Source of the DNA: Anaerolinea sp.
GTDB lineage: Bacteria > Chloroflexota > Anaerolineae > Anaerolineales > Anaerolineaceae
DNA: 55,866 nt
Direction: 5' to 3'
NCBI GenBank assembly: GCA_020725865.1
Contig: DYEC01000025.1
Location: 1-55,866, forward strand
Position numbers and translations under genes: made by a program
The notes under the pieces: model-generated
Databases searched by the model: none
Told to the model about the DNA's origin: nothing
Seen by the model: the letters and a program-made list of their open reading frames with translations, nothing else
Part shown: piece by piece, positions 1 through 55,866 of the stretch
Layout of the letters: every line of letters starts with the position of its first letter
Position numbering within the stretch: the first letter of the stretch is position 1

Positions 1-74
1 CGGGGCGCTGGGATTTGAACCCAGGGCCTCTTGCACCCCATGCAAGCGCGCTAGCCGGACTGCGCCACGCCCCG
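1..74 (-). tRNA. tRNA-Pro (anticodon GGG)
   Basis: Read on the minus strand this folds as a standard cloverleaf: a 7-bp acceptor stem starting with the C1-G72 pair typical of bacterial tRNA-Pro, a D-arm with stem GCGC, an anticodon stem CUUGC/GCAAG enclosing loop AUGGGGU (anticodon GGG, reading CCC), and a T-arm with stem CUGGG and loop UUCAAAU. The discriminator base and any CCA would lie before position 1, so the 3' end is cut by the window edge. Confidence 0.95.
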
Positions 75-88
75 AAATAATTTTCAAA

Positions 89-117
89 ATTATACGCCAG
101 AATTTCCTCAATGACAA
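89..117 (-). promoter_or_regulatory. sigma70-type promoter of tRNA-Pro
   Basis: On the minus strand there is a -35 box TTGTCA (112-117), a 17-bp spacer and a perfect -10 box TATAAT (89-94), placed about 15 bases before the mature tRNA 5' end. It sets the local reference for what a housekeeping promoter looks like. Confidence 0.75.
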
Positions 118-189
118 CCCTTTGCGTGACCAATTTGCGCGATAATAATTACACTCAATCCCTTTCAAACGAAAGCGAGTTTAGTAAAT

Positions 190-816
190 ATGAAAGACAC
201 GTACCTGCAAAATCTGTTAGGAGAAAACGAACATATCATCCTAGTCACGCACCAGCATTGGTTTAAGCTTCTGCAGGCAATCCTAGTCGAAATCGTTCTA
301 TTTATTTTGACCATTATTTTAGTTACCATCTTGCTTATTGCTACTGCCATTCCGCTGGCTGCTCTAGGGTTCACTTTGCTCTTGATTCCCATTATCAGCG
401 CCCTTTATGATTACCTGAACTGGTACAACCACAAATACATTGTAACTAACCGCCGGGTTATACAGATCCTGGGAATCGTTAATAAAAACGTGACCGATTC
501 TTCGTTGGAGAAAGTGAACGATCTTAAAATGCAGCAATCTTTTTGGGGGCGTGTTTTCAACTTTGGGGATATCGAAATCCTCACGGCCAGCGAACTGGGC
601 ATCAACCGGTTCACCTTTATTGGCGATCCTATCCGTTTCAAGGCCGCAATGATTAACGCTAAGGCACATTTGGAAAACGGAAACCTTCCTGCGCCAAAAC
701 AAACTGAAACCAGCATTCCCGAGCTAATTGCAAAACTGGATGAGCTACGGCAAAAAGGTGTCCTATCAGAGGAGGAATTTCAACAGAAGAAAACCGAACT
801 GCTAAAAAGGGTATGA
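190..816 (+). CDS. PH-domain membrane protein with C-terminal SHOCT motif
   Basis: A 208-residue protein. Residues about 30-75 hold two closely spaced hydrophobic segments that should form a membrane hairpin. They are followed by a bacterial PH-like (bPH2/YdbT-type) domain, recognisable from the run around YIVTNRRVIQ, the GI-x-K strand and the RVFNFGDIEI strand. The last 30 residues form a SHOCT-type helical hairpin (IPELIAKLDELRQKG...), a short module often found at the C-termini of membrane or phage-related proteins. The substrate or partner is unknown; such proteins are probably membrane-surface scaffolds. The ATG has only a weak upstream purine stretch. It stands alone between tRNA-Pro and the next gene. 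Confidence 0.8.
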   Translation: MKDTYLQNLLGENEHIILVTHQHWFKLLQAILVEIVLFILTIILVTILLIATAIPLAALGFTLLLIPIISALYDYLNWYNHKYIVTNRRVIQILGIVNKNVTDSSLEKVNDLKMQQSFWGRVFNFGDIEILTASELGINRFTFIGDPIRFKAAMINAKAHLENGNLPAPKQTETSIPELIAKLDELRQKGVLSEEEFQQKKTELLKRV

Positions 817-862
817 TAAACCAAAATAGATTGCGAAATTTGTCACAGTTTATAGTAAACCA

Positions 863-2770
863 ATGAAAAGGGCGGTATTGAACAAAAATCGTGCGTTTTT
901 ATTTTTCCTTATTGTCATCACGCTTGAGAGTGTCCCTTCCGTTCTCTTGCTGGATTGGAATCCTTCAGAGCCACAGAGCGCTCTCTTCTTGGGTTATTCT
1001 GCACAACGGCTGACAGCCATTGCCTTCACACTTTTCCTGTGTGCCGGTTTGGTGCTGCTGACATTTAAAGCCATTCTATATCCCTCGTGGTGGGCAAAAA
1101 TTATCTCAATGGTAGATAATACATTGTTGGATAAACGCCATTTTTTAAATATCTTTTTGTCTACTGCATTTCTATTCGTTTTCAGCAGTGGTTTGCTGTT
1201 TCTGCTTAATTCCCGAATTGCTGAACGGTTTGGCATGTTGCGGCTGGTCTATCAGCGGTTTCAGGGGTTGACAATTTGGCTCGTTGTCCTGTTTGGCCAA
1301 GTTCTTGTATTGCTTTATTTCATCTACCAGTTCAATTTCCAACACGGATATTTCTATCCCTCTGACGTATGGATAACCGCCATCCGGAATTGCCTGCGGT
1401 TTGCTGCTGTCGTTTTCATTCTTTTTTACCTGCTGGTGCGATATTTCTCCTTGCGAATTTTTTACGTTTTCTTTGACCTGTCGCTCGTAGTTTTGGCTCT
1501 GTCATATTTATCGCTTTGGTTGTACGATAAACATCGCCAAAAAACATGGCATCACCAGACATCCATTTACTTGACCGGCTTTATTCTCTTCTTCCTCGCA
1601 TTCATGTCGTATCGCCTGGTGACAATCTATACAGGTTTTCCAAATACGCCCGGCAAAGCTTACTTCAATCTGCTAGCAGATGCCTGGCTGCAGGGAAGAC
1701 TGTATCTAACAAAACCCGACCAGATACATGACCTGACATTCTATCAGGGGCAGTGGTATGTACCAAACCCTCCGTTGGTAGCGATATTAATGGTACCCTG
1801 GGTAGCATGGAAAGGGGTGGATTCCCTCAACACTGTTATTTTTTCCCTACTCTTTGCTGCGCTAAACGTCGCTTTGATGTACTGGATACTGGAGGCGCTT
1901 GCAGATCGCGGCTGGTCTGCATTGCGCACAAGAGATAATCTCTGGCTTATTTTCCTTTTCGCTTTCGGCACGGCACACTTCTACACTAGTCTGATCGGTA
2001 AGATGTGGTTTTTAAGCAACATGGTCAGCATCACTTGCATGGCACTGGCAGTTCTGGCAGCTCTTAAGATTCGCTCAGCCTGGCTGGCAGGTGCATGTCT
2101 GGCGCTGGCAATGATTGCCCGTCCCAATCTGGCATTATTGTTTCCATTCCTGCTCGGAATTACTTTTCAGATTGAAAAGGACACAACCGGTAAAGCCGCA
2201 TGGCGCAAGATGGTGATCTGGTCTGTCAAATGCGCGCTGCCGATGATAATTGCTGTGGGCGGTTTGCTCCTGTACAATCTGGCACGCTTTGACAATCTTT
2301 TTGATTTTGGCTATCTGACCGAAAACGTAGCTGGATTCATGGCAGAAGATTTAAAACAATACGGTACATTTCACCCCCACTTCATCCTTCGCAATCTGAA
2401 AGTTATGTTATTCAATCTGCCTCGCTGGGATGATGACTGTAACAGCATAGCACCAAGCGTTGAAGGGATGAGCATGTTTATCACCACACCAGCATTCATC
2501 TACCTGTTTCGTCGTTTTCAACGCAAACCATGGTTTATCGGCGCCTGGGTTGCGGTCGGCATGATTGTGGGATCGCTTATGCTGTATTACAACACCGGCG
2601 CCTGGCAATTTGGTTACAAATACACACTGGATTTCCTGATTCCCATGATGTCAATCCTTGCCGTTTCGGTGGGTAATCGGGTTCCAAATACGATGAAAAT
2701 TCTTATATTGACAAGCGTTGCAATTAACTGGCTTGGCGTTCTTTGGTGGTTTGGCTTATATTGCGGGTAG
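863..2770 (+). CDS. polytopic membrane protein, possibly GT-C-type glycosyltransferase
   Basis: A 635-residue protein with at least a dozen hydrophobic segments spread along its length, separated by short basic loops. A mid-protein soluble stretch (about residues 265-300, including a WYVPNPPL segment) lies between membrane blocks. The layout resembles bacterial membrane glycosyltransferases or mannosyltransferases of the GT-C fold, but I cannot identify the acidic first-loop catalytic motif with confidence, so function is inferred only from topology. No Shine-Dalgarno is seen. A -10-like TATAGT ends 6 bases before the ATG, so the mRNA may be leaderless. The two-component genes follow after 66 bases. 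Confidence 0.6.
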   Translation: MKRAVLNKNRAFLFFLIVITLESVPSVLLLDWNPSEPQSALFLGYSAQRLTAIAFTLFLCAGLVLLTFKAILYPSWWAKIISMVDNTLLDKRHFLNIFLSTAFLFVFSSGLLFLLNSRIAERFGMLRLVYQRFQGLTIWLVVLFGQVLVLLYFIYQFNFQHGYFYPSDVWITAIRNCLRFAAVVFILFYLLVRYFSLRIFYVFFDLSLVVLALSYLSLWLYDKHRQKTWHHQTSIYLTGFILFFLAFMSYRLVTIYTGFPNTPGKAYFNLLADAWLQGRLYLTKPDQIHDLTFYQGQWYVPNPPLVAILMVPWVAWKGVDSLNTVIFSLLFAALNVALMYWILEALADRGWSALRTRDNLWLIFLFAFGTAHFYTSLIGKMWFLSNMVSITCMALAVLAALKIRSAWLAGACLALAMIARPNLALLFPFLLGITFQIEKDTTGKAAWRKMVIWSVKCALPMIIAVGGLLLYNLARFDNLFDFGYLTENVAGFMAEDLKQYGTFHPHFILRNLKVMLFNLPRWDDDCNSIAPSVEGMSMFITTPAFIYLFRRFQRKPWFIGAWVAVGMIVGSLMLYYNTGAWQFGYKYTLDFLIPMMSILAVSVGNRVPNTMKILILTSVAINWLGVLWWFGLYCG

Positions 2771-2836
2771 TAAGAATAGGTTATTCAAAACGATTGTCCA
2801 ATCAACTTCAAGCAACACAAAGGGTATAATCATCTT

Positions 2837-3532
2837 ATGCCTTTCAATATTCTGATTGTAGATGACGATGCATTATTCCGTCGTTCATTGGCTTTCAATC
2901 TGGAACGACATGGATATAGCGTTAGGACTGCTCCCTCGGCTGAAGAGGCTTTTGAAATTGTTCGCCACCAGAATCCGGACCTCGTGCTTTTGGACATCAG
3001 TCTGCCCGGTATGGATGGTTTGGAGGCGTTAAAATCTTTTCGACAACAATGTGATGTGCCTGTTATCTTTTTGACCGCACGGCGCAGGGAATTGGATGAA
3101 ATTCTTGGTCTGGAGATTGGCGCAGATGATTATGTAACAAAACCTTTCGATCTGGATGTTCTCCTGGCACATATCAAAGCCGTTCTTCGCCGTGCAAAAG
3201 CAAGCACAGTCAAACCCGATCGTGCCGCATTAGATGTAGGTGATTTGTATATTGACCCCCAAGCCCACACAGCAACCCGCAAAGGTGAACCCCTTGATTT
3301 ATCCCCGCGGGAGTTTGAAGTTCTCTATCTGCTTGCTGCAGAAGCCGGGCGTGTAATCTCCAGCTCTGACATTCTCAACCAAGTATGGGGTGCCGAATAT
3401 GATGGCGAGCCACAAGTCGTATATGTATGCATACGTGAGCTCCGAAAAAAACTAGAGGATGACCCCGATCACCCGAAACGTTTAATAACCGTGCGAGGCA
3501 TTGGTTATAAATTGGTTCCACAGGAGGCTTAA
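2837..3532 (+). CDS. OmpR/PhoB-family response regulator
   Basis: A 231-residue DNA-binding response regulator. The receiver domain (about 1-120) shows the acidic pocket (VDDD near residue 8), the phospho-acceptor Asp53 in LLDISLPG and the conserved Lys102 in TKPF. The C-terminal winged helix (about 135-228) has the typical LSPREFEVL and VRGIGYKL signatures of OmpR/PhoB proteins. The histidine kinase gene starts 3 bases after the stop, so the pair is certainly co-transcribed. The operator array directly downstream of the kinase, in front of htrA, is the obvious target. A TATAAT box ends 6 bases before the ATG and no Shine-Dalgarno is visible, which suggests a leaderless message. Confidence 0.93.
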   Translation: MPFNILIVDDDALFRRSLAFNLERHGYSVRTAPSAEEAFEIVRHQNPDLVLLDISLPGMDGLEALKSFRQQCDVPVIFLTARRRELDEILGLEIGADDYVTKPFDLDVLLAHIKAVLRRAKASTVKPDRAALDVGDLYIDPQAHTATRKGEPLDLSPREFEVLYLLAAEAGRVISSSDILNQVWGAEYDGEPQVVYVCIRELRKKLEDDPDHPKRLITVRGIGYKLVPQEA

Positions 3533-3535
3533 GAT

Positions 3536-4975
3536 ATGCGCTCCCTGCGGTTACGATTAATCCTTACTCATATCCTACCACTCATTGTCACAGTCCCGCT
3601 TATTGGTTTGGTGCTAGTGCGAATTATTCAAACGCAAGTATTACTGGCCAATCTTCAACGTGAAATACAGGCACAGGCGGTTATGCTTGTAGAGGTCGCA
3701 ACCCAGCAGGTTAACATCTGGTATAGCACAAAAGATGCCCAATCGTTTGTCAACCGTGTCAGCCCGACCATCAATGCTCAGGTGATGTTAATTGATCCGC
3801 ACGGATATTTGCTGGCTGCCAGTGACCCTGTACAAAAAAATCGGGTAGGTGAGCAAGTCAAAATTCCCGCTTTGGCTGACGTGTTGAGTGGTCACTCGTA
3901 CATCAAAGCCACATATGATCCAGCATCAGGTGCGGATGTCATTGAGATGATCGTACCTGTCGTGGACACAAGTCAACGTTTATTGGGAATTATCCGTCTC
4001 AACTTGCCTATCTCGGCAACAGAAAAACATTTTTCAGAGCTTCGGAATGTTGTTTTTTACGTGATGGGCGGTGGGCTATTTCTGGGTATTTTATTGGGTT
4101 GGGGATTGGCTTACAGCCTGGAACGCCCTTTAAACCGTGCAACCCGGGCTATTGAAATGCTGTCCACAGGACAGAAACTCGAACCACTTCCCGAAAAAGG
4201 GCCGGAGCAAATTCGCCAGTTGTTGCGTGCTTTCAACACATTGGCGTACCGGCTACGCACACTGGAAGAGAATCGCCGCCGTTTGCTGGCTAATTTGATC
4301 CATGAACTTGGACGTCCTCTGGGCGCTCTTCAATCTGCTCTGCAAGCATTAGAAGGTGGTGCAGAACAGGACGCTGCTTTTCGTCACGAACTTTTAGCCG
4401 GCATGAATAGTGAAATCCAGCGCTTACGGCGGCTTCTCAACGATTTAGCACACCTTCATGAACAGGTTATCGGATCTTTGGAACTTAATTTGCAGTCGGT
4501 TTCGCTAAAGGAATGGCTGGCAAGTATACTTCCACCTTGGCGTGAAGCCGCCACCCAAAAAGGATTGAGCTGGAATGTGCGAATCTCAGGTGACCTGCCG
4601 CAACTTCGGATAGATAGTGACAGGTTGACACAGGCACTGGGGAACTTGTTAAGCAATGCCATCGAATACACACCTTCCGGTGGTTCTGTCACAATTGAAG
4701 TCAATTCGACCACCGAATTTGTTCAAATCAGCATCAGTGATACTGGTCCCGGCATTCCCTCGGAAGAGCAACCGCTCATTTTCAATCCTTTTTTCCGCGG
4801 TAGCAGTAAAGGTCGCTTTCCTCACGGCATGGGACTTGGGCTGAGTATTGCCCGCGAACTAGTTCAGGCGCATGGCGGCACACTGCTATTAGAAAGCTCA
4901 AGTCAGAGCGGTAGTAAATTTACCATGCGGCTTCCTGTTCATAAACCTGAAGAGTCAATAGAGGATTTTTCTTAA
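3536..4975 (+). CDS. membrane sensor histidine kinase
   Basis: A kinase of about 479 residues, partner of the preceding regulator. A first membrane segment (about 10-30) and a second (about 172-194) flank a periplasmic sensor of about 140 residues, probably Cache/PAS-like (VMLIDPHGYLLAAS). A HAMP linker follows, then the H-box LIHELGRPLG with phospho-acceptor His near residue 256. The ATPase domain shows the N-box (LLSNAIEYTPSGG), G1 (DTGPGIP) and G2 (GMGLGLSIA) motifs. The signal is unknown; linkage to an HtrA lipoprotein protease suggests cell-envelope stress. Its stop codon overlaps the first half-site of the htrA operator. Confidence 0.93.
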   Translation: MRSLRLRLILTHILPLIVTVPLIGLVLVRIIQTQVLLANLQREIQAQAVMLVEVATQQVNIWYSTKDAQSFVNRVSPTINAQVMLIDPHGYLLAASDPVQKNRVGEQVKIPALADVLSGHSYIKATYDPASGADVIEMIVPVVDTSQRLLGIIRLNLPISATEKHFSELRNVVFYVMGGGLFLGILLGWGLAYSLERPLNRATRAIEMLSTGQKLEPLPEKGPEQIRQLLRAFNTLAYRLRTLEENRRRLLANLIHELGRPLGALQSALQALEGGAEQDAAFRHELLAGMNSEIQRLRRLLNDLAHLHEQVIGSLELNLQSVSLKEWLASILPPWREAATQKGLSWNVRISGDLPQLRIDSDRLTQALGNLLSNAIEYTPSGGSVTIEVNSTTEFVQISISDTGPGIPSEEQPLIFNPFFRGSSKGRFPHGMGLGLSIARELVQAHGGTLLLESSSQSGSKFTMRLPVHKPEESIEDFS

Positions 4976-5036
4976 GGTTATCATAAGGTTCCCGTAATCT
5001 TCCCATAAGGACAAAAAAAATCAGAAGTGCTATATT
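4974..5036 (+). promoter_or_regulatory. 11-bp direct-repeat operator and promoter of htrA
   Basis: Four half-sites lie exactly 11 bases apart: AAGGTT at 4974, AAGGTT at 4985, AATCTT at 4996 and AAGGAC at 5007. The fourth overlaps a -35 box AGGACA (5008-5013). A 17-bp spacer ending in TGC (extended -10) leads to TATATT (5031-5036). Direct repeats with an 11-bp period overlapping the -35 region are the classic arrangement for activation by PhoB/OmpR-type regulators, and such a regulator is encoded immediately upstream. The repeats are seen directly; the identity of the binding protein is inferred. Confidence 0.72.
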
Positions 5037-5107
5037 GAATCCAGACTCACCCTGAAAATTAAATCGGGGTGATTGAAAACGCGTAGAAAGGAGTTGAGGT
5101 TAGCTCT

Positions 5108-6754
5108 ATGAAAACCTTAAAACGTGTGTTTCCATTACTAGTATTGCTTGCAGTTACCCTATCCAGTTGCAGTGTATTACCCATTTTAAAGGGAAAGGTC
5201 ACCAACGCTGTATCATCATCTCTTGCCCAACCAGTATCCACGGCTACACCAGCCCCAACTCTGCCGGTAGTACCCAGCGCCTTTGAATCCCTTGCAGCAT
5301 ATCAGAGTGCATTAGAAAAAGTCTATCAAGAAGTAAGTCCTTCAGTTGTTAACATCGAAGTGACTCAAAAACAAACCTCTTCCATTCAAGGGTTTCAAAT
5401 TCCACAAGTGCCTGGATTTCCACAGATACCAGGTTTGCCATTCGGAGAACCCGATGTGCAAAATGAACCTATCACCAGCCTGGGCTCGGGTTTCGTCTGG
5501 GATAAGGATGGTCACATTGTAACCAACAACCATGTTGTCGCAAATGCCGAAAAAATTACCGTTACTTTTGCAGACGGAACTATCGTAGATGGCAAGGTGG
5601 TTGGATCAGACCCCGATAGCGACCTTGCAGTGATAAAAGTGGATGTCGCTTCCGAAAAACTCAAACCAGTTGCGTTGGCAGATTCGAGGCAGGTACGAGT
5701 CGGACAGCTTGCAATTGCGATTGGTAGTCCTTTTGGGCTGGAAGGCAGTATGACCGTTGGTATTGTCAGTGCGTTGGGGCGTAGTCTGCCGAGCAACGAA
5801 TCGGCTGCCGGACCAACCTATACCATACCAGATGTAATTCAGACCGATGCACCAATCAACCCGGGTAATTCCGGAGGGGTATTGGTCAACGTCAATGGCC
5901 AGGTGATTGGCGTTACCTCCGCCATCGAATCACCGGTACGTGCCAATGCCGGTATTGGATTTGCAATCCCGGCTTCAATTGTTCAGCGAGTGGTGCCATT
6001 CTTGATCAGGAATGGTCGTTATGAACATCCTTGGCTTGGCATCAGCGGTCGAAGCCTGAATCCTGATCTGGCAAAAGCCATGGATTTACCCGAGAATCAA
6101 CGTGGTATACTGGTGATCGACGTCACCCTGAACAGCCCGGCAGATAAAGCTGGCGTAAAGGGCAGCACCAAAGAAGCGGAAATTGAGGGACGAACAGTTC
6201 GAGTGGGCGGTGATGTGATTACCGCCATTGACGGACAACCGGTTAGAGAATTTGATGACCTGGCTGCCTATCTTGCATCAAATGCTTCCGTCGGACAAAA
6301 AGTAACGCTGAATATCTTACGTAACGGTCAGGAACATGCTATAGAAGTTACGTTGGCTGCTCGCCCTTCTTCTGGCGAGACTCAAACACAATCCAAAACA
6401 ACCCGCCAAGCATGGCTTGGCATCAGCGGAATAGATGTAACCCCAGAAATTGCCCGGGCAATGGATCTCCCTGCAAATACTCACGGAGTTCTAATTGAGC
6501 AGGTTACTAAAGACAGCCCGGCAGACCAGGCAGGTATCATGGGGAGTGATAAGCCCTTTGAAATCAGTGGCAAGACAATTTTGATTGGTGGAGATATTAT
6601 CACAGCTATCAACGGACAAAGCATATCTGGCATGATAGATTTGAAAACAGCAATCAGTCAGATGGAACCTGGGCAAAAAGTTATTTTAAACGTGCTGCGT
6701 AAGGGAGACACAATAAAGATAGAAGTAATTCTGGGAGAAAAACCCGTTTCATAA
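5108..6754 (+). CDS. htrA: HtrA/DegP-family serine protease lipoprotein with two PDZ domains
   Basis: A 548-residue envelope protease. The N-terminus is a lipoprotein signal (hydrophobic core then VTLSSC, lipidated Cys21) followed by a Thr/Pro/Ala linker. The trypsin-like domain carries the catalytic triad His142 (NNHVV), Asp172 (DSDLAVIK) and Ser255 (NPGNSGGV). Two PDZ domains follow (about 305-420 and 430-545), each beginning with a WLGISG element. It should degrade or refold damaged exported proteins at the outer face of the membrane. The ATG is preceded by AAAGGAG. The gene has its own promoter and repeat operator directly after the two-component pair and is closed by a strong terminator. 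Confidence 0.95.
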   Translation: MKTLKRVFPLLVLLAVTLSSCSVLPILKGKVTNAVSSSLAQPVSTATPAPTLPVVPSAFESLAAYQSALEKVYQEVSPSVVNIEVTQKQTSSIQGFQIPQVPGFPQIPGLPFGEPDVQNEPITSLGSGFVWDKDGHIVTNNHVVANAEKITVTFADGTIVDGKVVGSDPDSDLAVIKVDVASEKLKPVALADSRQVRVGQLAIAIGSPFGLEGSMTVGIVSALGRSLPSNESAAGPTYTIPDVIQTDAPINPGNSGGVLVNVNGQVIGVTSAIESPVRANAGIGFAIPASIVQRVVPFLIRNGRYEHPWLGISGRSLNPDLAKAMDLPENQRGILVIDVTLNSPADKAGVKGSTKEAEIEGRTVRVGGDVITAIDGQPVREFDDLAAYLASNASVGQKVTLNILRNGQEHAIEVTLAARPSSGETQTQSKTTRQAWLGISGIDVTPEIARAMDLPANTHGVLIEQVTKDSPADQAGIMGSDKPFEISGKTILIGGDIITAINGQSISGMIDLKTAISQMEPGQKVILNVLRKGDTIKIEVILGEKPVS

Positions 6755-6769
6755 GCTATTCAAACCCAA

Positions 6770-6811
6770 GCGTGAGCAAGATGGTTATCATCTTGCTCAC
6801 GCATTTTTTTT
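6770..6811 (+). terminator. rho-independent terminator after htrA
   Basis: A perfect 14-bp stem (6770-6783 with 6789-6802), a 5-base loop and an eight-T run. It ends the htrA transcript. The next 236 bases up to the aminotransferase start show only weak inverted repeats and no gene. Confidence 0.93.
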
Positions 6812-7047
6812 AAATATCACCTACATAGAAAAACCTGTCATTCAACAAACTACTATCGTTGTAACAGGTCCAGCTTGACCGCCCTGAGCAAGGTCTGATC
6901 GAAAAAATATGAGTGGATTGGTCCAAGGTGGAACAATTCAGTTTTCACCTGCGCTGCATCTGCCCTCAGACATGCGACATGAACACCGCCTTATCATTAG
7001 CACTGATTTTATGATAGGATTCTAACAGCCACTCTCACGAGGTGTAC

Positions 7048-8397
7048 ATGTACGATATTCCCGATTCCCAAATTCTTCCGCTTTCACTGGCACATAACTT
7101 TTGGACCTGGTCGGCACAAAAAAAAGTCTCCCCCATTCCGGTCAAACGCGCCCAGGGTGTCTATTTCTGGGATGTTCACGATAAACGTTATCTTGATTTC
7201 AATTCAATGGTCATGTGCGTTAACATTGGACATGGGGATCCGCGGGTGATTAATGCGATTATTCGTCAGGCGCAAGAGCTTCCTTTTGCAGGTCCCCAAA
7301 TGGCAACTCGCCCCCGCGCGGTGTTAGGAAAATTGCTCAGCGAAATCACCCCCATAGGGCTGACCCGTTTTTTGTACACATTGGGCGGAGCAGATGCTAA
7401 TGAAAACGCAATTAAATTAGCGCGCGGTTACACTGGACGGCACAAGATATTGACCCGCTACCGCTCTTATCATGGTGCAACTTACGGGGCCATTGCACTG
7501 ACCGGTGACCCTCGCAGAACCGCATGGGAACCGACGGTTATGCCTGGCATTGTTCATTTTCTCGATCCCTACCGCTATCGCTCCACCTTTCACCACACCA
7601 ATCCCAATATCTCAGAAGAAGATTTTGCACTGGATTATCTCAATCACCTCGAAGAGGTCATTTTGTATGAAAACCCCAATACCATTGCCGCCATCCTGCT
7701 CGAAACCGTCACCGGCACTAATGGCATCATCATCCCACCTAAGGGTTATTTGCAAGGTGTGAGAGAATTATGTAACAAATACGGTATCGTTTTCATCGCC
7801 GATGAGGTAATGAGTGGTTTTGGACGAACCGGCAAATGGTTTGCCGTTGAACACTGGGGAGTAGAGCCAGACATCATGACCATGGCAAAAGGATTAACTT
7901 CCGGGTATGCTCCGCTCGGTGCGGTTGCCATGAAGCCGGAAATTGCCGCCGCCTTTGACGAGCGTGTGTATGAAGGTGGCTTAACGTTCAATGGGCATCC
8001 AATCTCTCTTGCGGCTGCAATTGCTGTAATTGAGGTGATGCGCAATGATCATCTGGTTGAAAAAGCAGCTGAGACGGGTAAAGTCATGGGCAAGTTGCTT
8101 CAACAACTAGAGGGAAAGCACCCATCAGTTGGAGAAACGCGCTCCATCGGGTTATTTGGTGCAATTGAACTGGTCCGAAACCGTAACACCAGGGAGCCGC
8201 TGGCGCCCTTTAATGGCACCAGTCCCGAAATGACAGCATTTCGGACATATTGCCTGCAAAACGGTTTGTTTCTTTACACTCACTGGAATATCGTTCTGGT
8301 CATACCGCCATTGATTATCACACCCGAACAGCTTGTTGAAGGGTTTGAAATCCTCGACCGAGCGCTTAACATAACGGATAAAGCAGTTGAGGTGTAA
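7048..8397 (+). CDS. class III PLP-dependent aminotransferase
   Basis: A 449-residue aminotransferase of the acetylornithine/omega-amino acid group. Visible features are the substrate and cofactor loops (GGADANENAIKLAR, YRSYHGAT), the PLP-binding Asp252 in FIADEVMSGFGRTG and the Schiff-base Lys281 in MAKGLTSGYAPLG. Substrate is not decided by sequence; taurine, beta-alanine, putrescine or GABA-type amino donors with pyruvate or 2-oxoglutarate are all possible. An in-frame GTG lies at 7042, but GAGG at 7039-7042 sits 5 bases before ATG 7048, so 7048 is chosen. The trxB gene follows after 66 bases and may be co-transcribed. Confidence 0.88.
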   Translation: MYDIPDSQILPLSLAHNFWTWSAQKKVSPIPVKRAQGVYFWDVHDKRYLDFNSMVMCVNIGHGDPRVINAIIRQAQELPFAGPQMATRPRAVLGKLLSEITPIGLTRFLYTLGGADANENAIKLARGYTGRHKILTRYRSYHGATYGAIALTGDPRRTAWEPTVMPGIVHFLDPYRYRSTFHHTNPNISEEDFALDYLNHLEEVILYENPNTIAAILLETVTGTNGIIIPPKGYLQGVRELCNKYGIVFIADEVMSGFGRTGKWFAVEHWGVEPDIMTMAKGLTSGYAPLGAVAMKPEIAAAFDERVYEGGLTFNGHPISLAAAIAVIEVMRNDHLVEKAAETGKVMGKLLQQLEGKHPSVGETRSIGLFGAIELVRNRNTREPLAPFNGTSPEMTAFRTYCLQNGLFLYTHWNIVLVIPPLIITPEQLVEGFEILDRALNITDKAVEV

Positions 8398-8463
8398 CCT
8401 TTCTCCATTTTTAGATATCTAAAAGTTTAGGCCCGCACAGACAACTTTTTAGAGAGGTACAGC

Positions 8464-9435
8464 ATGGATTTTAATTTATCTGCCTTTGCAAAAGATACAC
8501 ATACTGCTGAAAGCGAACATGTTAAAGTTCTGATTCTGGGTGCAGGACCGGCCGGGATGTCAGCAGCATTGTACGCTGCCAGAGCCGAATTACAGCCAGT
8601 CGTACTAACAGGCACTGAATTGGGCGGGCAGGCATCGCTAACCCATGTCATCGAAAATTATCCCGGCTTCCCGGAAGGTGTCGGAGGACTGAAATTGGGT
8701 GAATTATTCCAACAGCAGGCTGAACGCTTTGGAGCGCGCTTTGATTTTGAGACTGCCACAAGTGTAAATTTATCACAGCGTCCCTTTGTAATTAAAACCT
8801 ATTCCAAAGACTATCTAGCAGATACATTGATTATTGCTACTGGAGCCAGTCCCAATCATCTCAACGTTCCTGGCGAGAGCGAATTAACCGGCAAAGGCGT
8901 CTCTTACTGCGCCACCTGTGATGGTTGGTTTTTTAAAGATAAGAAAGTTGTTGTTGTTGGGGGGGGCGATAGCGCCCTGGAAGAAGGCATCTTTTTGACG
9001 CGCTATGCCACCAGCGTCAATATCATTCACCGGCGCGATAGTCTGCGTGCCGGTGCAATCCTGCAAAAACGCGCTTTCGAAAACCCCAAAATTAGTTTCA
9101 CGTGGAATTCTATTGTTACGGAAGTGCTTGGCGAAAACGCGGTGAATGGTGTACGTATGCGTAATGTGAGAACAAATGAAGAAACCGTCATCCCTACAGA
9201 TGGTGTCTTCATCTTTATTGGGCATACCCCCAATACGCAACTATTCGCCGGTCAACTGGAGATGGATGAACACGGATATATTGTCATAGATATGCTGATG
9301 CGCACCAGTGTTGCAGGTGTGTTTGCAGCTGGCGAAGTAGCTGACCCGCATTATCGTCAGGTTGTCACCTCAGCCGGCATGGGTGCTGCGGCTGCTATCC
9401 AGGCAACGCGCTATTTGCAGGAAAAACAGCTATAA
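8464..9435 (+). CDS. trxB: thioredoxin-disulfide reductase
   Basis: A 323-residue FAD/NADPH flavoenzyme that reduces thioredoxin. The FAD dinucleotide fold starts at VLILGAGPAGMSAA (about 22-35). The redox pair is Cys149-Ala-Thr-Cys152, and the NADPH fold is VVVVGGGDSALEEG just after it. The C-terminal FAD contact (GVFAAGEVADPHYRQ) is complete. About 20 residues precede the usual N-terminus. The Shine-Dalgarno AGAGAGG lies 7 bases before the ATG. It converges with the LysM gene, with 8 bases between the stops. Confidence 0.95.
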   Translation: MDFNLSAFAKDTHTAESEHVKVLILGAGPAGMSAALYAARAELQPVVLTGTELGGQASLTHVIENYPGFPEGVGGLKLGELFQQQAERFGARFDFETATSVNLSQRPFVIKTYSKDYLADTLIIATGASPNHLNVPGESELTGKGVSYCATCDGWFFKDKKVVVVGGGDSALEEGIFLTRYATSVNIIHRRDSLRAGAILQKRAFENPKISFTWNSIVTEVLGENAVNGVRMRNVRTNEETVIPTDGVFIFIGHTPNTQLFAGQLEMDEHGYIVIDMLMRTSVAGVFAAGEVADPHYRQVVTSAGMGAAAAIQATRYLQEKQL

Positions 9436-9443
9436 CGAATTAA

Positions 9444-10586
9444 TCAGGGTGTAGGTGTAACCCCTGCAACACCACCCATCCAGCTAAAAGTACGCTGCAT
9501 ACTTTCCGCCCCTGCCGGCTGCCAGATGGGTTGACCATCTTTCGTGCTGCCCATTTGCCGCACAGGAACCACCCACCAGCGAATAATATGAGGGACGTCG
9601 CCCACCGGCTGAAAACTGGCAGGTACAGTAAATTTGGTATCAGTCACATAAGCCACTAATTTGCGTCCGGTACCATCGGTTACATCTTCCACATTCACCT
9701 GATAAGCTTCATTCTCACGCAAATTACCGACGGCAGCCCATTGTAAAGTGATCATGTTGGTACTTGCCATAAAAGCTGTACCATCTGCCGGTAGCAATAA
9801 ATTGGGAGCCGGGTATGGCGGCGGCAATGTTGGAGTTGGTGTCGGTCCGGGGGTCGGCAGACGCTGGCAAAGTGGAATTGTCAGTGTTTGACCGGAGAAG
9901 ACCACATCACTGGTCAGACCATTATATTCTTTGATGGTATCTATTGAAACGTTGTAACTGCGGGCAATGCCGCTCAGGGTATCGTTTTCCTGCACCTTGT
10001 AATACTCTTTTGGACAGGCTGCTTCGGTTGCCTCCGCACCGCTCAGGGTCGAAGTAGGCAGAGGAGAAGCGGTTGGTGTTGGTTGGGGGATCAGCAGTTT
10101 CTGTCCAATGTAAAGCGTGCCGCAGTCCGCAGGCAAGTTGTTCAAAAGGACAATACTTTGCACCGAGACCTTGAAAAAAGCGGCAATAGTTGCACAGTAA
10201 TCCCCTTCTTTAACCTCATATTCGAGGGGGGGAAGGGGAGTAAATGTGGGTATTGGGGTTTCGGTTGCAGTCGGGCTGGGTGTTAATGTCAGAGTGGGTG
10301 TCTGGGTGACCGTTGGTGTTACAGTAGGCTCAATCACCCGACCCGTCGAGCGCAATAATGCAAACACAACCGCAGCACCAATCATCAACACAAGTGCCAT
10401 AATGCCAAGTGCAACGGGTAAGCTCAGTGTAACCTCCGGCATACGCGGTCCCTGTACTTTTTTACCGCTGATTTCGGCCGGGCTGAAAGTGCGTCCACAC
10501 ACCACACAGCGGGTAGCATTTTCGCTTAAACGCGTTCCGCAGGTGGGACAAATCTTGGTTTGAGAGGATGTCGTATCAGGACTCAT
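9444..10586 (-). CDS. membrane-anchored zinc-ribbon / double LysM protein
   Basis: A 380-residue protein. The N-terminus is a cytoplasmic zinc ribbon (Cys13, Cys16, Cys27, Cys30), then one membrane segment (about 53-78). A long Thr/Pro-rich linker leads to two LysM domains (about 122-168 and 195-240), which bind peptidoglycan or other GlcNAc polymers. After a second Pro linker, the last 115 residues look like a small beta-sandwich domain. The role is probably at the cell wall. A TTG at 10604 would add six residues but lacks a ribosome site; ATG 10586 is preferred. It is divergent from hemW across about 126 bases. Confidence 0.85.
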   Translation of the reverse strand: MSPDTTSSQTKICPTCGTRLSENATRCVVCGRTFSPAEISGKKVQGPRMPEVTLSLPVALGIMALVLMIGAAVVFALLRSTGRVIEPTVTPTVTQTPTLTLTPSPTATETPIPTFTPLPPLEYEVKEGDYCATIAAFFKVSVQSIVLLNNLPADCGTLYIGQKLLIPQPTPTASPLPTSTLSGAEATEAACPKEYYKVQENDTLSGIARSYNVSIDTIKEYNGLTSDVVFSGQTLTIPLCQRLPTPGPTPTPTLPPPYPAPNLLLPADGTAFMASTNMITLQWAAVGNLRENEAYQVNVEDVTDGTGRKLVAYVTDTKFTVPASFQPVGDVPHIIRWWVVPVRQMGSTKDGQPIWQPAGAESMQRTFSWMGGVAGVTPTP

Positions 10587-10712
10587 AGGCTCTTTTTCAA
10601 ACAATTGAACGCCGGGGAAACCCCCGGCAGTTCAGGATTATACCATAAGCTAAATCTTGTAAAGCAACTTCTCCCCTTCTCATCTGTCCAGCCTTATGCT
10701 ATCCTTTTTATC

Positions 10713-11915
10713 ATGATCAGCATACCGTATAGCGTTTATATTCACATCCCCTTCTGTCGCCATCGCTGTGGATACTGTGATTTTAATACCTATGCTGGCA
10801 AAGAGGATTTGATCCCCCCTTATGTGTCTGCACTCTGTCGCGAAATCGAACTAGTCAGTCGCTCAGTCGGACAAAGATTGCCAGTACACACAATCTTTTT
10901 CGGCGGTGGAACGCCTTCGCTGTTACCGATTTATGGGCTTCAACAAATCCTTTTTACCCTTCATGATTGCTTTGATATTCAACCCAATCCCGAGATAACG
11001 CTGGAAGCCAATCCAGGTACAGTTTCACCAACCTATTTGGCTGAACTACACGAGTTAGGCATCAGCCGCCTCAGTTTGGGAATGCAATCGGCACATGAAA
11101 CTGAATTGAATCTTCTAGAACGCCAACACAATTTAGAAGATGTAGAACGTGCTGTAGATTGGGCAAGACGGGCAGGGTTTAAAAATCTCAATCTGGACTT
11201 GATTTATGGACTACCACACCAGACATTGGATAGCTGGTTACATACCCTTAAAATTGCGCTCACCCTTGCTCCCGAACATCTCTCTCTCTACTCACTGACC
11301 ATCGAACATGGCACGCCACTTCACCGAAAAGTGCAAAATGGTACCCTGCCTGCACCAGATGATGACCTGTCTGCGGATATGTATGAGACCGCTATAGAAC
11401 AACTTGAAACAGCCGGTTTCGCGCATTATGAAATCTCAAATTTTGCAATACGCGACCAAAATGGTCATATTATGGCTTGTGAACACAATTTACAATACTG
11501 GCGTAACCTGCCTTATCTGGGGTTTGGCGCCGGAGCGCATGGCTTTGCCGGCAACTACAGGCTGTCCAATGTCTTGCGTATCCCCTCATACATCCAACAT
11601 GTACAGAATGGTAAAGTCTTGGCATTTCCCTTCAGCCCAGCTACAACAAGTCATACACGCATTGACCAGAATACTGAAATGCAGGAAACCATGATGGTCG
11701 GCTTGCGGTTAACCCGCGAGGGTGTTTCAAAAAGAATATTTCTAAAACGGTTTGAAAAACCCCTAGAGATTGTTTTTAGAAATGAAATCAAAACCATGAC
11801 CCAAAATGGTTTACTGGAATGGGCAGGAGAGGGTGGTGACACTTTGCGGTTAACACGGCGCGGGTTGTTACTCGGCAATCAGGTGTTTATGCAGTTTATT
11901 GGCAGCTCTTCGTAA
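10713..11915 (+). CDS. hemW: HemW-type radical SAM heme chaperone / HemN-like protein
   Basis: A 400-residue radical SAM protein. The N-terminus has the iron-sulfur motif C-x3-C-x2-C (Cys15, Cys19, Cys22) followed by DF, then the SAM-binding GGGTPS strand and a C-terminal HemN-like domain. The Cys spacing without the extra N-terminal region of oxygen-independent coproporphyrinogen oxidase favours HemW, which inserts heme into proteins. The open frame extends upstream to 10560 but overlaps the divergent LysM gene; family alignment begins at ATG 10713. No Shine-Dalgarno is seen; a -10-like TATCCT lies 7 bases before the ATG. It converges with gpmA, with 15 bases between. Confidence 0.9.
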   Translation: MISIPYSVYIHIPFCRHRCGYCDFNTYAGKEDLIPPYVSALCREIELVSRSVGQRLPVHTIFFGGGTPSLLPIYGLQQILFTLHDCFDIQPNPEITLEANPGTVSPTYLAELHELGISRLSLGMQSAHETELNLLERQHNLEDVERAVDWARRAGFKNLNLDLIYGLPHQTLDSWLHTLKIALTLAPEHLSLYSLTIEHGTPLHRKVQNGTLPAPDDDLSADMYETAIEQLETAGFAHYEISNFAIRDQNGHIMACEHNLQYWRNLPYLGFGAGAHGFAGNYRLSNVLRIPSYIQHVQNGKVLAFPFSPATTSHTRIDQNTEMQETMMVGLRLTREGVSKRIFLKRFEKPLEIVFRNEIKTMTQNGLLEWAGEGGDTLRLTRRGLLLGNQVFMQFIGSSS

Positions 11916-11930
11916 ACAACAAGCAGATTA

Positions 11931-12731
11931 TCAAATCGATCTACGTATTGCTCGCGTTGGTAACTTTATCCCACGGCGGATCATCCCCTGCTTTCGCAAC
12001 ATTTCCTCTGATGCCTTCACGCGTTGCGGATCGCCTAGATAGTGAAAATTGACAATCCGGAGCTCAGGCGTTAACTCATAGAGCAACGGAATACCGGTTG
12101 GAATATGCAGTTCAGGCACTTCGGATTCTGGAATCCGGTTCAAATAGGTGACTAACGCTCGCAAACTGTTGCCATGCGCTACAATCAGCACGTACTGTCC
12201 AGCACGCAAGCGTGGTGCAATGCTCTGCTGCCACAAGATCAGCACTCTACGCTGAGCATCCTCAAGCGATTCACCAAGCGGTAAATCTTCTTTTGAGACT
12301 TCAGCATAACGTCGGTCAAAATAAGGAGCACGCGGGTCATCTTCTTGCAGTTGCGGCGGGCGTACGCGGAAGCTGCGACGCCAGAGATAAACTTGCTCCT
12401 GACCGTATATCTTAGCTGACGCCAACTTGTCCAAACCTTGCAAAGCGCCATAATGTCGCTCGTTTAACCGCCAGTTTTTCTCAACCGGCAGCCACATGCA
12501 ATCGAGTTGATCCAGTACAATCCACACTGTCCGAATGGCGCGTTTCAACACAGAGGTAAAAACAACATCGAACTCTATTTTTGCTATACGCAATGTCTCA
12601 GCCGCTTGGAAGGCTTCACGCATCCCCTCTTCTGTTAAATCCACATCCGTCCAACCAGTATAACGGTTCTCCAGATTCCAGACACTCTGACCATGACGCA
12701 GTAATACCAGTTTCACAAGTCCATCGCTCAT
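11931..12731 (-). CDS. gpmA: 2,3-bisphosphoglycerate-dependent phosphoglycerate mutase
   Basis: A 266-residue glycolytic enzyme interconverting 3- and 2-phosphoglycerate. The phospho-acceptor His13 sits in LVLLRHGQSVWN, followed by RYTGWTDVDLT, then the ERHYGALQG loop and the second catalytic His in LIVAHGNSLRAL. All are hallmarks of dPGM. A TTG two codons upstream is possible, but ATG 12731 fits the family. No Shine-Dalgarno is visible. A perfect TATAAT (12739-12744, minus strand) lies 7 bases from the ATG, so transcription probably starts at or next to the start codon. Confidence 0.93.
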   Translation of the reverse strand: MSDGLVKLVLLRHGQSVWNLENRYTGWTDVDLTEEGMREAFQAAETLRIAKIEFDVVFTSVLKRAIRTVWIVLDQLDCMWLPVEKNWRLNERHYGALQGLDKLASAKIYGQEQVYLWRRSFRVRPPQLQEDDPRAPYFDRRYAEVSKEDLPLGESLEDAQRRVLILWQQSIAPRLRAGQYVLIVAHGNSLRALVTYLNRIPESEVPELHIPTGIPLLYELTPELRIVNFHYLGDPQRVKASEEMLRKQGMIRRGIKLPTRAIRRSI

Positions 12732-12875
12732 ATTCAAAATTATAGCCTTAAAATCACAACCGAAACTCCAAAATACGATACCACAAGCTCAGCTTCGAGG
12801 TAACGATTCGCCCTTCAAAAACAGACTATAATTCCCCTGGCATTTTGTGCATCTCGTTTTCATACTGGAGTCATC

Positions 12876-14690
12876 TTGTCCATTCCTGCTACCATCCTTA
12901 GCTTTGATCTTAAAAATATTCAATCCACCAATCGCCTGATTGGATTATGGCGGCTTTTAACCGGCTTTCGCCTTAAATATCTTATCGCAACTCTGTCTCT
13001 GGGCATTGCTGCCGCCGCCAAAACAGCTACCTATCTGTTATTAAGATACTTCGTGGATAATTTTTTCGTAAATCAGTTCAACCCCCTCCCATTATGGACA
13101 ATCGCGGCTGGTTTTGTCATCCTAGCACTTGTTGAGGGTGGCTTTAGTTTTCTGAGCGGACGGCTTGCAGCCCAAACCTCGGAAGGCATTACGCGCAGAC
13201 TGCGTAATTATTTATTCGATCATATTCAACACCTGAGCTTTTCCTACCATCGTCAAATGGAGACCGGCGAACTAATCCAACGTGCCACTTCTGATGTGGA
13301 TGCCATTCGCCGTTTCTTCGCCGATCAGGCAATCAATGTTGGGCGCATTGTCATGCTCTTCATCATCAACTTCATCGCCCTGTTGAAGTTAAATGTCACA
13401 CTGGCATTTTTATCCATAGTAATTATCCCGTTAATCATGCTGATCTCGGTTCAGTTTTTCAAACGAGTATCTAAAGCCTACGAAGCCTATCAGGAACAGG
13501 ATGCCAGTCTTTCAACAACATTACAGGAAAACCTGACTGGTGTCCGGGTAGTTAAAGCCTTCGCCCGTCAGCAATATGAAATTCAGAAATTCGAGCGCGA
13601 TAACTGGGAAAAATATCAACGAGGCAAGCGCCTGCTGAAAATGCACTCACTTTTTTGGCCCATCTCAGATACGTTGTGCGGCTTGCAGATGGTGGTTGGC
13701 TTTCTGGTGGCAGCGATGATGGCAATTCAAGGTGTAATTACACCGGGCAGCTATCTGGCATACGTCGGTTTGGTGGTGTGGATTATATTCCCTATCCGCA
13801 ACCTAGGGCGTTTAATCGTCCAGGCTTCCAGCGGAATGATTTCTTATCAACGCGTAATAGAAATCATCAGAGAGGAAAGAGAACCTCTGGATGAAGGTGA
13901 TTACCAGCCAGGACACGGGATACGCGGCGAAATTATTTTCGAGAATGTCTGCTTCGAATACGAACATGACAACATAGTCCTTAAAGACATAAGTTTCCAA
14001 TGTAAGCCTGGGCAGGTGATCGCCTTATTAGGTTCAACAGGTTCTGGGAAAACAACATTAGTAAACCTATTGCCACGCTTTTTCGATTACACCAGCGGCC
14101 GCATTCTCCTGGATGGAGTAGAGCTAAAGCGTTATCCGCGGCGGTATTTAAGACAACAGATCGGTATTGTAGAACAAGAGCCATTCCTGTTTTCACGCAG
14201 CATTCGCGAAAATATCATTTACAGCGTCGGACGGGACGTGCCGCAACAGGAAATCGAAAATGTTGCCAGAGCTGCTGCCATTCACGACGTCATCCTTTCT
14301 TTTCCCAACCGTTACGATACGATGATTGGTGAAAAAGGTGTGACACTCTCCGGAGGACAAAAACAGCGAGTTGCGATCGCCCGCACTTTGTTAAAGAACC
14401 CGCGCATTTTGATCCTGGACGACTCCACCTCTTCAGTGGATGTCGAAACCGAGGCAGAAATACGAGAAGCATTAAACAATCTGATGCGAAACCGGACTAC
14501 GTTTATTATCGCCCACCGCATCCAGAGCATCATGAACGCAGATCTGATTTTGGTAATGGATCAGGGACGCATTGTCCAGAAAGGTACCCATGAGGAATTA
14601 CTGACCCAAGGTGGTTTTTACCAAAAGATTTTTGACATACAAACTCGCATCGAAGAAGAGCTGGAAAGAGAGATCGCCAGTGTCGCTTAA
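12876..14690 (+). CDS. ABC exporter half-transporter, degenerate-site subunit
   Basis: A 604-residue fusion of a six-helix type IV exporter membrane domain (about 30-330) and an ATPase domain (about 355-590). It has Walker A GSTGSGKTT, a canonical signature LSGGQ and Walker B ILILDDSTSSVD. The residue after the Walker B Asp515 is Asp516 instead of catalytic Glu, as in the degenerate subunit of heterodimeric exporters such as TM287/288 or BmrCD. The TTG start at 12876 is supported by GGAG five bases upstream. The partner gene overlaps its end by 11 bases. The substrate is unknown (drug or lipid are typical). Confidence 0.92.
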   Translation: MSIPATILSFDLKNIQSTNRLIGLWRLLTGFRLKYLIATLSLGIAAAAKTATYLLLRYFVDNFFVNQFNPLPLWTIAAGFVILALVEGGFSFLSGRLAAQTSEGITRRLRNYLFDHIQHLSFSYHRQMETGELIQRATSDVDAIRRFFADQAINVGRIVMLFIINFIALLKLNVTLAFLSIVIIPLIMLISVQFFKRVSKAYEAYQEQDASLSTTLQENLTGVRVVKAFARQQYEIQKFERDNWEKYQRGKRLLKMHSLFWPISDTLCGLQMVVGFLVAAMMAIQGVITPGSYLAYVGLVVWIIFPIRNLGRLIVQASSGMISYQRVIEIIREEREPLDEGDYQPGHGIRGEIIFENVCFEYEHDNIVLKDISFQCKPGQVIALLGSTGSGKTTLVNLLPRFFDYTSGRILLDGVELKRYPRRYLRQQIGIVEQEPFLFSRSIRENIIYSVGRDVPQQEIENVARAAAIHDVILSFPNRYDTMIGEKGVTLSGGQKQRVAIARTLLKNPRILILDDSTSSVDVETEAEIREALNNLMRNRTTFIIAHRIQSIMNADLILVMDQGRIVQKGTHEELLTQGGFYQKIFDIQTRIEEELEREIASVA

Positions 14691-16518
14691 TAATTATTAC
14701 GAAGAAGAAGATTTTGAGCAACAGACACGCCTTAATCGAAATGTGTTGCGGCGTATTATCAGTCTTGCGCGACCACACTGGCGTTGGGTCCTCGGATTTT
14801 TAGTGCTGGTAACCGCCTCAACGCTGTTCGATTCTTATTTCACCTATCTCAGTAAACGCATTCTGGATGAGGGCATCATACAACAAAATACGCCCGTGGT
14901 CATCAAACTGCTGACAATCTATGGCGGCTTAATCGTCATTCAGGCTTCCTGCGTGTTTGGTTTTATCTATCTGGTTGGCGTACTTGGCGAGCGCATCCGC
15001 TATGACCTGCGCCAACAGATGTTCATTCATCTACAGGAATTATCGCTTTCCTATTACAGCCGCACACCAGTGGGCTGGATCATGGCGCGCGTCACTTCCG
15101 ATACCGAACGCGTTGCAGAACTGATCACCTGGGGCACGTTGGATGCTACTTGGGGAGCCATGAGTCTGATTACTTCAATGATATTTATGTTGATCATCAA
15201 CTGGAAACTGGCGCTGATCGTTTTTGCCACCCTGCCGATTTTGGTTTACATCGGCATCGAATTTCGCAAGCGAATCCTGAGCCAGTTTCGGATGGTGCGC
15301 AAACTAAACTCCAAAATCACCGCCTCTTTCAACGAGAATATTACCGGCGTACGTGTGGTTAAAGCACTGGTGCGCGAGCGCGAAAACATGCGTGAATTCA
15401 GCCAATTAACCGGTGACATGTATGCCACAGCCTTCCGGGCTGCCTGGCTTAGTGCGTTATTCCTGCCGGTTGTGCAGCTTATCTCCGCTCTGGCAGTTGC
15501 TATTGTTTTGTACCTTTCCGGCATACAGGTCAACTCAGGCGGAATGAGCGTGGGAGGTATACATGCTTTTGTTTCATACATCACTTTCATGATGTGGCCT
15601 ATTCAGGATTTGGCACGCGTTTTTGCCGAGATGCAGCATGCCATCGCTTCTGCTGAGCGAATTTTCTCGTTAATTGACTCTCACCCTGATGTTGCTGATC
15701 GAAGCGGAGCTTATGACCCGGGCAGTATTCGTGGCGACATTGAATTTGATCATGTTACGTTTTACTATGATAGCGATCCGCCAGTGCTGGAAAACTTCAA
15801 CCTTGAGGTGAGACGCGGCGAAACGATCGCACTAGTCGGGCCAACCGGCGGCGGCAAAACCACTATTGTCAATCTCTTATGCCGTTTCTACGAACCCAAG
15901 CGTGGCAGTATCCGCATTGGCGGGCGAGATTATCGCGACTTTTCACTCCATAGCATTCAATCCCGGATTGGCGTGGTGCTACAAACACCTCACTTATTTT
16001 CTGGCACGATTCGCGAAAATTTGCGCTACGGTCGCCTGAATGCTACTGATGAAGAGATTGAAACAGCTGCAAAACTGGTAGGAGCACACGAATTTATCAT
16101 GCGCTTTGAAAAAGGATATGATGAGCAAGTCGGAGAGGGGGGAAACCTGCTCTCTGTCGGCCAAAAACAGCTGATCAGTCTGGCTCGCGCAGTGCTGGCA
16201 AAGCCGGAAATCTTTGTTATGGACGAGGCCACTAGCTCAGTAGATACACTTACAGAGGCGTTGATTCAAAAGGGCATAGCGGTTCTGCTGAAAGACTGCA
16301 CCAGTTTTATCATCGCCCATCGGCTTTCTACTATCAAGCGTGCAGATCGCATCCTGGTAATTGAAAATGGCAAAATTGCTGAAATGGGTACCCATGCCGA
16401 TTTGTTGCGTCAGCGTGGAAAATACTACCAGCTTTATACCCGCCAGTTCCGTCACCAAATGGAACAGACACTGGGTGCCTTTGACGAATTGTCAGGCATG
16501 CAACCGCTTAGTTCATAA
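14680..16518 (+). CDS. ABC exporter half-transporter, catalytic-site subunit
   Basis: A 612-residue partner of the preceding subunit, with six-helix membrane domain and ATPase domain. Walker A is GPTGGGKTT and Walker B ends in DE (Glu516 intact), but the signature is LSVGQ instead of LSGGQ. The defects are therefore complementary: this protein supplies the catalytic Glu and the degenerate signature, its partner the reverse, as expected for an obligate heterodimer. The open frame extends upstream to 14611, but a GTG at 14680 with AGAGAG seven bases before it is the best start. It overlaps the upstream stop by 11 bases, indicating translational coupling. Confidence 0.9.
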   Translation: MSLNNYYEEEDFEQQTRLNRNVLRRIISLARPHWRWVLGFLVLVTASTLFDSYFTYLSKRILDEGIIQQNTPVVIKLLTIYGGLIVIQASCVFGFIYLVGVLGERIRYDLRQQMFIHLQELSLSYYSRTPVGWIMARVTSDTERVAELITWGTLDATWGAMSLITSMIFMLIINWKLALIVFATLPILVYIGIEFRKRILSQFRMVRKLNSKITASFNENITGVRVVKALVRERENMREFSQLTGDMYATAFRAAWLSALFLPVVQLISALAVAIVLYLSGIQVNSGGMSVGGIHAFVSYITFMMWPIQDLARVFAEMQHAIASAERIFSLIDSHPDVADRSGAYDPGSIRGDIEFDHVTFYYDSDPPVLENFNLEVRRGETIALVGPTGGGKTTIVNLLCRFYEPKRGSIRIGGRDYRDFSLHSIQSRIGVVLQTPHLFSGTIRENLRYGRLNATDEEIETAAKLVGAHEFIMRFEKGYDEQVGEGGNLLSVGQKQLISLARAVLAKPEIFVMDEATSSVDTLTEALIQKGIAVLLKDCTSFIIAHRLSTIKRADRILVIENGKIAEMGTHADLLRQRGKYYQLYTRQFRHQMEQTLGAFDELSGMQPLSS

Positions 16519-16723
16519 GTAAGAGCTCACCGAAAAAATCCCGAAATGAAACTGAAACCTCTTGCCTGCACAGACTTTTGCGCTAGTAATCTGTGCTAAA
16601 ATAATTATGTGTGTCAAAGGAATGGAAGGGAGGTGGTGTTTATTACAATACCCTTATGAAGAAAGGGCTTTACTTAACAAAATTTCCCTAATCTCAAACC
16701 CACAATTTCACAGGAGGAGTATG

Positions 16724-17896
16724 ATGAAAAAAAGTGCTCTGTTTCTGGGTATTCTGATGGTTCTGGTGCTTGTTTTAAGTGCTTGTCAACCGCCAGCAAC
16801 CCCACCACCCGCAGAACAGAAACCAGAAACCCCACCCACTGAAGCCCCAAAACCCACCGAAGCACCTCAAGCATCTCCAATGGACGAATTGGTCGCAGCC
16901 GCCAAACAGGAAGGGATGCTGACCACCATTGCACTTCCACATGACTGGTGTAATTACGGTGAAGCCATTGAAGCATTTAAAGCCAAATATGGATTAGAAG
17001 TTAACGAACTTAACCCCGATGCTGGCTCTGCAGATGAGATTGAAGCCATCAAAGCCAATAAGGGCAGCAAAGGTCCCCAGGCACCTGATGTCATTGATGT
17101 TGGCTATGGCTATGGTCCTCAACTCGTAGAAGAAGGGCTTGTCATGCCGTATAAGGTTTCCACATGGGACACCATTCCAAATGAGGTCAAGCATCCAGAG
17201 GGTTACTGGTACGGCGATTATTATGGTGTGTTGGCATTCGAGGTCAACAAAGATGTTGCGCCAAGCATACCGCAGGATTGGGCTGATCTGCTCAAGCCAG
17301 AATATAAGGGCATGGTAGCACTGGCAGGAGACCCGCGCGCTTCTGCACAGGCTCAGATGAGCGTCTACGCCGCTGCTTTAGCGAATGGTGGTTCCCTGGA
17401 TAACATTGAACCAGGTCTGCAATTCTTCAAAGAGCTGAACGAGAAGGGTAATTTTGTTCCAGTGATTGCTAAACAGGCAACTATCGCCAAAGGCGAAACC
17501 CCCATCGTGATGCGTTGGGACTACAATGCGCTGGCAGATAAAGCCGCGCTGGCAGGAAACCCGGAAATTGAGGTCGTTATCCCTAAGACGGGAGTTATCG
17601 CCGGCGTCTATATCCAGGCAATTTCCGCCTATGCCCCGCACCCAAATGCCGCCAAGTTATGGATGGAGTTCCTCTACTCTGATGAAGGTCAACTTATCTG
17701 GCTCAAAGGTGGTTGCCACCCAATCCGTTATAACGATCTAAGCGCGCGCAACGCTATCCCAGAAGAAATTGCCTCCATGTTGCCGCCGGCTGAAGCTTAT
17801 GCAAAAGCCGTCTTCCCCAGCATTGAACAGATCAACAATGCCAAGAAGGTCATTGCAGAAAAGTGGATGGAAACTGTTGGCGCTGATGTCAAATAA
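16724..17896 (+). CDS. ABC importer substrate-binding lipoprotein (Fe3+/polyamine/thiamine type)
   Basis: A 390-residue extracellular solute-binding protein. The signal peptide ends in the lipobox LSAC, followed by a Pro/Thr/Glu-rich tether (about 20-55). The mature domain belongs to the family that binds spermidine/putrescine, ferric iron, thiamine or aminoethylphosphonate (PF13416-like), with WADLLKPEYKGMVAL as a recognisable core. Its ligand cannot be read from sequence. The nearby ethanolamine operon makes a small amine attractive, but that is inference. AGGAGG at 16712-16717 is better spaced for ATG 16724 than for the adjacent ATG 16721. The first gene of a four-gene transporter operon; the 200 bases upstream hold no gene. 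Confidence 0.88.
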   Translation: MKKSALFLGILMVLVLVLSACQPPATPPPAEQKPETPPTEAPKPTEAPQASPMDELVAAAKQEGMLTTIALPHDWCNYGEAIEAFKAKYGLEVNELNPDAGSADEIEAIKANKGSKGPQAPDVIDVGYGYGPQLVEEGLVMPYKVSTWDTIPNEVKHPEGYWYGDYYGVLAFEVNKDVAPSIPQDWADLLKPEYKGMVALAGDPRASAQAQMSVYAAALANGGSLDNIEPGLQFFKELNEKGNFVPVIAKQATIAKGETPIVMRWDYNALADKAALAGNPEIEVVIPKTGVIAGVYIQAISAYAPHPNAAKLWMEFLYSDEGQLIWLKGGCHPIRYNDLSARNAIPEEIASMLPPAEAYAKAVFPSIEQINNAKKVIAEKWMETVGADVK

Positions 17897-18800
17897 AGCT
17901 GACATGAAAAAAGCATCACATAATAGGGGCGTGTCGTTGACACGCCCCTCCAAAACTCCATGGCTGACCTGGTTGGGAGTAGCACCGTTTTTTGCATTTA
18001 CCCTGTTTTTCATCTTTCTGCCATCCGCCTCGCTACTGGTTGGAAGTTTCCAAAACAACGCCGGACAATTCACTCTGCAAAATTTCATTGGGCTCTTAAC
18101 ACCCTCTGTTGTAAATGCTTACTGGGTCAGCATCCGAATCAGTGTTGTAACCGCACTTCTCGGTGGATTGCTTGGATTTTTCCTGTCTTATGCGGTCACG
18201 TTGGGAGGATTGCCGCAGTGGGTACGTGCCGCTTTGCTGACATTTTCCAGTGTGGCATCTAACTTCGCTGGGGTGCCCCTCGCATTTGCCTTTATTGCTA
18301 CTTTAGGACGAACTGGAATGGTCACCGCTTTGCTAAAGGCATGGTTTGGGTTAGATTTATATGCTCAGGGCTTCAGCGTTTATAGTTTCTGGGGCTTAAG
18401 TTTGACTTATCTCTACTTCCAGTTTCCATTGATGGTCCTGGTCATTACACCGGCTTTGGACGGCTTGAAACGGGAATGGCGCGAAGCGGCGGAAAATCTG
18501 GGAGCTTCCGGGCAGATTTACTGGCTACGCGTGGCATTGCCGATTTTGACACCTTCGATTTTGGGAGCAATGATCCTGCTCTTTGGTAATTCCTTCGGGG
18601 CTTATGCAACTGCACTTTCGCTCACTGGCGGCTTTTTGAACCTCATCACTATCCTGATCGGTTCTCAAATCAAGGGAGATGTACTGCTCAATCCTGGCTT
18701 AGGTTACGCACTGGCAGTTGGTATGGTTATTATCATGGCGGTGACAACAGCCCTGTACTATTTTCTGCGCCGCCGCAGTGAAAGGTGGCTGCGAATATGA
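17886..18800 (+). CDS. ABC importer permease 1
   Basis: A 304-residue permease with six membrane segments and the cytoplasmic EAA loop (REAAENLGASGQIYWLRVALPIL), which contacts the ATPase. It pairs with the next gene as PotB/PotC-like subunits. The start is uncertain: ATG 17886 overlaps the upstream stop by 11 bases (translational coupling) and another ATG lies at 17904, neither with a clear Shine-Dalgarno. An 11-bp hairpin sits within the first 20 codons. It ends in an ATGA overlap with the second permease. Confidence 0.85.
   Translation: MSNKADMKKASHNRGVSLTRPSKTPWLTWLGVAPFFAFTLFFIFLPSASLLVGSFQNNAGQFTLQNFIGLLTPSVVNAYWVSIRISVVTALLGGLLGFFLSYAVTLGGLPQWVRAALLTFSSVASNFAGVPLAFAFIATLGRTGMVTALLKAWFGLDLYAQGFSVYSFWGLSLTYLYFQFPLMVLVITPALDGLKREWREAAENLGASGQIYWLRVALPILTPSILGAMILLFGNSFGAYATALSLTGGFLNLITILIGSQIKGDVLLNPGLGYALAVGMVIIMAVTTALYYFLRRRSERWLRI
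17925..17949 (+). repeat. perfect hairpin at the start of permease 1
   Basis: An 11-bp perfect stem (17925-17935 with 17939-17949; core GGGGCGTGTC/GACACGCCCC) with a 3-base loop, inside the first codons of the permease gene, right after the binding-protein gene. Such hairpins often protect the upstream binding-protein mRNA or reduce permease translation. The G/C-rich palindrome could also be a copy of a dispersed repeat. Confidence 0.7.
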
Positions 18801-19591
18801 GGAAAAGCAGACTCTGGTCATGGTTCTGGATTTTCATTGGAACGTTATATTTTGTTGTTCCCCTCCTGGCAACATTTGAATTTTCTCTGCGCGCCCGAAA
18901 AGGAACGCTCAGTTTTCTGGCTTATGAGCGCGTTTTCAAGGACCCGGCTTTCTGGAAATCCTTTGGTTTTTCGCTTGAACTGGCTGTATTCACTGTGATC
19001 ATAAGCGTCTTGTTAATTGTTCCAACCGCTTATTGGATACGGCTACGTTTACCCCAATTACGCGGCGCGGTTGAATTCATTACCATGTTACCATTTGTGA
19101 TCCCGGCAATTGTGCTGGTGTTTGGACTGATTCGCGTTTTCAGCGGTCCACCTCTCCCACTAACCGACACGTACTTTGGAACAACTGCCTTGCTGGTAGC
19201 AGGCTATGTAGTGCTGGCGTTGCCTTATATGTACCGCTCAATAGATATTGGACTGGCAGCAATCGACGTTCGTACACTTACCGAAGCTGCACAAAGCTTG
19301 GGAGCTGGCTGGGGAACTATACTTTTCAAAATCGTATTCCCCAATCTGCGCGTTGCCATTCTCAGCGGATCTTTCCTGACACTGGCGATTGTCATGGGAG
19401 AGTTCACGATGGCGAGTTTTCTGGTCGGCATTAAAGCTTTCGGCCCATATATGTCCCTAATTGGGCAAAACAAAACGTATGAGTCCTCCTCTTTGGCTAT
19501 CATCAGCTTCATCTTGACTTGGGCATTCATTGGTTTGATTCAACTCCTGACGCGTGGCCGTGCCGAAGGGCAAATGGCTGGCGCCCGCTAA
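18797..19591 (+). CDS. ABC importer permease 2
   Basis: A 264-residue permease with about six membrane segments and an EAA loop (LTEAAQSLGAGWGTILFKIVFPNL). Start ATG 18797 overlaps the upstream TGA as ATGA, with AAAGGTGG eight bases before it; a GTG four codons earlier is less likely. It is the PotC-like half of the permease pair, translationally coupled to the first. Confidence 0.88.
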   Translation: MRKSRLWSWFWIFIGTLYFVVPLLATFEFSLRARKGTLSFLAYERVFKDPAFWKSFGFSLELAVFTVIISVLLIVPTAYWIRLRLPQLRGAVEFITMLPFVIPAIVLVFGLIRVFSGPPLPLTDTYFGTTALLVAGYVVLALPYMYRSIDIGLAAIDVRTLTEAAQSLGAGWGTILFKIVFPNLRVAILSGSFLTLAIVMGEFTMASFLVGIKAFGPYMSLIGQNKTYESSSLAIISFILTWAFIGLIQLLTRGRAEGQMAGAR

Positions 19592-19614
19592 ATCCCCTGT
19601 TGGAAGAACCGCTC

Positions 19615-20685
19615 ATGAACTTTCTAACGCTAACCAATATTTCTAAAACATTTGGAAACACCGTTGCTGTAAAGGACTTTAATATTGTCGTTGAAAAGGG
19701 GGAATTCGTCTCTTTTCTGGGTCCAAGCGGCTGCGGCAAAACAACCACCTTGCGCATGATCGCCGGATTTGAACTTCCAACCACCGGTCAAATTGTATTA
19801 GATGGAGAAGATATCACATTTACGCCGCCAAACCGACGCAATGTCGGGATGGTTTTCCAGTCTTATGCATTATTCCCCAATCTCACTGTGGCGCAAAACA
19901 TTGGCTTCGGACTGCGAGTGCGCAAAATGCCAGTCCAAGAAATTGACCAGCGTGTGAAGGAGATGCTTTCACTGATTCATCTGCAACAATTCGGACATCG
20001 CTATCCTTATCAGCTGTCTGGTGGGCAACAGCAACGCGTAGCTCTGGCACGGGCGCTGGCGATCCGTCCGCGTGTTTTACTCCTGGATGAACCGCTCTCC
20101 GCTTTGGATGCCAAAATACGCGTTGAGCTTCGTTCTGAGATTCGCCGCATTCAACAGCAACTGGGCATCACCACGATCTATGTCACCCATGACCAGGAAG
20201 AAGCCCTTTCCCTTTCCGATCGTGTGGTCGTAATGAAAGATGGACTGATTGAGCAAATTGGAACACCATTTGAGATTTACAATTTTCCTCAGACACCTTT
20301 TGTCGCCTCATTTGTTGGCACTCTCAATGTGCTAAGAGCAAAAGTGCTAGATGCTGACAAAGGATTATTATCACTCGAGGGACAAACATTTTATTCATCT
20401 GAACCGCTCAAACAAGTCAGAAACGGTGATGTCGTCTCGGTTGCTGTACGCCCTGAAATTATCACGCTTGTGGGCGGTGGGGCCGAATTGAATCAGTTGA
20501 ATTGCAGAGTTGAAACGGTTACCTTCCTGGGTTCCATCGTTCGCATTCAAGTACGAATTGCAGAAACGATGTTATTCTTTGACACGTTCAACAACCCACA
20601 TCTTGTTCTCCCTCAAGTTGGCGCCCCAGTGACAATTTATTTCCCCCGCGAAGCTTGTTTGATTTTAGAACTAACGCGTGAATAA
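19615..20685 (+). CDS. ABC importer ATP-binding protein (PotA/FbpC-like)
   Basis: A 356-residue ATPase energising the two permeases. Walker A is GPSGCGKTT, signature [15 protein letters not shown], Walker B LLLDEPLSALD, H-loop VTHDQEEALSLSD. The C-terminal 115 residues form a TOBE-like regulatory domain. This architecture occurs in spermidine, ferric iron and aminoethylphosphonate importers. ATG 19615 is chosen because GGAAG precedes it by 9 bases and homology begins there; the frame is open further upstream into the permease gene. Last gene of the operon. Confidence 0.92.
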   Translation: MNFLTLTNISKTFGNTVAVKDFNIVVEKGEFVSFLGPSGCGKTTTLRMIAGFELPTTGQIVLDGEDITFTPPNRRNVGMVFQSYALFPNLTVAQNIGFGLRVRKMPVQEIDQRVKEMLSLIHLQQFGHRYPYQLSGGQQQRVALARALAIRPRVLLLDEPLSALDAKIRVELRSEIRRIQQQLGITTIYVTHDQEEALSLSDRVVVMKDGLIEQIGTPFEIYNFPQTPFVASFVGTLNVLRAKVLDADKGLLSLEGQTFYSSEPLKQVRNGDVVSVAVRPEIITLVGGGAELNQLNCRVETVTFLGSIVRIQVRIAETMLFFDTFNNPHLVLPQVGAPVTIYFPREACLILELTRE

Positions 20686-20722
20686 TTTTGCCTAAAAAAT
20701 AAGGAACGGATCAACACATTCG

Positions 20723-20758
20723 ATGATAATCCGGTTCAGGGTGTCGCCGGGTTATCGT
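20723..20758. terminator. bidirectional terminator between convergent operons
   Basis: A 10-bp stem with one wobble pair (GATAATCCGG at 20725-20734 with CCGGGTTATC at 20747-20756) lies between the stops of the ABC importer and eutL. U-runs are short, so efficiency is uncertain. Confidence 0.5.
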
Positions 20759-21417
20759 TATTTATAGTCTATGGGATTCCGGGCTACTTCCAGTACCATA
20801 TCTTGAAACGCCTGAGCAGCAGCCCTACAAGCCGATTGGTCGCCTGTTAAGATTGCACCCATGTAGTTGGTTTCTGAAGGCGGAGCGGTATATGAAACAA
20901 GACTTACCTCTGCTACCTTAAGTGCGGCATCCAACGCCAGCACTCCCTCCAGGGGCGGAGCAATCAAATAAGCGATTGGCGATCCTAACGGAATCCCGCA
21001 TAGCTTTGAAAGGTAGCTACCCGTCTGGGAAATCACATGAGGAAAGAAAGCAATACTCCCATCCTCGTTTGCCGAAAACCAGTGGGCTTGAGTTTCCATA
21101 TACCGACAAGCTGCCGCTAAACCCGCACTGACTTCTTGGGGGTCTGGTCCGGCTAGCATCGCAATAATCTCACCAGATAAGAGACCAGAAGAATGTCTGG
21201 CACCCGCATAAAACGAGTGAGCGTACACTACCTCAACATTCGCCATTTTAGTCGCTTCGTCAATGGAAACATACGTGGCATCGTCATTATCCGATGTGAG
21301 CAAACCTAAACTCCGCTGATCAGAATGCAGCCCCAATACCCGAGAGAGTTCAGAAGAAACATTTGGAATAATACGCACAGCCAGCGGTCTAGCAATAATC
21401 GGATCTAAAACTCCCAT
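20758..21417 (-). CDS. eutL: ethanolamine microcompartment shell protein EutL
   Basis: A 219-residue tandem BMC-domain shell protein, matching the family's usual length. Conserved stretches include the ARPLAVRIIPNV start, SLGLLTSDNDDATYVSIDEATK, the VVYAHSFYAGARHSSG pore-region segment, and PPSETNYMGAILTG plus the VLEVARNPI end. EutL trimers form gated pores in the ethanolamine microcompartment and bind ethanolamine in E. coli. The frame is open to 21486, but ATG 21417 has AAAGGAG seven bases upstream and matches the family start. Last gene of eutABCL; no other shell gene (EutM, EutN, EutS, EutK) is present in the window. Confidence 0.93.
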   Translation of the reverse strand: MGVLDPIIARPLAVRIIPNVSSELSRVLGLHSDQRSLGLLTSDNDDATYVSIDEATKMANVEVVYAHSFYAGARHSSGLLSGEIIAMLAGPDPQEVSAGLAAACRYMETQAHWFSANEDGSIAFFPHVISQTGSYLSKLCGIPLGSPIAYLIAPPLEGVLALDAALKVAEVSLVSYTAPPSETNYMGAILTGDQSACRAAAQAFQDMVLEVARNPIDYK

Positions 21418-21460
21418 GGGGAAACTCCTTTCACAAAGTTCATAACAGAGGTTGAACAGT

Positions 21461-22408
21461 TCATTCCTGCTTACCACCACCTTCAAAAATTTTGAGCTTT
21501 ACCCCCGAAGCCTGCAAGCGAATCATCTTCTGTGCCAGTTGCACTGCATATGCCCCTGCTTCAAGTGGATTTGTGCCACCCCCATCATAAATATTACAGA
21601 TCACATCACGTTCGGCATCTGTATGGCCAGCCTGCGGGTGATAGCCCATATAGACACTCATTGATTCAGCCCTGCCTAAACCCGGGCGTTCGCCGATTAA
21701 CAACATAACTACGTCTGGTTGCAGCAATTCACCCACGTCATTCATCACACCCACACGGCAGTACTTGATGAAAAACGGCACGCCAAACGACAATCCAGCC
21801 ATCTGACATCCGGATTGTATCACCGGTAATATCTTGCGAAGATTCGCTTCCACCGCTGCAGCGCTTAAACCATCTCCAACACACAATTGGATGTTTGGCT
21901 TCTGGGTACATCTCTGAAGAACAACTTGCCTGGCTTCATCACTCAACTGTCTACCTAAATCGGGTCTCAAGAGATATTCTTGTTTCCCTCCGGTTACTTT
22001 CGTCTGCACCACAAATAAACCTAATTCATTCAACAATGTCTCATCCACATCGCGCCAGAGAGCATCCTGTGTTACAGCTGCATCGCCTTGAAATAATAAC
22101 CAGCTCTTAGTGCGTGGACGGGGACCCGCCCGACCTACTCCAATGCGGGCAGGTGTGCTTGCCATCAACGCCAGTAATCCCTCAGCATCCTGTGCCTGGT
22201 CTATGCCCGGTTTGGCACGCTCTTCGGCTTTTGTCAAATCAGGCAGGTCAAGCTGTAGCTCAACATCCTTTTGAACTGCTCCACGCGGAGCAAATGCTGA
22301 AAAAACAACTTCACTAGATATCTGTCGGGGTTCAGCGGGAACAACACCTAAACCTGCAAGCTCCTTGAGCACAGCTTCAACCAATTCATCAAAATGATCT
22401 CCTTGCAT
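21461..22408 (-). CDS. eutC: ethanolamine ammonia-lyase small subunit
   Basis: A 315-residue small subunit of adenosylcobalamin-dependent ethanolamine ammonia-lyase, which splits ethanolamine into acetaldehyde and ammonia together with EutB. The conserved core is clear: ARIGVGRAGPRPRTKSWLLF, then LQLCVGDGLSA-type and LIGERPGLG segments and the C-terminal NIYDGGGTNP. A variable N-terminal region of about 60 residues precedes the catalytic core. A TTG five codons upstream (22423) is possible, but ATG 22408 has AAAAGG nearby. It follows eutB by about 40 bases. Confidence 0.94.
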   Translation of the reverse strand: MQGDHFDELVEAVLKELAGLGVVPAEPRQISSEVVFSAFAPRGAVQKDVELQLDLPDLTKAEERAKPGIDQAQDAEGLLALMASTPARIGVGRAGPRPRTKSWLLFQGDAAVTQDALWRDVDETLLNELGLFVVQTKVTGGKQEYLLRPDLGRQLSDEARQVVLQRCTQKPNIQLCVGDGLSAAAVEANLRKILPVIQSGCQMAGLSFGVPFFIKYCRVGVMNDVGELLQPDVVMLLIGERPGLGRAESMSVYMGYHPQAGHTDAERDVICNIYDGGGTNPLEAGAYAVQLAQKMIRLQASGVKLKIFEGGGKQE

Positions 22409-22449
22409 AATACCTTTTCCCAATTACCCATCCATAGCCGTTGATGTTA

Positions 22450-23817
22450 TCACTTCTTCAAGAAAAATGTAGGATCACCAGCTATCTCAGTTAAGCGGCC
22501 ATCGCGCATCAGACCAATACTTTCCAGCCAGGCTTCAAACTCCGGCACAGGTCGCAGACGGAACAGCTGACGCAGTGTCGCAGTATCATGATAAGACGTA
22601 GATTGATATGATAACATTGAATCATCCGCCAATGGAACACCCATAAAATAATTACATCCAGCGGCTGTTAAAAGTACAGCCAGATTCTCGCTGTTGTTTT
22701 GATCCGTTCGGGCATGATTGGTATAACATACATCACACCCCATTGAAATTCCCGTTAACTTTCCCATGAAATGATCTTCTAAACCAGCCCGGTTGATCTG
22801 GGCAGTATCATAAAGATATTCTGGACCAATAAAACCCACGACGGTATTCACTTGAAATGGGGAATATCGTTTTGCCAGACCGTAATTTCGCGCCTCGAGG
22901 GTAAGCTGGTCCCATCCATGATGTGCGTCTGCAGATAAGGCAGAACCCTGTCCAGTTTCAAAATACAGATAATTCGGTCCCTCAGGATAGCAATATTTTT
23001 TTGCCAATTCAAAAGCTTCATCCAGCATTCCCACCGATATACCAAAAGACTCATTCCCCTTTTGTGTTCCACAGATAGATTGAAATACCAGTCCAACCGG
23101 CGAACCGTTTTGGAGGCAGCGCATCTGAGTGGTCACATGTGCCAGTACACAGGTCTGTGTGGGAATTTCCCATGTTGTCACCACGTCATAAGCCATATCC
23201 AGAAGACGTGCGACAGAGTTATAGCTGTCGTCCACAGGATTAATGCCTATCACCGAATCCCCTGACCCGTATGAAAGCCCCTCATAAATTTCAGCCCGAA
23301 TCCCCTCTGGCGAATCCGTTGGATGATTGGGCTGGCAACGGCTGGCAAGTGTACCAGGCAATCCAATAGTATTATTACAATGTCGCACAACTCGTATTTT
23401 ACTCGCGGCATAAATTAAATCCATGTTGGACATCAGCTTGGTTACCGCAGCAATCATCTCAGCAGTGAGACCTTCAGAAATTCGCGCGATTGTTCCCGAA
23501 TCTGCAACATCTGAAAGCAGCCATTCACGCAGTTCCCCCACTGTCCAATCCTTAATTTCCTGATACACCGTCTCATTAACTGCATCTTGTATGACGCGAG
23601 TTACCTCATCCTGTTCGTAAGGGACAACTGGATTTTCGCGCAACACCCACAAAGGAACCTCTGCCAGCACAATTTTGGCTGCAACGCGTTCCGCTGTCGT
23701 TTCTGCTGCTACGCCAGCCAGATGATCACCAGACTTTTCTTCGTTGGCTTTGCCCATCAAGACGCGTAGATCAGGAAATTCATAAACTTTTCCAAAAAGA
23801 CTGGTGCGGAGAAGCAT
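22450..23817 (-). CDS. eutB: ethanolamine ammonia-lyase large subunit
   Basis: A 455-residue large subunit carrying the TIM-barrel active site and cobalamin-binding surface. Diagnostic stretches are the N-terminal VYEFPDLRVLMGKANEEKSGD, the GSGDSVIGINPVDDS loop and CYTNHARTDQNN near the C-terminus. The length equals that of the E. coli protein (about 453). GAGGTAAGAAT precedes the ATG. It lies between eutA and eutC in a tightly spaced operon. Confidence 0.96.
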   Translation of the reverse strand: MLLRTSLFGKVYEFPDLRVLMGKANEEKSGDHLAGVAAETTAERVAAKIVLAEVPLWVLRENPVVPYEQDEVTRVIQDAVNETVYQEIKDWTVGELREWLLSDVADSGTIARISEGLTAEMIAAVTKLMSNMDLIYAASKIRVVRHCNNTIGLPGTLASRCQPNHPTDSPEGIRAEIYEGLSYGSGDSVIGINPVDDSYNSVARLLDMAYDVVTTWEIPTQTCVLAHVTTQMRCLQNGSPVGLVFQSICGTQKGNESFGISVGMLDEAFELAKKYCYPEGPNYLYFETGQGSALSADAHHGWDQLTLEARNYGLAKRYSPFQVNTVVGFIGPEYLYDTAQINRAGLEDHFMGKLTGISMGCDVCYTNHARTDQNNSENLAVLLTAAGCNYFMGVPLADDSMLSYQSTSYHDTATLRQLFRLRPVPEFEAWLESIGLMRDGRLTEIAGDPTFFLKK

Positions 23818-23830
23818 ATTCTTACCTCAA

Positions 23831-25273
23831 TCAATGATAAAAAACCAGCGTCTTAACACTCAAGGGCACAACACGACCATCCATGATAGGAACACCGATG
23901 TCAATAAAATCACCTTCTTCCAGACCAACTTGGTCAATTACCAACAATGGGCGATCACTTACCAGACCGCGAACCGTCTGTCCAAGCGCTCGTGCATAAT
24001 CATGCTTGATTACTACAACCAGCGGAACTTCAGGCGGCAAATGGGCAGAAAACAAACCCAAACCCTTCGCAATTTGAACTAAAACAGAGTAGTCGAGCGA
24101 TTGCTCAAACTCCAATGCAATAGCAAACCGGTTGGCAGATAAGTGGACATCCCAGCGTTCCAGTGCGGACTGAATACTTGAAGCAATCTTTTCGGGAATA
24201 AAGTTCGTGTCATCCAACCCTAGTCGGATGACAGGGAGATTTTTTAAAGGCAAAATACCCTCCTCCGCCCAGATGGTAGAACCCGAAAGCGCAACCAGCT
24301 GAGAACTGGCACCCAGAACAGTTGCACGCATTGTTTCTGCCGGGCGTTCAATCCGATAGGTTCGCAACCGTTGATGAAGCCGCAAACTCTGACCCAACAG
24401 TGGACCTATATCATCATGAACTGTTACATCCGAAATGGAGTTTATGGGCACCGGATGATAAAAATAGTACCCTATTCCACCCGACAGCATCAGGAGCGTA
24501 CCTTGTCCGGAGATGGGAGATGGTGCCGTTAGGTATAGTTTTTGTGCCAGCGGAGAAGCAGTCCCTTCGATCAGTTCAATAGTTAAGTCCGCCATACAAT
24601 TCGTGAATCGCTCTAAATCCGCCATCTGCGGCTGGTCACCTATCTTGTAACGCAGCCCAAGATATTCAAGGATTACTTTCGCTGGTTGGGCAAGGTGTCG
24701 AATCTTACTAGAACCATGATCAATCTCTATGATACGCCCGCCATAATTCATTGCTGCAGCAGCGACCATATTACCCTGACGAAAGATGGCACTGTTAGCA
24801 CTACCACCACCAATATCAACGTTTGTCACGGTTGTAAAATGCTGGCGTGAATAAGCCGCAGCCCCTGAACCTCTGCCGGCAACCATGCTCTCCACATGAG
24901 GGCCGGCAACCGTGACCACAAAATCACCTGCCAGCCCAGATATGGCTTGTAAAATCTCATCCGCGTTTTTCTTCTTCGCCGTCTCTCCCGTAATAATTAC
25001 AGCTCCCGTTTCGACCTGCTGTGGAACAACCCCAGCACTTTCGTAAATTCCCCGCATCATGATCGCCAGACGGCTTGCATCAATGGTTTCAAAATCTATC
25101 AAGGGAGTAAAGAAGATTTGGCTCTCGTAAAGCACTTTTCGCTCTGTGATGTCAATGCGCGGTATCTGGCCACTACGCGCAACATCCATCAGCGTTAACT
25201 GACTGAAGACTACTTGTGTTGTTGTTGTACCAATATCCACCCCAACGCTGATAATATTCCGAGTTTGAGGCAC
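23831..25273 (-). CDS. eutA: ethanolamine ammonia-lyase reactivase EutA
   Basis: A 480-residue actin-like ATPase that removes damaged cobalamin from EutBC. The N-terminal phosphate loop VGVDIGTTTTQ and the second nucleotide loop VDIGGGSANSAIF are intact. The N-terminal region continues with the EutA-specific ITERKVLYESQIFFTPL. The GTG start at 25273 is supported by GGAG six bases before it. First gene of eutABCL. The 99 bases upstream contain an A/T-rich CATAAT box but no room for a cobalamin riboswitch. Confidence 0.93.
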   Translation of the reverse strand: MPQTRNIISVGVDIGTTTTQVVFSQLTLMDVARSGQIPRIDITERKVLYESQIFFTPLIDFETIDASRLAIMMRGIYESAGVVPQQVETGAVIITGETAKKKNADEILQAISGLAGDFVVTVAGPHVESMVAGRGSGAAAYSRQHFTTVTNVDIGGGSANSAIFRQGNMVAAAAMNYGGRIIEIDHGSSKIRHLAQPAKVILEYLGLRYKIGDQPQMADLERFTNCMADLTIELIEGTASPLAQKLYLTAPSPISGQGTLLMLSGGIGYYFYHPVPINSISDVTVHDDIGPLLGQSLRLHQRLRTYRIERPAETMRATVLGASSQLVALSGSTIWAEEGILPLKNLPVIRLGLDDTNFIPEKIASSIQSALERWDVHLSANRFAIALEFEQSLDYSVLVQIAKGLGLFSAHLPPEVPLVVVIKHDYARALGQTVRGLVSDRPLLVIDQVGLEEGDFIDIGVPIMDGRVVPLSVKTLVFYH

Positions 25274-25372
25274 TCGATTCTCCGCCTTCGATAATCTTTG
25301 TAATGATTATGCCATAAAAATCGAAATACTGCTAAAAAATTACCCCCTATAGATTTGGTTTGTGTAGATTTC

Positions 25373-25657
25373 CTAGCCACCCGTAATGAGTGACATCAAA
25401 ATTAGACGATCTCCATCTTTGGGACTTTCATCCATCACCATCGCAGGCGATGCCATATCATCATTGACAATAAACATATTTGAGCTTAAGAAAGTCTCGC
25501 CATCCCTGTCGATCAGCAATCCAATCAGATCAGGAAATTGCTGCCCCAGCAGTTTGACGATCTCACGATAAGTGGTTCCTTCTGGCAACTCCAGGCAGAT
25601 TACCTTCTGGTTGGTTACCGCTCGCGCAAAACCGGTAAATTCGACCTCAACTTTCAT
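25373..25657 (-). CDS. MoaD/ThiS-like ubiquitin-fold protein
   Basis: A 94-residue beta-grasp protein ending in the diagnostic Gly-Gly (LILMSLITGG), which in MoaD/ThiS is adenylated and thiocarboxylated to carry sulfur. The MKVEVEFTGFAR start and the LPEGTTYREIVKLL segment fit this family. It could serve molybdenum cofactor synthesis for the two Mo hydroxylases in the window, or another sulfur-transfer route; no MoaE or ThiF partner is visible. AAGGAA precedes the ATG. It reads in the eut direction 99 bases before eutA and is divergent from the DUF2877 gene. Confidence 0.8.
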   Translation of the reverse strand: MKVEVEFTGFARAVTNQKVICLELPEGTTYREIVKLLGQQFPDLIGLLIDRDGETFLSSNMFIVNDDMASPAMVMDESPKDGDRLILMSLITGG

Positions 25658-25733
25658 AACTATTCCTTACTTACACTTATAATATTACAATTGGATAACA
25701 TCATGCAAGATTTTACCTGAGATACAAATTCCT

Positions 25734-26645
25734 ATGGGTGATTCTTACAACCTAACGCTTGTAACACGTATCAAAGCGCTTTCAGTTGGCAAAAGGGCAG
25801 CCGAAATAATACCTGTAGCCGAAAAACGCACAGTTATTGGTGTCACCTCACAAGGGGTTTTTCTTCTGGCTAATGGCGACGTTTTTTTTATATCCTTCGG
25901 ATCCTACCGCGGACCTCTGACTATCAGCCTTGGTCAGACAATTGAGGAATTTCAGCGGCTCCCAATCGGCGCAGAAGCAAAATTCCAGTCCGGTGAACTC
26001 ATTTTTCCCAACACCAAAACACGAATCCTATGGGATGTGAGTAAAATCTGGAATCCCCCTCCGGCTGCTACATTTATCGCCCCTCCCAAACAGCGCCGGA
26101 CAACTCTTCAAGAACTGGCTGCTGGTGTCTTGCAAAACAAGCAGGGCGAACAGGGTTTTACGCCTTTTTTGGAAATCCTATTGAACGGTAGAGAAGCAGA
26201 ACAACTGTCAGACGAGTTAAAATCCATCTGGCATTACATTCCTACAATTCAAAAAGCTTTGGCTAAAAAAAAGATTGCGGAAATTGTATCCAGCCTTTTG
26301 CCGCTGATGGGATTGGGACGCGGCCTAACACCCTCTGGTGATGACTTAATTGCCGGTATCCTTCTGACACTCAACCGCTACCCCAAACATGTTTGCCCTG
26401 CCCTCCCGCGTCAGGAATTAAATTTAGCCTTGATCCAGAATGCCCGGCAAAAAACCACCCGTCTCAGCACGAATATTATCGAGCAGGCTGCTGGCGGAAT
26501 TGCTGACGAAAGGTTACTCAAAGCCCTGGATTGTATCATGACAGGTAAAAGCACAATTCAAACCAGCGTTTATGAGATCTGTCACCTTGGACACTCTTCC
26601 GGGGTAGATACACTGACAGGTATTGCTATTGCCCTGACCTGTTAA
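25734..26645 (+). CDS. DUF2877 protein, AllH/YlbF-like carbamoyltransferase subunit
   Basis: A 303-residue member of DUF2877. The central GLGRGLTPSGDDLIAG signature and the C-terminal GHSSGVDTLTGIAIAL are characteristic. The E. coli homologue YlbF (AllH) acts with FdrA (AllF) and YlbE (AllG) as oxamate carbamoyltransferase in allantoin breakdown. Here the other two partners lie 1.2 and 3 kb downstream on the same strand, separated by one gene and a terminator. No clear ribosome site precedes the ATG. It is divergent from the MoaD-like gene across 76 bases. Function in this organism is inferred from the co-located partners. Confidence 0.85.
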   Translation: MGDSYNLTLVTRIKALSVGKRAAEIIPVAEKRTVIGVTSQGVFLLANGDVFFISFGSYRGPLTISLGQTIEEFQRLPIGAEAKFQSGELIFPNTKTRILWDVSKIWNPPPAATFIAPPKQRRTTLQELAAGVLQNKQGEQGFTPFLEILLNGREAEQLSDELKSIWHYIPTIQKALAKKKIAEIVSSLLPLMGLGRGLTPSGDDLIAGILLTLNRYPKHVCPALPRQELNLALIQNARQKTTRLSTNIIEQAAGGIADERLLKALDCIMTGKSTIQTSVYEICHLGHSSGVDTLTGIAIALTC

Positions 26646-26650
26646 CTTTT

Positions 26651-26664
26651 ATTACACATGATAA
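26651..26664 (+). promoter_or_regulatory. 14-bp shared regulatory block, copy 1
   Basis: ATTACACATGATAA occurs here and, in exact reverse complement, at 27638-27651 upstream of fdrA. Both copies lie 30 to 60 bases before a similar promoter, so they are probably sites for one regulator. Confidence 0.55.
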
Positions 26665-26721
26665 TTGCCATATTCTGAAGGTTACATTCTTCCCAAGCGC
26701 GTGAAGTTGTCTGATAACTTG

Positions 26722-26751
26722 TTGACATAGCTGACTTTTGGATGCTATACT
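26722..26751 (+). promoter_or_regulatory. promoter of the first GNAT-like gene
   Basis: TTGACA at 26722-26727, an 18-bp spacer and TATACT at 26746-26751, preceded by TGC as an extended -10. Transcription should begin near 26758, giving a leader of about 45 bases before the ATG. Confidence 0.7.
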
Positions 26752-26802
26752 CAAAATATCCTGATTTTTGGCAACATTCTTATCAGAAGAAAGGAATAAC
26801 TT

Positions 26803-27528
26803 ATGAGAATAGAACCCCCAACCCCAGTATCTTTTGAGGAAATTAAGGTTAATGTTCGTGAGATTGAAGCTCTACTGCAAGCCCCCCCCATGAAATTGCC
26901 ACCTTGGCCCGAAGCCCAGATCACGCTTAAAGATGGACGCGTCCTGTATATTCGCTCCCTCCAAGAAAGCGACATTCCTCTAATGCTTGGCTATCTAGAA
27001 AAGGTCATGAAAGTCGAGAAGGACTTTTATGATATTGTTGGCGTCCGTGTGTATGGAGAAATCCTTGCTATGGTGCGCAAACGCATCAAAGACCCCTTCG
27101 CGATGGTCGGTTTAGTTGAAGGTGAGGTCGTTGGTTTTGCCAATGGACGGGTCTGGAACAAAGACATTGCAATCAGCTTGCATACCATGGCTTTCTCCCG
27201 CCGGGCGCGCGTCGGTTGGCCGATGTACTACGCGAAAACCTACTATGCGCTTGAAATCCTTGGCTGTAAAGAATGGTGGTCAACCTTTGAAAGCTACAGC
27301 GGCTGGCGTATGGCAGGATTGGAAATGGCTCAACCCACCAAGCCCTGGCCTGAATATCAGCATGAACTGGGCGGCGCCCGCGTTTACTACCTTACTAAAG
27401 AAATGTGGGATGCGGGTGTCAAAGATTACTGTAAGCAGATGATCGGAGAAGACCTGAACTTCAACGTCTCCGACGAGATCCGCAAAGCCAACGCAGTCTT
27501 CCGAGTCCCTGAGACGGTTGAACTCTAA
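26803..27528 (+). CDS. GNAT-like protein of unknown function, copy 1
   Basis: A 241-residue soluble protein without membrane segments. The middle (about 45-185) resembles a GNAT acyltransferase fold: a DGRVLYIRSLQESDIPLML opening strand/helix, a MVGLVEGEVVGFANGR strand pair and a following YYAKTYYALEILG helix. I see no clear acetyl-CoA pyrophosphate loop (Q/R-x-x-G-x-G/A), so catalytic activity is unproven. A gapless paralogue, more than half identical, is at 49594-50319. The first 40 residues are Pro-rich. AAAGGAA precedes the ATG. It has its own promoter and terminator. Confidence 0.65.
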   Translation: MRIEPPTPVSFEEIKVNVREIEALLQAPPMKLPPWPEAQITLKDGRVLYIRSLQESDIPLMLGYLEKVMKVEKDFYDIVGVRVYGEILAMVRKRIKDPFAMVGLVEGEVVGFANGRVWNKDIAISLHTMAFSRRARVGWPMYYAKTYYALEILGCKEWWSTFESYSGWRMAGLEMAQPTKPWPEYQHELGGARVYYLTKEMWDAGVKDYCKQMIGEDLNFNVSDEIRKANAVFRVPETVEL

Positions 27529-27557
27529 ACCAAGCAGAGTGAGAATATGCGGAAAAA

Positions 27558-27609
27558 CATCCCTTGATCCATCACCCAATTAACATACAGCATCAAGGGA
27601 TGTTTTTAT
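27558..27609 (+). terminator. terminator after the first GNAT-like gene
   Basis: An 11-bp perfect stem (27558-27568 with 27592-27602), a 23-base loop and a T-rich tail. It separates this gene from the fdrA operon. The bases that follow up to 27864 hold only the operator and promoter described below. Confidence 0.82.
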
Positions 27610-27628
27610 TATTAAAAAATTGCGGACT

Positions 27629-27661
27629 TGTATGACTTTATCATGTGTAATATGTCATACA
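27629..27661 (+). promoter_or_regulatory. inverted-repeat operator upstream of fdrA
   Basis: An 8-bp inverted repeat (TGTATGAC at 27629-27636, GTCATACA at 27654-27661) surrounds the second copy of the 14-bp shared block (27638-27651, reverse orientation to copy 1). Its centre lies about 70 bases before the predicted transcription start, a usual place for an activator. Confidence 0.6.
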
Positions 27662-27680
27662 GGTTACTGTCAAAGGTAAG

Positions 27681-27709
27681 TTGACTCGCCTTTTTGATAA
27701 TGCTATACT
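27681..27709 (+). promoter_or_regulatory. promoter of the fdrA operon
   Basis: TTGACT (27681-27686), a 17-bp spacer and TATACT (27704-27709) with an upstream TGC. The stretch ATGCTATACT followed by an AAAAT-x-TCC downstream block is shared with the promoter at 26722-26751. The leader to the fdrA ATG is about 150 bases. Confidence 0.7.
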
Positions 27710-27864
27710 GGAAAATGTCCCTGGACTGATGACGGTAGCTGATATATCCATGAAGTTGACCTCAACAATACGCAATTTTATACATCATCTTTTCACATCC
27801 CATGTCTTTCCAGACAGATTTTCTGGGATGCGCTAATTCTCTTAAAAACTCAGGAGTAAAACCC

Positions 27865-29595
27865 ATGACAGTTATTCAAACACAAATCAGGAGCGGCGTA
27901 TACTATGACTCAGCCAAACTGATGCAGTTGCAGCGTCAGTTATCCGATCTTCCCGGTATCCAGGATGCAGGCGTGGTAATGGGCACCGAGTCGAACAAAG
28001 AACTTCTCTCACACATCGGTCTTGTATCACCTGAGATGCAAAGTGCCAAACCTGATGACCTGGTGATTATCGTAAAAGCAGATGACGAAAAAGCTGCCGA
28101 AACAGCTCTTAGCAGAGTAGACGAATTGCTGGCAGCGCGCAAATCCACTCTCGATCAAGAATACCTGCCGCACAGCATTGAAGCAGCCGCCCAGATGCTT
28201 CCCGGAGCAAGCTGGGTTTTGGTCTCTGTCGCTGGGCGTTATGCTGCCGGTGTTGCGCGCGACGCGCTACGGTTGGGCAAACATGTATTCCTCTTCAGCG
28301 ACAACGTATCGGTAGAAGACGAAATTGACCTAAAGCAAAAGGCTCGCGAACTGGGCTTGCTGGTCATGGGACCAGATTGCGGCACAGCCATGATCGGCGG
28401 CGCAGGGCTTGGCTTTGCAAACAAAATTCGCCGTGGACCGATTGGTGTGGTCGCTGCAGCCGGCACTGGTTTGCAACAGGTAACCAGTCGAATTCACCAA
28501 TTGGGCAGCGGTATTACGCACGGCATTGGCACAGGCGGCCGCGATCTTTCCGAAAAAGTTGGTGCTATCACCTTTTTGATGGGTCTTGATGTGTTTGTGA
28601 GAGACCCTGACACCAAAGTGATTGTCCTCGTTTCCAAACCTCCTGCCCCTAAAGTTGCTGAAGAAGTGATCAAGGTTGCCCGCAAAGCCGGCAAGCCGGT
28701 AGTAATCAGTTTCGTCGGCCGTGCAGTGACCACCCGGCAGGATGGCAATCTTTATTTCGCTACAGGAATGGACGATGCCGCCAGTCTGGCTGTGGAACTG
28801 GCAAATCACCCGCCCAAACTGGAAACCGACAATGAGCTTAACCTGAATCGGTTCGCAGCGGGACAAAAGTTCTTCCGCGGGCTATTCTCCGGCGGTACGC
28901 TGGCTTATGAAGCACAGCACATTCTTGCCGACTATGTCCCCAAAGTGTGGGCAAATGCTCCAATCAATAAAGAGAATAAACTCCCGAACTCCATGGTCAG
29001 CCAGGAACACTGCATTGTTGATTTGGGCGAAGATGAGTTTACGGTTGGACGCCTGCACCCAATGATGGATAACGAATTACGTATCCGCCGCCTAATGGAA
29101 GAGGCTAACGACCCTACAGTGGCTGTGATCATGCTCGATGTAGTAATCGGTTACGGTTCGCACCCCGACCCAGCCAGCGAGTTGGCTCCAGCAATTGCCG
29201 AAGCGATTGCCAATGCCAGGAAAGCCGGCCGCCACCTGGAGGTTGTCTGTGTGGTCACTGGCACGGATGAAGATCCGCAGAACTTTGACTCCCAGATTAG
29301 ACAACTAAAACAAGCTGGCGCCTTCGTAGATGCCAGTAACGAAGTGGTTGTCCGCCGAGCAGGTCGCATCCTGCGGGCACTGGCAGAAAGTGGTAGCGAA
29401 ACCGGTATTACGGGAACACCAGTGAATCTGGATACCCTCAAGAAACCGCTGGAAGCCATCAATGTTGGATTAGAGTCTTTTGCCGAAAATCTTAAAGCCC
29501 AAGGTGTTCCAACAGTACATGTAGATTGGAAGCCTGTGGCAGGAGGCAACGAAAAACTCGCTTCCATTCTGGAGAGAATGAAAAAACAATCCTGA
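27865..29595 (+). CDS. fdrA: FdrA family protein (AllF-like carbamoyltransferase subunit)
   Basis: A 576-residue protein related to succinyl-CoA synthetase alpha chains, close to the 555 residues of E. coli FdrA. The N-terminal 120 residues are FdrA-specific (GIQDAGVVMGTESNKELL). A CoA-binding-like Rossmann domain follows (VLVSVAGRYAAGVAR, VMGPDCGTAMIGG), then a ligase-like domain containing GVVAAAGTGLQQV and GIGTGGRDLSEKVG. In E. coli, FdrA with YlbE and YlbF transfers a carbamoyl group from oxalurate to phosphate. The frame is open to 27802, but ATG 27865 has AGGAG eight bases before it. First gene of an operon with the DUF1116 and tandem cyclase genes. Confidence 0.9.
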   Translation: MTVIQTQIRSGVYYDSAKLMQLQRQLSDLPGIQDAGVVMGTESNKELLSHIGLVSPEMQSAKPDDLVIIVKADDEKAAETALSRVDELLAARKSTLDQEYLPHSIEAAAQMLPGASWVLVSVAGRYAAGVARDALRLGKHVFLFSDNVSVEDEIDLKQKARELGLLVMGPDCGTAMIGGAGLGFANKIRRGPIGVVAAAGTGLQQVTSRIHQLGSGITHGIGTGGRDLSEKVGAITFLMGLDVFVRDPDTKVIVLVSKPPAPKVAEEVIKVARKAGKPVVISFVGRAVTTRQDGNLYFATGMDDAASLAVELANHPPKLETDNELNLNRFAAGQKFFRGLFSGGTLAYEAQHILADYVPKVWANAPINKENKLPNSMVSQEHCIVDLGEDEFTVGRLHPMMDNELRIRRLMEEANDPTVAVIMLDVVIGYGSHPDPASELAPAIAEAIANARKAGRHLEVVCVVTGTDEDPQNFDSQIRQLKQAGAFVDASNEVVVRRAGRILRALAESGSETGITGTPVNLDTLKKPLEAINVGLESFAENLKAQGVPTVHVDWKPVAGGNEKLASILERMKKQS

Positions 29596-29633
29596 CATAC
29601 ACGCCAGGTAAATAAATCCAACTGGAGGAAAAA

Positions 29634-30878
29634 ATGGTTGATATAGAAAAAGCAAACCAATATGTTTGTGAACAATTTATGGAAGCCCGTCCTGTAGTGG
29701 TCAGCATGGGCAAAGCCATCGAAGTTGTTCCGGGTATGCACGAGAACATGCTACTACACGCCGGGCCTCCGGTAACCTGGGAACGAATGGCAGGACCAAT
29801 GCGCGGCGCGATGATTGGCGCTTTGCTCTTCGAGCGCAAAGCCAAAACCCCTGAAGAGGCTGAAGCTATGCTGAAATCGGGCAAGTTTGAATTTGCCCCC
29901 TGTCACGACCACATGTGCACTGGTCCAATGGCAGGCGTAATTTCCCCTTCCATGCTTTGCTATATTGTTGAAAACAAAACACACAATATCAAATGCTATT
30001 CCAACCTGAACGAAGGGCGTGGTAAAGTATTGCGCATGGGAGCTTACAGTCAGGATGTGCTGGACAAGCTGTACTGGATGGAAAGTGTGCTGGGTCCAAC
30101 GGTAAAAGCAGCACTGGAAGCCAGCGGCGGCATTGACATTCGCGCCATCCTGTCCAAAGCTTTACATATGGGTGATGATGGTCATAACCGCCTGGACGCC
30201 GCATCTATCCTGTATACAACACAACTCGCCCCCTATATTGCAAAAGTCGCCAAAGATACACAAACTGCTTTTGACGTAATCAAATTCCTCGGTGAGAACG
30301 CCCTTAGCATTCTTAATCCGGTCATGGCTGCCTGCAAGACTATGACCGCCGCCGGCGAAAACGTGGAGGGCAGTACAATCGTGACCATCATGGCACGCAA
30401 TGGCACTGATTTTGGTATCCGCGTCAGTGGTCTGGGTGACCGCTGGTTCACCGCCCCAGCCCCGCACGTCAAGGCGCTATACTTCCCCGGTTTCACTGAA
30501 AAGGATGCCAACCCCGACATTGGCGACAGCACGATCACAGAAACGGCCGGCATCGGCGGCTTTGCTATGGCAACCGCTCCGGCAATTGTCACTTTCATCA
30601 GCGGCACACCCCAGGATGCGATTAAGACCACACTGGATATGTATGAGATCACTTATGCAGAACATAAGTACTTCACCATTCCATTCCTGGATTTCCGCGG
30701 CACACCAACCGGCATTGACATTCGCAAAGTAATTGAAAAACAACTGCCACCACGTGTCAATACCGGCGTGGCACATAAAGATCCCGGCGTCGGTCAGGTT
30801 GGTGCTGGTGTTGTAAGCGCTCCGATGAAAGTCTTTGAAGACGCTCTGGTTGCATTTGCCGAAAAGTACGGCTTCTAA
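29634..30878 (+). CDS. DUF1116 protein (AllG/YlbE-like carbamoyltransferase subunit)
   Basis: A 414-residue DUF1116 protein, nearly the same length as E. coli YlbE (about 419). Typical segments are AGPPVTWERMAGPMRGAMIG, the CHDHMCTGPMAGVISPSM stretch with clustered Cys/His, and RNGTDFGIRVSGLGDRWFTAPA. It is the second component of the FdrA-YlbE-YlbF carbamoyltransferase. GGAGG lies 7 bases before the ATG; it follows fdrA by 38 bases and precedes the tandem cyclase gene by 33. Confidence 0.9.
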   Translation: MVDIEKANQYVCEQFMEARPVVVSMGKAIEVVPGMHENMLLHAGPPVTWERMAGPMRGAMIGALLFERKAKTPEEAEAMLKSGKFEFAPCHDHMCTGPMAGVISPSMLCYIVENKTHNIKCYSNLNEGRGKVLRMGAYSQDVLDKLYWMESVLGPTVKAALEASGGIDIRAILSKALHMGDDGHNRLDAASILYTTQLAPYIAKVAKDTQTAFDVIKFLGENALSILNPVMAACKTMTAAGENVEGSTIVTIMARNGTDFGIRVSGLGDRWFTAPAPHVKALYFPGFTEKDANPDIGDSTITETAGIGGFAMATAPAIVTFISGTPQDAIKTTLDMYEITYAEHKYFTIPFLDFRGTPTGIDIRKVIEKQLPPRVNTGVAHKDPGVGQVGAGVVSAPMKVFEDALVAFAEKYGF

Positions 30879-30911
30879 TTATGTATCTGTTTGCCAGATT
30901 GGAGGAAAATT

Positions 30912-32582
30912 ATGGATAGAGAACAATTTATCAAAATGATGGCTGAAGCAAAGCTGTATGACCTGACACAGGACTGCAGCATCTTTACTCCGCCCTGGCC
31001 AGGCGAAAAAGCTCTGGAAGTTCACTTTTTCAAGCGCGTCACTGGCGCTTACGGAGGCGGGCAGGGCGCTAATGGTCAGATTCTCAACTGGAGCAACACC
31101 GTGGGCACCCACCTGGTGGGTGAGCGCGCCTTCCACTCTGGCGGTCGCGCCATTGCCGATATTCCTCTGACCGACCTCTGCGGTCCCGGCGTTGTGGTAG
31201 ATATCTCGGACATGGTTTCCGACTACAGCGTGTACACGCCGGAAATGATCATGAAGAAAGCCGATGTCCACCCGGGTGACATCCTGATCATCAATACTGG
31301 CTACCATAAATATTCCTGGGATCAACCAGATGTCTACAATGAAGCCGCTCAAGGTGGTGTTGAATCCAAAGAGTTTGGCTTCCTGGTGCGCCATCCGGGT
31401 CCTTCTATGGAATTCTACAAATGGGCTATGGACATGAAGCTAAAAGTGATCGGCGTGGACTGTGGATGTGCCGAGCATCCTATGAATACTCCAATCCGCC
31501 GCATGCACGAGAATCACTTCAAGCTTGCCGAAGAAAAGCTCAAGCAAGAATACGGCAAAAGCTGGGACGAAATGTTCCCGCCGGATGAATACTATCAGCT
31601 CACACATATTGCAATGCCAAAGGCGCATCTGGTGCTTGCTGAGTCCATCGTTGGAGAGATTGACAAGCTTAAAAACAAGCGTGCCTGGATTGCCATCATG
31701 CCCATCCCGTTTATGGAAGTTGAAACCGCCTGGGCGCGCGTTTGCGCTTATACCGCTCCAGACTGGATGAGCGATGATGAATTCTTCAAGGCAATGTCTG
31801 AATCCGAGATGATTGACATGACCGTCCCCTTTAGCTGCCAGACACCGCAATGGCTGAATTACGTTCCGCTCAGCATCACTTACAACAAGCGGGTTGGTGG
31901 TCAGTTCTTCGGCATGGGACGCAACGGCTCGATTTGCAATGCCAGCATCCACCTTGCCACGCACATGGATGGTGAGAAACACTTCTACCCCAATGGCCGC
32001 ACCATCGGACAGGTCCCGCTCTCTGAATGGGTCGGACCCGGCGTCATTGCCGACATTTCCCATTTGGTCAGCGACTCGAGCGTCTATACGCCAAAGATGA
32101 TTCACGACGTGGTGGATATCCGCAAGGGTGATATTCTGGTCATCAAGACCGGCTGGAACAGATTCGGCTGGTACACCGAAGACTCGGATGAATTCCGCTA
32201 CATGGTTAAACATCCTGGGCCATCCCCAGACTTCTCCAAGTGGGCTGCGGACATGGATTTGAAATGGATCGGCGTGGATTGCGTGAGCGCGGACCATCCT
32301 ATGAACACCATCATGCGCATTTGGCACCCCAAGACCTTTGCTGAAGCTAATGCTAAACTGATCCGCGACTTTGGCAAAGATTGGGATGAGATGTACCCTC
32401 TGGATAAATACTATCAAGACATGCACCTCAATCTGTTCTCCAAGCAGATCGTCCACGCGGAGAACCTGGGCGGTGACATTGCCACAGCCAAGAGCGGTCG
32501 TTACTACATCGGTTGCTACCTCCAGAAAGCTATGGAGGCTGAATCCATGTGGGGTCGCTTTGTGGCTTTTAAAGAAAAATAA
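30912..32582 (+). CDS. tandem cyclase-family hydrolase with one degenerate half
   Basis: A 556-residue fusion of two PF04199 (kynurenine formamidase/cyclase-like) domains, about 1-285 and 295-556, where the family norm is a single domain of 210-290 residues. The second half keeps the metal and catalytic residues His347, His351, Asp353 and His357 (HLATHMDGEKHF). In the first half the equivalent positions are Thr63, His67, Val69 and Ala73, so it should not bind metal normally. Both halves retain the later DHPMNT or EHPMNT His and the Glu near the domain end. These enzymes hydrolyse amide, lactam or lactone bonds. A TTG at 30891 is in frame, but GGAGG supports ATG 30912. Confidence 0.88.
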   Translation: MDREQFIKMMAEAKLYDLTQDCSIFTPPWPGEKALEVHFFKRVTGAYGGGQGANGQILNWSNTVGTHLVGERAFHSGGRAIADIPLTDLCGPGVVVDISDMVSDYSVYTPEMIMKKADVHPGDILIINTGYHKYSWDQPDVYNEAAQGGVESKEFGFLVRHPGPSMEFYKWAMDMKLKVIGVDCGCAEHPMNTPIRRMHENHFKLAEEKLKQEYGKSWDEMFPPDEYYQLTHIAMPKAHLVLAESIVGEIDKLKNKRAWIAIMPIPFMEVETAWARVCAYTAPDWMSDDEFFKAMSESEMIDMTVPFSCQTPQWLNYVPLSITYNKRVGGQFFGMGRNGSICNASIHLATHMDGEKHFYPNGRTIGQVPLSEWVGPGVIADISHLVSDSSVYTPKMIHDVVDIRKGDILVIKTGWNRFGWYTEDSDEFRYMVKHPGPSPDFSKWAADMDLKWIGVDCVSADHPMNTIMRIWHPKTFAEANAKLIRDFGKDWDEMYPLDKYYQDMHLNLFSKQIVHAENLGGDIATAKSGRYYIGCYLQKAMEAESMWGRFVAFKEK

Positions 32583-32595
32583 ATTAGTACACCAT

Positions 32596-32638
32596 ACAGA
32601 CCTCCAGTACCGGTGATTTTCCCTTACTGGAGGTCTGT
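32596..32638 (+). terminator. 14-bp hairpin after the tandem cyclase gene
   Basis: A perfect 14-bp stem (32596-32609 with 32625-32638) and a 15-base loop just after the cyclase stop. Only a short TTAA follows, so it may be a weak terminator or a 3' stabilising hairpin partly separating the fdrA and Mo hydroxylase transcripts. Confidence 0.6.
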
Positions 32639-32640
32639 TA

Positions 32641-32711
32641 ACCGGAAAAGCGGTGTTTGACCAAAGTGTCTTCTTCTGCATTGCTTCCTTTCAATGAAAA
32701 ACTTTTCCGGT
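32641..32711 (+). promoter_or_regulatory. long-range inverted repeat in the leader of Mo hydroxylase 1
   Basis: ACCGGAAAAG at 32641-32650 is the exact reverse complement of CTTTTCCGGT at 32702-32711, enclosing 51 bases just before the ribosome site of the FAD-subunit gene. In RNA this would form a closing stem of a leader structure. No known riboswitch consensus is recognised in the loop. Confidence 0.5.
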
Positions 32712-32749
32712 GAGCAAATAGATCATAGCGCTCAGGAGGTAAGACTTTC

Positions 32750-33631
32750 ATGAAACCAGTAAACTTTGACTACTATGCTCCGACCAGTGTGGACGAAGCG
32801 CTGGATAACCTTGCGGAGCTGGGATATAACGGCAAAGTTCTTGCAGGCGGACAAAGCCTGATCCCTACGTTAAACTTCCGAATGGCACGTCCAGCAGCTC
32901 TGGTGGACCTGAATAATATTCCAGAGCTGGCATATATCAAGCCCACAAGCGATGGCGGTTTAGCAATCGGTACCATGACGCGCGACAGCAAAGTTGAATA
33001 CAACCCCGAAGTTGCCAAACGCTTCCCCCTCTTGCCGGAAGTCATGAAATTCATTGCCCATCCGCAAATCCGCAACCGTGGTACTTTTGGTGGGGCAATT
33101 GCCCATGCGGATCCTGCTGGGCAACTGCCTGCTGTCTCAGTTGCTATGAACGCAACGATGCGCCTCCGCCGCAAAGGACAGGAGCGCACAGTCACTGCAG
33201 ACGAATTTATCATCGGACCCTTCATGACCGTTCTAGAGCCGGATGAGATGCTGGCTGAGGTGATTCTGCCACCCAACCCGCCTCGCACTGGCAGCAGCTA
33301 CAAGCAGGTCTCCAGACAAAAGGGAGGATACGCGCAGGCAGCCGTCATCTCCGTTGTGACCTTGGATGACCGGAATCGTTGCAAAGATGTGCGCATGGTT
33401 CTGATGAGTGTCGGTGAAAGACCTATTCTCTCCCAAAAAGCGCGCGAAATTCTTATGGGTCAAGAAGCAAGCAATGAAGCATTCCGCGCTGTGGCTGAAG
33501 CAGCTGCAACACAAGAAGCAGATCCAGCAACTGACCTGCATGCCACAGCCGACTATCGGCGCAGTCTGGTACGAGTACTGGTCGTACGCTCATTGACAGA
33601 GGCTTTTGACCGGGCAAAGCGAGGAGGTTAA
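32750..33631 (+). CDS. Mo hydroxylase 1, FAD-binding medium subunit (CoxM/XdhB-like)
   Basis: A 293-residue FAD subunit of a xanthine dehydrogenase/CO dehydrogenase-family enzyme. The FAD loops AGGQSLIPTLNFRMARP and TFGGAIAHADPAGQLP are intact, and the C-terminal domain ends with the usual YRRSLVRVLVVRSL. It passes electrons from the iron-sulfur subunit to an acceptor. AGGAGG precedes the ATG; the 2Fe-2S subunit gene starts 2 bases after the stop. Order medium-small-large (M-S-L) is as in cox operons. Confidence 0.92.
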   Translation: MKPVNFDYYAPTSVDEALDNLAELGYNGKVLAGGQSLIPTLNFRMARPAALVDLNNIPELAYIKPTSDGGLAIGTMTRDSKVEYNPEVAKRFPLLPEVMKFIAHPQIRNRGTFGGAIAHADPAGQLPAVSVAMNATMRLRRKGQERTVTADEFIIGPFMTVLEPDEMLAEVILPPNPPRTGSSYKQVSRQKGGYAQAAVISVVTLDDRNRCKDVRMVLMSVGERPILSQKAREILMGQEASNEAFRAVAEAAATQEADPATDLHATADYRRSLVRVLVVRSLTEAFDRAKRGG

Positions 33632-33633
33632 CA

Positions 33634-34119
33634 ATGTCCAAACTTCATCATGTCACCGTAACCGTGAATGGAAAACAATATGAGCGCGATGTTGAGGCGC
33701 GCATGTTGTTGAGCGACTTCTTGCGTCACGAATTAGGCTTGATGGGTACCCACGTCGGCTGTGAGCACGGCATCTGCGGCGCCTGTACAGTCATCTTTGA
33801 TGGCGAGCCGGTACGTTCCTGCTTAATGTTTGCCGTTCAAGCTAATGGCCATGATATTCGTACAGTTGAGTCCCTTGGTACACCTGAGAAAATGCATCCG
33901 CTTCAGGAAGCTTTCCACGAGAAACATGCTCTGCAATGCGGTTTCTGCACCCCCGGCTTTCTGATGACCCTGGTATCTTTTCTTGAAAAACACCCCAATC
34001 CAACCGAGGAAGAAATTCGTGAAGCCATTGACGGGAACATCTGCCGCTGTACAGGGTATGAGAGTATTATTGAAGCCGCCAAACTGGCATCCGAACGGAT
34101 GTCTGCCCGCGAAAATTAG
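33634..34119 (+). CDS. Mo hydroxylase 1, 2Fe-2S small subunit (CoxS/XdhC-like)
   Basis: A 161-residue protein with two 2Fe-2S clusters: the plant-ferredoxin-like motif CEHGICGACTV with a later Cys, and the all-alpha domain motif with QCGFCTPGF and ICRCTGY. It relays electrons from the Mo site to FAD. GAGGAGG precedes the ATG. Its neighbours are the FAD and Mo subunits of the same enzyme. Confidence 0.95.
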   Translation: MSKLHHVTVTVNGKQYERDVEARMLLSDFLRHELGLMGTHVGCEHGICGACTVIFDGEPVRSCLMFAVQANGHDIRTVESLGTPEKMHPLQEAFHEKHALQCGFCTPGFLMTLVSFLEKHPNPTEEEIREAIDGNICRCTGYESIIEAAKLASERMSAREN

Positions 34120-34136
34120 AAATGCGAGGTGATACT

Positions 34137-36488
34137 ATGACAGGCAAAGTTTTTGGTCAACCCATTCCACGTCTTGAAGATCAGTTTTTATTGACCGGCA
34201 CTGCTAAGTTCATCGATGACATTGAAATTCCTGGCATGGTGCACGCGGCATTTCTGCGCAGCGATTACGCACATGCCCGTATTAAGAAGATTGACTACTC
34301 AGCCGCACTCAAGCGACCGGGCGTGATTGCCGTGTACACTGCCGAAGATTTTGGCGATTACTGGCGTCCTGGACCGCTACAAGTACCACCACCAACCGCA
34401 ATCAAAGGTTCACAGTTCAACGCCCGTCCCTTGGTGCCTATCGCCAAAGACAAAGTGCGCTTCTCTGGTGAACCGCTGGCTGTGGTTATTGCTGAAAGTC
34501 GCTACATCGCCGAAGATGCCTTTGATGACATCATTGTTGATCTGGAACCCCTGCCAGCAGTGGTGGACCTGGAAGAGGCCTGGGAAAATAAACCTGCACT
34601 GGTGCATGATGACCTAGGCACAAATATGGCTGCGCTGGTTAAGCAGGAACGCGGCAACTATGAGGAAGCCCGCGCCAAAGCAGATGTAGTGATTTCGCGA
34701 AAAATCCTGGTCAACCGCAACGCTGCCGCGGCAATGGAAAATCGCGGCTTCGTGGTCAATTGGGACGAGCGTGAGCAGGAGATGACTGTCTGGGCTACCA
34801 CCCAGGCTCCGATCCCATTGCGTAATACCATAGCAGCCCGGCTCGGATTGTTTGAAAATCAAGTGCGCGTCATTACCCCATTCATCGGCGGCGGTTTTGG
34901 GCCTAAGATCATGACTTCCCAGGCAGACGACGTGTTGCTGCCCTGGATTGCCATGAAACTAAAGCGCCCGATCAAATGGATTGAAGACCGGCGTGAGAAT
35001 TTCCTCGCCACCACTTCTGAGCGCGATCAGGTACATTATGCGGAAATTGCCTTAACCAAAGATGGTGTAATTCTGGGTGTTAAGGATGTCTTCTATCACA
35101 ATACCGGTGCGTATGATCCCTATGGGATGACCGTTCCGTTAAACACACAGACTCATACCATTAGCAATTACCGCGTACCGAGCTTCTACACAGAAATTCG
35201 CATGGTCTTTACCAACCAGATGGTGGTCACGCCAGTGCGCGGTGCCGGCCGCCCAGAAGGTGTCTTCGTCATGGAACGCCTGATGGATGCCGCCGCACGT
35301 GAGCTGAATATGGATCCGGCCGAAATCCGCCTGAAAAACCTGCTTGAACCCAATGAACTTCCGCTGCGAACCGGCATCATTGGACAAGACTTTGTTGAAG
35401 GCGTACTAGACAGCGGTAACTACAAAGCCAACCTCCAAAAGCTCATGGAAATGGTGGAATACGAAAAGTTCCGCAAGGAAATTCAGCCTGCGCTACGCGC
35501 CCAAGGCAAACATGTCGGTATGGGTATCGTCTGTTTCACCGAAGGCACAGCAGTTGGGCCATATGAAGGTGCTCGGGTTACTATTGGCGGCAATGGAAAA
35601 GTTAGTGTAGCCACCGGTATCAGCACGCAGGGACAGGGACACTTTACCGTCTTTGCCCAAATCGTTGCCGAGCAGTTGGGCGTCAAAGCTGAAGATGTAA
35701 ATGTAGTCACTGGCGATACGGCTCATTTCCACTGGGGTGCAGGTACATTCGCCAGCCGCGGCGCAGCCGTTGCCGGCACAGCGATTTACAACGCAGCGGT
35801 GAAGGTGCGGGAAAAGATCTTTGCCACTGCCAGCAAATGGCTAGAGGTGCCGCCGGAACAAATTGAATTGGGTGACGGGAAAGTCTGGGTGAAAGGCAAA
35901 CCGGAACAGTTCATCACACTGGGCGATCTGGCGTTTAGAGCCAATCCAACACGTGGTGTGATCGAACCCGGTGTTGAACCGGGACTGGAAGCTACCGGAT
36001 ACTATGGACCTCCTTATGGCGCCACAGGTGCAGGTGCTGTCGCCATGATAGTTGAAATTGACCCCGAAACAATGGAACTCAAGATCAAGCGTTTTGTCAT
36101 CGTTCATGATTGCGGCACAGTAATCAATCCGCTTCTTCTGGAGGGACAGGTGGAAGGTGGTGTCTCCATGGGCATCGGCAATGCCTTCTACGAGAAAATG
36201 GTCTATGACGAAAACGGGCAACTGCTGACGGCTTCATTCATGGACTATCTAATGCCACAAGCAACCGATATGCCGCCCAAAATCGAAATTGGGCATCTGA
36301 CCACCACTTCACCACTCAACCCATTGGGCATCAAAGGTGTAGGTGAAGCAGGTGCCATTCCCACGCCTTCTGCCTTTGTTCAGGCAGTGGAAGATGCCTT
36401 GTTCGAGTATCAGCTTGAAATTCCCGAGTCGAACCTCAGCCCAAGCAAAATCTTTGAGTATGTTCAGAAAGCATCTAAGAAGGGATGA
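34137..36488 (+). CDS. Mo hydroxylase 1, molybdenum-binding large subunit (CoxL form II-like)
   Basis: A 783-residue Mo/MCD-binding subunit. The Mo pocket loop PFIGGGFGPK, the TPVRGAGRPEGVFVMERL segment and the catalytic Glu737 in KGVGEAGA are present. True CO dehydrogenase has the AYxCSFR loop; here the loop is VRGAGR, as in form II CoxL-like proteins, which are aldehyde or heterocycle hydroxylases. The substrate is not known. ATG 34122 is in frame, but GAGGTGA directly before ATG 34137 favours the latter. The CoxG gene follows. Confidence 0.92.
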   Translation: MTGKVFGQPIPRLEDQFLLTGTAKFIDDIEIPGMVHAAFLRSDYAHARIKKIDYSAALKRPGVIAVYTAEDFGDYWRPGPLQVPPPTAIKGSQFNARPLVPIAKDKVRFSGEPLAVVIAESRYIAEDAFDDIIVDLEPLPAVVDLEEAWENKPALVHDDLGTNMAALVKQERGNYEEARAKADVVISRKILVNRNAAAAMENRGFVVNWDEREQEMTVWATTQAPIPLRNTIAARLGLFENQVRVITPFIGGGFGPKIMTSQADDVLLPWIAMKLKRPIKWIEDRRENFLATTSERDQVHYAEIALTKDGVILGVKDVFYHNTGAYDPYGMTVPLNTQTHTISNYRVPSFYTEIRMVFTNQMVVTPVRGAGRPEGVFVMERLMDAAARELNMDPAEIRLKNLLEPNELPLRTGIIGQDFVEGVLDSGNYKANLQKLMEMVEYEKFRKEIQPALRAQGKHVGMGIVCFTEGTAVGPYEGARVTIGGNGKVSVATGISTQGQGHFTVFAQIVAEQLGVKAEDVNVVTGDTAHFHWGAGTFASRGAAVAGTAIYNAAVKVREKIFATASKWLEVPPEQIELGDGKVWVKGKPEQFITLGDLAFRANPTRGVIEPGVEPGLEATGYYGPPYGATGAGAVAMIVEIDPETMELKIKRFVIVHDCGTVINPLLLEGQVEGGVSMGIGNAFYEKMVYDENGQLLTASFMDYLMPQATDMPPKIEIGHLTTTSPLNPLGIKGVGEAGAIPTPSAFVQAVEDALFEYQLEIPESNLSPSKIFEYVQKASKKG

Positions 36489-36554
36489 TCCTGGAAAACA
36501 CATCCGGATTAAAATTTTTAATGCGTACAATATAAAAGGAGGCACGTTTTTACA

Positions 36555-37193
36555 ATGAAAATTGAAGGTGAGCACGTTTTCAAAGGACCGCGTGAAGAAG
36601 TTTGGGAAATGTTCCGCGATCCCGAAGTCCTGGCAAGCGCCATGCCCGGCACTCAGGCACTGAACAAAATTGACGATCAGCACTACGAAGGTACCATGAA
36701 TATCCGCATCGGACCTGTGTCTGGGACATTTGCAGGTACGCTGACAGTCTCTGACGAGAATCCGCCAGAGAGCTGTACCCTGACTGTTGATGGCCGCGGC
36801 GCGCCAGGCTTTGCCAAAGGTGTCGGCAATGTCCATTTTACCGATCTGGGCGATGGAACAACTAAGATGACCTACTCCGGGGAAGTCAACATCGGCGGAA
36901 CACTCGCCAGTGTTGGTCAGCGTATGATTGACAGCGTCAGCAAGTCCATGATCAAAACCGCTTTCGACACACTGGACAAAGCTCTGGAAGCCCGTCTGGC
37001 GGCGAAAGAAAGCGGTTCAGCGGTGGAATTCAAAGCCCCCACCGAAGCGGAATTTGCTAAAAACGTAGCGAAAGACATGGCTGGGGGTTTAACACAAGTG
37101 ACCGAAGTTCGTATGTTGATGTACATTATCCCGGTTGCTTTTGTGCTGTTTCTTATCGCCTTTACACTCAGCAAGTGCAATGGTGGAGGGTAA
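36555..37193 (+). CDS. CoxG-type SRPBCC protein with C-terminal membrane anchor
   Basis: A 212-residue CoxG family protein. The SRPBCC lipid-binding-like domain (about 1-145) starts MKIEGEHVFKGPREEVWEM and includes PGTQALNKIDDQHYEGTM. A linker of about 40 residues leads to one hydrophobic helix (about 187-206) at the C-terminus. CoxG proteins recruit Mo hydroxylases to the membrane and help electron transfer to quinone, so enzyme 1 is probably membrane-associated. AAAGGAGG lies 12 bases before the ATG. Confidence 0.9.
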   Translation: MKIEGEHVFKGPREEVWEMFRDPEVLASAMPGTQALNKIDDQHYEGTMNIRIGPVSGTFAGTLTVSDENPPESCTLTVDGRGAPGFAKGVGNVHFTDLGDGTTKMTYSGEVNIGGTLASVGQRMIDSVSKSMIKTAFDTLDKALEARLAAKESGSAVEFKAPTEAEFAKNVAKDMAGGLTQVTEVRMLMYIIPVAFVLFLIAFTLSKCNGGG

Positions 37194-37230
37194 CTCCCTC
37201 CACCTACTCCATTTTCAGCCTGTAATAGGC

Positions 37231-37404
37231 TTGACAAAATGGTGTATATTAATAGAGTATTAAGGTGATGGTGGCAAGAAGAAGAAAGGAGGTGTCTATC
37301 GGATCAAGACAGTAGAACAATACAGCTCTTAAACCGGGAAAAGCCAAAACCCATAAGCAAATTGATTGATGATTATCCAAGTGGGCGGCGGCTGGAACCA
37401 CCAT
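37231..37404 (+). promoter_or_regulatory. promoter and leader region of the NCS2 permease gene
   Basis: TTGACA (37231-37236) with a 16-bp spacer to a weak TAGAGT. The leader then contains an orphan AAAGGAGGTG (37285-37294) with no start codon at a workable distance, and a long-range pair ATGGTGG (37268-37274) with CCACCAT (37398-37404). I do not see a purine riboswitch consensus. Confidence 0.4.
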
Positions 37405-37464
37405 AAAAAACCAATTTTTATTCTTCAAAACCATATCATATAAAAGGATGGAAGGAAGAAACCT

Positions 37465-38895
37465 ATGGCAACTACCGCTCCTAAAGTGATGGGCTATCTC
37501 CCGCAAGATACCCCGCCTTTTGGTCAAATGCTTCTGCTCGGCTTCCAGCATGTGCTGACAATGTTCCCCGCCACCGTGCTGTGCGCCCTGCTGATGCACT
37601 TCGATGTCTCAACCGTCCTGACCATCACCGGTCTCGGCACCATTGTCACCCTGATCGGCGCCAAGCTCTCCATGGGCAACTACATTCCGTTGTACTATGG
37701 CTCGAGCTTCAGCTACATTGCCGCTGTCACCGCGGTCGTCGCCGTCATGGAACCCGATCTGGCTTTTGGCGCACCTGCCAAACCCTATACCATCTCTGTT
37801 GTCCAGGCAGGCTTCATCTTCACCGGGTTCCTCAACATCATCGTCGGTCTAATCATCCGCGCCACCGGCGGCAAGGAAGGGTTGGATAAAGTCCTGCCAC
37901 CCGTAGTAACTGGCTCGGTGGCCTGCACGATCGGTATCGGTCTTGGCGCTGCCGCTCTGGGAATGGCTGCGGGCACCTGCTGTGGTGTTGACCCCGTCGC
38001 CACCCCCGATATCACCCTGAAATGGTGGCTGGCTGCCGTGCTTACTCTGCTGGCAGCGTTCGTCTTTTCTGTCTACCTGCAGGGCAAGGGCTTCATCGGC
38101 ATGCTCCCGATTCTGCTGGCTGGCATCTTCGGGTACATCGTCTCCATCCCGCTCGGGCTGGTTGACCTGGCAGGCATTTTCAAGACCAGCCTGATTACGG
38201 TGCCCAGGATTACGTTCCCAACATTTGCTGACCCATTGACTGCCACTGTGTTGGTCGGTGTGGGTATTATGTGTATCGCCACCATTCCCGAGTCCACAGC
38301 CCACCTCTATCAGATCAGCCTGTATGTGGACCATCTGGCGCTGGAGCAGGGCCGCCCGAAACTTGGGCTGAACCGCTACATCGGCTTGAACTTGATGCTG
38401 GACGGCTTGGATGACATGGTGAACGGTCTCTTCGGATCTACCGCCGGCACTAACTACGGTGAGAACAACTCGCTGATGGTGATCACCCGCAACTACTCCG
38501 GTCCGGTGCTGATCACTGCAGGCGCCATTGCCATCCTGTTGGGCTTCATTGGCCCGCTGCGCGACCTTGTGTACAGCATCCCAACCGCGGTATCTGGTGG
38601 TCTTTCCATTTACCTGTTCGGCGTCATTGGCATGCAGGGTATCGCGCTGATGATGGCTGAGAAGGTTGACCTGTACGATCCGGCCACACTGGCAATTGGT
38701 GCCACTATCCTGATCGTCGGTATCGGCGGCAATATTGGCTTCTCTGGCGGCTTCCTGCCCATTCCGTTGCTGAAGGGCGCCTTCCCCTACGGCTGGCCTG
38801 CCATTGCCACCGGCGCGGTTGCCGGCATCGTCATGAACCTGATCCTGCGGGCCTTTAAGCCGCCCAAGGTTCGCCCCGCGGACGTGTTGGAGTAA
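37465..38895 (+). CDS. NCS2-family nucleobase permease (UraA/XanQ-like)
   Basis: A 476-residue transporter with 12-14 membrane segments, of the nucleobase:cation symporter-2 (PF00860) family. The PFGQMLLLGFQHVLTMFPATVL start, the segments around GSSFSYIAAVTAV and PTAVSGGLSIYLFGVIGMQG are family-typical. Likely substrates are uracil, xanthine, urate or related bases; individual specificity cannot be read here. The gene is visibly richer in G/C-ending codons than neighbours, which may reflect high expression or separate origin. GGAAGGAAG precedes the ATG, and a strong terminator follows. It is the obvious uptake system for the Mo hydroxylases around it. Confidence 0.93.
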   Translation: MATTAPKVMGYLPQDTPPFGQMLLLGFQHVLTMFPATVLCALLMHFDVSTVLTITGLGTIVTLIGAKLSMGNYIPLYYGSSFSYIAAVTAVVAVMEPDLAFGAPAKPYTISVVQAGFIFTGFLNIIVGLIIRATGGKEGLDKVLPPVVTGSVACTIGIGLGAAALGMAAGTCCGVDPVATPDITLKWWLAAVLTLLAAFVFSVYLQGKGFIGMLPILLAGIFGYIVSIPLGLVDLAGIFKTSLITVPRITFPTFADPLTATVLVGVGIMCIATIPESTAHLYQISLYVDHLALEQGRPKLGLNRYIGLNLMLDGLDDMVNGLFGSTAGTNYGENNSLMVITRNYSGPVLITAGAIAILLGFIGPLRDLVYSIPTAVSGGLSIYLFGVIGMQGIALMMAEKVDLYDPATLAIGATILIVGIGGNIGFSGGFLPIPLLKGAFPYGWPAIATGAVAGIVMNLILRAFKPPKVRPADVLE

Positions 38896-38955
38896 TCATC
38901 CTTGAACGCGGTTACCTTAATAGATCAACTTAGATAACCGCAAACGACGATACCA

Positions 38956-38990
38956 GCTCCCCGATGCTTACCCATCGGGGAGCATTGTTT
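38956..38990 (+). terminator. terminator after the NCS2 permease gene
   Basis: An 11-bp perfect stem (GCTCCCCGATG with CATCGGGGAGC), 6-base loop, then ATTGTTT. A looser inverted repeat GCGGTTA/TAACCGC lies just before it. Confidence 0.85.
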
Positions 38991-39035
38991 GAAAATCATC
39001 TGGTATAATGCTATCGTTTCAGACATGAGGTCATT

Positions 39036-39893
39036 ATGATCTTGATCATAGGCGCATCAGGCAAAACCGGACGGGCGATCATAGGAGCACTTGCAAAACG
39101 AGGCGCAACCATCCGAGCCGTCGTTCACCAGCCACATCAAATCGAAACCATTAAAGCAGCAGGTGCCAGCGAAGCCTTAGCTGTTGACCTTGAAGATAGG
39201 GAAGAACTGCTGAAAGCCGCTCAGGGTGCCCAAGCAATTTATCATATTTGCCCAAACGTCAATCCTCATGAGGTGGAAATCGGGCGGACCGTTATTCATG
39301 TTGCACAGGTATGCGGTATCCAGCGCTTTGTTTACCATTCCGTATTACACCCCCAAACCGAAGCCATGCCCCACCACTGGCTCAAAATGCGAGTAGAAGA
39401 AATGCTTTTTGAGTCGAATTTGAACTGGACAATCCTTCAACCCTGCGCGTATATGCAAAACATTTTGGGTAGCTGGCAAGCGATTGTAACTGAAGGGGTC
39501 TATTACGTCCCTTATCATACAGGGGCACGTTTAAGCATCGTTGACCTCAAGGATGTTGCCGAAGCTGCCGCCAGAGTACTGCTTGAGAAAGGGCATGAAT
39601 ACGCCATTTATGAGCTTGCGGGTCCACAGCCGTTATCACAAGACGAGGTGGCTGCAATATTGAGCCAGGTCTTGAAACATCCAGTTACCGCCAGGACACT
39701 TGACCGTGCGGTTTGGAGAGAACGAGCACAGGCAAACAACATGTCCGCTTATGCCATTGATACGCTGATCAGGATGTTTGAATACTATGAAGCGTTCGGA
39801 TTAATGGGAAATCCAAGAATCCTCACTTGGTTATTAGAAAGGAACCCCACAACGCTGGCAGATTTTCTTAATCAACAAATTACCTCTGGTTGA
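39036..39893 (+). CDS. NmrA-like NAD(P)-binding protein
   Basis: A 285-residue atypical short-chain dehydrogenase. The N-terminal Rossmann motif ILIIGASGKTGRAI binds NAD(P), and the sequence fits the NmrA/quinone-oxidoreductase-like family of redox sensors or reductases. No role in the neighbouring pathway is evident. The promoter is an extended -10, TGGTATAAT (39001-39009), and GAGG precedes the ATG. It stands between the two Mo hydroxylase regions, after a terminator. Confidence 0.82.
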   Translation: MILIIGASGKTGRAIIGALAKRGATIRAVVHQPHQIETIKAAGASEALAVDLEDREELLKAAQGAQAIYHICPNVNPHEVEIGRTVIHVAQVCGIQRFVYHSVLHPQTEAMPHHWLKMRVEEMLFESNLNWTILQPCAYMQNILGSWQAIVTEGVYYVPYHTGARLSIVDLKDVAEAAARVLLEKGHEYAIYELAGPQPLSQDEVAAILSQVLKHPVTARTLDRAVWRERAQANNMSAYAIDTLIRMFEYYEAFGLMGNPRILTWLLERNPTTLADFLNQQITSG

Positions 39894-39923
39894 TCTCATC
39901 ATACATCGTTTGGGAGAACATCT

Positions 39924-40415
39924 ATGGAAAAACACATGAGCCAGCACTATCTGTTCGCTTTTGAGGCGCTACCCATCCTATTTCACAGTCAAACCAGCGA
40001 GTTCATGAAATACCTTGAGCGGGATGGGATCAAATTTTTGAAATTCTGGTGGGATCATGCCGGAGACAAAGTAGCAGTTGAAAAGCGATCCTCATCCAGT
40101 GGGTTAAATTTTGAAATTCAGCAAATTGACCAGAGCACAAAGCTGGTAATTATTACAATGCCCAAACCGCAAAACAATGCAGAAGCCTATTACCTTGCCG
40201 CACTTGCCAAGCCCGAAAAACGATTCGCCTGGGTGCGTCTGCCCAACACGCGCTTCTTCGCCTTGCGGCGTGCAGACCAGCTTGGCGAAGGATACCGAAC
40301 CATCTTTGGAGAATTAACCCCCCGCGCGCTCTTCCGCGAACTGGCACAGAACATCAATCCCACCAAGCGCGATTTTGTGCAGGCAGTGGAAAAAACGATT
40401 CGGAGGAAGAAATGA
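39924..40415 (+). CDS. hypothetical protein
   Basis: A 163-residue soluble protein I do not recognise. It is basic at the C-terminus, with mixed alpha/beta composition and no membrane segment or obvious motif. GGGAG lies 8 bases before ATG 39924; a second ATG follows four codons later. Its last four bases overlap the start of the next gene (ATGA), so the two are translated as a pair. Confidence 0.7.
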   Translation: MEKHMSQHYLFAFEALPILFHSQTSEFMKYLERDGIKFLKFWWDHAGDKVAVEKRSSSSGLNFEIQQIDQSTKLVIITMPKPQNNAEAYYLAALAKPEKRFAWVRLPNTRFFALRRADQLGEGYRTIFGELTPRALFRELAQNINPTKRDFVQAVEKTIRRKK

Positions 40416-40771
40416 GATTCAGCCCCGGTCTGATTGTCGTTGCTGTAACCATGTTAATCTTTTACCTGCGGATTGTCATGTTGCGCGGGCGAAAAAAACG
40501 ATTGGAAAAACAAGCCATCTTAGAGCGCAGGAAACTGAGCAAAAAAGGTGTAAAACTCTCCCCCCTGCCGGATAAAAACCCCTATCAGCCGCCTTTTCAG
40601 GTTACCAGTTGGTTTCTGGTTATTCTGGCAATGGTGTTAATGCTCTTTGGTCTTGCGGTTTATAATATGACGTTCTTAACTGCCTATAAGGATTACTGGT
40701 GGATTCCGGTCTCTCTGGGTGTTCTGGCTTTTACATTTTGCTTTAAAGTCGAACCCAATATCTCAAAGTAG
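40412..40771 (+). CDS. small membrane protein of unknown function
   Basis: A 119-residue protein with one hydrophobic segment at the N-terminus (about 5-22), a very basic cytoplasmic-type stretch (about 27-50), and two hydrophobic segments (about 64-84 and 95-112). No family recognised. GGAGGAAG precedes the ATG, which overlaps the upstream stop as ATGA. Confidence 0.7.
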   Translation: MRFSPGLIVVAVTMLIFYLRIVMLRGRKKRLEKQAILERRKLSKKGVKLSPLPDKNPYQPPFQVTSWFLVILAMVLMLFGLAVYNMTFLTAYKDYWWIPVSLGVLAFTFCFKVEPNISK

Positions 40772-40773
40772 TT

Positions 40774-40853
40774 GTCATACAAACTTAAGAAACCCATCAC
40801 GCCCAAAAGTATGACGTTTAAAACTTGTCAACCCGTTTCAGGTATGCTAATAT
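40774..40853 (+). promoter_or_regulatory. operator and promoter of Mo hydroxylase 2
   Basis: TTGTCA (40825-40830), 17-bp spacer, TAATAT (40848-40853). Upstream lie GTCATAC (40774-40780) and its inverse GTATGAC (40809-40815), the same heptamer pair found before fdrA. The leader to the first gene is about 205 bases and contains an orphan AAGGAGGTG at 40930-40938 without a usable start codon. Confidence 0.6.
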
Positions 40854-41065
40854 CATAAGGTGAAAGTCGATTTTGTTGCTGCATCATTTCCCCTATTTTC
40901 AGATGACACAATTAAACAGCCCGGATAAAAAGGAGGTGCATCGTCAGTTTATAAAATCATTTGCTTTGGACTGTTTGAGTGTTCTAAGCCACACACTCAA
41001 TCAAGATGGCAACGTGTTCTAAAGAAAAATTTATCAGCTTAAAAATTCACGGAGAGGAAGTTCCT

Positions 41066-41959
41066 ATGATCAATCCCCATCCCGGTCTACCGGAACTTGA
41101 CTATATCAAGCCCGCTTCGCTCGAAGAAGCCAGCAAGTTTCTGGCTGCACATGCTGGCGAAGCCAAACCCTTCATGGGTGGCACTGATTGCTTCGTTCGC
41201 CTGCGCGATGGCGCATGGGAATTGAAATATCTAGTAGATGTCAAAGGACTGGATGGTACCAATACCATCACATTTGACAGCCAGAAGGGTCTGATCATCG
41301 GTGCTGCAGTGCCCATGAATCAGGTTATCAGTCACCCGGATATCGTCAAAAACTACCCATTGCTTTCTGAAGCTGCCCGCACCGTTGCCAGCTATCAATT
41401 ACGCAACCGTGCCACAATTGTTGGTAATATTTGCAACGCTTCACCTGCGGGGGATACTACGGGTGCATGTATTGTCCTGGGTGGTGTGCTGAATGTTTTT
41501 GGACCAAAAGGCAAACGTACAGAACCCCTGAGTTCGTTTTTTAAGGGTCCGGGGAAAACTGTCCTTGAAGCAGGCGACATCGTCACTTCAATTTCGTTCC
41601 CCCTGCCACCCAATGGTGCCGTTGGTCGTTACATCAAACTGGGGCGCAACATGCTCAGCGATCTCTCAATTGTCGGTGTAACAGTACTGGGCTACCCGGA
41701 CAAGACAACAAAATCAGGCTACCGTTTTAAGATTGCCCTGGCTTCTGTGGCACCTACTCCTCTGGTCCCAACACAGGCAGAGGAACTCCTGGCAGAGAAG
41801 GCAATCAGCGAGGAAACCATCATGGAAGCGGCTCAAGCTGCTATGGACGCGGCAACGCCGATTGACGACGTGCGCGGTTCAGCCCGTTATCGCAAGTACA
41901 TGGTACGCAACCTGACACGCCAGGCATTGACAGACGTCTGGAAAAAACTCACAGAATAG
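41066..41959 (+). CDS. Mo hydroxylase 2, FAD-binding medium subunit
   Basis: A 297-residue FAD subunit of a xanthine dehydrogenase-family enzyme. FAD loops are MGGTDCFVRLRDG and TIVGNICNASPAGDTTGAC, and the C-terminus YRKYMVRNLTRQAL is typical. It is clearly diverged from the medium subunit at 32750. The frame is open to ATG 41006, but GGAGAGGAAG five bases before ATG 41066 and family alignment decide the start. First gene of a three-gene operon. Confidence 0.92.
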   Translation: MINPHPGLPELDYIKPASLEEASKFLAAHAGEAKPFMGGTDCFVRLRDGAWELKYLVDVKGLDGTNTITFDSQKGLIIGAAVPMNQVISHPDIVKNYPLLSEAARTVASYQLRNRATIVGNICNASPAGDTTGACIVLGGVLNVFGPKGKRTEPLSSFFKGPGKTVLEAGDIVTSISFPLPPNGAVGRYIKLGRNMLSDLSIVGVTVLGYPDKTTKSGYRFKIALASVAPTPLVPTQAEELLAEKAISEETIMEAAQAAMDAATPIDDVRGSARYRKYMVRNLTRQALTDVWKKLTE

Positions 41960-41990
41960 CCGCGCAGAATAAAAGGTATTGGAGGTCCCT

Positions 41991-42461
41991 ATGTCATTTC
42001 ACAGAATTATCCTGACCGTTAATGGTTCTACAGAACAGGTTGACGTACCTGGAAACATGACCTTGCTTCAAATGCTGCGCGAAAAGCTGGCTCTGACTGG
42101 CACAAAAAATGGCTGCGCAGCCGGAGAATGTGGTGCCTGCACTGTTTTAATGAATGGCGAGCCAGTCAATAGCTGTATGGTATTGGCGGCCGAGTGTGAT
42201 GGTGCTGAAATTGTTACCGTTGAGGGTCTGGCGCAGGATGGTCAACTTGATATCGTCCAACAAACAATCATTGACGAGGGAGGCGTGCAGTGCGGCTTCT
42301 GTACGCCGGGTATGTTGATTTCTGCCCGCGCCCTGCTTAATCGGAATCCGAGCCCCACTGAAGCAGAAATCCGCGAAGCACTGGTGGGTAATCTTTGTCG
42401 TTGCACCGGTTACGCGCGTATTATCAGCGCTGTCAAAGCTGCTGCAGAGGCAACCCAATAA
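41991..42461 (+). CDS. Mo hydroxylase 2, 2Fe-2S small subunit
   Basis: A 156-residue two-cluster iron-sulfur protein with [11 protein letters not shown] plus later Cys, and QCGFCTPGM with LCRCTGY. GGAGG five bases before ATG 41991 rejects the upstream in-frame TTG (41979). It sits between the FAD and Mo subunits, with 14 bases to the next start. Confidence 0.95.
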
Positions 42462-42475
42462 ATAGGAGGCGAGCG

Positions 42476-44827
42476 ATGACAACTGCATCTATAAAAGAAA
42501 CAACGAATATCGGCGTATCCAAACCGCGTGTGGATGTGCGGGAAAAGGTCACTGGAGCTGCGATCTTTACCGACGATATCCAGTTCGGTGCCGGTTTGCT
42601 ATACGCACGTGTCAAGCGAAGCCCCTACCCACATGCCATCATCAAACGCATTGACACCAGCAAAGCGAAGGCGCTTCCGGGTGTTAAGGTTGTAGTAACC
42701 GGTGAAGATTTTCCACATCGAACTGGGCTTTACCTGAAAGACCGCTATATCTTTGCCCGTGATCGTGTCCGCTTTGTCGGTGAGCCAGTCGCCGGTGTAG
42801 CGGCCATTTCAGAAGAAATCGCTCAAAAAGCAACTGACCTGATCGAGGTAGAATATGAGGTATTACCGGGTGTTCATGATCCGGTTTATGGCGCCTCACC
42901 AGAAGCCCCGCTGCTTCACCCTGATCTGGGGAACTACGAAGTACCGAATTTTATCTTCCCCGTTCCCAATACCAACATCTCGAATCACTTCAAAGTGCGC
43001 AAGGGCGATGTGGATGCTGCCTGGTCACAATGTGCAGCGATTGTTGAGCACACTTTCCGCGTGCCGCATGTCCAGCATGTTCCTATTGAACCGCATGTTG
43101 CCATCGCCCAGGTGGATGGCGAAGGAAATATTACACTCTGGGCATCCTCGCAATCACCCTTCGCCCAGCGAAATCTGATTGCGAAATCGTTAAACATGCC
43201 CGAAAGTAAAATCCGCGTGATAGCGCCTCTAATCGGCGGCGGGTTTGGCAGTAAAGCTGGTATTACGATGGAAGCAATCCCGGTAGCAATTGCTATGAAA
43301 GCCAAAGGACACCCGGTAAAATTCCGCCTGACCCGTGAGGAAGAGTTCTTCACCAACTTTGTCCGCCAGGGATTGGTCGCCAAAATCAAAGTCGGCTGTG
43401 ATAAAGATGGCCGCTTGCTGGCAATCCAGAATGAAATGTACTGGGATGGCGGTGGTTATACCGATTACGGTGTTAACATCACCCGCGCAGGTGGATATAG
43501 TGGTTCAGGACCTTTTGACTGCCCCAATGTCAAGGTGGACAGCATGTGCGTTTATACCAATCATCCGGTCGGCGGTGCCTATCGCGGTTTCGGCATGTCC
43601 GAGGTACATACCGGCATCGTTCAGGCAATGCACATGTTATCGGAAAAAATTGGTATGGATTTCGCCGAATTTCTCAAACTCAACGTGGTACAAGAGGGCG
43701 ACAAAATCCTGACCGGCATGACCATGCACAAGACGGGTATCAAAGAGTGCATTGACAAAGTAACTCAGGCAGTCAATTGGGGCATCAAGGAACCGCCCAG
43801 CGCGCCAAACAAGCGGCGTGGCAAAGGACTTGCGGTCATGTGGAAAGCACCCGCCATGCCGCCCAATGCCGGCTCAAGCGCTCTGGTAAAACTAAATGAA
43901 GACGCCTCGGTTACTGTCCTAATCGGCGGTCAAGAAATTGGCCAGGGCAGTTTTACGGCAATGGCACAAATTGCCGCTGAAAGCTTGGGCGTGCCATTTG
44001 AGTCGGTCAAAGTTAAAGGCCCCATTGACACCCAATATAGCCCCTATGAATGGCAAACGGTTGCCAGCCGCCTGACCTGGAGCATGGGTAATGCCGTCCG
44101 CAATGCCGCACTCGATGCGCGTAAGAAGATCATTGACATGGTTGCCGAAGCTTGGGGAGAAAAGCCAGAAGATCTGGACATTAAGGATGGCTATGTGATT
44201 TCTTACAAGACGGAAGAGTCTATCTCCCTCAAGGATATTGTAGTTTATGGCATCCCTAAACCGGATTATAGCGGCTGGGTGGGCGGTCCAATTGTCGGTA
44301 GTGGCAACTTCATGCCAACTTATGTGACCGGGCTGGACAAAGAAACTGGTCAGGGCGAGCGGGCTGTCGTGCATTACACGACCGGCGCTCAGGCAGTTGA
44401 TCTGGAAGTTGATCTGGACACAGGACAAATTACGATCCTGAAAGCCGCTTCAGCGTTTGACGTTGGCAAAGCAATCAACCCCGATCTGGTCAAGAGCCAG
44501 ATTGAGGGTGGTTTTGTTCAAGGCATGAGTTCTGCTATCTTTGAGGAAATGAAGCTGGTCAACGGCGTCATGCAGAACCCAAGCTTTGTGGACTATCGTA
44601 TTGCTACTACTGCCGACATTCCCAAAGTTATTGAAGCCTACATCGTTGAAGCGCCACAGGATGACGGTCCATGGGGAGCTCGCGGAGTTGGTGAGCATCC
44701 TATGGTGCCCACCATTGCCTGTCTGGCAAATGCCATCTACGATGCAACAGGTGTGCGCGTCAGCAATCCACCTCTAAGTGCGGAGAAAATCTATCTGGCT
44801 TTGCTGGATGCAGGTGTAGTCAAGTAA
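42476..44827 (+). CDS. Mo hydroxylase 2, molybdenum-binding large subunit
   Basis: A 783-residue Mo-binding subunit. The Mo pocket loop PLIGGGFGSK, the GGAYRGFGMSEVH segment and the catalytic Glu740 in GVGEHP are present. The GAYRGFG form resembles xanthine dehydrogenase, nicotinate or hydroxybenzoyl-CoA type enzymes more than CoxL, so its substrate probably differs from that of enzyme 1. Start ATG 42476 is set by AGGAGG; the frame is open further upstream but overlaps the small subunit. No CoxG follows this set. Confidence 0.93.
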   Translation: MTTASIKETTNIGVSKPRVDVREKVTGAAIFTDDIQFGAGLLYARVKRSPYPHAIIKRIDTSKAKALPGVKVVVTGEDFPHRTGLYLKDRYIFARDRVRFVGEPVAGVAAISEEIAQKATDLIEVEYEVLPGVHDPVYGASPEAPLLHPDLGNYEVPNFIFPVPNTNISNHFKVRKGDVDAAWSQCAAIVEHTFRVPHVQHVPIEPHVAIAQVDGEGNITLWASSQSPFAQRNLIAKSLNMPESKIRVIAPLIGGGFGSKAGITMEAIPVAIAMKAKGHPVKFRLTREEEFFTNFVRQGLVAKIKVGCDKDGRLLAIQNEMYWDGGGYTDYGVNITRAGGYSGSGPFDCPNVKVDSMCVYTNHPVGGAYRGFGMSEVHTGIVQAMHMLSEKIGMDFAEFLKLNVVQEGDKILTGMTMHKTGIKECIDKVTQAVNWGIKEPPSAPNKRRGKGLAVMWKAPAMPPNAGSSALVKLNEDASVTVLIGGQEIGQGSFTAMAQIAAESLGVPFESVKVKGPIDTQYSPYEWQTVASRLTWSMGNAVRNAALDARKKIIDMVAEAWGEKPEDLDIKDGYVISYKTEESISLKDIVVYGIPKPDYSGWVGGPIVGSGNFMPTYVTGLDKETGQGERAVVHYTTGAQAVDLEVDLDTGQITILKAASAFDVGKAINPDLVKSQIEGGFVQGMSSAIFEEMKLVNGVMQNPSFVDYRIATTADIPKVIEAYIVEAPQDDGPWGARGVGEHPMVPTIACLANAIYDATGVRVSNPPLSAEKIYLALLDAGVVK

Positions 44828-44855
44828 GACGAAAAATTTATCAAAGCTGATATTC

Positions 44856-44883
44856 CTGTGCCGGACAATACTGTCCGGCACAG
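44856..44883 (+). terminator. hairpin after Mo hydroxylase 2
   Basis: A perfect 12-bp stem (CTGTGCCGGACA with TGTCCGGCACAG) and a 4-base loop, without a T-run. It may terminate weakly or stabilise the 3' end. The bases to 45061 contain a weak promoter candidate (TTGCGG 45005-45010, 17-bp spacer, TACAAC 45028-45033) and no gene. Confidence 0.6.
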
Positions 44884-45061
44884 TCATCTGGATGCAAAAA
44901 ATCGGTAGTAAATTGTGACAATCGGCAATCGGTTCGCGAATATTATCACTTGATATGTCTGACATTACTTATTAAACTAAAAATACGCATGGTGTATCAG
45001 TCTATTGCGGTTGAACTTGTAGGCTTGTACAACATCTGAAAACGGAGGAAAAACTTATCTT

Positions 45062-46639
45062 ATGGATTCCCAAACCAACAACAACCAGGATGAATTACAG
45101 GCAAAGATTCGCCAGCTTCAAGAAATGCGAAAAAAGCTGGCAGAAGGGGGCGGTGAGGAACGTATCAAGGCTCAACATGAAAAAGGCAAACAAACTGCGC
45201 GAGAACGAATTGAAAAACTGGTTGACCCTGGTACGTTTCAGGAAGTCCAGCCCTTTATGCTACATCGCCACACGGATTTTGGCATGGAAAAATCACGTTT
45301 TCTTGGCGATGGGTTGATCGCCGGCTTTGCCAAGATCAACGGACGGCGGGTTTGCCTATACGCACAAGATTTCACGGTTTTGGGCGGCTCTTTTAGTGAA
45401 GTGGCTGGTATCAAGCTGGCAAAGCTGATGGATATGGCGATGCAAGCCGGCGTCCCGGTAATTGGATTAAGCGACGGCGGCGGTGCCCGCATTCAGGAAG
45501 GTGTCTGGAGTCTGTGGGCGTTCGGTGAACTGTTTTACCGCAACACGCTGGCGTCCGGTGTCATCCCGCAAATCAGCGTTGAACTTGGTCCATGTGCGGG
45601 CGGGGCAGTGTACTCGCCTGCCATTACCGACTTCATCATCATGACCAAAAACACCAGCAATATGTTCATCACCGGTCCCGAAGTCATTAAAGCGGTAACA
45701 GGAGAGGAAGTGGATTTTGAAACTTTGGGAGGTGCTGGTACCCATTCCAGTGTGAGCGGTGTGGCGCATTTTGCCGCTGAGAATGAAGATCATGCCCTGG
45801 AGCTCACTCGCACATTGCTCAGCTATCTCCCATCCAATAATCTCGAACAGCCGCCTGTTATCCCCCCTACCGATGACCCCTTCCGCATGGATAAAACACT
45901 GGATGCGATTGTTCCAGTGGATCCGAACGAACCCTATAATATGCACGAAGTCATCGAAAAGATTTTTGATCAAGGATCATTTTTTGAAGTGCATGCTAAT
46001 TTTGCCCGCAATGCGGTCGTCGGTTTTGCTCGACTACACGGGCAATCGGTTGGCGTGGTCGGACAGCAACCCGCTTTCCTGGCAGGAAGCATTGACATTG
46101 ACGCATCTGATAAAATTGCCCGGTTTGTTCGCTTCTGCGATGCGTTCAATCTGCCCATTATCACTTTTTCCGACTCGCCCGGTTTTCTGCCCGGTGTGGC
46201 ACAGGAACATGGCGGCATCATACGCCATGGGGCAAAAATCGTGTTTGCCTATTCGGAAGCAACTGTACCAAAACTGACTGTGATTACCCGCAAAGGTTAT
46301 GGCGGGGCGTATATTGTCATGGGGTCCAAACATCTGCGCGCTGACCTGGTCTTCGCCTGGCCCAACGCCGAAATTGCCGTTATGGGCGCCGAGGGGGCAG
46401 TCAACATTCTGTTCCGTAAAGAGCTGAAAGATGCTGCCGACCCGAAAGCCGAGCGTGCCCGTCTAGTCGCAGAATACCGCGCTAAATTCGCTAACCCCTA
46501 TAATGCTGCGGCTGGCGGACACATTGACGATGTTATCCTGCCCTCAGAAACCCGCCCGCGCCTGATCGCAGCTCTCGAATTGTTGAGAGATAAACAAACG
46601 CGGTTGCCTGCCAAAAAGCATGGCAATATTCCCTTATGA
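45062..46639 (+). CDS. acyl-CoA decarboxylase carboxyltransferase subunit (MmdA/GcdA-like)
   Basis: A 525-residue carboxyltransferase (PF01039) of two crotonase-like halves. Features include EKLVDPGTFQEVQPF, the GARIQEGVWSL segment of the first half, and SDSPGFLPGVAQEHGGIIRHGAK and KGYGGAYIVMGSK of the second. In a Na+-pump operon it would move CO2 from an acyl-CoA (malonyl-, methylmalonyl- or glutaconyl-CoA) to biotin. It is not the oxaloacetate-type subunit. GGAGG lies 14 bases before the ATG. First gene of a six-gene operon. Confidence 0.92.
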   Translation: MDSQTNNNQDELQAKIRQLQEMRKKLAEGGGEERIKAQHEKGKQTARERIEKLVDPGTFQEVQPFMLHRHTDFGMEKSRFLGDGLIAGFAKINGRRVCLYAQDFTVLGGSFSEVAGIKLAKLMDMAMQAGVPVIGLSDGGGARIQEGVWSLWAFGELFYRNTLASGVIPQISVELGPCAGGAVYSPAITDFIIMTKNTSNMFITGPEVIKAVTGEEVDFETLGGAGTHSSVSGVAHFAAENEDHALELTRTLLSYLPSNNLEQPPVIPPTDDPFRMDKTLDAIVPVDPNEPYNMHEVIEKIFDQGSFFEVHANFARNAVVGFARLHGQSVGVVGQQPAFLAGSIDIDASDKIARFVRFCDAFNLPIITFSDSPGFLPGVAQEHGGIIRHGAKIVFAYSEATVPKLTVITRKGYGGAYIVMGSKHLRADLVFAWPNAEIAVMGAEGAVNILFRKELKDAADPKAERARLVAEYRAKFANPYNAAAGGHIDDVILPSETRPRLIAALELLRDKQTRLPAKKHGNIPL

Positions 46640-46657
46640 GACCAAAGGAGGTGTAAA

Positions 46658-47005
46658 TTGGATGCAAGTCCCATCACGCAAGGTCTCATTATCAGTGTTG
46701 CCGGGTTGATTGTCGCTTTCACTTCAATGGCCTCCTTTATTTTAGTGATCATCCTCCTTCAGAAATTCTTCCCACCAAAAGCAGAAGAAACATCTGAAGC
46801 GTTAGAAGAGGGTGAACAACCCATCATTGCAAAAGCCGAGGATAATGAGGAGGAAGAAGCAATTGTTGCAGCAATCACCATAGCGCTCCATGCCGCTCGC
46901 GCGAAAGCGCAGAGCAAACTGGGAGCAGAGCTGCAAGCAGGGCGCAGCAACTGGTGGGCAGCCAACCTCCTGGCTGCACGTCAGGAAACCGTAATAAAAA
47001 AATGA
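46658..47005 (+). CDS. sodium-pump decarboxylase gamma/delta subunit (OadG/MmdD-like)
   Basis: A 115-residue protein with one N-terminal membrane helix (about 7-32), a KFFPPK basic border, an acidic cytoplasmic stretch and an Ala-rich helical C-terminus including WWAANLLAA. OadG-like subunits hold the complex together and end near the carboxyltransferase. The TTG start is supported by AAAGGAGG six bases before it; no in-frame ATG fits. Confidence 0.85.
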   Translation: MDASPITQGLIISVAGLIVAFTSMASFILVIILLQKFFPPKAEETSEALEEGEQPIIAKAEDNEEEEAIVAAITIALHAARAKAQSKLGAELQAGRSNWWAANLLAARQETVIKK

Positions 47006-47023
47006 TTCCATAAGAGGTCAAGA

Positions 47024-47476
47024 ATGAAGCAAAGTATCATTGTCAACGGAAAAACGTATGAAATTGAATTTAGCGACATCATGACTTCACCTATTGAGGT
47101 CATCGTTAACGGTAAGCGATATAGCGTTACTATTGAAGGTGAAACCTCTGTTCCACCCGCAGCAGTTAAAACCTCCTCCACCGCGTCCGCACCCGTTGCA
47201 ACGCCAACCGCAGTGCCAGCAAAAGCAGTAAAACCAGCTGCAACTGCAGCAGTGACCAGCTCAGCCGACGAGATCCGCGCTCCTATGCCTGGTGTCATCC
47301 TGGATGTAATGGTGAAGGCTGGCGATCAGGTGGCCGTTGGGCAGGTTCTCTGCACCCTTGAAGCTATGAAGATGAAAAATGCTATTCGCTCCCCCAGAGA
47401 AGGAACAATCTCGAGCGTGGAAGTATCCGATGGGCAAAAAGTTGCCTACGGTGATATTCTGGTTCGCTTTGCGTGA
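47024..47476 (+). CDS. biotin carrier subunit
   Basis: A 150-residue biotin carboxyl carrier protein. The last 70 residues form a biotinyl domain with EAMKM and biotinylated Lys116. An Ala/Pro-rich linker (about 43-80) provides the mobile tether, and the N-terminal 40 residues are a small beta region. It shuttles CO2 from the carboxyltransferase to the OadB-like pump. AGAGG precedes the ATG. Confidence 0.94.
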   Translation: MKQSIIVNGKTYEIEFSDIMTSPIEVIVNGKRYSVTIEGETSVPPAAVKTSSTASAPVATPTAVPAKAVKPAATAAVTSSADEIRAPMPGVILDVMVKAGDQVAVGQVLCTLEAMKMKNAIRSPREGTISSVEVSDGQKVAYGDILVRFA

Positions 47477-47485
47477 GGCAGACCT

Positions 47486-48610
47486 ATGGACCTATCACGA
47501 ATGCTTGTTCTTCTAGAAGCCTTTCGCGAGCTATCTTGGCAGAACGTTGTCATGATGATCGTCGGTGGTATTCTGATCTACTTGGCGATCGCGAAAGACT
47601 ATGAACCTTTGCTTTTATTGCCAATTGGCTTTGGCGCAATCCTGACCAATCTCCCATTGACCGGCATCACGAATGAAGACGGGTTCTTAGGCATTTTGTA
47701 TAACTTCGGCATCGCTACCGAACTTTTCCCGCTGTTTGTCTTTATTGGCGTTGGTGCCATGACAGATTTTGGTCCGCTATTGGAAAACCCCAAGATGGCA
47801 CTGCTTGGCGCGGCCGGGCAGTTCGGGATTTTCAGCACACTGATGTTGGCGCTTTTTCTTGGCTTTAATATCAATGAGTCCGCTTCCATCGGTATCATTG
47901 GAGCCATTGATGGACCTACAGCGATTTACGTCTCTTCCAAACTGGCCCCGCATCTGCTCGGCCCAATCGCTGTTTGTGCCTACAGTTATATGTCCTTGGT
48001 GCCAATCATCCAACCGCCAGTCATGCGCCTCCTAACAACCGATGCTGAGCGCAAGGTTCGCATGCCGTACACACAAAAAGAAGTCACCAAAACCGTCCGT
48101 ATCCTGTTCCCCATTGTCGTTACCATTGTTGTTTCTTTAATTTCTCCAAAAGCATCTCCTCTCATTGCAGCGTTAATGTTTGGAAACCTGATTCGAGAAT
48201 CGGGCGCAGTCGAACGTCTAAACCAGGCAGCACAAAACGAACTTTCCAACCTGACTGCCTTGTTCCTGGGCATTGTCATTGGTTCCACCATGAATGGAGA
48301 AAAGTTCCTTCAGCTTCAAACGCTGGCTATTCTGGGAATGGGGTTACTGGCTTTCGTTTTTGACACTATTGGTGGTGTGTTGTTCGGAAAGCTGATGTAT
48401 GTGCTTTCTGGCAAAAAATTTAACCCCCTCATTGGTGCAGCCGGCATTTCAGCTTTTCCCATGTCAGCCCGCATTGTCCAGCGTTTTGGTCAACAGTATG
48501 ACTTTGAAAACTTCTTGCTGATGCATGCGATGGGCGCCAATGCCGCAGGTCAGCTTGGAAGTGTTGTCGCCGGTGGTGTAGTGCTGGCAATTGTTGCTGG
48601 AATACTATAA
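47486..48610 (+). CDS. Na+-translocating decarboxylase beta subunit (OadB/MmdB-like)
   Basis: A 374-residue integral membrane protein with about nine segments. The AMTDFGPLLENPKMALLGAAGQ loop and GIIGAIDGPTAIYVSSKLAP with the essential Asp142 are diagnostic of the Na+ pump that decarboxylates carboxybiotin. It therefore conserves energy as a sodium gradient. The gene starts 9 bases after the biotin carrier gene. Confidence 0.94.
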   Translation: MDLSRMLVLLEAFRELSWQNVVMMIVGGILIYLAIAKDYEPLLLLPIGFGAILTNLPLTGITNEDGFLGILYNFGIATELFPLFVFIGVGAMTDFGPLLENPKMALLGAAGQFGIFSTLMLALFLGFNINESASIGIIGAIDGPTAIYVSSKLAPHLLGPIAVCAYSYMSLVPIIQPPVMRLLTTDAERKVRMPYTQKEVTKTVRILFPIVVTIVVSLISPKASPLIAALMFGNLIRESGAVERLNQAAQNELSNLTALFLGIVIGSTMNGEKFLQLQTLAILGMGLLAFVFDTIGGVLFGKLMYVLSGKKFNPLIGAAGISAFPMSARIVQRFGQQYDFENFLLMHAMGANAAGQLGSVVAGGVVLAIVAGIL

Positions 48611-48678
48611 AATACTTCTCAGATGTTCCATGTTCAAATATCTGCTCACTTATAAACCATTTCAAGAAAGGAGTAACC

Positions 48679-49560
48679 ATGAAACTAATTGATTTGACCA
48701 TTCCTCTGGGTATCGCTACCCCTCCCTGGCCTACATATGAGCCGCTACAAGTGAAATATTTCAAGCGGCTGGCTCCAAACGGCGCAAATGGTCAGCTTCT
48801 GACCCATTCAAACCATCTGGGGACTCATCTGGATGGCGAAATTCACTTTTACACTCCTGGCAAGGACATCGCTTCTCTGTCCATGGATTTCCTCGTACAC
48901 GAAGCCGCTGTGGTTGATCTGAGCGATGCCTGCGGTGATTACGACGTGTACACCAGCAAAATGATCGAGGAGCGTGTTGAGGTCAAAGAAGGCGATATCC
49001 TTGTGATTCATACCGGTTATCACCACTTCGGCTGGGATATGCCGACTGCCGACGAAGTTCGCTATATGGTCTGCCACCCGGGACCGGACCGCGAGTTTAT
49101 CGAGTGGTCCAAGAAGAAAAAACTGCGCTGGATCGCGGTGGATTGTGGAAGTGCTGACCATCCAATGAATACCATTATCCGTAACTGGATGCCCCGCCAG
49201 GCAAAACTGGCTGACAAAGTCTTCCGCAAGAAATTCGGCAAACCAATGGAAGAAGTCTTTGACGACTCCAAATACCAGCAAATGCACATTGACATGTTTC
49301 CCGACGGCATCATCCATGCCGAATGCTTTGGCGGTGAAATTGACTTGCTTCTGAACCGGCGCGTAACAGTTGGCTTCTTCCCCTGGCGCTTTGTAGACGG
49401 CGAATCCAGCATCGGGCGCGCTGTCGCCTTCGTAGATGACGACGAGTACGAAAAGCTCATGGAAAAGAAAGCCAAAATGCCGAAGACTCGCTTTGGCGAT
49501 GCCTACGATCCCGTCCATGTAGAACGCATTAATAAGCTGACCGCTGCCAACCTGGCATAA
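48679..49560 (+). CDS. single-domain cyclase-family hydrolase
   Basis: A 293-residue PF04199 hydrolase paralogous to the tandem protein at 30912. The metal motif is intact: His46, His50, Asp52, His56 (HLGTHLDGEIHF), with the later ADHPMNT His and HAECFGGEID Glu. It should hydrolyse a cyclic or linear amide (kynurenine formamidase, isatin hydrolase and lactamase are characterised relatives). GAAAGGAG precedes the ATG. Its place in the decarboxylase operon links ring or amide hydrolysis with decarboxylation. Confidence 0.9.
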   Translation: MKLIDLTIPLGIATPPWPTYEPLQVKYFKRLAPNGANGQLLTHSNHLGTHLDGEIHFYTPGKDIASLSMDFLVHEAAVVDLSDACGDYDVYTSKMIEERVEVKEGDILVIHTGYHHFGWDMPTADEVRYMVCHPGPDREFIEWSKKKKLRWIAVDCGSADHPMNTIIRNWMPRQAKLADKVFRKKFGKPMEEVFDDSKYQQMHIDMFPDGIIHAECFGGEIDLLLNRRVTVGFFPWRFVDGESSIGRAVAFVDDDEYEKLMEKKAKMPKTRFGDAYDPVHVERINKLTAANLA

Positions 49561-49593
49561 ACTATATTCAGTTAGTAAAGAAGGAGTACAGAA

Positions 49594-50319
49594 ATGCGAC
49601 TAGACCCCCCTGAGAAAGTATCTGAAGAGCAATTGACTTTTCACGTAAGTGAAATTGAGCCTTTGCTTCAAGCACCCTCTATGGATTTGAAACCCTGGCC
49701 CGGTGCGATTGTCAAGCTCAAAGATGGGCGTACCCTCTACATCCGCGAGGCAAAGATGGAAGAAGCCCCAATGATGTTAGGGTACATGAAGAAAGTTATG
49801 GAAGTTGATCATGACTTCTATGACATCGTTGGTGCTCGCGTCTATGCAGAAATTCTGGGCTGGTACCGCAAACGCCTCAAAGACCCCTACACCCTCGTTG
49901 GGTTGATTGATGGTTTATGGGCTGGCTTTGCCAATGGCCGTCTATTGAATGAAGATATCAATATCAGCCTGCACACAATGGCACTGGTACGCGGTGGTCG
50001 CATAGGAGCAGTAATGTACTACGCTAAAGCGTACTATGGTTTTGAAATCCTGGGGAACAAAGAGTGGTGGGCAACCTACGAAAGCTACAACGGTTGGATG
50101 CGTTGGGGGCTGGGCATGGCACAACCTTCTTACCCCTGGCCAGATTATCAACACGAACTGGGTGGTGCACGGGTATACTACATCACCAAGAAATACTGGG
50201 ATAAGGTTGTCAAGGACTACATCCGCCAGATGGCTGGCGCAGATCTCGATTTCAATGTTCCCGATGAAGTTGTCAAAGCAAATGAAGTAATGCGCATTCC
50301 TGAAGAGGTCATGGTCTAA
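49594..50319 (+). CDS. GNAT-like protein of unknown function, copy 2
   Basis: A 241-residue gapless paralogue of the protein at 26803. Shared blocks include the EIEPLLQAPSM start, HDFYDIVGARVYAEIL, ISLHTMAL and PWPDYQHELGGARVYYITK. The fold looks GNAT-like but a clear CoA loop is missing. Last gene of the decarboxylase operon, just after the cyclase. GAAGGAG precedes the ATG. Confidence 0.65.
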   Translation: MRLDPPEKVSEEQLTFHVSEIEPLLQAPSMDLKPWPGAIVKLKDGRTLYIREAKMEEAPMMLGYMKKVMEVDHDFYDIVGARVYAEILGWYRKRLKDPYTLVGLIDGLWAGFANGRLLNEDINISLHTMALVRGGRIGAVMYYAKAYYGFEILGNKEWWATYESYNGWMRWGLGMAQPSYPWPDYQHELGGARVYYITKKYWDKVVKDYIRQMAGADLDFNVPDEVVKANEVMRIPEEVMV

Positions 50320-50338
50320 CCTGACGCCTAAATTTCCC

Positions 50339-50377
50339 AAAACTCGGAAGCCTGCAGGCTTCCGAGTTTTTATTTTC
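50339..50377 (+). terminator. terminator after the decarboxylase operon
   Basis: A perfect 16-bp palindrome (50339-50354 with 50355-50370; working loop of about 4 bases), running into a T-rich tail. The following bases to 50543 hold a TATAAT box (50425-50430) with an overlapping small inverted repeat ATTGT-TCTC-ACAAT just upstream, a candidate promoter and operator for the next gene. Confidence 0.93.
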
Positions 50378-50543
50378 TGTGTCGGTGTACTGATTCCAAT
50401 CAAAATTGTTCTCACAATTCAAGATATAATAAAAATGCACAATTACATGAAATAGTCCTTGTAGTTTCAAGATACTTCATGAATAGCATAACGTAGCCTC
50501 ATCCGCAATTGGGCATCGGTTCAAATCTCGAAGGAGGTGGAAG

Positions 50544-51608
50544 ATGCAGATTACAAAGGCTGAGGTTATCCCAGTTGAACTGCCTTTGAAAAAACCGGTC
50601 CGGGCTGCCGGTATACCCGAGATTAACCGCATCACCGCAATTTTTGTCCGTTTGGAAACCCGCCAAGGTCAAAGCGCATGGGGATGTACAGTTGCCCAGG
50701 CAGACCTCACCCGGGAAAAGCCGGAAAACGTCATCCGAAAATGTCATGAGTGTGCATCTTTGGTCCCAGACCTTAATCCACTCAACATTGAGTTTTCCAT
50801 TGCACAACTAGCCTGTTTATCCAAAGCGCCGGCCCCTGTGATGTGTGCATTTGATCTCGCCTTTCATGATCTGCTTGGCCTTGCAGCCGGAATGCCAGTG
50901 TATCGAATTTTGGGCGGATTTCGCAATCGCATTCAAACCTCTATCACCATCCCGCTCGCCCCACTTGATGAAAGCGTCGAAATGGCGCGGGAATATGCTG
51001 CCTTAGGTTTCCGTATGTTAAAAATTAAAGGCGGCGCGAATCCCGAAGAAGATGTCCGCCGCGTTCAGGCCATTCATCAGGCACTTCCTCACCACGTTCT
51101 TCGCCTGGACGCAGATGGCGGTTATTCGGTTCAGGAAGCGCTAGAAGTATCCCGAGCTTTAGGAAATATCCTGGAAATGCTCGAACAACCAACACCCGCT
51201 AATGACTTGACATCACTTCGACAGGTCAAAGAATACAGTCCGGTGCCGGTTCTGGCTGATCAAAGTGTAACTGACCCATCCTCTGCACTCGGACTGGCAG
51301 CACATCAAGTTGTTAACGGCTTGAGCGTTAAACTGGTCGCTTGCGGTGGGTTACGCAATGGCCGGCAAATGGATGCTATTGCCCGAGCAGCGCATCTGGC
51401 AACAATGATTAGTTGTTATATTGAACCTGCATTGTTAATTTCAGCCGGACTAAGCCTGGCTTTATCCAGCTCCAATGTTCACTATGGAGACTTGGATGGA
51501 CATCTCAGTCTGGCAACGGACCCATCAGAGGGCGGTTTTCATCTGGAAGATGGATGGTTAATTGCCAGTGATACACCTGGCTTGGGCAGTGCTGTGAACA
51601 TTGGTTGA
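50544..51608 (+). CDS. enolase-superfamily dipeptide epimerase / muconate cycloisomerase-like
   Basis: A 354-residue enzyme of the muconate lactonising subgroup. The catalytic KxK pair lies in RMLKIKGG, the metal ligands in LRLDADGGYS, EQPT and LADQSV, and the partner Lys in SVKLVACGG. Such proteins racemise L-Ala-D/L-Glu-type dipeptides or cycloisomerise dicarboxylates; the substrate cannot be fixed here. GGAGGTGG lies a few bases before the ATG. It follows the decarboxylase operon but is separated by a strong terminator. Confidence 0.88.
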   Translation: MQITKAEVIPVELPLKKPVRAAGIPEINRITAIFVRLETRQGQSAWGCTVAQADLTREKPENVIRKCHECASLVPDLNPLNIEFSIAQLACLSKAPAPVMCAFDLAFHDLLGLAAGMPVYRILGGFRNRIQTSITIPLAPLDESVEMAREYAALGFRMLKIKGGANPEEDVRRVQAIHQALPHHVLRLDADGGYSVQEALEVSRALGNILEMLEQPTPANDLTSLRQVKEYSPVPVLADQSVTDPSSALGLAAHQVVNGLSVKLVACGGLRNGRQMDAIARAAHLATMISCYIEPALLISAGLSLALSSSNVHYGDLDGHLSLATDPSEGGFHLEDGWLIASDTPGLGSAVNIG

Positions 51609-51621
51609 AATGTAGATGGAC

Positions 51622-52359
51622 CTACCATAACAACCGAGCTAAGGTGAGAGCATTCTTGGGCGCGTAACCACCAAAATCATTGTTGAAAAAAATGTAAACT
51701 TCTTGTGCCCCCTTTGTCGTCATTGTTTGTGCCAGTTGGGCAATTTCTTCTAATTCTTCCATCGAGTAATTATCCGCATACCAGCGCCTGCGCCCATGCA
51801 GGCGAATATATGCTCGCTGTCCGGTTACCCAATCTGTCAAGCGAGAGCGCGGTGAATCGGCACTCACCCATGCTGCTCCCATTTCACACAATAAAGAACG
51901 CGTCTCGTCGCATTCCCAATGTTTGGAACGAAACTCGACCGCTATACGAGTCGGATCATCAAACGTTTGTAAAACTTCCCGTAGTCTTTGCGGATCAAAA
52001 GGGGTTATTGGAGAGACCTGCAACAACAACATACCCAAACATTCACCCAACAAGTTAGCCGAACGATTAAACCCCCGAATGTCTGTCTCACAGTTTTGCA
52101 GACATTTATGGTGTGTGATCAGCTTGGGAACTTTCAATACATAACGAAAAGCCGGGGTAACCTGTTCGCGCCACTTGTGATATGTGGTATCAGCAAATAT
52201 ACGATAGAAAGTAGCGTTGATTTCAACCGCTGCAAAATGCTCAAGATAGAATGAAAACCAGCGATTCTTGGGTAAATCAGTGGGGTAAAAATCTCCCCAC
52301 CAGTGATCATAAGACCAACCTGAGGTACCAATCCAAAATCTTCGAGTGTCCTGTTTCAT
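51622..52359 (-). CDS. DUF72 (YecE-like) protein
   Basis: A 245-residue DUF72 TIM-barrel protein. The IGTSGWSYDHWWGDFYP start, the AAVEINATFYR strand and AYIRLHGRRRWYADNYS end are characteristic. The biochemical function of the family is unknown. It converges with the epimerase gene, with 13 bases between stops. No strong ribosome site; ATG 52359 matches the family start. Confidence 0.92.
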   Translation of the reverse strand: MKQDTRRFWIGTSGWSYDHWWGDFYPTDLPKNRWFSFYLEHFAAVEINATFYRIFADTTYHKWREQVTPAFRYVLKVPKLITHHKCLQNCETDIRGFNRSANLLGECLGMLLLQVSPITPFDPQRLREVLQTFDDPTRIAVEFRSKHWECDETRSLLCEMGAAWVSADSPRSRLTDWVTGQRAYIRLHGRRRWYADNYSMEELEEIAQLAQTMTTKGAQEVYIFFNNDFGGYAPKNALTLARLLW

Positions 52360-52480
52360 CGCTTCTTAATCCCTATTATACAAATCTAGCGAATCACAGA
52401 AGCCAATAAGGTATATAATTACGCACTATCAGTTAGGAATTTGGGAAATAAAACAACTCGATAAATTAAAAAATAACAGG

Positions 52481-52552
52481 TGGCGAGGGTGGGATTTGAA
52501 CCCACATCCAAGGGCTTATGAGTCCCCTGCTCCGCCATTGAGCTACCTCGCC
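52481..52552 (-). tRNA. tRNA-Met (anticodon CAT)
   Basis: On the minus strand: acceptor GGCGAGG/CCUCGCC, D-stem GCUC/GAGC, anticodon loop CUCAUAA with CAU, T-stem GUGGG with loop UUCAAAU. CCA is not encoded (CCT follows the discriminator A). The anticodon stem has an A-G mismatch next to the loop. CAU could also mean tRNA-Ile2 with lysidine; the body resembles elongator Met, but this is not certain. Confidence 0.85.
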
Positions 52553-52567
52553 ACAGCAGCGACCGCA

Positions 52568-52596
52568 ATTTTATTACGTTACTGTTATTTTGTCAA
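52568..52596 (-). promoter_or_regulatory. promoter of tRNA-Met
   Basis: On the minus strand: TTGACA (52591-52596), 17-bp spacer, TAAAAT (52568-52573), about 16 bases before the mature tRNA. Confidence 0.78.
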
Positions 52597-52678
52597 CTCA
52601 AATTTTCGTTCGAAACCCTGCATACAACACCCAAGGGGCCCGGTGTATCACAAATATTGCGTTCCGGATACACAGGCT

Positions 52679-53422
52679 CTACACCATAATTTGCGAAAGA
52701 AATTTCTGAGTTCGCTCGTGGCGCGGAGAAGAGAATATTTGCTCCGGCGGACCCTGTTCAATGATTTGTCCTTCATCCATAAAGATTACTTCATCAGCGG
52801 CAGCCCGGGCAAAATTCATTTCGTGAGTCACCACAACCATCGTGGTACCCTCGCGTGCCAGCATGAGCATCACATCCAGCACTTCTTTAATCATTTCGGG
52901 ATCTAAGGCACTGGTTGGCTCATCAAAAAGCATGATCTTTGGATTCATCGCCAACGCGCGTGCAATTGCCACGCGTTGTTGTTGACCACCAGATAATTGG
53001 CGTGGATAGTTGTACGCTTTATCACCGATTCCCACTCGCTCTAGTTGTTCTAAGGCGATCCGTTCAGCCTCTTGTCGGCTGCGTTTGCGTACAATTTGTT
53101 GTGCCAGGGTCACATTTTGCAATACACTCAGGTGTGGATACAGGTTAAAATGCTGGAACACCATGCCAATTTCAGCACGCAAGGGGGGCAGCTTACGCTC
53201 GTCAGCAACGACGGGTTGCCCATCCACCCATACCTCACCATGCGTCGGGGCTTCGAGCCGATTAATACAGCGCAGCAGGGTGGATTTTCCCGAACCACTG
53301 GGCCCAATAATCACCAAGACAGTCCCTTGTCTAACCGTCAAGCTCACGCCGCGCAACGCCTGTAGCGTACCAAATTCCTTCCACACATTACGCATAACAA
53401 TCATTTCGCCATCATCGTTCAT
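52679..53422 (-). CDS. polar amino acid ABC importer, ATP-binding protein (GlnQ/HisP-like)
   Basis: A 247-residue ATPase with Walker [10 protein letters not shown], signature [15 protein letters not shown], Walker [13 protein letters not shown] and H-loop VTHEMNFAR. These are typical of glutamine, arginine and histidine importers. Its start overlaps the permease stop by 11 bases, indicating translational coupling. Third gene of a binding protein-permease-ATPase operon. Confidence 0.93.
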
Positions 53423-54293
53423 GACTGTGGTACCGCCTTTCCAACACCTTGACCAGCATAGAAAGCAGCATAGTCATAGACAGATAAATCACCGAGAGCG
53501 TTGCGTAAGCTTCGGGATAGCGAAAAGTCTGACCAGCATACAAGCGTGCCACCTGTGTGATGTCACGCACCGCCAACACCGAAACCAACGATGAATCTTT
53601 CAACATTGAGACAAAATCATTCCCCAGCGCCGGCAACACATTGCGAATCGCTTGTGGCAAGATGATATAACGCATTGCCTGCCAATAGGTCATCCCCTGC
53701 GAACGCGCTGCTTCCATTTGCCCCCGATCAATGGACTGGATACCTGCACGAAACACCTCTGCCAGAAAAGCGCCATAGGTGACCGCAAGCGCAATGATTG
53801 CACGCACGTTCATCGGCACACCTTTGTTTTCCAGCAAGACCAGAGGTTGCGCTATACTATAAAATCCCAACGCGTTCAACCAGTGTCCAAAGCTATTTAA
53901 CAACTGCACCACTGTCGGGACACCCACCAACGCAATGAAAAAGATCAACACCAGCATAGGAATGCCGCGAATCAGCTCAACATATAAAGTCGCAATATTG
54001 CGCCCCAGAATGTTTTGCGAGATGCGCCCCATACCGGTCACCAAACCAATCACCAGTGCAATCAAAAAGGCTGTCAGTGTGGTCATCATCGTCACACTCA
54101 AACCAGCCACAATAAACCGAAATGCTTCTAAGTAGGTTTCAGACAGATAAATTGTCCTTGCAGTGATCAGAGCAATCAATACCACTGCTATAACCCACCA
54201 AGGAAATCTGTTCAATCGTTCCAAAAGCCTAGCAGTGCGCGGTGTCACCGGAGCAATAGGTCGTATCGCCGGGTAAGAATCTTCATAAGCCAT
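53412..54293 (-). CDS. polar amino acid ABC importer, permease
   Basis: A 293-residue permease. A cytoplasmic N-terminal stretch of about 55 residues precedes about five to six membrane segments. The EAA loop reads [23 protein letters not shown], as in HisQM/GlnP types. It is the only permease in the operon, so it probably homodimerises. The frame is open to 54443, but GGAGG eight bases before ATG 54293 decides the start. Confidence 0.92.
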
Positions 54294-54366
54294 TTTAATA
54301 TCCTCCATCATCCGGCAATTCAGGCACCCAGGCAAAACCCGGATGCCCGAACCGCGCGAAAAGCCG

Positions 54367-55254
54367 CTATTGTTTGATATCTTCTGAGGTGATTTTGAAA
54401 TCTGGGCCGAAGAATTTTTGATTGATTTTATCGAGCGTCCCATCCGCCTGCATGGCGCTTAATGCCTTGTTGACAGGCTCAACCAGATCACTGCCTTTTG
54501 GGTAAATAAAGCCCAGCTCATCACTGGAAATCGAGGGACCAATCAGCTCCAGCTTATCGGCATTCTCACCCATATACCCCATGCCCGCCACTGCATCTAT
54601 AATCACCGCATCCAGATCGCCGGAAATTAGCGCCTGCACAGCAAAGGGAAACTGCTCAAATGCTTTGATGCGACTCTCAGGCAAATATTGCTTGGCGGTT
54701 TCATAATTGGTTGTATTCGCCTGAGTGCCTAACACTAATTTCTCGTCTTTAACAATATCCTCAATGCTACTAAAGCGGTTTTCCCCCTTGCGCACCAGCA
54801 AACGCTGTTGAATCTTAATATATCCGATCGAAAAGTCAACAATTTTTGCTCGATCTTCAGTGATGGTGATCCCATCGGCGCCCACATCATACTGTCCATC
54901 CGCCACAGCTTGGATCAATCCATCCCACGCTGCTTCAACAAAAACTGGGGTGCAGTGCAGGCGAGTGCAAATCTCATTCCAAGCTTCGTAGTCCCATCCT
55001 CCTGGCTCGCCAGTACTAACCAGAATGTAATTAAACGGCAAATAAGCATTCTCAACAGCTATCTTAATTTCGCGACAGCCCAAATCTACAATTGCAGTTT
55101 CTGCTGAACCAAGACAACCTTGAGGTTGTGCAGTAGGCTGGGTGCCCTGCGGTACAGCCTCAGTCGGACCGGCAACTGGTGTTTGAGCAGGTGTGCAAGC
55201 CGCCAACAAACTTGCAAACCAGACAGCAATGAGCAGAAGAGTTCTCTCTTTCAT
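54367..55254 (-). CDS. polar amino acid ABC importer, substrate-binding lipoprotein
   Basis: A 295-residue solute-binding protein of family 3 (PF00497). The signal peptide ends in the lipobox LLAAC, followed by a Thr/Pro-rich tether. The core has [38 protein letters not shown] and [17 protein letters not shown], all family-typical for amino acid binding. Ligand not determined. GGAGG lies eight bases before ATG 55254. The long structured leader upstream suggests RNA-level control. Confidence 0.92.
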
Positions 55255-55327
55255 CTTTATATCCTCCGAATTTTTTGATTGAATTTGAACAGAATCCAAA
55301 AACTCCATGATAGTTTAATCAACGATA

Positions 55328-55417
55328 ACAGCACAGTCAGCCGAACGGCACGATAGGGAGAGATTGCTGAAGCTGGCCAAGCTGTGCTGTGCCAGGCTCT
55401 GTTCCATCAATCTCTCC
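55328..55417 (-). ncRNA. structured leader with potential pseudoknot
   Basis: Read on the minus strand: a 10-bp helix (55408-55417 with 55357-55366; GGAGAGATTG/CAATCTCTCC) encloses a second helix (55391-55395 with 55373-55377). The loop segment at 55382-55390 is the exact complement of 55328-55336 downstream (9 bp), so an H-type pseudoknot is possible. It lies about 75 bases before the binding-protein start codon. No known riboswitch family is recognised. The pairing is directly visible; function is inferred. Confidence 0.5.
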
Positions 55418-55495
55418 AGGAAGGGTATAAGATGTAGACCTTCTTCTCACACCTCCAATGTTTTGGACCGCTTAAGACAGTTCCCAATGATCACG

Positions 55496-55531
55496 TAATA
55501 AAAAAAGACCTTCCTTTCCGGAAGGTCTTTT
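55496..55531 (-). terminator. attenuator-like terminator in the leader of the amino acid importer
   Basis: Minus-strand transcripts would form a 12-bp stem AAAAGACCTTCC/GGAAGGTCTTTT (55520-55531 with 55503-55514) with a 5-base loop and a U-rich end. It lies about 110 bases after the predicted transcription start and 240 bases before the first gene, so it may end a short RNA or act as an attenuator. Confidence 0.85.
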
Positions 55532-55637
55532 CTACGCTGTAGATTTATCTAGGTCGCTCAAAGCGTAAACAACCGAACCTCCCTGGAAAGGTCGGGACTA
55601 TTTACGCTTCGCTTAGCTCCGAAATAGACTAACATCA
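55532..55637 (-). ncRNA. leader or small RNA upstream of the terminator
   Basis: From the predicted start near 55637 to the terminator, the minus strand holds a 9-bp helix AAGCGTAAA/TTTACGCTT (55601-55609 with 55561-55569) topped by CCGA-CCT/AGG-TCGG with a bulge. The segment 55585-55593 nearly repeats the 5' arm of the terminator and could pair with its 3' arm as an antiterminator. It may be an attenuator aptamer or a separate small RNA. Confidence 0.45.
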
Positions 55638-55643
55638 AAACAA

Positions 55644-55672
55644 TTTATAACATGCTGGTTTTCAAATGTCAA
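55644..55672 (-). promoter_or_regulatory. promoter of the amino acid importer leader
   Basis: On the minus strand: consensus TTGACA (55667-55672), 17-bp spacer and TATAAA (55644-55649). It is among the strongest promoters in the window and reads into the leader and the importer operon. Confidence 0.8.
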
Positions 55673-55686
55673 GGCATTAATCTTAA

Positions 55687-55866
55687 GAATTTATAACACA
55701 GTTGCTGGCTATTGCCTATTTGCTCCCGGCACTGACCGGCTTGCACCTGCCAAAGCGCTGGCAAGCCTATCTGGCTTCCCGGGATCGGCTGAGTTTTGTC
55801 CAATTGGGCTTATGGTCCCTGGAGTGGCTGTATGTCCCAAGGCATCTCAAGGTCTGGCGACGCTTA
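55687..55866 (+). CDS. partial open frame at the right edge, identity unknown
   Basis: The plus-strand frame is open from 55687 (after an in-frame stop at 55684) to the window end, 60 codons without ATG; a TTG at 55702 could start it. The translated part is rich in Leu, Trp and Arg (for example KRWQAYLASRDRLSF and RHLKVWRRL) with one hydrophobic stretch. The other frames and the minus strand are interrupted. The composition looks protein-like and might be a C-terminal transposase fragment, but I cannot confirm that. Confidence 0.4.

Follow-up and report, generated by a model that had tools for sequence, protein, structure and literature searches.

Parallel modules around a shared carbamoyltransferase and sodium pump in Anaerolinea: a candidate cluster for anaerobic pyrimidine degradation

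Genes of the cluster

The window, that is, the whole stretch of DNA analysed here, comprises 55,866 nt of contig DYEC01000025.1 from Anaerolinea sp. (GCA_020725865.1, forward strand), and the cluster occupies positions 25734-50377. Its genes were called by searching Pfam and NCBIfam profiles against their cut-offs, complemented by direct reading of motifs. All the genes named by a previous sequence-only reading were recovered, on the + strand, and two features emerged that it had not seen: a pair of 241-aa paralogues and a degenerate first half in a tandem cyclase.

The cluster opens with the three subunits of an AllFGH-type carbamoyltransferase, which lie within 5.1 kb and all exceed their cut-offs. 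These are an AllH-like (DUF2877) subunit (25734-26645; PF11392, 81.7 bits, cut-off 25; 29% identical to its E. coli counterpart over 194 aa), the acyl-CoA-synthetase-like AllF/FdrA (27802-29595; NF004760, 583.7 bits, cut-off 433; 39% identity to E. coli FdrA), in which Pfam recognizes a CoA-ligase domain, and AllG/DUF1116 (29634-30878; PF06545, 304.9 bits, cut-off 27; 46% identity to E. coli AllG). Between AllH and AllF lies the first 241-aa paralogue, U241-A (26803-27528), which has no Pfam match passing cut-off and is 62% identical to U241-B at the far end of the cluster (49594-50319).

Two cyclase-family hydrolases (PF04199) are present. The first is a tandem protein (30891-32582) that matches the profile in two stretches and carries the metal motif in its second half, not its first; the second is a single-domain protein (48679-49560), our candidate ring opener. 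Among the family members compared, the motif H-x-x-T-H-x-D-x(3)-H is found in 43 out of 44 single ORFs, and 16 of the 18 tandem proteins also carry it. The predicted fold of the single-domain cyclase is nearest to isatin hydrolase (Z 18.6, with ties within 1), an enzyme that opens a cyclic amide.

Two complete molybdenum hydroxylases are also encoded. Hydroxylase A consists of a FAD subunit (32750-33631; PF00941, PF03450), a 2x[2Fe-2S] subunit (33634-34119; PF00111, PF01799) and a large subunit (34122-36488; PF02738, PF20256) that resembles CO dehydrogenase and quinoline oxidoreductase (best PDB matches 8uem and 1t3q) and scores too low to pass the curated cut-off of any of the 14 NCBIfam models listed. 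Hydroxylase B matches the same profiles with its FAD (41006-41959), 2x[2Fe-2S] (41979-42461) and large subunits (42476-44827; the ORF runs from 42395, the ATG at 42476 being the likely start). By direct reading, the [2Fe-2S] subunits show both sets of Fe-S cysteines and both large subunits hold the GVGE motif, and the motif check found neither to carry AYxCSFR, the active-site loop of aerobic CO dehydrogenase. The genes between the two enzymes encode a CoxG-like protein (36555-37193; PF06240, 92.1 bits), an NCS2 nucleobase permease (37465-38895; PF00860, 179 bits) and an NmrA-like protein (39036-39893; PF05368), a homologue of which lies upstream of hydroxylase B in another locus (L054).

Finally, the four subunits of a biotin-dependent, Na+-pumping decarboxylase are encoded together at 45062-48610: an MmdA-like carboxyltransferase (45062-46639), a small OadG-like gamma/delta membrane subunit (46658-47005; PF04277, 34.2 bits, cut-off 27), a biotin carrier with the AMKM motif (47024-47476; PF00364) and the OadB/MmdB membrane pump subunit (47486-48610; PF03977, 522.3 bits). 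The carboxyltransferase scores 789 bits against TIGR01117, under the cut-off of 998.8, so we describe it as working like a methylmalonyl-CoA decarboxylase rather than file it as one.

The sequence-only reading had drawn all of this as one linear route. This needs revision: two modules, A and B, lie in parallel in the window, a separate Mo hydroxylase, cyclase and U241 belonging to each, and they share one AllFGH and one Na+ pump. Single-copy versions, with one Mo hydroxylase, cyclase, AllF/AllG and U241, occur in five other loci (L056, L059, L069, L072, L146). AllG of the window is the sole match in its genome by profile search; it falls in a clade without E. coli and on the module-A lineage, whereas module-B clusters that have an AllG of their own form a different one.

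Conservation and the U241 family

The cluster is not a chance neighbourhood, as this combination of genes turns up again in other phyla. In fact, conservation, which had been proposed as a check within Anaerolineae, extends to several bacterial phyla and archaea, where U241 loci repeatedly hold AllF/AllG, a cyclase-family hydrolase, a Mo hydroxylase or a biotin Na+-pump decarboxylase. One could still regard the window as several unrelated operons side by side that share no pathway: its sub-operons are set apart by gaps of 140-273 bases, and in Bellilinea caldifistulae the two U241 loci lie on separate contigs. Against this, AllF/AllG, cyclase/barbiturase or Mo hydroxylase accompanies U241 in 45 of the 48 U241 loci that span 14 kb or more, AllG is present in all seven U241 genomes among 400 (vs 71/400 genomes overall), and in genome G216 the two U241 genes are spaced 22.7 kb apart, vs 22.8 kb in the window. 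This explanation is thus already disfavoured and we hold it to be highly improbable.

The pump takes part in this linkage. MmdA or MmdB occurs in 15 of 81 U241 loci, spread over four phyla (after removal of 2 cross-hits), and in none of 19 AllG loci that lack U241; in two loci (L047 and L050) Mmd, AllF, AllG, cyclase and U241 are contiguous.

U241 is a previously unreported family, present in several bacterial phyla and in archaea. The model of U241-B (pLDDT 91.9) has a predicted GNAT fold (Foldseek best E 1.1e-6; VIA Z 14.9 to 1yre). The Pfam listing up to E = 10 contains no GNAT family for it, so we call it GNAT by fold only. Among 25 residues invariant in 53 members, R133 and G138 occupy the loop that connects strand 122-130 to helix 137-152, where GNATs bind the phosphates of CoA. 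Their invariance is only a hint that U241 could carry out a CoA-dependent acyl transfer. That U241 would make malonyl-CoA from an amide is a tentative proposal. Could it instead be a regulatory protein acetyltransferase, for example one that modifies AllF? There are known cases of protein acetyltransferases located next to acyl-CoA synthetases, AllF, with its CoA-ligase domain, resembles these synthetases, and the predicted GNAT fold would suit such a role. Yet six loci (L028, L029, L034, L039, L052, L053) pair U241 with a cyclase or Mmd and have no AllF in the stretch examined, and U241 is present at every barbiturase locus found, which makes a regulatory role unlikely.

A proposed route through barbiturate

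Gene content, conservation, linkage, fold predictions and tree placement together lead us to propose that the cluster probably serves an anaerobic, energy-conserving, oxidative degradation of pyrimidines. In this scheme the NCS2 permease would import the base, and a Mo hydroxylase would oxidize uracil or thymine to (methyl)barbiturate. The cyclase-family metallohydrolase would then open the ring to yield ureidomalonate, a step that a barbiturase would perform instead in relatives of the L031 class. AllFGH would phosphorolyse this acylurea to carbamoyl phosphate and malonamate, and a carbamate kinase, whose gene lies outside the window, would turn carbamoyl phosphate into ATP. The amide would become (methyl)malonyl-CoA, probably by way of either GNAT-fold U241 or an amidase plus CoA-transferase, and its decarboxylation by the biotin enzyme would build a Na+ gradient. 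Among the matches listed, the open-licence literature does not describe this route.

The strongest clue to the substrate comes from the class of L031 (labelled Acidimicrobiia), for which 178 genomes centred on L031's own were searched. The barbiturase-family profile PF09663 matches in 6 of them and AllG in 8, and in all six PF09663 genomes the two genes share contig and strand and are 3.3-3.9 kb apart. Even without the centre genome, AllG is found in 5/5 PF09663 genomes vs 7/177 (P 1.5e-8, ignoring kinship). Together with L032, L033 and L084 these six make nine loci, in each of which the genes for barbiturase, AllF, AllG, AllH, Mo hydroxylase and U241 all read in the same direction; no cyclase appears in any of them within the stretches examined. 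The L031 enzyme, the one whose identity was measured, shares 73.0% identity with the solved barbiturase 5hwe; its score against that protein is 582.9 bits, vs 312.8 against the best cyanuric acid hydrolase, although NCBIfam's model for cyanuric acid hydrolase also accepts it (466.6 bits, cut-off 360). Another enzyme (L201) gives 525.8 bits against barbiturase and 326.4 against cyanuric acid hydrolase. These nine operons support the proposed sequence from barbiturate via ureidomalonate to carbamoyl phosphate and malonamate, and on to (methyl)malonyl-CoA decarboxylation, and with it the barbiturate and ureidomalonate chemistry first suggested from the sequence.

Which module do they speak for? 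In the tree of Mo large subunits, hydroxylase B falls in a single clade (100/99) that takes in all nine barbiturase-linked subunits along with archaeal, Thermotogota and Caldisericota ones; hydroxylase A falls in a different deep clade that has no barbiturase links. Of the two window enzymes, then, only that of module B groups with the barbiturase operons, and by this placement module B is linked to them. Module B likely acts on a barbiturate; for module A the same substrate is possible, at somewhat less than an even chance. Of 400 Chloroflexota genomes, 18 show a PF09663 match and 5 of those 18 also have AllG, never on one contig; the same search finds no match in the genome of the window.

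The separate clades could mean that only B takes barbiturates and that A, with its CoxL-like Mo enzyme and tandem cyclase, handles another acylurea, such as oxalurate derived from parabanate or a similar five-membered ring, lending only AllF/AllG to B. In complete loci without U241, 9/11 Mo subunits belong to clade A (the other two are too short for the tree), and these loci carry an amidase (5/11) or a class III CoA-transferase (3/11), which would suit a path from oxamate to oxalate to oxalyl-CoA. The reference list of PMC3364942 includes a title according to which parabanic acid induces oxamate transcarbamylase. Such a division of labour is quite unlikely, however, given that U241 is common to module A, module B and the barbiturase operons, and that one AllG must serve both modules in this genome.

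A purine route has to be weighed too, in which the Mo hydroxylases would act on hypoxanthine or xanthine, AllFGH on allantoin-derived oxalurate as in E. coli, and the Na+ pump would be an unrelated neighbour. NCS2 carriers and PucR regulators have roles in purine use as well, and both occur beside these genes. E. coli AllFGH converts oxalurate to carbamoyl phosphate (PMC11326118), and a 2025 report reads allFGHK clusters of nitrifiers as oxalurate degradation (PMC12625717). Allantoinase passes its cut-off in 3 of 26 cluster-bearing genomes (L069, L074, L088) but stays below it in the other 23 and in the window's own genome (TIGR03178, best 322.8, cut-off 357.85). A barbiturase beside AllFGH would be unexpected on this route, yet it is there in 6/6 PF09663 genomes of L031's class; oxamate yields no malonyl-CoA, yet Mmd is linked; and the genome already has a separate purine-like locus, with an 8-oxoguanine deaminase (698 bits, cut-off 532) and HyuA-like, YqeA-like and YgeW-like genes. 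We therefore consider a purine route improbable.

The carbamate kinase resides in this purine-like locus (G000:C17; 386 bits, cut-off 358.25). As the sequence-only reading had noted, the window itself contains neither this kinase nor a CoA-transferase; the genome search it called for found both elsewhere, the CoA-transferase as a pair. Carbamate kinase is encoded in 18/18 U241 genomes examined vs 65/201 Chloroflexota, but in 16/17 genomes of the window's own order, with or without U241. Within the stretches fetched, only 1 of 81 U241 loci includes it. The kinase of the genome speaks in favour of the proposed route, as do cytosine-deaminase-like genes, below the model cut-off, in 5 of 81 U241 loci and one archaeal locus (L089) in which a carbamate kinase over its cut-off and a CoA-transferase A/B-like pair under the NCBIfam cut-offs both lie between U241 and AllF. 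Among the observations that count against a barbiturate reading are MmdA below its cut-off, AllG in the module-A lineage, hydroxylase A in a clade of its own, the genome's own carbamate kinase in a purine-like locus and the scarcity of this kinase in U241 loci, the lack of a barbiturase-family match in the genome and of AllG on the PF09663 contigs of Chloroflexota, the cyanuric acid hydrolase match of the L031 enzyme, the purine roles of NCS2 and PucR proteins, and allantoinase in three U241 genomes.

Implications and relation to known systems

If pyrimidine degradation is indeed the function, AllFGH-type carbamoyltransferases would gain a second substrate class, an unnamed protein family in several phyla would be explained, and anaerobes could live on the nucleobases of dead biomass with a gain of ATP and Na+ gradient. 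One may go further and envision that bacteria and archaea possess a third general pyrimidine route: phosphorolysis would split ureidomalonate to carbamoyl phosphate and malonamate, GNAT-fold U241 would convert malonamate and CoA directly to malonyl-CoA and NH3 without ATP, and both the ureido and the malonyl half of barbiturate would yield energy; this larger claim is rather doubtful. A named strain, Bellilinea caldifistulae GOMI-1, would allow some of this to be put to the test: its locus L018 carries U241, AllF, AllG and cyclase as in module A, and its locus L046 the portion of module B made up of AllH, cyclase and U241.

Each part of the cluster has a known counterpart from which it departs. 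As in E. coli AllFGH with AllK, three subunits would phosphorolyse an acylurea to carbamoyl phosphate; the window's subunits share 39% (AllF), 46% (AllG) and 29% (AllH) identity with these, however, and are partnered with Mo hydroxylases, ring hydrolases and a decarboxylase, with no kinase seen in the window. The cyclases share metal motif and fold with isatin hydrolase and kynurenine formamidase (PF04199), but at about 20% identity, and that of module A is a tandem with a degenerate half. U241 resembles the GNAT N-acyltransferase PA3270 (1yre) in predicted fold over 170 residues, with 11% identity and no Pfam GNAT match. The pump has the four subunits of MmdA/B/C/D, including OadB and the biotin carrier, but is linked to nucleobase-type genes and has an MmdA below the family cut-off. 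Finally, the oxidative pyrimidine pathway comprises uracil/thymine dehydrogenase, barbiturase and ureidomalonase. The proposed route would share its barbiturate and ureidomalonate intermediates, and L031 encodes an enzyme of the barbiturase family; the route would differ in that AllFGH phosphorolysis replaces hydrolysis by ureidomalonase, a cyclase-family hydrolase stands in for barbiturase in the window, and the carbon exits via CoA esters and a Na+ pump.

Conserved clusters and the window's two modules

The window, which is all of contig C23 in a genome of 3.12 Mb, carries a cluster of 22 genes (25734-50319), all on the + strand, and every gene named in the sequence-only reading was found there. 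Module A comprises U241-A (26803-27528), AllF, AllG, a tandem cyclase (30891-32582), Mo hydroxylase A and CoxG; module B comprises Mo hydroxylase B, a biotin Na+-pump decarboxylase (Mmd), a single cyclase and U241-B (49594-50319). On the - strand, divergent from the cluster and adjoining it, lie EutA, EutB and EutC ethanolamine ammonia-lyase genes accompanied by a protein with two BMC shell stretches (20758-25273); immediately upstream is a small ThiS/MoaD-like protein, possibly for Mo cofactor (25373-25657, - strand). An MR_MLE enolase-superfamily gene follows the cluster immediately (50544-51608). It was rejected as a pathway part: used as query, it gave no best hit across 80 loci at 1e-8.

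Scanning genome contigs for U241 turned up 87 places; we kept the best 80, each with as much as 10 kb of flanking sequence on either side. With locus L146 they form 81 U241 loci, which we compared with 19 AllG loci lacking U241, AllG neighbourhoods having been taken from 20 of the 71 AllG-positive Chloroflexota genomes. AllF occurs in 43 of the 81, AllG in 40, cyclase in 59, Mo hydroxylase in 34 and the barbiturase family in 4; the figures for the 19 loci, where AllG presence was the selection criterion, are AllF 19, AllG 19, cyclase 11 and Mo hydroxylase 12. MmdB is present in 12/81 and MmdA in 16/81, two of these being cross-hits of an AccDA-like protein (L033, L084); their removal lowers the Mmd-bearing loci from 17/86 to 15, all within the 81, and Mmd occurs in 0/19 of the AllG loci without U241. 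Carbamate kinase lies in the stretch of 1/81 U241 loci versus 8/19 AllG loci without U241.

The neighbourhood is real and conserved. Of the U241 loci spanning 14 kb or more, which number 48 with five added later, 45 carry at least one of AllF/AllG, ring hydrolase and Mo hydroxylase. One-copy versions are found in other classes and phyla, archaea included. The order is Mo-NCS2-AllF-AllG-Cyc-U241 in a member of the Thermotogaceae (L072), U241-AllH-AllF-AllG-Cyc-Mo-NCS2 in Caldisericales (L069), AllF-AllG-Cyc-U241-NCS2-Mo in Thermoflexales and Thermoflexia (L056, L059) and AllG-AllF-Mo-AllH-U241 in a Pyrodictiaceae archaeon (L088). L047 and L050 have a contiguous Mmd-AllF-AllG-Cyc-U241 run, with no Mo hydroxylase in their fetched stretches. 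Chloroflexota also possess clusters without U241 (L133, L137, L140, L144, L145, L147, L131, L135) that hold Mo hydroxylase, cyclase and AllF/AllG, joined in some by a carbamate kinase, an amidase or a CoA-transferase of class III; possibly these run an acylurea route to another product.

A single linear route in which Mo hydroxylases A and B act in turn was set aside because one-copy clusters exist; the layout is that of two converging modules, not the one line of the sequence-only reading. Among the best 80 of 87 places, the nearest U241 relatives of the window's genome are Anaerolineaceae, and 18 assemblies have the U241-A-type order, with U241 beside AllF. A second U241 locus is found in 10 of these 18, with cyclase in 10/10, AllH in 8/10 (L034, L036, L039, L042, L045, L046, L049, L054) and, within the fetched stretch, Mo hydroxylase together with Mmd in 4/10 (L034, L039, L049, L054) and neither of the two in 6/10. 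The two U241 genes lie 22.7 kb apart in another surveyed genome (G216) and 22.8 kb apart in the window. The U241-A clade is nested inside the family tree and includes the U241 of L028, a locus with Mmd, which fits a duplication of U241 within Anaerolineae.

In the tree of Mo subunits, enzymes A and B fall in two deep clades and are not recent duplicates. Hydroxylase B groups with nine of nine barbiturase-linked Mo subunits (100/99), and hydroxylase A with the ten full-length Mo subunits of U241-less loci (100/100). A CO dehydrogenase assignment for enzyme A was rejected, as the AYxCSFR motif is absent and the score is below cut-off. The window AllG belongs to a clade (95/81) whose 34 rows come from U241 or Mo-plus-cyclase loci, with E. 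coli outside; AllG proteins linked to barbiturase form a clade of their own (97/99). We infer two parallel branches that meet at one AllFGH and one decarboxylase; uracil and thymine are an obvious candidate pair of substrates for the two branches.

The U241 family

The two U241 paralogues, 241 residues each and 62% identical, have no usable Pfam or NCBIfam match, and a search of PDB chains with the family profile gave no hit at E values up to 1. A structure model from a 45-member alignment (pLDDT 91.9) has a GNAT acyltransferase fold (best Foldseek E 1.1e-6) and matches PA3270 with CoA at Z 14.9 over 170 residues. Across 53 members 25 residues are invariant, including R133, G138, S125, H127, E163, S164, H187 and E188; R133 and G138 sit in what we take to be the loop where GNATs hold CoA. 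The family is rare in Chloroflexota (7/400 genomes), and AllG is present in 7/7 U241 genomes versus 71/400 overall, or, leaving out the window's own genome, in 6/6 versus 70/399 (P 2.4e-5, ignoring kinship).

What could such an enzyme do? GNAT-fold decarboxylases exist, and U241 might be a malonyl-CoA decarboxylase; this role is disfavoured because Mmd and U241 share a stretch in L047, L050, L074 and L077. Amidase occurs in 5/11 complete loci without U241 versus 2/30 with it (P 0.0096), and class III CoA-transferase in 3/11 versus 0/30 (P 0.015), the loci in both comparisons being related to each other; L022 and L026 each hold U241 plus a distant amidase in one locus. The partners of U241 include acyl-CoA enzymes, namely Mmd, an AccDA-like protein and thiolase. 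Our guess, from loci that are not independent, is that U241 turns malonamate into malonyl-CoA in a CoA-dependent reaction, which would explain both the amidase and CoA-transferase contrast and the acyl-CoA partners.

Cyclase and barbiturase as proposed ring openers

The metal motif is present in the module-B cyclase, whose structure model (pLDDT 80.4) is closest to isatin hydrolase (Z 18.6, rows within 1 Z unit counting as ties). In 43 of 44 single cyclase ORFs the motif is intact, the sole exception (L015) being cut short at the end of its locus. Among 18 tandem cyclases, 16 have it intact in the second half; the first half of all 18 has in its place a fixed degenerate motif, [TSN]xGTHLVGxxx[FY], as if this half kept a non-catalytic role.

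In four loci labelled Acidimicrobiaceae (L031, L032, L033, L084), U241, an AccDA-like carboxyltransferase, an AtzD/barbiturase-family ring-opening amidohydrolase, AllH, AllF, AllG and a Mo large subunit follow one another in this order on one strand. The product of barbiturase is ureidomalonate. The L031 hydrolase is identical to the solved barbiturase 5hwe at 268/367 residues (73.0%) and scores 582.9 bits to it versus 312.8 to the best cyanuric acid hydrolase. It also scores 466.6 bits against the NCBIfam model for cyanuric acid hydrolase, above the cut-off of 360, so barbiturase specificity rests on closeness to 5hwe. PMC4051656 describes barbiturase as inactive on cyanuric acid and assigns a glutamine to the barbiturase subgroup.

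Among 178 genomes of the L031 class, its own included, barbiturase-family PF09663 is present in 6 and AllG in 8; in 6/6 the two genes share a contig and a strand, at a distance of 3.3-3.9 kb, and PF09663 is missing from 2/8 AllG genomes. The five loci that this adds (L199-L203) each combine barbiturase, AllH, AllF, AllG and Mo hydroxylase with a divergent U241 (35-39% identical), all on one strand, with the order rotated in L203 and the L199 barbiturase seen by tblastn. Thiolase adjoins U241 in L199, L201 and L203; NCS2 permease occurs in L199, and PucR in L199 and L202. The L201 enzyme scores 525.8 bits to barbiturase versus 326.4 to cyanuric acid hydrolase.

Cyclase is found in the fetched stretches of 0/9 barbiturase loci, and barbiturase at no cyclase locus. 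In the U241 tree, L031 and L033 stand next to L034 (Chloroflexota) and L044 (labelled Bacillota), both with a cyclase partner. The same type of U241 thus occurs with the one ring opener or the other, an argument for cyclase and barbiturase having the same function.

Proposed formation of carbamoyl phosphate and fate of the product

A genome search found the carbamate kinase and CoA-transferase that the window lacks, on contigs C17 and C11. The C11 CoA-transferase pair is 41% and 46% identical to the A/B-like pair between U241 and AllF in archaeal L089 (Thermoproteota), a locus that also holds carbamate kinase, CoxG, a Bmp-type transporter, AllH and Mo hydroxylase.

Carbamate kinase is present in 18/18 U241-cluster genomes tested (14 over cut-off) versus 65/201 Chloroflexota (52 over). 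This co-occurrence is weak evidence because 16/17 genomes of the window's order have the kinase, with or without U241, and the window genome's own copy, the one over cut-off, sits in a purine-like locus. Three genomes have allantoinase over cut-off, and in two of them (those of L069 and L074) it lies within 5 kb of the kinase. The C17 locus (L097, L214) places the kinase beside OTC-like and ATC-like transcarbamylases and 8-oxoguanine deaminase, with an XdhA-like gene at 9 kb, a HyuA-like gene at 16 kb and a Bmp-type ABC transporter; its fetched stretches gave no YgeX or YgeY match. With this separate purine-like locus in the genome, the window cluster is available for a different base.

The chemistry put forward in the sequence-only reading, from barbiturate through ureidomalonate to carbamoyl phosphate and (methyl)malonyl-CoA decarboxylation, is the strongest candidate explanation for module B and a plausible one for module A. 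Among the matches listed in the open-licence literature, no paper linked AllFGH to the breakdown of pyrimidines or described phosphorolysis of ureidomalonate. Like oxalurate, ureidomalonate is an acylurea, one CH2 longer. E. coli AllFGH forms oxamate and carbamoyl phosphate from oxalurate and phosphate (PMC11326118). By analogy, the matching reaction here would yield malonamate and carbamoyl phosphate, and such a malonyl-type product would explain the decarboxylase, as oxalate would not.
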